27,647 nucleotides of DNA from Baffinella frigidus (Eukaryota; Cryptophyceae; Cryptomonadales; Baffinellaceae), in NCBI GenBank assembly GCA_026770585.1, contig MU646343.1, positions 521,403-549,049 of the forward strand. The letters are read 5' to 3'. Positions within the stretch are counted from its first letter, which is position 1; every line of letters begins with the position of its first letter. Positions 1 to 27,647 of the stretch are shown piece after piece. Position numbers and translations under genes: made by a program. The notes below the pieces were generated by a model. The model had not been told where the DNA came from and made no database searches. It saw nothing but the letters and a program-made list of their open reading frames with translations.

Positions 1-150
1 CTCTCTCTCCCCGTCTCTCTCTCTCACACACACACACTCCCTCCCTATCTCTCTCTCCGTCTCTCTCTCTCTCTCTCTCTCCCTCCTCTCTCTCTCTCTC
101 TCTCCGTCTCTCTCGCTCTCTCCGTCTCTCTCTCTCTCTCCCCGTCTCAG
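1..150 (+). repeat. CT microsatellite
   Basis: CT/CCGT-rich tract ending in CCGTCTCAG, which looks like a splice acceptor on the plus strand. The following 25 bases recur inverted at about 262-310. Confidence 0.85.
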
Positions 151-151
151 G

Positions 152-341
152 TTGTATGCTCGCAGTGTTGTTGTGGTACCGGGAAACCCAAACCCCAACC
201 CCCAAAACCTAAACCCGCAAGCGCAGCGTTCCTCGCTCATAAGAAACCGCCGCCCCCCCCTAGGACCGCAACCCCGACTCCCCAGGGTACCTCAACAACA
301 CTGCGAACATGCAACCGGAGCCCTCAACCCCAGACCCACCT
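152..341. repeat. Inverted repeat with short telomere-like block and L fragment
   Basis: Bases 151-185 and the reverse complement of about 280-310 match (GTTGTATGCTCGCAGTG against GTTGCATGTTCGCAGTG). Between them are C-rich AAACCC-type repeats and a partial L element (CTCGCTCATAAGAAACCGCC) at about 228-262. Confidence 0.5.
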
Positions 342-508
342 TCATAGGCCAACGGACTACAAATGGAGTAGCTAGGCCTACGGTATTGCCTATTGTAGGC
401 CGTAGGGCTCCAATGACCAAAAAGTCCTAAGATTTTGGCCTACAGTAGGAGGTCCTAGGCAATACCGTAGGCCTAACTACCCCAGTTTTAGTCCATTACC
501 CTGATAAC
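342..508. mobile_element. Hairpin element B1
   Basis: Inverted arms of about 50 bp (342-393 against 456-508) with GGGGTAGTTAGGC-type subterminal sequence. Its right end abuts gene 1 exon 7, and its terminal GTTATCAGGG supplies the donor GT. Confidence 0.75.
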
Positions 509-586
509 CTGGGCCTCGGCGTACTTGCCGATCTTGACGAACGCGTTGCCCATCCCGCAGTAGCAGTCCGCGTGCAGCGGCGCTTC
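509..586 (-). CDS. Gene 1 exon 7 (last in window)
   Basis: 26 codons, EAPLHADCYCGMGNAF to KYAEAQ, TPR5 helix A and part of helix B. Acceptor GGCCAG|GAAGCG; donor GCCCAG|GTTATC, where the GT is the end of hairpin element B1. The next exon must lie left of the window or is unrecognised in 1-508. Confidence 0.82.
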
Positions 587-3500
587 CTGGCCCATCAAAG
601 TCGTCAGTTTTGACGCACTTTCCTGGAGACATTTGTGCTACACACCTTGCACAAAACAAGGTACCGTTGCCCATGCCGCAGTAGCAGTCGGAGTGCAGCG
701 GCGCCTCCTGCACCAGGAAAGTGAGTCAAACCTGACGACTTTGAGGGAAAGCGAAGTCTATTAAGTTGGTACACGTCGGCTTCACGCTGAACCCTCAAAG
801 TCGTCAGTTCTGACTCACTTTCCTGGAGCCGTGTGTGCTACACACCTTGCACAAAACAAGGTACCGTTGCCCATGCCGCAGTAGCAGTCGGAGTGCAGCG
901 GCGCCTCCTGACCCCTCAAAGTCGTCAGTTTTGACTCACTTTGCTGGAGCCATCCACACGGCGGGGTACGAAAGGATTTTCTGCATGCAGCGGCGCCTCC
1001 TGCACCCTCAAAGTCGTCAGGATTGACGCACTTTCCTGAAGCCATTTGTGCTGCACGCTAGCGTGTAGGGCTTCAAAAATCAGTGCCATAAACCGCTCCA
1101 GGGACGTGGCTCACAGCTAGCGCTTTCCTAAATCTTTCACGTTAAGGACAGAACTAAACCCTAAACCCTGAGCAATCTTGATGCACTTGATATAGTGTTC
1201 GACAGCCTCGCCGGGCTAATCTCATATGGAAACACTTTCCATCTAAAAAACTTCGGCAATGAAATTTACTACACAGAACGATTTTTACTAGTAATATTAA
1301 AGCAAACGTGTAGCAATTTTCATGGAAATCCAGTTTTTAAAATTAAAAGTGTTTCCACATTAAATCGCACATGACTTTTGCAGCTTGGGTTGCCAACAGT
1401 CACTCAGGCTCACAGCTGACCCTTTCGAAACAACAAACCAACCCTCATGATTGGACCAAATCGTCGATTTTAGATCGTAGATTTCCCCTTGATTTCCCCT
1501 TGCAGAGACCCCGGATCTGGGGTCGCTGCAAGGGTAAATCCCAAGTCTAAAGTCGATGATTTGGTCCAACTGGGAGGGTTGGTGGACCTTGATACACTCA
1601 CGCAGGCTCACAGCAGGAATTCAGTACAAAAGGGCGAATAGAAAGCCTGTAGGACGAGCCAGAATAAAACTCCGACAGAGCTAGGGTACTCTCTTCGGAA
1701 TCCTCAGCTGACCCGTTCGCAACAGCCTTGATGGTTGTTCAGGTTTTAGGGTGTATGGTTTAGTTCTGCCCCTGACGTGAAAGATTCAGGAAAGGGCTAG
1801 CTGTGAGCCACGTCCCTGGAGCAATTTCTGGCACAACCTTGATGCATATCCGTAGGAACCCCTATATGCCCATACGGATCGCCTACCGTAGGGTCCTAGC
1901 TTAGGGGTTATTCAAAATTCCTTCGCACTCCCTTAACCCTAAGAAACCTTAATGCACTTGATATAGTTTCGTGCATGTCAAAGGCAGCACTAAACCCTGA
2001 ACCCTAAACCCCAAGCCTCGCCATGAAGAGGGCTAGCGTGCAGGGCTTAAAAAATTCAGCACCAGAAACCGCTCCAGGGACGTGGCTCACAGCTAACCCT
2101 TTCCTGTTTCGTGCATGTCGAGGGCAACACTAAACCCTAACCCCCAAACCCTGAACAACCTTGATGCACTTGATGTAGTGCTCGACAGCCTCGCCGTTGT
2201 GGTTCTGCTTGAACTTGAGGATCGCGAGCGTCTTGTGGTTGTCCGCATCCCCCGGCTGCTTCACAACCACCTGTTTGGGGTTTGGGGTTTGGGGTTTAAG
2301 AAGAAGAAGAAGGTTTGGGGCTTGGCGGCCCTTTAGTACAGTCACGTCCGGAATTAGTGCCGGCCTCTTATCACCTGGTGCAAAGTTACGACCGGCGCGT
2401 CCCCAAGACACACTCCAAACGGTCGCCTGGCTGCTTCACAACCACCTGCTGGTTTCGAGTGTATTTATGGGACGTGCCGGTAGTAACGTTTTGGTACCGC
2501 CCGATCAGAGGCCGGTACTAATTTCGGACGTGGCAGTAGTCGCGCGACGGTCCACTTTTGGAGCCGGCGAGGTTCTGCTTGAACTTGAGGATCGCGAACG
2601 TCTTGTGGTTGTCCGCGTCGCCCGGCAGTTTGACCACTACCTGAAGTAGACGGAGAAATGGTTCAGGGTTTGCACGGTGTAGGGTTTTTAGGGTGCAGGG
2701 TGTAGGTTGTAGGGTGTAGGGTGTAGGGTGTAGGGTGTAGGGTGTAGAGTGTAGGGTGTAGGGTGTAGGGTGTAGGGTGTAGGGTGTAGGGTTCAAGGTT
2801 TTGTGATTATCCGCGTCGCCTGGCTGTTTGATAACAACCTGAAGGGGGATAATAAATGGTTTAGGGTTTAGAGCGCAAGGTGTAGGGTTAAGGGTGCAAG
2901 GTGTAGGGTTTAGAGTGTAGGGTGTAGGGTGTAGGGTGTAGGGTGTAGGGTGTAGGGTGTAGGGTGTAGGGTGTAGGGCTTGAGGTCTTGTGGTTGTCCG
3001 CATTCCCCGGCTACTTCACGACTACCTATTTGGGGTTTTGAGGTTTGATTTTCGGTTTTGGGTTTTGGGTTTTGGGTTTGGGGGTTTGGGTTTTGGAGTT
3101 TGGGGTTTGAGGTTTGGGGTTTGGGTTTGGGGTTTGGAATTTTGAGGTTCAGGGGTAAGAGTTTAGGTCATGCTCAGACACAGCCTCTCTGGGGATCCTG
3201 CGCACTCATAATCTCTGTGGGGGTGCATACCCACTCGGTGGGCTTCGAGGGTTTCAAATTTGAATTTGGGGCCGGTTTCTGGGGTTTTACGTGACCAAAT
3301 TTACACCAGAAAATCCTTCAAGTTGATTATCTCTGGGCAAGTTGACTTTTGTTGAAAGGTCCGTAGTCCACCGTGTGGATGACAGCAGTGTTGGGAATAA
3401 CCAAAGGAGAAAGAATTCGAGGAGGATTCCGATGGGAGTACCTTCTAGCTCTGTCCCAGTTCAATTTGGGCTCGCATATATTTCGCCCCCCCGAAATTTC

Positions 3501-6500
3501 ACAGGTGAATTTTGACCCCCCCCCCCATTGAAATTTACCTGTGAAATTTCGGGGGGGGCGAAATATCTACCAGGAGGATTCCGAAGAGAGTACCCTAGCT
3601 CTGTCGGAGTTTTATTCTGGCTCGTCCTACAGGCTTTCTATTCGCCCTTTTGTACTGAATTCCTGCTGTTAAATACTTTTAAGGACGAGCCAGGATAAAA
3701 CTCAGGCAGAGCTAGACTGTGCCAACCCACTGTCCCACCCGGTAAATTTCATGGGGGGGGGGTCAAAATTCACCTGTGAAATTTCGGGGGGGGCGAAATA
3801 TCTACGGGCCCAAATTGAAGTGGGACAGAGCTAGACCTTCTCCATGATGTCGACGGCCTCCTGCACCTCCCCCTGCTCGGCCAGGAGTGTCGCGAGGTTG
3901 AAGAGGCACACCTGCACACGCGGGAGACGCCGTCCACTTAGCAGCCACCAAGCCTCCAAAGTTGACGGATGCACACGACACACACAAAATGTCCAGTGAG
4001 GAATAGTTCGCCAACACTTCACTTAGCAGCCAACGGTGGCTTCACGGATACAGTCCATCTAAACGATTTGTACTAGAACCTTATCCATTGCCCTGGAACA
4101 TAACCGGAATTTCACCAACCCAGTAGGAACCGTCAGAGCGGTTCCTTGGTCGGATAGCGAGGGGGCAAATGGGTCGGGTATTTATTGGATTCAGTACCCA
4201 TATGGGCACTGAATCCCCCACAGGTTGGACACGACTCGTACAATTTTTGAGTTCGTACCCGAATTAAAAAGATCCGTTCGCCCCCTCGCTAGAGCGCTGT
4301 GCCGAGAAGTTGGCCACCCGGGAAATGGGAAATTGAGAAATTGGAGCCGTTTATGTCCACTTTTGAGAAATTTAGTACCAGATTTTTCTCAAAAGTGGAT
4401 AAACGGCTCCATTTTTTCCAATTTTCCATTTTCCGGGTGGCCAACTTTTCTGCACAGCGCTCTATCCGACCAAGGTACGCATCGTTTGGAAGCGAGCGAG
4501 TGCGATCCTAGCTTCCGTGGGATGAAATCCACAGCGGCCGTGCCGTGCCCGGACCGCGAATACTACGGGTAAGAGTAGATTGTGTGTCACGTCCACTTTG
4601 TACCAGGAAAAAGCCTTACACTCGCACTTTTACGTACAAATTTACCGGACATGGAGAACATTCCTGGTACACACCGGACGCGCCTGGTACAAATTGAACT
4701 TACAATCTACTTTTACCATTAGTATTCTCAGTCCGGGTGCGGTTGGTATCAAAAGAAAGGTCTCTCTCAAAACACATATGATGTGTTTGTTAAGGACTGT
4801 TGAGCCTGTCAACCGTAAGATTACTTTTCTTTCTTAAGTTGACATTTCTTAAGGCCCCGCCCGCCCGCACCCCCTGGCAGGCGGGGCCTAAATGTCTAGC
4901 TCTGCCTGAGTTTTATTCTGGCTCGTCCTGACTGAAGTTTTAAGAGCAGAAATCCAGTGCAAAAAGGCGAATAGAAAGCCTTTAGGACGAGCCACAATGA
5001 ATCTCGGGCAGAGCTAGAATGTGCATGTTTCTCTGACAGCGCGAATTCAAAGTGACACACTTCAGCGCGAGCGCTGAGACTACTCCTAGCCCTGCCCCAG
5101 TTCAATTTGGGCTCGCCATTATTTTGCCCCCCCCGAAATTTCACAGGTAAATTTCATGGGGGGGTGTCAAAATTCACCTGTAAAATTTGGGGGGGGGGCG
5201 AAATAATGGCGAGCCCAAATTTACTGGGACAGAGCTAGTACTCCATTCTGAGAAGGCCTAGCGTGACTAGGACCTAGCCCCTAGCTCTGCCCGAGTTTTA
5301 TTCTGGCTCGTCCTGAGGCTTTATATTCGACCTTTTTTTACTGGATTTCTGCTCTTCAATACTTTTACGAGCCAGAATAAAACTCGGGCAGAGCTAGAAA
5401 CCCCCCGACCCCCTCCCCGACAGAGGCTGGCACCGCACTCGCTCGTTTCCCGGCATGTCGTGTGAATCTCATCTCGGAAGATAAATGAATCAGCGCCCTA
5501 ACTAGCGTTTTCATTTGATTAGGGGCCCTAATTAAATTTACTATGCCCTAACTGATTTCTCCTATTCAACCGCCTATTGAAAAGGAACTGATTCAGTTAT
5601 CTTTCGAGATGAAATCGTTTAGGTAGAGCGTCAAACGGATCCGTCGGGCGTACGATGTGTCGAATTTGTACCACGAAACACTTTTTAAATCGAGGCGTTC
5701 TGAATTCCCCACTTGTGGTCTGGCGGGGGGCGTACGATGTGGTCGGGCTAACTGAATCAGTTCCCTAATTAGCGTTTTTATTTAATGAGGAGGCCTAATT
5801 GAATTTATCATGCCCTAACTATTTTCAGAACTGATTCAGTTATCTTTCAAGATGAAACCGTGCAGATAAAACGCCAGACGGATCCGGGGGGCGTACGGTA
5901 TGTCGAATTTGTACCACGAAACACTTCTAAAGCGAAGCGTTCTGAAATCCCCATTTGTGGTCGGGGGGGGGGGGGGCGCACGATGTGGTCGGGCTTCAGT
6001 TGGATGCACTGCAGCCACCTCCGCCGCGCTTTCGCAAGGTCCCCAGCCTGCGACCCCGGTTCAAGATCAGTACAGGAAATGGCCCGCCGCGTCACCATAA
6101 TAGGGCAACATCCTGAAAACCGGGTAGTTAGGCGTACGGTATTGCCTACGGTAGGCCGTAGGGGCCCTAGGACCTGGTGTTTCATAGGACCCCCCTAGGA
6201 CCCTACGGCCTACCGTAGGCAATACCGTGGGTCTAACTGCCCGGGTTTCAGGACGTTGGCCTATGAACCTAGCAGGTTATGTTTCGCAACGCGTCCGTTT
6301 AAATGAATTCTGAAACATGTCGTAGTATTTTAACACCAGAAAGTGCGAAATGGCGTCAACGCCACGCCAAAATGTGAGATGGAATGTGCGAGGTGGCGGG
6401 CGGGATGAGATACAGACAAGGGGCCCTGCCACGCCAGATTGGATGCGGGTGTTGATTTTTTTAAAACACCACAGGTGGTGTTTGTTAACTTTTGAAAACC

Positions 6501-7240
6501 TCTGCCTTGGGGGAGGAATTGACTTTTGGCAACACCTTCGAAGACTCTGGCGTGGTGGTCAACCACGGCGCGCTCCACTTAGCAGCCACCGAGGGCTTCA
6601 CGGATACAGTCCATTTAAACGATTTGTACTAGAATCTTATCCATTGCCCTGGAATCTAACCGGAATTTCACCTTGATTTCAAGGCGAAAAGGTCTTCGGT
6701 CGCTGCTAAGTGGTAGGTGAACCGCGCAGGGGTTGTGCGCACCGGGACGGAGGCTGGGCCGGGCTGAGATAGTACCAGAACACCATATGATGAGTCAACG
6801 GGTGTGGTACCCAAAAATCCTCTGAACAGTCAACGGGCATAATCCCAACAATCCTGTGATTAGTCCCACCGGGTGTGGTATTGGAAAATCCTCTTACGAA
6901 GAGGATGTTAAAACCTCCCTTTCTCAAAGGGTTCAGTCCACGCGACGATGGCCTGTGTACCAAACAGGTGGATTTTTGTTGAGTCTTTCTATTATTCCTG
7001 CACCTCTAAAAGTATTTCAATCCGGAATCCGGATAAGTTGACAGATTTGTGGGCGATTGAAGGCGAGTTGACTTTGCAAACAGAGGGGTTTGAACAGAGG
7101 GTTTTGGTGCACAGGTCATCGGTGCGTGGGTACTATAAGGTGGATGGGGCTCGCAACCTGGAGATGGGCCATGCCCGCGTGGTACTGTGCGTCGTGGTTG
7201 TCCGACGCGATCTCCGCCACCTGCCAGAGAGAGAGCGCGA

Positions 7241-7285
<45 letters not shown>

Positions 7286-9265
7286 AGGGAGGGAGAGGGA
7301 GGAGGGGGGGGGGGGGGGGGAGGAGAGAGAGAGAGGGAGGAGAGAGGGAGGGAGGGAGAGAGGGAGAGAGAGAGAGAGAGATTGTTAGCCACCTGCCCAC
7401 AGAGCGTGGATTTAGTCCCGTCACCTAACTGTTCTAACAGATGACATCTCAGATGTGGATTGGCGTTGGAACCGTTCCAAGGGCTTGACCACACAGCAGG
7501 GTACGAGGGGAGTTTCGGCCCATTTTGGGCCGAGTTTCCGTTACCTTATCCGTATGAACCCCCCTATGTCCCTATGGGTTGCCTACCGTAGGGTCGTAGG
7601 TCTTATCGCTTAAGGGTTATTCAGGAATCCCTTCGAAGTCCGCTGTGTGGCATACAGGGAATCGTTGAGACGGATGCCCTGCGAAATAGATTCTATCAGG
7701 TGACGCCACCCTGGATGGAACATTATGGTATTTGGAGCATTCTTAAGTCAACTCCCCTTGAGATGCGGCCGCGAGGCGGCTGCCCCGTGATGAATGGATC
7801 TGGTACAAAAAAGGTCTAATATGTATTTTAGTGGTATAAATCATGTCAACTTTTGCGATAAAGGGTTATTCGGCATTGGCCGCAAGTCCCCTCCAGGGTG
7901 GCGATGAAATGTATTGGATACCCACAAGAACACAAGCCACCAACCCTCACAGTCTGGGCAAATCGGGGAAAATGGCTCCAAAAATCCCCTTGAAGGCCGT
8001 CGGATTCCGACGGCCTCCAAGGGGATTTAGTGTTTTTGACTTTTTCAATTTGCCCAGGTTGTGAGGGTTGTGAGGGTTGGTGGAGAGTCCTGTTGTGAAT
8101 AACGTAAATAGAGCCTTTCGGCGGTTGACATCGTGAGTGGGGCTTCTCTTCTCGCTCGCAGGCATGGGAGGGTCTAGCGCGGTACGTTGAGCGTACCTCA
8201 TCAAACAACTGTGTCAATTTCATCCGGACGAGTATTTATGATAAATACGCACCGGCAACGAAGTTTACTACACAAATGCTTTAATAATTACTAGTATGAT
8301 CCATTTATGTAGTAAATTTCGTTGCCGGCGCGTGTTTATCACAAATACTCGCCGCGATTAAATTCATGTAGATCAGGTCTCTGTACACACGCTCCAGTAC
8401 AAACAGCATCTTAACCAGGAGCCCAAATCTACTTATTCAGCGCTAGGTCGCGTTGTTACTCGCAGACAAGGCAGGGTTTTAGTGCGGAACGTGGAGCGCA
8501 CCTCGTCAAACAACTGCGCCGCCTGCTCCGTCGCCCCGCGATTCTTGTGTGTCATCTGCCGGGAACGGAGGGACGACTTTAGTCGAAAAACCCACGGAAA
8601 GTTCGGTAGTTTCTCCTACGGCATTGTCTAGGACCTCCTACCGTGGGCCAAAATCCAAGGACATTTTGATCCTAGGAGCCCTACGGCCTACGGTAGGTAG
8701 GTCCTACCTAAATCCGTAGGGAAACTACCGAACTTTCCGTGGGTTTCCCAATGAACTTGTTCAACGCCCGGGTTTCGTTTGCAGAGGGGTTTTCACTCTC
8801 CTATTTTTCCTGCCCTGAGGGTTGCAACTAGCCTTGCGACTGCCGATGTATCTGTCACCAGACTCCACCGGCACACCCTGCCATAAGTACATAGCAGCCC
8901 CTAGTGCTGTTTCCCGGAGGTTCGGATCGGGGGTCTTGGGATCCACGATGGCTCTCCACGCTCGCACCAGTGGTCGCACAGCTGGGATTGAGCTCCGTAT
9001 GTGCGGGCAGTCGATGCACGCGGCACCACTGAAGATACACCCCACGCCACGTAACCCCTGGACGCCCGAAACCCCAGGAATCCTCCCTTGGTCATGGGAG
9101 CAACAAACGACAACTAACCGCGAGCTCGAAGAGCCTCCCCGCCTCCTCCCGCCGCGAGTCTTCACTGGCAAATGTCCTCTTCCCCGCTACCTCCTGCCCC
9201 GCCGCTGCGACGAGGCACGACGCGGCGAGCAGGACCAGGCACAGGCGCATGATTGGGGTCCCCAT
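509..9265 (-). CDS. Gene 1: secretory-pathway TPR-repeat protein, seven exons, 3' end outside window
   Basis: Exons in coding order: 9265-9119, 8555-8502, 7220-7158, 6047-5982, 3911-3837, 2270-2160, 586-509. All introns begin GT, end AG and are phase 0. The joined product is 198 residues so far. Residues 1-23 look like a signal peptide (MGTPIMRLCLVLLAASCLVA then AAG). From residue 42 there are five tetratricopeptide repeats in an unbroken 34-residue register: 42-75, 76-109, 110-143, 144-177 and 178 onward, with the usual small residues (AGMA, NLAT, GMGN) and the A/P positions. TPRs are protein-binding scaffolds. The signal peptide puts this one in the ER lumen, Golgi or outside the cell; ER co-chaperones and glycosyltransferase-type TPR proteins are possible relatives, but I cannot name the family. 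It is divergent from gene 2. The register across six splice junctions is the main support. No stop is seen in the window. Confidence 0.82.
594..1020. repeat. Tandem copies of the 5' edge of gene 1 exon 7
   Basis: Units of about 200 bp (594-710, 794-911, partial 915-1020). Each ends in a copy of the exon 7 acceptor and first codons (CGGCGCCTCCTG on the plus strand at 670-710, 870-910, 985-1002), preceded by an AAAGTCGTCAGTT motif. Confidence 0.75.
1226..1360. mobile_element. Hairpin element H1
   Basis: Terminal repeat TATGGAAACACTTT / AAAGTGTTTCCACAT around the H core (AATTTACTACACA ... ACTAGTAATATTAAAG ... GTGTAG). Confidence 0.65.
1438..1582. mobile_element. Hairpin element BB1
   Basis: Inverted arms of about 53 bp starting CCAACCCTC, ATTTGGTCC inside, and a central GC-rich hairpin (ACCCCGGATCTGGGGT). 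Related to CC1 at 7937. Confidence 0.65.
1614..1707. repeat. Half J element plus flank, inverted copy of 3573-3668
   Basis: Contains AGGACGAGCCAGAATAAAAC and AGCTAGGGTACTCTCTTCGG. The same segment, flank included, occurs in reverse orientation at 3573-3668, so element and flank were copied together. Confidence 0.6.
2160..2270 (-). CDS. Gene 1 exon 6
   Basis: 37 codons, VVVKQPGDADNHK to HYIKCIK, ending TPR3 and most of TPR4. Acceptor AAACAG|GTGGTT; donor ATCAAG|GTTGTT. It is the only copy with both edges; partial copies of its 5' edge lie at 2409-3021 and of its 3' edge at 1170-1968. Confidence 0.84.
2409..3031 (-). repeat. Partial copies of the 5' edge of gene 1 exon 6
   Basis: Acceptor plus first codons of exon 6 recur at about 2409-2433, 2571-2641, 2808-2842 and 2989-3021, separated by telomere-like repeat. 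The 2571-2641 copy is open for 23 codons (VVVKLPGDADNHKTFAILKF) behind an acceptor-like CTTCAG. Confidence 0.78.
2680..2985. repeat. Telomere-variant array TGTAGGG (two blocks)
   Basis: Near-perfect 7-bp TGTAGGG units at 2695-2790 and 2880-2978, split by an exon 6 edge copy. It is G-rich on the plus strand, so C-rich on the coding strand of gene 1. Confidence 0.9.
3030..3160. repeat. Telomere-variant array TTTGGGG
   Basis: Irregular GGTTTTGGG / GGTTTGGGG units, a different variant from the neighbouring TGTAGGG blocks. Confidence 0.85.
3231..3378. mobile_element. Hairpin element E1
   Basis: Ends CACTCGGTGGGC and GTCCACCGTGTGG; internal ACGTGACCAAATT and AGTTGACTTTTGTTGAAAGG shared with E2-E4. 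Confidence 0.7.
3448..3570. mobile_element. Hairpin element K1
   Basis: Starts CTAGCTCTGTCCCAGTTC. Arms GCGAAATTTCACAGGTGAA-type are inverted around a poly-C loop. Confidence 0.65.
3588..3714. mobile_element. Hairpin element J2
   Basis: Terminal inverted repeat CTAGCTCTG(T/C)C ... GCAGAGCTAG, with TTATTCTGGCTCGTCCT arms. It lies between K1 and K2; the flank GGAGGATTCCGA precedes both K1 and J2. Confidence 0.7.
3736..3836. mobile_element. Element K2, abutting gene 1 exon 5 donor
   Basis: AATTTCATGGGG ... TTTCGGGGGGGGCG, ending in TGGGACAGAGCTAG 2 bp from the exon. It lacks the full left arm. Confidence 0.6.
3837..3911 (-). CDS. Gene 1 exon 5
   Basis: 25 codons, VCLFNLATLLAEQG to VDIMEK, most of TPR3. 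Acceptor GTGCAG|GTGTGC; donor GAGAAG|GTCTAG. Hairpin element K2 begins 2 bp inside the intron, so the element sits directly on the donor. Confidence 0.82.
3934..4122 (+). mobile_element. Element A1, broken
   Basis: A terminal fragment (CCACTTAGCAGCCACC, 3934-3956), then a second A start at 4019 running to about 4122 and losing its 3' hairpin and end. It has no intact right terminus. Confidence 0.6.
4139..4478. mobile_element. Nested hairpin elements W (three levels)
   Basis: Outer arms GGTTCCTTGGTCGGATA / TATCCGACCAAGG enclose two adjacent hairpins: 4157-4290 (GCGAGGGGGC ... GCCCCCTCGC) and 4291-4463 (AGAGCGCTGTGC ... GCACAGCGCTCT). The second folds over nearly its whole length. Confidence 0.75.
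4574..4712. mobile_element. Hairpin element X
   Basis: Ends AGTAGATTGT / ACAATCTACT with inner TTTGTACCAGG and CCTGGTACAAA. Confidence 0.55.
4843..4893. repeat. GC-rich hairpin
   Basis: GACATTT and AGGCCCCGCC pair with GGCGGGGCCTAAATGTC across a short loop. Confidence 0.6.
4893..5016. mobile_element. Hairpin element J3
   Basis: TCTAGCTCTGCCTGAGTTTT ... CTCGGGCAGAGCTAGA with GGCTCGTCC/GGACGAGCC inside. Confidence 0.7.
5085..5240. mobile_element. Hairpin element K3
   Basis: The most complete K copy: CCTAGCCCTGCCCCAGTTC ... ACTGGGACAGAGCTAG with GGGCTCGCCATTATTT arms and CCCCCC/GGGGGG inner parts. Confidence 0.7.
5279..5398. mobile_element. Hairpin element J4
   Basis: CTAGCTCTGCCCGAGTTTTA ... 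AAACTCGGGCAGAGCTAG, near-perfect ends. Confidence 0.72.
5469..5613. mobile_element. Hairpin element P1
   Basis: CATCTCGGAAGATAA ... TTATCTTTCGAGATG with AATCAG/CTGATT arms; inner AT-rich CCCTAATTAAATTTA. Confidence 0.65.
5640..5996. repeat. Tandem duplication with P2 and copies of gene 1 exon 4 edge
   Basis: A unit with GGCGTACGATGTG, GTACCACGAAACACTT and CACTTGTGGTC occurs at 5648-5742 and again at 5888-5981, separated by hairpin P2 (5749-5856, left end cut). The GCGTACGATGTGGTCGGGCT part at about 5729-5748 is a copy of the exon 4 donor edge. Confidence 0.65.
5982..6047 (-). CDS. Gene 1 exon 4
   Basis: 22 codons, AGDLAKARRRW to LKPDHI, completing TPR2 (WLQCIQLKPD is a typical helix B end). 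Acceptor CGCAG|GCTGGG; the donor is inferred as ATC|GTGCGC, which is weak, but the join restores the 34-residue register with exon 5. Confidence 0.74.
6097..6268. mobile_element. Hairpin element B2
   Basis: AATAGGGCAACATCCTGAAA ... TTTCAGGACGTTGGCCTATG; inner GGTAGTTAGGCGTACGG and the GGCCTACCGTAGG core. Confidence 0.78.
6429..6554. mobile_element. Hairpin element with F termini (F6)
   Basis: Ends CCACGCCAGA ... TCTGGCGTGG as in family F, but with a different interior holding AAACACCACAGGTGGTGTTT, a hairpin. Confidence 0.6.
6585..6713 (+). mobile_element. Hairpin element A2
   Basis: CCACTTAGCAGCCACCGA ... TCGGTCGCTGCTAAGTGG. Interior GATACAGTCCAT, GATTTGTACTAGAATC; 3' hairpin CCTTGATTTCAAGG. 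Confidence 0.85.
6714..7157. other. Intron 3 of gene 1, no clear element
   Basis: Only a weak direct repeat (GGGTGTGGTA ... AAATCCTCT at about 6797 and 6870) and a short hairpin CCTCTTACGAAGAGG were seen. Confidence 0.4.
7158..7220 (-). CDS. Gene 1 exon 3
   Basis: 21 codons, VAEIASDNHDAQ to GMAHLQ, with acceptor GGCAG|GTGGCG and donor CAG|GTTGCG. It holds the end of TPR1 and helix A of TPR2. Immediately upstream on the coding strand is a roughly 150-bp CT microsatellite (7230-7382 seen as GA on the plus strand), sitting where the polypyrimidine tract of the acceptor belongs. Confidence 0.8.
7230..7382 (-). repeat. GA microsatellite (CT on the coding strand of gene 1)
   Basis: GA/GGGA/G-run tract directly upstream of the exon 3 acceptor, in the position of its polypyrimidine tract. 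Confidence 0.9.
7383..7484. mobile_element. Repeat R1
   Basis: Matches R2 at 11548-11655: CCCACAGAGCGTG, TAACTGTTCTAACAGATGA, TTGGCGTTGGAACCGTTCC. CTGTTCTAACAG is an inner hairpin; the ends are only loosely inverted. Confidence 0.55.
7489..7650. mobile_element. Hairpin element C1
   Basis: CCACACAGC ... GCTGTGTGG, 162 bp; interior TTTCCGTTACCTTATCCGTA and the CCTACCGTAGGGTC core. Confidence 0.85.
7651..7936. other. Intron 2 of gene 1, no recognised feature
   Basis: Unique-looking sequence without a clear inverted repeat or reading frame of interest. Confidence 0.4.
7937..8083. mobile_element. Hairpin element CC1
   Basis: CCACCAACCCTCAC ... GTGAGGGTTGGTGG, inner CTGGGCAAAT/ATTTGCCCAG and a near-perfect central palindrome (about 7985-8030, GGCCGTCGGATTCCGACGGCC core). 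Confidence 0.75.
8180..8220 (-). repeat. Copy of 3' edge of gene 1 exon 2
   Basis: Reverse strand reads QLFDE followed by GAG|GTACGC, a better donor than that of the real exon. Confidence 0.65.
8229..8351. mobile_element. Hairpin element H2
   Basis: Arms CGAGTATTTATGATAAATAC with CACCGGCAACG, inverted on the right; H core TTTACTACACAAATGCTTTA. Confidence 0.75.
8502..8555 (-). CDS. Gene 1 exon 2
   Basis: 18 codons from MTHKN to LFDE, between acceptor GGCAG|ATG and donor GAG|GTGCGC. It completes TPR1. The ATG is an internal methionine. A degenerate copy of its last codons plus donor lies at about 8180-8220. Confidence 0.78.
8588..8747. mobile_element. Hairpin element B4-like
   Basis: AACCCACGGAAAGTTCGGTA inverted at the right end; interior carries the TAGGACCTCCTACCGT core of family B with different termini. 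Confidence 0.75.
8761..9171 (-). pseudogene. Open frame inside gene 1 intron 1, possible extra exon or gene fragment
   Basis: 136 codons open on the minus strand, overlapping the end of exon 1 in another frame. The stretch about 9055-8825 reads like protein (RPLVRAWRAIVDP, LRETALGAAMYLWQGVP) rather than repeat. No family was recognised and no convincing splice pair was fixed. Confidence 0.2.
9119..9265 (-). CDS. Gene 1 exon 1: signal peptide and start of TPR1
   Basis: 49 codons starting at ATG 9265; a second in-frame Met lies at codon 6 (9250) and could also serve, leaving an equally good signal peptide. Hydrophobic core LCLVLLAASCLVAAAG is followed by a charged linker and EEAGRLFELA, the first helix of TPR1. 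The donor reads GCG|GTTAGT. Confidence 0.8.
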
Positions 9266-9508
9266 CGCCCGCGAGTAAATTTCCGACAAGAAAATTGGGT
9301 CAAATCGTGGGGGCAGATTTTTGAAAAACAGGCGGTTCCGGTCGATTTCGAGCGTTTCCAGGCTGGGAATAGAAAGACACATCCTCGAGTTGATCCACTT
9401 CCGGACAGGATTTTTTTGACCAGCTTCAGCGGGCGCGTACTATTCCATCTTGCTGACAGCCGGACGCTGGCGTGCAATCACCTCAAGACGTGCAGGGAGA
9501 CGGGTAAG
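9266..9508. promoter_or_regulatory. Putative divergent promoter shared by genes 1 and 2
   Basis: The two start codons face away from each other, 243 bp apart. I see no hairpin element, microsatellite or telomere-type repeat here, unlike nearly all other non-coding DNA in the window. No clear TATA box was seen. The 5' untranslated leaders must also fit in this space unless there are upstream non-coding exons. Confidence 0.5.
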
Positions 9509-9679
9509 ATGCGCTCCTCGGGACTGCTCCTGGGATTCTGGCTCGCAGCGGCTGCGTTACTCTGTGGGAGAGCGAGTGCAAGCGATGCGGACGTTGCGAA
9601 AGCGATGGCAGACGACAACGGGGACACGAGCGAGGCGTGGGGGGTGCAGTCGGGGTGCACCGGCTGCTCATTCCACCAG
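9509..9679 (+). CDS. Gene 2 exon 1: signal peptide
   Basis: 57 codons. [20 protein letters not shown] is a clear signal sequence with cleavage likely near ASAS|DAD. The exon ends CSFHQ at donor CCAG|GTCAGT, a near-consensus site. The same frame is open far upstream, but without coding character. Confidence 0.8.
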
Positions 9680-11950
9680 GTCAGTAAAGAGTGTGGCCGA
9701 GAAGATCCCCCGCTCCTTCCGCCTTGATCCTCCGAGAAGCTCCAGCGGAAATGCGGCTTGAAATGTTTCACACCACACCATCCAGTTGGGCGACGCCTCT
9801 CCCTGCACTGCGCCTGAGCCCCCCCCGGTCGTGCTGTGTGATCAACACACGGTGCCTCCACCATGCAGTGTTTATTCACGGACTCTCCAGCATCCAGAAC
9901 CCCGCGACACGGCTGCCAATTCCATGAATTCCAAACACCCCCGAACCGCGTGTTCCCCAGGCGCACGTGAAAGAGCGGCGAACGTACGAGGTTCTTGCGG
10001 TGGACTGCCACTGCCCGCCCAACCCCCTCGAGGGCTGCGTCTGTGCCGCACAGTTCGACTGGTGCCCCCCTAAACCCTACACGCTAAACCCTACCCTAAA
10101 CCCTAAACCCTAAACCCTAACACTAAACCCTAAACCCCAAACTCTAAACCCTAAACCCTAAACCCTAAACTCTAAACCCTAAACACTCAACCCTCAATCC
10201 TCATCCCTCAACCCTAATCCCTAAACCCTGAACTTTCAACACCCTACCCCCTACCGACCACGCCCCACCCGCCCTCCGAACTCAAAAGAGTTTTGCTTCC
10301 TGTGAGTCTGGGCGAATTTTCTCTTCGCACCGCGAACGCATAGACAGCCCTAGCCACTTAGCAGCTACCGGGGTCTTCACGGATGCAGTCCATCTAAACT
10401 ATTTGTACCAGAATGTTATCCATTGCTATGGATTCCAGCCGAAATTTCCCCCGAGAATCCGGGGGAAAATATCTCTCGGTCGTTGCTAAGTGGAGGATCC
10501 TCCTAGCCATCCTCCAAGTCTGCCTCAGTCGGGTTGGCTGACTATTCCCAAGTTGACATGCTGGGTCTCCGGTACTAATCCGTCAACTTTGAGGCGGAAA
10601 AGGTCCCGGTCTCACCAGAATGGTGAGGCCAAATAGACTGAGGCTAGGATATCCTCCCAACCCGCGCCACCCGCCCTCTGAAGTGAAAGAAGTTTCCAAC
10701 GTTACCTTAAGTTAACGGAGGTTCCACTTTTGCGTTGAGACGGCCCACTCTCGACGTTTGTCTCGGCGCGCAGCGCTCTTGCAGTCGAGAAGCAAGAGGA
10801 ATGGGTCGTTTCGGACAACTGCGGTGGCACACACGAAACGCCAACGATACTAAGATGTCCTTGAACCGAGCAATTCTTAAGTAGTACCACGGCAGGTCAT
10901 TAGTCAGAGTTCCAGGACGCAACGGTTCATTTCCTGGTACTAAATTAGTGTGCGGTCCCACGTGAGAGGCAGCTCCGAAAATAAATGGGATCAACGCACA
11001 TCCCAACACACGGTGGACTACGGACCTTTCAACAAAAGTCAACTTACCCAGAGATAAATTGACTTGAAAGATTTTCTAGTGTAACTTTGGTCACGTAACA
11101 CCCCAGAATCTGGCCCCAAATTCAAATCCGAAAGCCTCGAAGCCCACCGAGTGCATCTCACTCCTTCTCATTTGCGGAACCTGGGGCAGGTGGTGGAACT
11201 TGCAATGCGCCGGAAATGCGACGGTCGTCATCAGCGGGTGCGCACCACCCTCCACTTGGCTTTTCCTAGGATCGTGTCTGGTGTATGCGCCCACGGGCCT
11301 ACGTAGTCCAATACCGTATTCTACTTACTCTGTATTTTCTACGACGCCCTGCCACTTGGCACCGGCCGAGTTCCTTTTCGCCTTGAATTTAAGGTGAAAT
11401 TCCGGTTAGGTTCCAGGGCAATGGATACGATTCTAGTACAAATCGTTTAGATGGACTGTATCCGTGAAGCCCCCGGTGGCTGCTAAGTGGAACCCGGAAC
11501 CCGACACTCGAAACTCGGAACTCGAAACTCGAGACGCCAGGGGTGCAAAGAGATGGTTAGCCAATCGCCCACAGAGCGTGCATTTAGTCCCGTCCCCTAA
11601 CTGTTCTAACAGATGATATCTCAGATGTGGCTTGGCGTTGGAACCGTTCCTTATTGTTAGAGACGCCAGGGGTGCATGAGACCCGTCGGGTCCAAAGCCT
11701 GTGGTAATCAACACTCCCACGCCAGAGGGATCGAAACATCCACTTTTGACATCTTTCAAGGGAAATCCCTTGAAATCTGAAGTCAACGACGACAGATCTG
11801 TCGTGGATAAGGCACGACAGTCGGCCAGGGTGCACAACACGCCCCCCCCCAGTTCAAGTGACACACACCGGAAACACTCGACGCTAGGGCCTCGGTGGGT
11901 GAGTGCCGTGACTGCGGTTCTCTCGCCGCTACCCACCAGCCTGTCTCTCT

Positions 11951-12000
<50 letters not shown>

Positions 12001-12015
12001 CCCCTCTCTCCTCTC

Positions 12016-12065
<50 letters not shown>

Positions 12066-15000
12066 CCTTTCTCTCACCACGTCGTGGTCGAAGTCCGACT
12101 TTCCGAATCCCCTGATTTTCACCCAGAGTCGTCGGAATCCCACGAGCTCCAGTAAAACTCCAAGGGATTGAAAAAGGAGATGTGCTGCTATTCCACTCCG
12201 ACCCACAAGATTTCAGCTAAGTCAACCAGCTCTTTCCCCTGGTTTCGTTTAGATGGACCCTGGTCTGGGACCAGGCATTTGACTTAAGGCGCTAGCTTTC
12301 AGGGGGAGTTGACTTAGGCGAAATGTTGTGGCTCCGAGTGTATTCTGAAGGCTGGTGGACGCGATGACATTCATAGGCTAACGGCCTGAAAATGGGGTAG
12401 TTAGGCATACGGCATTGCCTAGGACCTCCTACCGTAGGCCGAGGGATCCTAGGACCAAAAAGTCTCGGCCTACGGTAGGAGGTCCTAGGCAATGCCGTAG
12501 GCTTAACTACCCCATTTTCAGGCCGTTACCCTATTAACATCCGACGACCTCCAGTACGAATCGCTGGGGTTAAAAAAAACGATGTGCTCCCACTCTGAGG
12601 GCTCGTTGGCGCAAGGGCGGGTGCGGGGGCGAATCCGACGACCTCTGCTACAAATCAAGCGAATTGGAACAGGTGATTTCCTTCCATTCTGAGGCCTGGC
12701 GGCGAGGGCAGGTGCGGGGACGGCGAAAGGGAGTATTGTTTGGTCTGCTGGGAGTATCCACCGCTCTCGGCTGGGAGTACTGTAATCCTTAACCCCTCCA
12801 CCAACCCCTGCAGGTGCGGGGACGGCGGGAAGGAGCAGTCGGGGGTAGACTGGACGCTGATCGTCGGGAACATGAGCGGGTCCAACTACGTGCGCGCGTC
12901 TGCGTCGTCGTGCAACGCCACGGCGGCCAACACGCCTGCGCAGTGAGCTCCACCCAGCCACACAGCCACGCCAGATTGATCGAGGGGAACCGACGCCTTA
13001 GCCACGTACGATTGCACGTGGTTGACTTAAGTATTCAAGGGGGTTTTCGTGAAAGATGTCAAAAGTGGATGTTTGGGTCATTCTGGTGTGGAGTGGTCTT
13101 CGCAGGTCGGTCCATGTTGTTTTTCGTGGTACTAATTAATGATTGCTTTGTACGAAGACAAGATAACCACACAGCGGACTTCGAAGGGATTTTGAATAAC
13201 CCCTTGAGTAACCGCAACGCCACGGCGGTCAACACGCCCGCCCAGTACGTTCCACGCAGGGGGCAATGGTCAAAGTGGTTTTGACCATCGGCAATGGTCG
13301 AAGTGTTTTTTGGAAACGTCAGTGGTCAAAGTTTTTTGTTGGAAATCCTGTGCCCTTCTCTGTCAAAAGTTGCCGAAACCCGACCTATCGGCTGCAAGAA
13401 CGACCCACGGTTTGAAATACGTTCGGGCGTTTGAGTCCTCTTGTCCACTTAGCAGCCGCCGAGCTCCTTTTCGCCTTGAATTCAAGGTGAAATTCCGGTT
13501 AGGTTCCAGGGCAATCGATAAGATTCTAGTACAAATCGTTTAGATGGACTGTATCCGTGAAGCCCCCGGTGGCTGCTAAGTGGATGTCAAGGCGGCTATC
13601 ACGCCTGCTCAGTAAGCTCTACCCAGCCACACAGCCACGCCAGATTGATCGAGGGAAACCGACGCCTTATCCACGTAAGATCTGACTTGGTTGACTTGAG
13701 TATTCAAGGGGGGTCCCTTGAAAGATGTCAAAAGTGGATGTTTTGATCCCCCTAGCGTGTCACTCGAGGCTAGAAATGGGACCATCTTAAATGTGGGGTT
13801 GTTAAATTTAGTACCAGTCACGGGCAGGTTTGGTCACGTTGCTGGGGGAATTCCCCCAGCAACGTGACCAAACGCCCTTTTTGTGTGAAATTTACTACAC
13901 ATCTCTTTTTTTCCTTCACTTGTAAAAGAATCCCAGTTTTAAAATGGTCCCATTTCTAGCCTCGAGTGGTGGTACACCCCGACGTTTGGAAACTAGATTA
14001 TTTTCCATTATACCTTTTGTACGGAGTCGCGTCCAATCTGGCGTTGGCTTTTTGCATGAGCTCTGTGCAAAAACTTGGCTGACGCCGGAATTAGGGCGTC
14101 CACGCCACACAGCGGGCTACGAGGGGATTTTCGGAACAAATCGGGCCGAGTTTCCGTTACCTTATCCGTAGGAACCCCCCTATGTGCCTATGGGTTGCCT
14201 ACCGCAGGATCCTAGGTCTTATCGCTCAGGGGTTATTCAAAACCTCTTCGAAGTCCGCTGTGTGGCTTACGTGGAGCTATCCGGGAATTCGTGACTGCTC
14301 TCCCAAGGTGGCCGATTCGTGATCCCAAAGTGGCCGACGTGTGCTCTCAAAGTGGCCGATTCGTGGTATAAACAGTAGAAAGACTCTGTTTCTCCAACTC
14401 AAACCTAGGCTCTTGCGTGGCGTCTCTCTCCTGAACCCGCTCTCTCATGAACCCTCTCTCTCATGAACCCTCCTTCTCATGAACCCTCTCTCTCCAGAAC
14501 CCTCTCTCTCCTGAACCCTCTCTCTCCTGAACCCTCTCTCTCGTGAACCCTCTCTCTCCAGAACCCTCTCTCTCCTGAACCCTCTCTCTCATTAGGGTTG
14601 AGGGTTGAGGGTTGAGAGTTGAGGGTTTAAGGTTCAGGGTTCAGGGTTCAGGGTTCAGGGTTCAGGGTTCAGGGTTTATGGTCTGATGAACGCTCTCTGC
14701 AGGTGTGAGGCGGCCCTGAACCCGCTCATTCGCGGGAGCACGCGACGTGTGCAGGTTCAGACCCCGGCCACAATAGATAATCAATCAAGTGGCGAGGCCG
14801 TCACATTTGACGGCCAAGAGATCATAGGCAGGTCCTAGGGCCCTACGGTAGGGCGTATGGGCCTACTCGCCGACGTGTGCAGGTTCAGTCCCCGGCCACA
14901 ACAGAGAAAAAAATCGCAACACGTCCATCTAAAGGATTTCTGGTACAAAAACCTAAACCTTAAACCCGAAACCCGAAACCCTAAGCCCTAAACCCTAAAC

Positions 15001-16660
15001 CCCAAACCCTAAACCCTAAACCCTAAACCCCCATCCTAACCTCCTCTCGTGAGTTGGACGCATGACCAGTTCGGGCTGCGGGGGGGATGCGCGGTCCCAA
15101 CAACGGGTTTAGGGTTGAGGGTATAGGGTGTAGGGTTTAGGTTTTTGCACCAGATTTTTTTTAGATGGGTTTTTGTACCAGAAATCCTTTAGACGGTTTC
15201 TAGCTCTGCCTCACTGAAACTGGGCTGACTGAGACCGGGCTCGCCATAAAAGAATTTTAGTTGCTCGCATGCACTGGTTTTCCTGCTGTAAACGTATTTT
15301 ATGGCAAGCCCGGCTTTGTTCAGGCAGAGCTACAGTGGACCTACCCCAACACAGGCTACCGTAGCACATACTTACCCTCCACACATACTCCTTCGGCCGG
15401 CACCCGATTTCCCCCTGCAAGGAAGTATGCCTGAAGGGTGGACACCATAACGCATACCTACCCTCCACACATACTCAATCAGTCCGGCCCCGACGGGTAT
15501 GTGTTAGGGTAGGTCCACTGTAGCACGTTCCACGCAAGGCCCTTCGAGGGTTATCCGGTGCCCGTTCTTGGAGCCGTTAGCCCGTTCCTGGAGCCGTTTT
15601 CAATTGAAATTGACTTTTCAATACCGGTTTCCCTTTGCGAATTGACTTTTGAAAACCCCCCCAAGAGCCCTCCGTGGCTTGCATTTCTCACGCAACGGAC
15701 GCAGGTCGAGTTCAGGCTGCGGGGGGGTTGCCTTTCCCCAAACCCCAAACCCTAAACCCTGAACCCCAACCCCTAACCCCTTATAAACCCCACACCCTAA
15801 ACCCTAAACCCTAAACCCTAAACCCTCAACCCCAAACCCTAAACCCTACACCCTCGCTGGTCGAGTTCAGGCTGCGGGGGGGATGGGCTGACCCCTGAAC
15901 CCTGAACCCTGAACCCTGAACCCTGAACCCTGAACCCTGAACCCTGAACCCTGAACCCTGAACCCTGAACCCTGAACCCTGAACCCTNNNNNNNNNNACC
16001 CTGAACCCTGAACCCTGAACCCTGAACCCTGAACCCTGAACCCTGAACCCTGAACCCTGAACCCTGAACCCTGAACCCTGAACCCTGATCCCTGATCCCT
16101 GATCCCAAACCCACCGGTTTTACTCAGGCAGAGCTGGCATGTTATTGCATCTCTCACGCAACGATTGCAGGTCGAGTTCCGGCTGCGGGGGAAGTGCTCG
16201 GCCGCGCAGCGGATATCGTGGCGCCTGCCGATCGCTGCTGACCTTGAGTGCACTAGCGTCGCTGAGGTCTCTCTCTCTCTCTGTCTCTCTCTCGCTCTCT
16301 CTCGCTCTCGCTCTCGCTCTCGCTCTCGCTCTCTCTCTCACACACTCGCTTGCTCGCTCGCTCTCTCTCTCTCTCCCGATCGCGGCTGACCTTGAGTGCA
16401 CTAGCGTCGCTGAGGTCTGTATGTCTCTCTGTCGCGCTCTCTCTGTCGCGCGCGCGCGCGCTCTCTCTCTCTCTCTCTCGCTTTCTCTCTCTCTCACACA
16501 CTCTCGCTCTCTCGCTCTCTCTCTCCCTCCCGATCGCGGCTGACCTTGAGTGCTCTAGCGTCGCTGAGGTCTCTCTCTCTCTCTCTCTCTCTCTCGCTCT
16601 CTCGCTCTCTCGCTCGCTCGCTTTCTCGCTCGCTTTCTCGCTCGCTCTCTCTCACTCACT

Positions 16661-16702
<42 letters not shown>

Positions 16703-16760
16703 ACTAGCGTCGCTGAGGTCTGTATGTCTCTCTGTCGCTCTCTCTCTCGCGCGCGCGCTG

Positions 16761-16809
<49 letters not shown>

Positions 16810-19800
16810 CGCTTTCTCTCTCACACACACTCGCTCGCTCGCTCGCTCGCTCGCTCGCTCTCGCGCTCTCTCGCTCCCTCCCGATCGCGGCTGACCTTGA
16901 GTGCACTAGCGTCACTGAGGTCTTTCTCTGCCTCTCTGTCTCTCGCTCGCTCTCTCGCTCGCTCTCGCTCTCTGTCTATCTCTTTCGCTTTCTCTCTCTC
17001 TCTCTCGATCGCTCTCTCTCTCTCGCTCTCTCTCGCTCGCGCGCGCGCGCTCTCTCTCTCTCTTTCTATCTATCTATATATCTCGTTGTTGACCTTGAGT
17101 AGGGCGCCGCATTCCGACGACCCCTCCACACGAGGGGTCGTCGGACCAAACACCCTGTTTAAAACCCGGAGAGTACTACAAGTGAGGCAGTGTGTAGTAA
17201 TTTCTATACGTTTCGTCACGCGGCTGCACGCTTTCCGTGTAGCCACGTGACCAACTCCATACAAAACGCTAACAATCGACATTTTACCAGGGTGTTGCAT
17301 CAGCCTCGTGTGGCTGTCCTCTGCCGCGGTTCTGATCCGGGTAAACCTATTTTTCTTTCATTTGATGGCAACGAAAATTACTACACAATTCGCTCTTATT
17401 AGTAATATTAAAGCATTTGTGTAGTAACTTTCGTTACCATCAAATGAAAGAAAAATAGGTTTCCCCGGATAAGTTCATCTGCAGTCAGCAGTTAATCTGC
17501 GGTTAGCTGCCACTCGAGAATGCTGGAGGATCCTATTTACATGTGGGGTTGTAAATATTTGTACCAGGATAAGGTGTTCCAACCTCGTGACCGGCCAATA
17601 TATGGCTAGTTGCGTGACCAATCAACGAAGGTCACTTCACAAATACCCACTTCAAAAAGCACATTGGTTTGAAATAGGCCCCTCTAGCGTTCTCGTGTGG
17701 TGCGGGAAGTTAATCTGCGCCCTTCGGAACGATGGGGCATGTTTGATGAGCCCGGACGTTGATGGTGGCTCCAATGGCAATGGAAGTTACTACACAAATG
17801 CCAGACATAAATTTATCTTAGTTTTAAATAGGCCCCTCTCGCATTCTCGTATAGGCAGGTGCAGGATCAGGTACATCACGGGGGGGCAGTGGGCCTGGCT
17901 AGCCGCGCCAGGTCATAAGTCGGATTTTCATTTTACTACACCATCCACGGGTAAAGTTGATTCTCACCAGGGAAACACGCCAAAAGTGTTGGGAATTGGA
18001 GCCCTTCGTGGGCACTACAATGTTTTTTTGTACTACGAAACACTTTTAGCGCGAAACGTTGCGTGTGAAATTCCCACTTGTGACATGGCGTGGTCCAGGT
18101 CCGCTCTAAGGTAGTGTCTGCGGTCAAGGATATCCACAAAGCGGGCTACGACGGGGTTTTCGGCCCAACATGGGCCGGTTTTCCGTTACCGTGTCCGTAG
18201 GAATCCCCCTATGTCCCTACGGGTTGCCTACCGTAGGGTCCTAGGTCTTATCGCTTAGGGGTTATTCGAAACCCCTTCGAAGTCCGCTGTGTGGATATAC
18301 GCGTATGAATGTTTGTTTCGCAGGTGCTGGACCAAGTGGAGCACGGGGGGGCGGGAGAGCTGGTCATCGCCGTCGTCATGATCATTGTCGGTACGTTCCC
18401 CGTTTCCATATGGGGTTTCCATAGGTTTGAGTTATGTTTCCATATAATCTGTTTCTCCAACTCAAACCTAGGCTCTTGAGAACGGTTCTCAATTTCCGTT
18501 ACCTTATCTGTAGGAACCCCCCTATGCCCCTACGGGTTGCCTACCGTAGGGTCCTAGGTCGTGTCGCTTAGGAGTTGTTCAAAATCCCTTCGTAGCCCGC
18601 CTTGGTGCTTTGGTGCTTTGTATTACACTGACATCGAAGACCACGCCCACCGCACTCTTGAGGTGATGGTAAGAATCTACGTACGCTCCCCAGCTGTTCT
18701 CCACTGTTACCTAAAGTTAACAGAGGTTCCACTTTTGTTTTGAGACGTCCCACTCTCGACTTTTGTCTCGGTGAGCAGCGCTCTCCAGCCGTGCTCACAA
18801 GATCATCATCGGTACGTTCCCCACATGGAAAAAAAATCAATTTATAAGCTCGGATACAGTCAAAATTACTACACGTTTGCTTTAATATTACTAATAAAGA
18901 CCGTTATGTGTAGTAAATTTCATTGAACCAAGTTTATAAATTAAAAGTGTTTCCATGTGATCCCCCAGCCGTTCTCAAAAGTCACTTCCCAGCCGTTCTC
19001 AAAAGTCAACACTCGACGGCTATGCTGACCCCCTCGGATCCGGGTAGTTGCGTAGGAACCTACGCCGTTGCCTACCGTAGGGAGCCCTTCGTACCCGTAC
19101 CCAGTCTCAAACCTGGCGCGAATATCGTCGTGGTTATGCTGACCCCCTCCACTCGAGAATGCTGGAGGGTCCTATTTATATGTGGGGTTGTAAATATTTG
19201 TACCAGGATAAAGTGTTCTAACCTCGTGACTGGCCAATATATGGCTAGTAACGTGACCAATCATCGAAAGTTACTACACAAATGCCCACTTTTAAAAGCA
19301 CATTGGTTTCACATAGGTCCCTCTAGCATTCTTGTGCGGCTCACTCGTTCCCCATCCGTTCTCGTTTTCATAAGTCACTTCCCCAGCCAGAAGTCAACAC
19401 CCCGCGGTTGGTAAACGTATCTGTAGAGATCCAAGCTGGTTTAGGGGATGGCACAATCTTGGTTGCACGCGTGTGGTTAGCGCCCCCACTCGACATTTCC
19501 GATCTAGCCCAGACCAACGCCCCTCGACACTCGACTATTTCTGATTTTTCATGACTTTCCCTTTTACAGTAAACACTCAGCACTCAGCACTCAGCACTAA
19601 ACACTCAACACCCAACACTCAACACTAAACACTAGTTTCCGTCATGGAAAACTCCCTACCTTTTTATATTCAAATTAGCAGAAAGGGCGCGCCTGCAACC
19701 TCAACGTGTGGCCTGGCGTGGCTCTCTCTCTATCTCCCTCTCTCTCTCTCTCGCTGTCTCCCTCTCTCTCCCTCTCCCTCTTGCTCTCTCTCTCTCTCTC

Positions 19801-19936
19801 TCTCTCTCTTGCTCTCTCTCGCTCGCTCTTTCTCTCTCTCTCTCTCTCTCGCTCTCTCGTTCTCCCTCACACACACGTCATCTGGCAGGGTTCTGCGCAG
19901 GCAGCTTGGTGATGCGAGCGCGGAACCTCGCTCTCT

Positions 19937-19976
<40 letters not shown>

Positions 19977-21548
19977 ATCTCTCTCTCTCTTGCTCTCTCT
20001 CTCTCTCTTGCTCTCTCTCGCTCACTCTCTCTCTCTCGCGCGCGCGCGCTCTGCCTTGCTCTCTCTCTCTCGCTCTCTCTCCCCCCCCCCTCTCGCTCTC
20101 GCTCTCTCGTTCTCCCTCACACACACGTCACCTGGCAGGGTTCTGCGTAGGCAGCTTGGTGATGCGAGCGCGGAACCGCACCCCGTCCTTCAACGAGAAG
20201 CCATCGGCATACATGACCCGCATGGAAAACGTCTGGCCCACCCACACGGTGGACTACGGACCTTTCATCACAAGTCAACTTACCCTGTGGGCAGTTAACT
20301 TTAAGGAGTGTATCATGCAGATTTGGTCACGTTACCGCTAAATCTAGGGGTCCCGAAACCCTCGAAGTCATCGGCATACATGACGCGCATGGAAAACGTC
20401 CGGCCCACGCCCGTGCTTTTTGACACCATCGGTGTTAATGTTTTTGACACCATCGTTTTTGAATGATTGTCACCATCATTTTTTATGAAATTTCGTGTCG
20501 AGGTGGAAAACGTCGCCTCGTTTTCGAAAGCGCTGTTTCGACAGCTGGGGGGTTCCGTGTCCACTCGAGGCTACAGATTATGACTAGTTAAAACCAGGGA
20601 TTCCTTACAAGTGAAGAAGAAAAAAACAGTGTGTAGTAATAATTCACACACAACCAATTGGCGGTTCTTCTCGTTAGTGGAGTTGCCCCCGGGGGCAGCT
20701 GACAACCACCCCAGGGTGCAACTCCACTACAGGGGCACCTCGCTCATAACAAAGCGCCCCCCCCCCTAGAACCACCCTGGGGCCTTAGGCATAGGCCTCC
20801 TGTAGGGTCCTAGGAGGTGTTTTTTTGTCAGCTGACAATCGCGCGTGGGTTTGCGACCGTCGACGCGCGCGATTCTTAAACCCACGCGCGCGCGTGTTTA
20901 TTCCTTAAGTGGCGAGTAGGATCATACGCCCTACGGTAGGGCCCTAGGACCTGCCTATGGCGAGTTCGGGTGAATGTGCACCCTTGGTAACATAAGGGAT
21001 AAGATTGATTCGTGCTTTGCGATTCTTAAACCCCACACAGCGGACTTCGAAGGGATTTTGAATCACCCCAAGCGATAAGACCTAGGACCCTACGGTAGGC
21101 AACCCGTAGGGGCATAGGAGAGGTTCCTACCGATAAGGTAACGGGAAGGTGGCCCGATTTGGGCCGGAAATCCCTTCGTATCCCGCTGTGTGGCACGCGC
21201 GCGCTTGTATGATTGATTCGTGCCTTGCGATTCGGCAGGAGGCGGAAGAGGGGTATGAAATGGACGGTCTCGGCGACGTCGATCCCGTGAACGAAACCTC
21301 CCCTTCCCTTCGAAGGGAGTTTGAATAACCCCTAAGCGATAAGACCTAAGACCCTATGGTAGGCAACCCGTAGGGACGTAGGGGGGGTTCCTACGGATAA
21401 GGTAACGGAAACTCGGGCTCTCAGAACCCGAAAATCCCTTCTTAACCTGCTGTGTGGCCTTTGGCAGGAGGCGGAGGAGGGGTATGAAATGGACGGTCTC
21501 GGCGACGTCGATCCCCAGAACGAGACCTCTCCTTCCCTCCGCCGGTAG
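9509..21548 (+). CDS. Gene 2: type I membrane protein with Cys-rich ectodomain, eight exons
   Basis: Exons 9509-9679, 9961-10061, 12814-12942, 14703-14754, 16171-16266, 18324-18390, 20139-20230 and 21468-21548 (alternative 21239-21328). Intron phases 0,2,2,0,0,1,0 all match, and split codons rebuild W91, Q134 and G206. The product is about 262 residues: signal peptide 1-25; ectodomain with 11 cysteines (50, 53, 73, 75, 83, 85, 92, 124, 135, 160, 178) and sequons N110 (NMS) and N125 (NAT); one transmembrane helix about 196-214, itself split by intron 6; then RARNR and an acidic tail ([15 protein letters not shown]). The positive residues after the helix fit an N-out, C-in topology. I do not recognise the family; a receptor-like or sorting role is only a guess. 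The exon 7 end is the least certain point. Confidence 0.78.
9680..9960 (+). other. Gene 2 intron 1
   Basis: No element or repeat was recognised; donor GTCAGT, acceptor CCCCAG. Confidence 0.5.
9961..10061 (+). CDS. Gene 2 exon 2
   Basis: Starts [11 protein letters not shown] after acceptor CCCCAG and ends at donor GACTG|GTGCCC in phase 2. It holds a dense cysteine cluster (DCHCPPN, GCVC). Read through, the frame runs straight into CCCTAAA repeat. Confidence 0.77.
10072..10235 (+). repeat. Interstitial CCCTAAA telomere-type array
   Basis: About 20 units of CCCTAAA with ACTCAACC variants at the right, starting right after the exon 2 donor. Confidence 0.92.
10354..10493 (+). mobile_element. Hairpin element A3
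   Basis: CCACTTAGCAGCTACCG ... CGGTCGTTGCTAAGTGG; its 3' hairpin uses TTTCCCCCG/CGGGGGAAA instead of CCTTGAA. CCACCCGCCCTC with similar flank occurs on both sides (10265, 10667). Confidence 0.85.
10498..10655. mobile_element. Possible hairpin element
   Basis: TCCTCCTAGCC ... GCCTCAGTC pairs loosely with GACTGAGGCTAGGATATCC. Confidence 0.35.
10700..10790 (+). repeat. Repeat Z1
   Basis: AGTTAACGGAGGTTCCACTT ... CCCACTCTCGACGTTTGTCT ... GCAGCGCTC; other copies at 18703-18790 and inverted at 24168-24240. Confidence 0.65.
11007..11153. mobile_element. Hairpin element E2
   Basis: CACACGGTGGACTACGGACC ... GAAGCCCACCGAGTG; opposite orientation to E1. Confidence 0.75.
11352..11490 (-). mobile_element. 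Hairpin element A4
   Basis: Inverted relative to A2; CCACTTGGCACCGGCCGAG ... GGTGGCTGCTAAGTGG; hairpin CCTTGAATTTAAGG. Confidence 0.85.
11531..11680. mobile_element. Repeat R2 bracketed by direct repeats
   Basis: R2 (about 11548-11655) is flanked on both sides by GAGACGCCAGGGGTGCA, a 17-bp direct repeat. Confidence 0.6.
11717..11835 (-). mobile_element. Hairpin element F5
   Basis: CCACGCCAGAGGGATCG, CATCCACTTTTGACATCTTT, CAAGGG/CCCTTG; its far end is decayed. Confidence 0.65.
11942..12074 (+). repeat. CT microsatellite
   Basis: Long (CT)n with CCTCTC interruptions inside gene 2 intron 2, pyrimidine-rich on the coding strand. Confidence 0.9.
12203..12331. mobile_element. Hairpin element V
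   Basis: CCACAAGATTTCAGCTAAGTC ends inverted as GACTTAGGCGAAATGTTGTGG; inner CTGGTCTGGGACCAG hairpin. Confidence 0.62.
12370..12538. mobile_element. Hairpin element B3
   Basis: The best B copy: arms of about 80 bp, nearly perfect, GTAACGGCCTGAAAATGGGG inverted, GGCCTACGGTAGGAGG core. Confidence 0.88.
12814..12942 (+). CDS. Gene 2 exon 3
   Basis: After acceptor CTGCAG the first base completes the Trp split from exon 2. The 42 whole codons ([13 protein letters not shown] to TAANTPA) hold sequons NMS and NAT. Donor GCGCA|GTGAGC. Extra copies of its 3' edge with donor-like sites lie at 13211-13250 and 13589-13650. Confidence 0.82.
12966..13091 (+). mobile_element. Hairpin element F1
   Basis: CCACGCCAGATTGATCGAGG ... 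TTCTGGTGTGG, 23 bp after the exon 3 donor; interior AAAGATGTCAAAAGTGGATG. Confidence 0.72.
13203..13250 (+). repeat. Copy of 3' edge of gene 2 exon 3
   Basis: GCAACGCCACGGCGGTCAAC then CCCA|GTACGT, a donor closer to consensus than the original. Confidence 0.72.
13445..13583 (-). mobile_element. Hairpin element A5
   Basis: CCACTTAGCAGCCGCCGAG ... GGTGGCTGCTAAGTGG with perfect hairpin ACCTTGAATTCAAGGT (read on the minus strand). Confidence 0.88.
13589..13759 (+). repeat. Second duplicate of exon 3 edge plus element F2
   Basis: AAGGCGGCTATCACGCCTG then CTCA|GTAAGC, then the same CCCAGCCACACAGCCACGCC flank and an F copy (13635-13759). The whole block duplicates 12920-13091. Confidence 0.72.
13761..13969. 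mobile_element. Hairpin element G1 with 44-bp palindrome
   Basis: CACTCGAGGCTAGAAATGGG inverted at both ends. A perfect palindrome at 13829-13872 (centre GGGGGAATTCCCCC) sits inside, followed by AAATTTACTACACA. Confidence 0.82.
14105..14265. mobile_element. Hairpin element C2
   Basis: CCACACAGCGGGCTACGAGG ... CTTCGAAGTCCGCTGTGTGG. Confidence 0.85.
14290..14365 (+). repeat. Short tandem repeat, about 27 bp
   Basis: Three units of CTCTCAAAGTGGCCGATTCGTG type. Confidence 0.65.
14437..14592 (+). repeat. Tandem repeat CTCTCTCCTGAACC (about 18 bp)
   Basis: Eight or so units mixing CT microsatellite with a GAACCCT telomere-like core. Confidence 0.85.
14594..14688. repeat. Telomere-variant array TTCAGGG / TTGAGGG
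   Basis: G-rich on the plus strand, just upstream of the exon 4 acceptor; opposite in strand to most arrays in gene 2. Confidence 0.85.
14703..14754 (+). CDS. Gene 2 exon 4
   Basis: Short 52-bp exon after acceptor CTCTGCAG. Its first base completes the split Gln, then [17 protein letters not shown] and donor GTGCAG|GTTCAG. The donor region is repeated beyond hairpin D6 at about 14869. Confidence 0.74.
14740..14905. mobile_element. Element D6 between two copies of the exon 4 donor
   Basis: GACGTGTGCAGGTTCAG, then a CCCCGGCCACAA stretch, occurs at 14745 and again at 14870. Between them is a truncated D element (14785-14868, GTGGCGAGGCCGTCA ... GGGCGTATGGGCCTACTCG). Confidence 0.7.
14940..15035 (+). 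repeat. CCCTAAA array
   Basis: About 12 units, some CCCGAAA. Confidence 0.88.
15053..15150. repeat. Weak exon 5 edge copy and short TTTAGGG block
   Basis: CCAGTTCGGGCTGCGGGGGG resembles the exon 5 start; a short G-strand telomere-like block follows. Confidence 0.45.
15199..15332. mobile_element. Hairpin element J5
   Basis: TCTAGCTCTGCCTCACTG ... TTCAGGCAGAGCTA with CGGGCTCGCCATAAAA arms; a diverged J copy. Confidence 0.65.
15331..15529. mobile_element. Hairpin element AA
   Basis: TACAGTGGACCTACCC ... GGGTAGGTCCACTGTA; CTTACCCTCCACACATACTC occurs twice inside. Confidence 0.65.
15680..15730 (+). repeat. Copy of acceptor and 5' edge of gene 2 exon 5
   Basis: TCTCACGCAACGGACGCAG then GTCGAGTTCAGGCTGCGG; matches the real exon at 16151-16190. 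A shorter copy lies at 15856-15885. Confidence 0.75.
15738..15855 (+). repeat. CCCTAAA array
   Basis: About 15 units with small variants. Confidence 0.9.
15893..16105 (+). repeat. Homogeneous CCCTGAA array with assembly gap
   Basis: Nearly 30 uniform CCCTGAA units, ending in CCCTGAT. Ten Ns at 15988-15997 mark a gap, so the true length is unknown. Confidence 0.93.
16171..16266 (+). CDS. Gene 2 exon 5
   Basis: 32 codons, [13 protein letters not shown] to ECTSVAE, phase 0 at both ends. Acceptor ATTGCAG|GTCGAG, donor GCTGAG|GTCTCT running directly into an 800-bp CT-rich tract. The 5' edge recurs upstream and the 3' edge recurs five times downstream. Confidence 0.8.
16267..17085 (+). repeat. 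CT microsatellite with four copies of exon 5 end
   Basis: CT/CGCT tract interrupted by GCTGACCTTGAGTGCACTAG-type copies of exon 5's last codons and donor at 16376-16418, 16530-16572, 16701-16720 and 16880-16921 (a fifth, short, at 17085-17101). Spacing is about 155-180 bp. Confidence 0.88.
17126..17313. mobile_element. Hairpin element N
   Basis: CCACACGAGG ... CCTCGTGTGG; an extra hairpin CCGACGACCCCT/AGGGGTCGTCGG spans its left end (17113-17143). Confidence 0.62.
17335..17470. mobile_element. Hairpin element H3
   Basis: About 50-bp arms (AACCTATTTTTCTTTCATTT) and the H core; nearly perfect fold. Confidence 0.85.
17510..17700 (+). mobile_element. Element G2
   Basis: CCACTCGAGAATGCTGGAGG ... 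CTCTAGCGTTCTCGTGTGG; interior TTGTAAATATTTGTACCAGG; a partial G tail repeats at 17781-17850. Confidence 0.75.
17978..18090. mobile_element. Q-type repeat copy
   Basis: CGCCAAAAGTG ... CACTTGTGACATGGCG with GTACTACGAAACACTTTTA, related to 5648-5742. Confidence 0.5.
18134..18294. mobile_element. Hairpin element C3
   Basis: CCACAAAGCGGGCTACG ... AAGTCCGCTGTGTGG, flanked by ATAT on both sides, the clearest short target-site duplication seen. Confidence 0.83.
18324..18390 (+). CDS. Gene 2 exon 6: first half of transmembrane helix
   Basis: [18 protein letters not shown] then MIIV and one base, with acceptor TTTCGCAG and donor GTCG|GTACGT (good match). The hydrophobic run continues in exon 7 after the split Gly. 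Its last bases and donor recur at about 18801-18820. Confidence 0.8.
18487..18600. mobile_element. Element C4, left end missing
   Basis: Starts inside TTTCCGTTACCTTATCTGTA, keeps the CCTACCGTAGGGTCCTAGG core and loses the terminal repeat. Confidence 0.7.
18703..18825 (+). repeat. Repeat Z2 and copy of exon 6 end
   Basis: Z2 matches 10700-10790. It is followed by AAGATCATCATCG|GTACGTTCC, a copy of the exon 6 3' edge and donor. Confidence 0.65.
18822..18959. mobile_element. Hairpin element H4
   Basis: CACATGGAAA ... TTTCCATGTG around the H core (ACTACACGTTTGCTTTAATA). Confidence 0.72.
19149..19339 (+). mobile_element. Element G3
   Basis: Close relative of G2 over its full length: CCACTCGAGAATGCTGGAGG ... 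CTAGCATTCTTGTGCGG. Confidence 0.75.
19719..20122 (+). repeat. CT microsatellite with copy of exon 7 start
   Basis: CT tracts 19719-19870 and 19928-20122. Between them 19866-19927 copies the exon 7 acceptor and first 12 codons (CTGGCAGGGTTCTGC). The 246-bp spacing to the real exon suggests a tandem duplication. Confidence 0.88.
20139..20230 (+). CDS. Gene 2 exon 7: rest of transmembrane helix and juxtamembrane tail
   Basis: After acceptor CCTGGCAG the frame gives FCVGSLVM, then [12 protein letters not shown] to RMEN. The donor is taken as AAC|GTCTGG (phase 0). A later in-phase stop of the exon near 20412 (CCC|GTGCTT) in a second partial copy is also possible, because element E3 has split this region into two copies of its 3' end. 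Confidence 0.7.
20242..20364. mobile_element. Element E3 inserted at the exon 7 end
   Basis: CCACACGGTGGACTACGGAC ... GAAACCCTCG, right end cut. It is flanked on both sides by TCGGCATACATGAC and ATGGAAAACGTC (20205-20236, 20370-20401), a roughly 45-bp direct repeat made of exon 7 codons. Confidence 0.72.
20559..20682. mobile_element. G-related remnant
   Basis: CCACTCGAGGCTAC ... TCTCGTTAGTGG with a GTGTGTAGTAAT core; diverged. Confidence 0.45.
20729..20900. mobile_element. L fragment (L8) and GC-rich hairpin
   Basis: ACAGGGGCACCTCGCTCATA ... CCTAGGAGG lacks its right terminus. GCGCGTGGGTTT ... AAACCCACGCGC (20843-20894) forms a separate hairpin. Confidence 0.6.
20899..21001. mobile_element. 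Hairpin element D1
   Basis: TTCCTTAAGTGGCGAGTAGG, CATACGCCCTACGGTAGGGC, ending ATAAGGGATA. Confidence 0.75.
21033..21193. mobile_element. Hairpin element C5
   Basis: CCACACAGCGGACTTCGAAG ... CGTATCCCGCTGTGTGG; opposite orientation to C1. The flank ATTGATTCGTGC then TTGCGATTC lies on both sides (21004, 21213). Confidence 0.82.
21239..21328 (+). CDS. Gene 2 exon 8: alternative terminal exon, copy a
   Basis: Near-identical to copy b after acceptor ATTCGGCAG, with one replacement (Gln to Val). The exon then runs into truncated hairpin element C6, which supplies the last codons (REFE) and the stop TAA at 21326-21328. If used it gives a tail three residues longer. Confidence 0.5.
   Translation, partial: EAEEGYEMDGLGDVDPVNETSPSLRREFE
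21309..21457. mobile_element. Element C6, left terminus missing, between the two exon 8 copies
   Basis: Starts at TTCGAAGGGAGTTTGAAT, ends CTGCTGTGTGG. The exon 8 segment (about 75 bp) is repeated on both sides. Confidence 0.8.
21468..21548 (+). CDS. Gene 2 exon 8: terminal exon, copy b
   Basis: After acceptor [34 protein letters not shown], stop TAG at 21546-21548. It lies 10 bp after hairpin C6. Chosen over copy a because its 3' end is not formed by an element. Confidence 0.72.
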   Translation, partial: EAEEGYEMDGLGDVDPQNETSPSLRR

Positions 21549-21555
21549 CGCGCTG

Positions 21556-21760
21556 TTGTCAGGACCGGGTCCTGGACGGGCCCGCCTCAGTCGATATCCC
21601 TTAAGTGGCGAGTAGGCGCATACGCCCTACGGTAGGGCCCTAGGACCTGCCTAGGGCGAGTTAGGGCGATTAATCGCCCGTCCGCCACTTCAGGGATAAT
21701 GGCCCAACCTTGGAGCCCTTTTCCCCTGAGGCGGGCCCGTCTAGGACCCGGTCCTCACAG
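21556..21760. mobile_element. Element T with D2 nested inside
   Basis: TCAGGACCGGGTCCTGG and ACGGGCCCGCCTCAG are inverted at 21725-21760. D2 (21595-21698, TATCCCTTAAGTGGCGAG ... CCACTTCAGGGATA) fills the centre. T starts about 10 bp after the gene 2 stop. Confidence 0.78.
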
Positions 21761-21868
21761 GTGATCTGATGGCCACGGAAACCGAGAATGAATGGTGGGA
21801 GTTCAGGGGTACATGGCTTAGTCTCGAGTTAGGACGCGCACCGTCCCTAGTGGGTCTTGGGCTCCTAG

Positions 21869-22007
21869 CCACCTAGCAGCGGCCGAGTTCCTTTCCCCCC
21901 GGATATTCGGGGGAAATTCCGGTTGGAATCCATAGCAACGGATAAGATTCCAGTACAAATAGTTGAGATGGACTGTATCCGTGAAGCCGCCGGTGGCTGC
22001 TAAGTGG
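21869..22007 (-). mobile_element. Hairpin element A6
   Basis: CCACCTAGCAGCGGCCGAG ... GGTGGCTGCTAAGTGG; hairpin arms TTTCCCCCC/CGGGGGAAA. Confidence 0.87.
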
Positions 22008-22073
22008 ATGTGGGACTACCATAGGATCGCAGGACCCGTTCCTTGGAGGGAGTTAGGCTCCTAGGAACAGGCT

Positions 22074-22200
22074 TACAGGGGTACCTCGCTCATAAGAACG
22101 TGCCAACCCCCTAGGACCACCATAGGGCCCTAGGCATAGGCATACTGTAGGGTCCTAGGGGGGGTTGGTTTCTTATGAGCGAGGTACATGTACCCCTGTA
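22074..22200. mobile_element. Hairpin element L1
   Basis: TACAGGGGTACCTCGCTCAT ... ATGAGCGAGGTACATG. GGAACAGGCTTA / GGAATAGGCTTA flank it. Confidence 0.82.
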
Positions 22201-22312
22201 GGAATAGGCTTACCTCCTTTACAATACGGTAGTATGACACTGGGGCGGGGCGGTTCCGTTGTGGCGAGCAATCCTGGCAAAGGACAGGCAACACAGGCTT
22301 CCATATCCCTTA

Positions 22313-22408
22313 AGCAGCCATGCCGTCAAATTTGACGGCCAAGAGGTCCTAGGCAGGTCCTAGGGCCCTACCGTAGGGCGTATGAGCCTACTGGCCACTT
22401 GAGGGATA
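22313..22408. mobile_element. Hairpin element D3
   Basis: TATCCCTTAAGCAGCC ... GGCCACTTGAGGGATA; inner GTCAAATTTGAC palindrome. Confidence 0.75.
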
Positions 22409-22506
22409 TTTCGATTGCACGTCTCCCATCCGGGACCCTACAATGGGCCGATACCTAGGACCCTTTACGGGTCTGTCTTGTTTTCGAGGTACTCTTCTAC
22501 AGGGTG

Positions 22507-22720
22507 TACATGGGTACCTCGCTCATAAGAAACCGCTGTCCCCTAGGACCCTGCAGCAGGCCTATGTCTATGGTCCTATGGTGGTCCTAGGGGGTGAGCA
22601 CTTTCTTATGAGCGAGGTATCCCTGTAGGTTCCTACGGTAGGCCTAACCCTATGGCGCTACGGTGGTCGTAGGGTCGTGGGGGGAGCGCGGCTCCTTACG
22701 TGCGAAGTACCCCTGCACAG
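22507..22720. mobile_element. Hairpin element L2 followed by partial L
   Basis: L2 22507-22626 is complete; 22627-22720 is a diverged right half (CTACGGTGGTCGTAGG ... AAGTACCCCTG). Confidence 0.75.
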
Positions 22721-22763
22721 GGCCACCTTGCATTGCAGATCCCTCGTCTGAGAGATAGGTCTA

Positions 22764-22869
22764 CTATCCTTTGAGTGGCCTGTAGGCCCATACGCCCTAC
22801 CGTAGGGCCCTAGGACCTGCCTAGGACGTCTTGGCCGTTAAATTTGAAGTCATGGCCGCTCAAGGGATA
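22764..22869. mobile_element. Hairpin element D4
   Basis: TATCCTTTGAGTGGCC ... GGCCGCTCAAGGGATA. Confidence 0.75.
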
Positions 22870-22911
22870 GGCTCCCACGAGGGGGCGTGTTCTTGTATTC
22901 AAGATACCGCT

Positions 22912-23034
22912 GTACAGGGGTACCTCGCTCATAAGAAACCGCCTTCTCCTAGGGCCCTACAGTAGGACTCTGCCTAGGGCCCTACGGTGGTCCTAAGGGG
23001 GGGGGTAGTTTCTTATGAGCGAGGTACCCCTGTA
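22912..23034. mobile_element. Hairpin element L3
   Basis: GTACAGGGGTACCTCGCTCA ... GAGCGAGGTACCCCTGTAC, perfect 19-bp ends. Confidence 0.85.
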
Positions 23035-23077
23035 CTCGACAGTAGGGCCCGACGAGCCATGGGGGGGAAAAGCAGGT

Positions 23078-23090
23078 TTATTATGTTGAA
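23078..23090 (-). promoter_or_regulatory. Possible polyadenylation signal on the minus strand
   Basis: CATAATAAACCTG on the minus strand contains AATAAA. It could end gene 3, but no downstream exon links them. Confidence 0.15.
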
Positions 23091-23195
23091 AAACACGACC
23101 GCTACACGCCTCGTGGAGAGGTAGGACGAGACGTAGGGGCTCTAGCCCGAGTACAGCCCGAGGGATGCATGCAGGAAGGAAACGTCACGCCCACT

Positions 23196-23340
23196 GAAGG
23201 GGTACCTCGCTCATTGCGAAGGTGGCTGCGAGGGTTGCGAAGGTGGTTGCGAGGGTTGCGAATTGGTCTACCTACTGAGGCTGGACCGAGCCCCCTTTTC
23301 TCGCACCATACCGTACCGTACCGTGCCGTACCGAGGACGT
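23196..23340. repeat. L half copy, GCGAAGGTGG tandem repeat and TACCG repeat
   Basis: L start at 23196-23215, then GTTGCGAAGGTGGTTGCGAG-type 24-bp units (23215-23260) and CCGTACCGTACCGTGCCG (about 23308-23335). Confidence 0.6.
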
Positions 23341-23466
23341 ACCGTAAAGGACCTGAAGAGAAGTTCCTCGACTAGGTCGGATACCAGACAACACGCCCCT
23401 CCTACAAAGGTCCCTAGGCATCGGCCTACTCTAGGGTCCGAGGGGGACGGGTTGTCTCATTAGGAT

Positions 23467-23545
23467 GGTACAGGGGTACCTCGCTCATAAGAAACCGCCC
23501 CCTCCTAGGACCCTACAGACTGCCCCCTCCTAGGACCCGCAGCAG
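23467..23545. mobile_element. L element left half (L5)
   Basis: GTACAGGGGTACCTCGCTCA; CCCCCTCCTAGGACCC is repeated twice, right half missing. Confidence 0.65.
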
Positions 23546-23589
23546 AAACCGGATATCCGGAGGAGATCTCTTAAACCGGTGGCTGTGGT

Positions 23590-23640
23590 CACACGTGGAG
23601 TCGCTGTGCACACGTGGAGTCGCTGTGCACACGTGCTGCT
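23590..23640. repeat. Tandem CACACGTGGAGTCGCTGTG
   Basis: Two and a half 20-bp units. Confidence 0.7.
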
Positions 23641-23676
23641 TTTGAGTTTTGGCGCGTTTGTTGACAGCAATCACCT

Positions 23677-23828
23677 CCGGAAACAAATTAAAAATCACTT
23701 TGTGGGACCTTTCTGACAACGAAAATTACTACACAGAGGCTTTACTATTACTAGTAAAAACCATTTGTGTAGTAAATGTTGTTGCGAGAAAGGTCTCAGA
23801 AAGTAATTTTGTTTTTATTCGTTTCCGC
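23677..23828. mobile_element. Hairpin element H5
   Basis: CGGAAACAAATTAAAAA ... TTTTTATTCGTTTCCG; inner GGACCTTTCT/AGAAAGGTCT; H core. Confidence 0.8.
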
Positions 23829-23871
23829 AGATTAGCACGGGCACGTCCTACCCACTTCCACTTCCACTACA

Positions 23872-23995
23872 TGTACAGGGGAACCTCGCCCATATGAAAC
23901 CGCGCCCCCCTAGGACCCTGCAGTAGGGTTATGCATAGGGCTCTCTGGTGGTCCTATGGGGGGGGCAGTTTCTTCTGAGAGAGGTACCCCTGTAC
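23872..23995. mobile_element. Hairpin element L6
   Basis: TGTACAGGGGAACCTCG ... GAGGTACCCCTGTA. Confidence 0.8.
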
Positions 23996-24011
23996 CACGC
24001 CGCACGGGCCA

Positions 24012-24115
24012 TATCCCTTAAGTGACCAGTAGGCTCATACACCCTACGGTAGGGTCCTAGGACCTGCCTAGGGCGAGTGAGGCCGAATATTCACCCTATG
24101 GTCACTGAAGGGATA
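24012..24115. mobile_element. Hairpin element D5
   Basis: TATCCCTTAAGTGACCAG ... GGTCACTGAAGGGATA. Confidence 0.78.
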
Positions 24116-24121
24116 GCCCAC

Positions 24122-24165
24122 CGAGTGGCAAGCCCAACCGCTGGCTTCCTCAGCGGCATTCCACG
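24122..24165 (-). CDS. Possible further exon of gene 3
   Basis: RGMPLRKPAVGLATR and two bases, phase 0 entry matching the previous exon, acceptor GTGGGCAG and donor CTCG|GTGGGC. The acceptor coincides with the end of repeat Z3, so it may be chance. Confidence 0.2.
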
Positions 24166-24167
24166 CT

Positions 24168-24240
24168 GCCCACCGAGACAAACGTCGAGAGTGGAACGTC
24201 TCAAAGCAAAAGTGGAATCTCCGTTAACTTGAGGTTTATT
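24168..24240 (-). repeat. Repeat Z3
   Basis: Inverted copy of Z1: CGAGACAAACGTCGAGAGTG ... CTCCGTTAACTTGAGG. Confidence 0.65.
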
Positions 24241-24333
24241 TGACCACCAATTTGACCTACACGCAGTGGATTACTGGACGCGAGACACGCCTCGGAAAGT
24301 GCGCTTTTCAAAGCCTCTCCGTGGCAAAGCGAC

Positions 24334-24410
24334 TTTCCAGAGCATCTCGCTGCCCTTTAGGTCCTTGAGGTTCCTCGAGCTCCCAACATAGGCGGACACC
24401 GCAACTTGTT
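24334..24410 (-). CDS. Gene 3 exon 3'
   Basis: 77 bp after acceptor TTTCTACAG: two bases, then QVAVSAYVGSSRNLKD to EMLWK, donor AAA|GTCGCT. Phase 1 entry agrees with the microexon. Its 3' edge is echoed at 24306-24325 and 24490-24520. Confidence 0.45.
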
Positions 24411-25265
24411 CTGTAGAAAGGCCATGCTTCCTTTCGGATCACATCAAGCCCCCCTGTACAGAGGATCGCAGCAGAAACCGAATCATCTCCGTGGCAAAGT
24501 GACTTTTCAGAGACTCTCCGTGAAAAGTCACTTCTGCGGGGAGGAGCGTGGGTCCTGCTCTGTCCAGGCCGTGCGCTCACCCGCCTCGTACACCTGCCCA
24601 TCACAAACATCAAATCAAAAACACACATCAAATCAAAAACGCACATCAAATCCCCAAAACACATCAAATCAAAAACGCGGGAGGTGAGTCAGCAAAGTAC
24701 CCTGAAAGCTCTCCACGGGTACAAAGGTGCCTCGCTCATAAGAAACCCCCCCCCCCCCTAGGATCACCATAGGGCCCTAGGCATAGGCCTACTGTAGGGT
24801 CCTAGGGGGGGTCGCTTTCTTATGCGCGAGGTACCCCTGAACTGTTCACAACGTTCAGTCGCTTCACTACTCTTTACACTCGAAAATCTCCCCTATAAAT
24901 CACTATCCCTGGGGGGCGCTCGCTCACTTAACCTGAGCATCACTCACACACACCACATCAACACCAATGGTGTAACACCTGTAGACGAACACGTCGTGAA
25001 AACAGGGTAGCTCGACAACAACATTCGCCGGACAAAGTTGCGTCGCGGAAACCACGCAAGAGGCCTCGAGGGAAACCGACGCCTTATCCACGCCAGATCT
25101 GGCGTTGTTGACTTAAGTACTCAGGGGATTTCCCCTGAAAGATGTCAAAAGTGGATGTTTCGAGCCCTCTGGCGTGGAACATACCTCAATGGTCCTGGCG
25201 CCCCATGCATACGCGCGGCAAAAGTGGCCGTGCCGCACCCCCCCGACCCACGTCCCCTCCAACAC
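24334..25265 (-). CDS. Gene 3: MORN-motif protein fragment, three exons
   Basis: Exons 25265-25185, 24593-24581 and 24410-24334 join in matching phase (0, 1). The first carries EGTWVGGVRHGHF, which fits the MORN repeat core (EG.W..G..HG); MORN repeats bind lipids or act as scaffolds. The rest (VYEAEQVAVSAYVGSS and NLKDLKGSEMLWK) is not recognised. Upstream exons should lie right of 25265 and downstream exons left of 24334; I could not secure them. Only one MORN motif is visible, so the family call is tentative. Confidence 0.5.
24581..24593 (-). CDS. Gene 3 microexon (13 nt)
   Basis: GTGTACGAGGCGG between acceptor GATGGGCAG and strong donor GTGAGC. It encodes VYEA plus one base that completes Glu with the next exon. 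If the donor is skipped, the frame ends at a TGA near 24533. Confidence 0.42.
24600..24680. repeat. Tandem CACATCAAATCAAAAA
   Basis: About four 16-17-bp units. On the minus strand they are T-rich and lie just upstream of the microexon acceptor. Confidence 0.75.
24719..24840. mobile_element. Hairpin element L7
   Basis: GTACAAAGGTGCCTCGCTCA ... TGCGCGAGGTACCCCTG. Confidence 0.78.
25052..25178 (+). mobile_element. Hairpin element F3
   Basis: CCACGCAAGAGGCC ... CCCTCTGGCGTGG; inner CGCCAGATCTGGCG palindrome and TCAGGGG/CCCCTGA. Confidence 0.8.
25185..25265 (-). CDS. Gene 3 exon with MORN-like motif
   Basis: 27 codons, VLEGTWVGGVRHGHF to GARTIE, between acceptor GGCTAG|GTGTTG and a strong donor TTGAG|GTATGT. 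Hairpin F3 begins 7 bp into the intron. Partial copies of its 5' edge lie at 25317-25366, 25555-25599 and 25740-25760. Confidence 0.58.
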
Positions 25266-25368
25266 CTAGCCCCAAAGTCAATTCGTCAACTTCCGAAGGT
25301 CAATACATCGACTTTGACGGAAGTGGCCGTGCCGTACCCCCGCGACCCACGTCCCCTCCAGCACCTTA

Positions 25369-25495
25369 ATCCGGGGACATGTTCAATTTAAAAGAAAACG
25401 GATCCCTATTTGTTCATAGGAGTTAGACGAAGCTTAATTAGGGCAGAATCCGGTTTGATAGGCCATTGTAGTTTACATTGAACATGTTCCCGGAT
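25369..25495. mobile_element. Hairpin element S
   Basis: ATCCGGGGACATGTTCAAT ... ATTGAACATGTTCCCGGAT, near-perfect ends. Confidence 0.8.
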
Positions 25496-25599
25496 GAACC
25501 TAGCCCCAAAGTCAATACGCCAACTTCCTAAAGTCAACACATCGACTTTGACGGAAGTGGCCGTGCCGTACCCCTGCCACCCACGTCTCTTCCAGCACT

Positions 25600-25737
25600 C
25601 CACACGGTGGGCCACGAGGGTTTCATTGGGGCTGGAATTCAGGGTGTTACGTGACCAAATTGCACCAGATTATCCTTAAAGTTAACTACCTCAAGGCAAG
25701 TTGACTTTTGATGAAAGGTTCGTAGTCCACCGTGTGG
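25600..25737. mobile_element. Hairpin element E4
   Basis: CCACACGGTGGGCCACGAGG ... CGTAGTCCACCGTGTGG. Confidence 0.82.
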
Positions 25738-25872
25738 CACGTCCCTTGCAGCACCTAGTCCGTTTCGAGACACCCAACGTCAATGCGTCAACTTCCTAAA
25801 GTTAAAATGTTGATTTTAGGGTGAGGTGATGGTTTGTTTTGCAAGTCCGGTCAGCTGTTTGCGTTCTGCATG

Positions 25873-26011
25873 CTACTTAGCAGCCACCAGGGGCTTCACG
25901 GATACAGTCCATCTAAACGATTTGTGCAAGAATTTTATCCACTTGCATTGGATTATAACCGCATCCCCCCCGGATATCCGGGGGGGAAGGAACTCGGCCG
26001 CTGCAAAGTGG
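25873..26011 (+). mobile_element. Hairpin element A7
   Basis: CTACTTAGCAGCCACC ... GGCCGCTGCAAAGTGG with hairpin CCCCCCCGGATATCCGGGGG. Confidence 0.85.
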
Positions 26012-26162
26012 TTGATTCTCTCTCGACGGGATCCAAACCCCAGAATCAACCACGCCCCTCCACACCTGTAAGGGACCAACAAGGCCACCTTTATGCATAC
26101 CAACATGTCCACCAGGTATTCTCCTACAGGTACTAGGCATGTAGGTGCTATCAACAGCGATT

Positions 26163-26310
26163 TCATCTCGGAAAATAAGTGAATTAGTTCCTTTTCAACA
26201 GGAGGTTGACTAAGAGAAATCAGTTAAAGCATAGTACATTCAATGAGGCTTCCTAATTAAATGAAAACGCTAATTAGGGAACTGATTCAGTTATCTTTCG
26301 ACTTGAGATT
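26163..26310. mobile_element. Hairpin element P3
   Basis: TCATCTCGGAAAATAAGTGA ... GATTCAGTTATCTTTCGA; inverted relative to P1. Confidence 0.68.
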
Positions 26311-26373
26311 CGTCGACAGGCGAAGGAGGGGGGCTCTTCTCCCAACCTCTGATCACACACCAGTTAGCCAAGA

Positions 26374-26538
26374 CTCGTACTTATCTCAGAAAACGACTTC
26401 TAAAAGTCGTTTTCTTAAGTCAATTCTCCTACAAAATTGTCAACCTATGCGGAGAGTAAAGAATAAGTTGACGAATTTGTAGGGGAATTGACTTAAGTAA
26501 ACGACTTTTAGAAGTCGTTTTCTGAGATAAGTACCGAG
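26374..26538. mobile_element. Hairpin element U
   Basis: Arms of about 75 bp, nearly perfect (CTCGTACTTATCTCAGAAAA). Each arm also holds its own palindrome AAACGACTTCTAAAAGTCGT. Confidence 0.88.
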
Positions 26539-26603
26539 CTAAACCTGGCAGGCTTACCGCCAGTGAAAACCTCGCTTTCAACGGCAGATGCGCGAGGCTG
26601 ACA

Positions 26604-26813
26604 CAAGAGAACGCTAGAGGGGCCTATTCATGTGTGAACAAAAAAGGTTGTAAATATTTGTACCAGGATAAGGTAAAGTAACCTCGTGCCCGGTGAAAAA
26701 TATACCAGGCATGAGGCTACTTTTGTTTTTTCCTGGTACAAATTTGAGCATTTGTGTAGTAAAGACTTTACATGTTCGGTTTTAAATAGGCCCCTCTAGC
26801 ATTCTCGAGTGGT
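26604..26813 (-). mobile_element. Element G4
   Basis: GAACGCTAGAGGGGCCTATT ... GCCCCTCTAGCATTCTCGAG with TTGTAAATATTTGTACCAGG. Confidence 0.72.
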
Positions 26814-27365
26814 GAGCCGCTATCTAGCGAACGGGTCTTTAGAATAAGTGTCACCTCCGGAATGCCGGTGGTCATGTTCAATTCATAAACACACTTCCCC
26901 AGTACAACCGACTGGCCCCGTCGCGTCTAGCTGGCGTCCATCTAAGTTCGATCGGGATTTTGAAGTCACGCGGAAGGGTTCGTGTCAACAAAACAAAGGA
27001 CGTGCCAGGTTGTAAAGAATCGCGTGATTAGCGCCTGGGGGGGGATAATGGGGGTGCGTCCATCTAAAAGACGATGCTATTTCAGCTGCGACCATTTTTA
27101 TGGACGAGACTCTCTTTTTTTTCAATTCTGCCGTACATGTAAACGTATCACGATTGCATTGTACAAGTATGTCACGGTCGCTTACAATTGCCTCTACATT
27201 AACTTGTACCCGTCTCGGAAACGCGTGTTCGCTCGATAGCGGTACCAGGGAAAACCTCATTTCAAATCTCTGATGGGCCACCAGTAGTGCTATCCCCCTT
27301 CCCGGCTCTGAACAACCAACTGTCGTGCTACCCAGCACTACTCTTGGTTGATCCTAGGTTTGCAG
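26814..27365. other. No recognised gene or element
   Basis: Short open frames only. A loose inverted repeat (AGTAGTGCT at about 27290, AGCACTACT at 27336) was noted. Confidence 0.4.
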
Positions 27366-27483
27366 TGAGATTCAAGGGAAACCGACGCCTTATCCACGCC
27401 AGATCTGGCGTCGTTGACTTAGGCATTCAAGGAAAGGCCCTTGAAAGATGTCAAAAGTGGATGTTTCGAACGCTCTGGCATGG
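27366..27483 (+). mobile_element. Hairpin element F4
   Basis: CGCCAGATCTGGCG palindrome, TTCAAGG/CCTTGAA and GATGTCAAAAGTGGATGTTT; its left terminus has decayed, its right end is CTCTGGCATGG. Confidence 0.75.
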
Positions 27484-27590
27484 CACCTCGAAGCCATCAG
27501 TGAAGCGCACTCTTGACTTTCCTTCTCTTTCCTAGGTACGCGCCCCCTCGCTGACGTCACATGCGGGCGGTCCAGAGGGTCACGTTGCGT

Positions 27591-27647
27591 TGCCTCTCTC
27601 TCTCTCTCTCTCTCTCTGCCTCCCTCCCTCTCCCTGCCTGCCTCCCT
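27591..27647 (+). repeat. CT microsatellite at window end
   Basis: CT and CCCT/GCCT units. A pyrimidine-rich acceptor-like site (TTCTCTTTCCTAG) lies at about 27523-27535, so a plus-strand exon may precede it. Confidence 0.8.

What the first reader, a model, noticed from the sequence alone, without database searches (positions are those of the whole stretch)
594..21550. Exon-edge satellites: most exons have extra partial copies of their own boundary
Edges of gene 1 exons 2, 4, 6, 7, gene 2 exons 3-8 and the MORN exon recur 1-5 times, always with the splice site and always separated by hairpin elements or microsatellite. I know of no named process that does this systematically. It could be a by-product of element insertion with long target duplication, of replication slippage anchored at splice sites, or of intron growth.
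Basis: seen in the sequence. Interest (0 to 1): 0.9.

Follow-up and report, generated by a model that had tools for sequence, protein, structure and literature searches.

The report
Duplicated exon edges inside introns
In this algal genome the borders between coding and non-coding parts of genes often have spare, partial copies lying in the neighbouring intron; they look like leftovers of very frequent small tandem duplications that survive only where they do not break the gene.

Summary
I solved two genes (7 and 8 exons); 15 of 27 splice junctions have partial copies, 27 in all: same sense, in the adjacent intron, acceptor copies upstream, donor copies downstream, splice site included. The window belongs to a 382-Mb genome, probably a cryptophyte's. 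Four other genes of it, not chosen for this feature, also have such copies. So it is genome-wide. It is not special to exon edges: in one common test copies were found at 23 of 105 edges, 183 of 935 intron points and 2 of 47 exon centres. Introns equal edges; exon centres are depleted. Only in the window, which was picked for the feature, do edges exceed introns (11 of 26 against 76 of 411). Best reading: pervasive small tandem duplications, with TA-type MITEs and simple repeats added; a duplication overlapping an exon survives only if a whole exon with its splice site is left, which forces the pattern. The ingredients are known; the intensity is unusual.

The parts
509..586 (-). gene 1 exon 7 (TPR protein)
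   Evidence: protein 53-59% identical to P0001-P0003
665..722 (-). copy of exon 7 acceptor edge (exon -14..43)
865..953 (-). copy of exon 7 acceptor edge (-45..43)
980..1056 (-). copy of exon 7 acceptor edge (-56..20)
1154..1213 (-). copy of exon 6 donor edge (75..134), part of a 165-bp repeat
1935..1967 (-). copy of exon 6 donor edge (92..124)
2160..2270 (-). gene 1 exon 6
2423..2448 (-). copy of exon 6 acceptor edge (-2..23), in the middle of hairpin 2337-2538
2563..2643 (-). copy of exon 6 acceptor edge (-2..78)
2798..2870 (-). copy of exon 6 acceptor edge (70% identical)
2985..3047 (-). copy of exon 6 acceptor edge (-20..41)
3837..3911 (-). gene 1 exon 5 (no copy found)
5683..5749 (-). copy of exon 4 donor edge, inside the tandem duplication 5482-5749 / 5749-5995
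5982..6047 (-). gene 1 exon 4
7158..7220 (-). gene 1 exon 3 (no copy found)
8155..8211 (-). copy of exon 2 donor edge (40..97)
8502..8555 (-). gene 1 exon 2
9119..9265 (-). gene 1 exon 1 with start codon (no copy found)
9509..9679 (+). gene 2 exon 1 (no credible copy)
9961..10061 (+). gene 2 exon 2 (no copy found)
12708..12733 (+). copy of exon 3 acceptor edge (-3..22)
12814..12942 (+). gene 2 exon 3
13214..13259 (+). copy of exon 3 donor edge (99..144)
13588..13743 (+). copy of exon 3 donor edge plus about 130 bp of intron
14703..14754 (+). gene 2 exon 4
14871..14908 (+). copy of exon 4 donor edge (41..78)
15060..15084 (+). copy of exon 5 acceptor edge (weak, E 0.016)
15679..15725 (+). copy of exon 5 acceptor edge (-25..21)
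15856..15880 (+). copy of exon 5 acceptor edge (-3..21)
16171..16266 (+). gene 2 exon 5
16373..16921 (+). four copies of exon 5 donor edge in a CT-rich array (starting 16373, 16526, 16702, 16877)
17855..17887 (+). copy of exon 6 acceptor edge (-3..29)
18324..18390 (+). gene 2 exon 6
18798..18822 (+). copy of exon 6 donor edge (54..78)
19840..19927 (+). copy of exon 7 acceptor edge (-48..39)
20139..20230 (+). gene 2 exon 7
20364..20408 (+). copy of exon 7 donor edge (59..103)
21231..21312 (+). copy of exon 8 acceptor edge (-7..74)
21468..21548 (+). gene 2 exon 8 with stop codon

Best explanation
The exon-edge copies are the visible part of a genome-wide background of small tandem duplications (units of about 40-270 bp), some later amplified into short arrays and split by TA-type MITEs and by growth of simple or telomere-like repeats. 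A duplication that starts in an exon and ends in the intron leaves a complete exon with its splice site plus a partial exon edge, with splice site, on the intron side. Duplications wholly inside an exon are removed by selection. That geometry alone gives same-sense copies, acceptor copies upstream, donor copies downstream, splice site included. Shown: the pattern, its presence in six genes, equal frequency in introns, depletion in exon centres. Inferred: selection as the cause of the depletion, and break repair or template switching at short homologies near stalls (hairpins, G runs, microsatellites) as the molecular step.
For: Common test in six genes: edges 23 of 105, introns 183 of 935, exon centres 2 of 47; in the four genes outside the window edges 12 of 79, introns 107 of 524, exon centres 0 of 34. 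At 20% divergence the search finds 28 of 30 planted edge copies and 49 of 60 planted intron copies, so intron copies are not favoured by power. All 50 splice-site-bearing copies that I kept are same-sense and on the intron side. Three kept copies lack a splice site: two interior fragments (actin-related exon 5, TCP1-alpha exon 15), each downstream of an edge copy that it overlaps in exon coordinates, and a copy of the coding end of HSP70 exon 19. Tandem units: gene 1 exon 4, gene 2 exons 7 and 8; HSP70 exon 15, an 88-89-bp unit bounded by TTCGACCT in intron and exon (by eye); HSP70-like exon 3, arrays on both sides. Local direct repeats not found elsewhere in the readable sample are also common in four arbitrary stretches (28 pairs in 20.3 kb, against 36 in the 27.6-kb window), though some of those look like exon edges too (by eye).
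Against: In the window edges exceed intron points (11 of 26 against 76 of 411, p 0.009), and a masked 30-mer scan peaks on the junction (13 of 27 against 1-4 of 27 at 15-105 nt into the intron at thresholds 22 and 23); without the mask the contrast nearly vanishes (13 of 27 against 7-13 of 27). A first version of the pooled test leaned towards edges (17 of 60 against 134 of 739, p 0.059). Six of 13 acceptor copies start at the CAG or GCAG of the acceptor, closer than random endpoints predict. Some hairpins lie at the joint of two copies, which a later independent insertion does not predict. The dispersed-element mask rests on about 100 kb, so some intron 'copies' may be neighbouring insertions of one element family, inflating the intron rate.
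Confidence: 0.72

Rival explanations
1. Hairpin (MITE) insertion with an unusually long, variable target-site duplication makes X-hairpin-X, and an exon edge is X when the target is a splice junction.
For: Flush or nearly flush cases: window 25264-25364 / 25498-25598 around hairpin 25366-25498, L016 4089-4131 / 4236-4278 and, beside an H1-like hairpin, L016 1104-1132 / 1265-1293, gene 2 exon 7 donor. In one search, 6 of 57 hairpins had a flanking direct repeat of score 34 or more against 2.4% of shuffled pairs.
Against: Of 44 distinct H1 copies 41 have TA at both ends; flanking repeats of score 26 or more in 9 of 44 against 21 of 220 controls, none flush at both ends; the only short one flush at both ends is 9 bp (L016 4403). 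Elements at some of these joints have one truncated end (by eye). Some copies have no hairpin between them.
Confidence: 0.1
2. A process anchored at splice junctions, such as breaks at co-transcriptional R-loops or template switching that resumes at the junction, duplicates exon edges preferentially.
For: Window edges 11 of 26 against introns 76 of 411; masked scan peaks at the junction; six of 13 acceptor copies begin at the CAG or GCAG itself.
Against: No excess in four genes not chosen for the feature: edges 12 of 79, introns 107 of 524; unmasked, 12 of 87 against 263 of 815. The window was picked because a reader saw the feature.
Confidence: 0.12
3. The copies are functional: alternative or decoy splice sites kept by selection.
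For: Differences between exons and copies fall mostly on third codon positions: 17, 13, 54 of 287 sites each, 55 synonymous and 29 not; one exon 6 copy (2798-2870) differs at 1, 0, 9 sites.
Against: Changes on the real exon are counted once per copy; one copy per edge, added by hand, gives 9, 11, 27 (57% third position), near the 50% that I estimate at most for a constrained exon against a neutral copy. One exon 6 copy carries an in-frame stop (2985-3047).
Confidence: 0.04
4. Assembly artefact.
For: One 10-N gap in the window at about 15988-15997.
Against: Copies differ from the exon by 3-30%; the TCP1-alpha exons join to a 500-residue protein 100% identical to a public transcript product.
Confidence: 0.02

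Closest known systems
Small tandem duplications from repair of staggered breaks (CST / Pol alpha fill-in; PMC8355091, passages read)
   Same: Direct tandem duplications of tens of bases; the paper says such duplications were also inferred from natural insertions in humans and plants.
   Different: There at induced breaks; here inferred from sequence only, with longer units, arrays and inserted MITEs.
Intron gain by tandem duplication of exon sequence with a proto-splice site (Drosophila, PMC2891723, passages read; potato, PMC4974935, search listing only)
   Same: Tandem duplication that includes a splice site, one copy ending up in the intron.
   Different: There new introns within exons; here existing introns grow, and no new intron position was shown.
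Introner elements and hairpin introns of Amoebophrya (PMC7789003, passages read)
   Same: Hairpins and direct repeats at intron borders in a protist.
   Different: Introner direct repeats are 3-5 nt and the element is the intron; here 9-78 nt of exon is repeated and the elements lie inside introns.
Tandem direct duplications by reversed-ends transposition of maize Ac (PMC3744419, title and start of abstract)
   Same: Transposon ends associated with direct duplications.
   Different: Not tested here; autonomous elements were not sought.

Membership tests
small tandem duplication crossing a splice junction | copy in direct orientation | tested here: met
   50 of 50 kept splice-site copies same-sense; one 19-nt antisense hit was dropped as chance
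small tandem duplication crossing a splice junction | partial exon lies only on the intron side of the intact exon | tested here: met
   acceptor copies upstream and donor copies downstream in all six genes (same calls)
small tandem duplication crossing a splice junction | unit contiguous, head to tail | tested here: inconclusive
   clear in gene 1 exon 4, gene 2 exons 7 and 8, HSP70 exon 15, HSP70-like exon 3; obscured by inserts elsewhere
small tandem duplication crossing a splice junction | short homology at the breakpoints | tested here: inconclusive
   TTCGACCT at HSP70 exon 15, TTCG at gene 2 exon 8, read by eye; no statistic
TIR transposon insertion with long target duplication | element flanked flush by the repeat | tested here: not met
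   H1 family only, 44 copies; other families not tested in number, single flush cases exist
Tc1/mariner-type MITE (for the H1 hairpin) | TA target duplication and terminal inverted repeats | tested here: met
   41 of 44 copies with TA at both ends (the search pattern included the TA, with up to 6 errors allowed); no transposase was sought, the superfamily is by recall of the TA rule
introner | the element itself is a whole new intron | tested here: not met
   in the window the hairpins lie inside introns and the copies are exon-derived

The most novel reading that the evidence does not exclude
In some genes of this alga a splicing- or transcription-coupled process breaks or re-copies DNA at splice junctions, so that junctions themselves, not just introns, are duplication hot spots; the window genes (11 of 26 edges against 76 of 411 intron points) would be examples.
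Probability: 0.1. Interest if true: 0.8.

Novelty: new variant of a known kind. Interest (0 to 1): 0.42.

Why it matters
If about one splice junction in seven (12 of 79 in four ordinary genes) has a spare copy beside it, this genome is a natural record of how introns grow by tandem duplication, and it supplies many duplicated splice sites on which intron sliding, splice-site switching and intron gain can be watched. It also warns that exon-edge copies need not mean an exon-specific mechanism.

Tried and rejected
Rfam at gathering threshold: no match in the window. Gene 2 protein: 1091 candidates, none at E 10 or better; no Pfam family at E 1. A 27-base MITE pattern in viral contigs: 0 matches. 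Pfam scan of the six frames of one 10-kb stretch, L016: no family at E 0.01, so exons there stayed unproven. Copies as once-functional exons: weighed with codon positions, not upheld. Long target duplications: tested on H1, not upheld. A first dispersed-element mask removed exon windows through paralogous genes; one search replaces it. One search gave 17 of 60 edges against 134 of 739 intron points pooled (p 0.059) and 8 of 40 against 79 of 432 in the four outside genes (p 0.83). Rows dropped: HSP70 exon 3 acceptor and exon 5 donor (microsatellite matches) and a 24-nt match between exons 7 and 18; TCP1-alpha exon 14 donor (AACCC-repeat match) and a 22-nt palindromic self-hit in exon 16. Kept though weak: TCP1-alpha exon 3 donor and exon 4 acceptor (19 nt, E 0.015-0.016). 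The two exon-centre hits are both in the window, where some edge copies are long. Actin-related gene: 14 exons predicted, 10 used and 9, the start of one shifted by hand from 9732 to 9726. Fetched but not used: L051, whose exons could not be resolved, and L054 (only its length and N count were read). My notebook's '13 of 14 exons begin with G' is wrong; it is 12 of the 13 that follow an acceptor.
Full report
WHAT WAS CLAIMED.

GENES. I solved both genes. Gene 1 (minus strand, 7 exons seen, 509-9265, open towards the left end of the window) encodes a TPR protein with relatives 53-59% identical. Gene 2 (plus strand, 8 exons, 9509-21548) encodes a protein with a likely signal peptide and membrane span (by eye) and no relatives found. 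All introns are GT-AG, and 12 of the 13 exons that follow an acceptor begin with G.

COPIES IN THE WINDOW. Each exon with 60 nt on either side was aligned to the whole window. I keep 26 copies (82-97% identical) and one at 70%, at 15 of 27 splice junctions; two chance hits were dropped. Every kept copy is in the sense of the gene, lies in the adjacent intron and spans the junction; acceptor copies lie upstream and donor copies downstream. None spans a whole exon. Exons 1, 3 and 5 of gene 1 and exons 1 and 2 of gene 2 have none. Some belong to plain tandem duplications (gene 1 exon 4: 5482-5749 / 5749-5995); others are separated by hairpins, CT repeats or AACCCT-like repeats.

THE GENOME. The window lies in a 382-Mb, 1364-contig genome. 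Its TCP1-alpha protein is 100% identical over 500 residues to a public transcript product, and the best hit after that whose organism is named is Hemiselmis at 82%, a cryptophyte. I infer a cryptophyte; the species is not known to me. Much of this genome is withheld here: of 20 stretches asked for, 16 read wholly N.

FOUR GENES NOT CHOSEN FOR THE FEATURE. They were taken because family searches found multi-exon genes; a fifth, L051, could not be resolved and is left out. HSP70 (L049, 19 exons seen): 2 clear edge copies among 36 splice edges, plus a copy of the coding end of exon 19. HSP70-like (L050, 4 exons predicted): exon 3 has 4 acceptor copies upstream and 3 donor copies downstream, the latter in an array with part of a CACACAGCGG-type MITE (by eye); exon 4 has one acceptor copy. 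TCP1-alpha (L053, 16 exons): 8 edge copies, two of them weak, plus one interior fragment. Actin-related gene (L055+L056): 5 edge copies plus one interior fragment. With the window that makes 50 copies with a splice site and 3 without.

THE DECISIVE CONTROL. Six genes pooled: edges 23 of 105, exon centres 2 of 47, introns 183 of 935; edge against intron p 0.6, edge against centre p 0.008. Without the mask: 24 of 114, 2 of 47, 451 of 1548. The four outside genes: edges 12 of 79, centres 0 of 34, introns 107 of 524; without the mask 12 of 87 edges and 263 of 815 introns. The two window genes: edges 11 of 26, centres 2 of 13, introns 76 of 411 (edge against intron p 0.009). An earlier mask, flawed by paralogous genes, gave 17 of 60 edges and 134 of 739 introns, p 0.059. 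30-mer scans gave 13 of 27 at window edges against 1-4 of 27 in the flanking intron with the mask, but 13 of 27 against 7-13 of 27 without it, and in HSP70 1 of 36 at edges against 13-18 of 36 without and 3-7 of 36 with the mask. In a planting test at 20% divergence 28 of 30 edge copies and 49 of 60 intron copies were found; an intron pair of equal age should be more diverged than an exon pair, so introns are if anything under-counted, against which stands the incomplete repeat mask. The window's excess is real for the window, but the window came to attention because of it.

READING. A tandem duplication running from inside an exon into the intron always leaves an intact exon with its junction and a truncated exon edge with its junction on the intron side. 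Duplications inside an exon damage the protein and should be lost, hence the nearly empty exon centres. HSP70 exon 15 shows the event almost naked: an 88-89-bp unit whose ends are the same 8 bases, TTCGACCT, once in the exon and once in the intron (by eye). HSP70-like exon 3 shows later amplification. Local direct repeats are also frequent in arbitrary stretches: 28 pairs in 20.3 kb of L015, L016, L019 and L022 against 36 in the 27.6-kb window; some look like exon edges too (by eye).

THE HAIRPINS. The H1 family lies between TA and TA in 41 of 44 distinct copies, and none of its 9 stronger flanking repeats is flush with both ends: an ordinary TA-duplicating MITE, as far as tested. Yet some hairpins, one of them H1-like, sit at or near the joint of two copies (window 25366-25498; L016 1142-1267 and 4132-4235; gene 2 exon 7 donor), more than I would expect from independent insertion, so hairpins may provoke some duplications. 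I did not test the other families in number.

CODON POSITIONS. Exon-copy differences by codon position are 17, 13 and 54 of 287 each; one copy per edge gives 9, 11 and 27 (added by hand), roughly what a constrained exon against a neutral copy would give. One copy, 2798-2870, has 1, 0 and 9, which fits less well.

LIMITS. Outside genes number four; exon structures of the actin-related and HSP70-like genes are predictions; the repeat mask rests on about 100 kb; breakpoints were read by eye. Six paper searches listed no title on systematic exon-edge copies, but the library holds only open-licence papers and I read passages of four papers only.

VERDICT. Real, present across this genome and vivid, but best explained by a heavy background of small tandem duplications filtered by selection; interest moderate.

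Noticed in passing
window 25222-25805: A roughly 100-bp tandem unit, not recognised as coding, repeats three to four times with two different hairpin elements inserted at about the same place of the unit.
   Followed up: partly
window 2337-2538: A copy of the exon 6 acceptor edge lies in the middle of a 200-bp hairpin element.
   Followed up: no
L050 3653-3739 and flanks: One 87-nt HSP70-like exon has satellite arrays on both sides; all four acceptor copies stop at exon base 37-38, at a run of G; copies of gene 2 exons 5 and 6 acceptor edges also stop at G runs.
   Followed up: partly
G000:C709 130108-134621: Two HSP70 genes in opposite orientation, uninterrupted over the whole Pfam domain, beside a 19-exon HSP70 gene elsewhere.
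   Followed up: no
L055 2868-3083: An exon-edge copy is in two overlapping pieces (exon -3..29 and 17..61) 138 bases apart, as if an insert with a 13-base target duplication had landed in the copy.
   Followed up: no
window 10075-16130: Long stretches of AACCCT-like, telomere-resembling repeats inside introns, one with a 10-N assembly gap at about 15988-15997.
   Followed up: no
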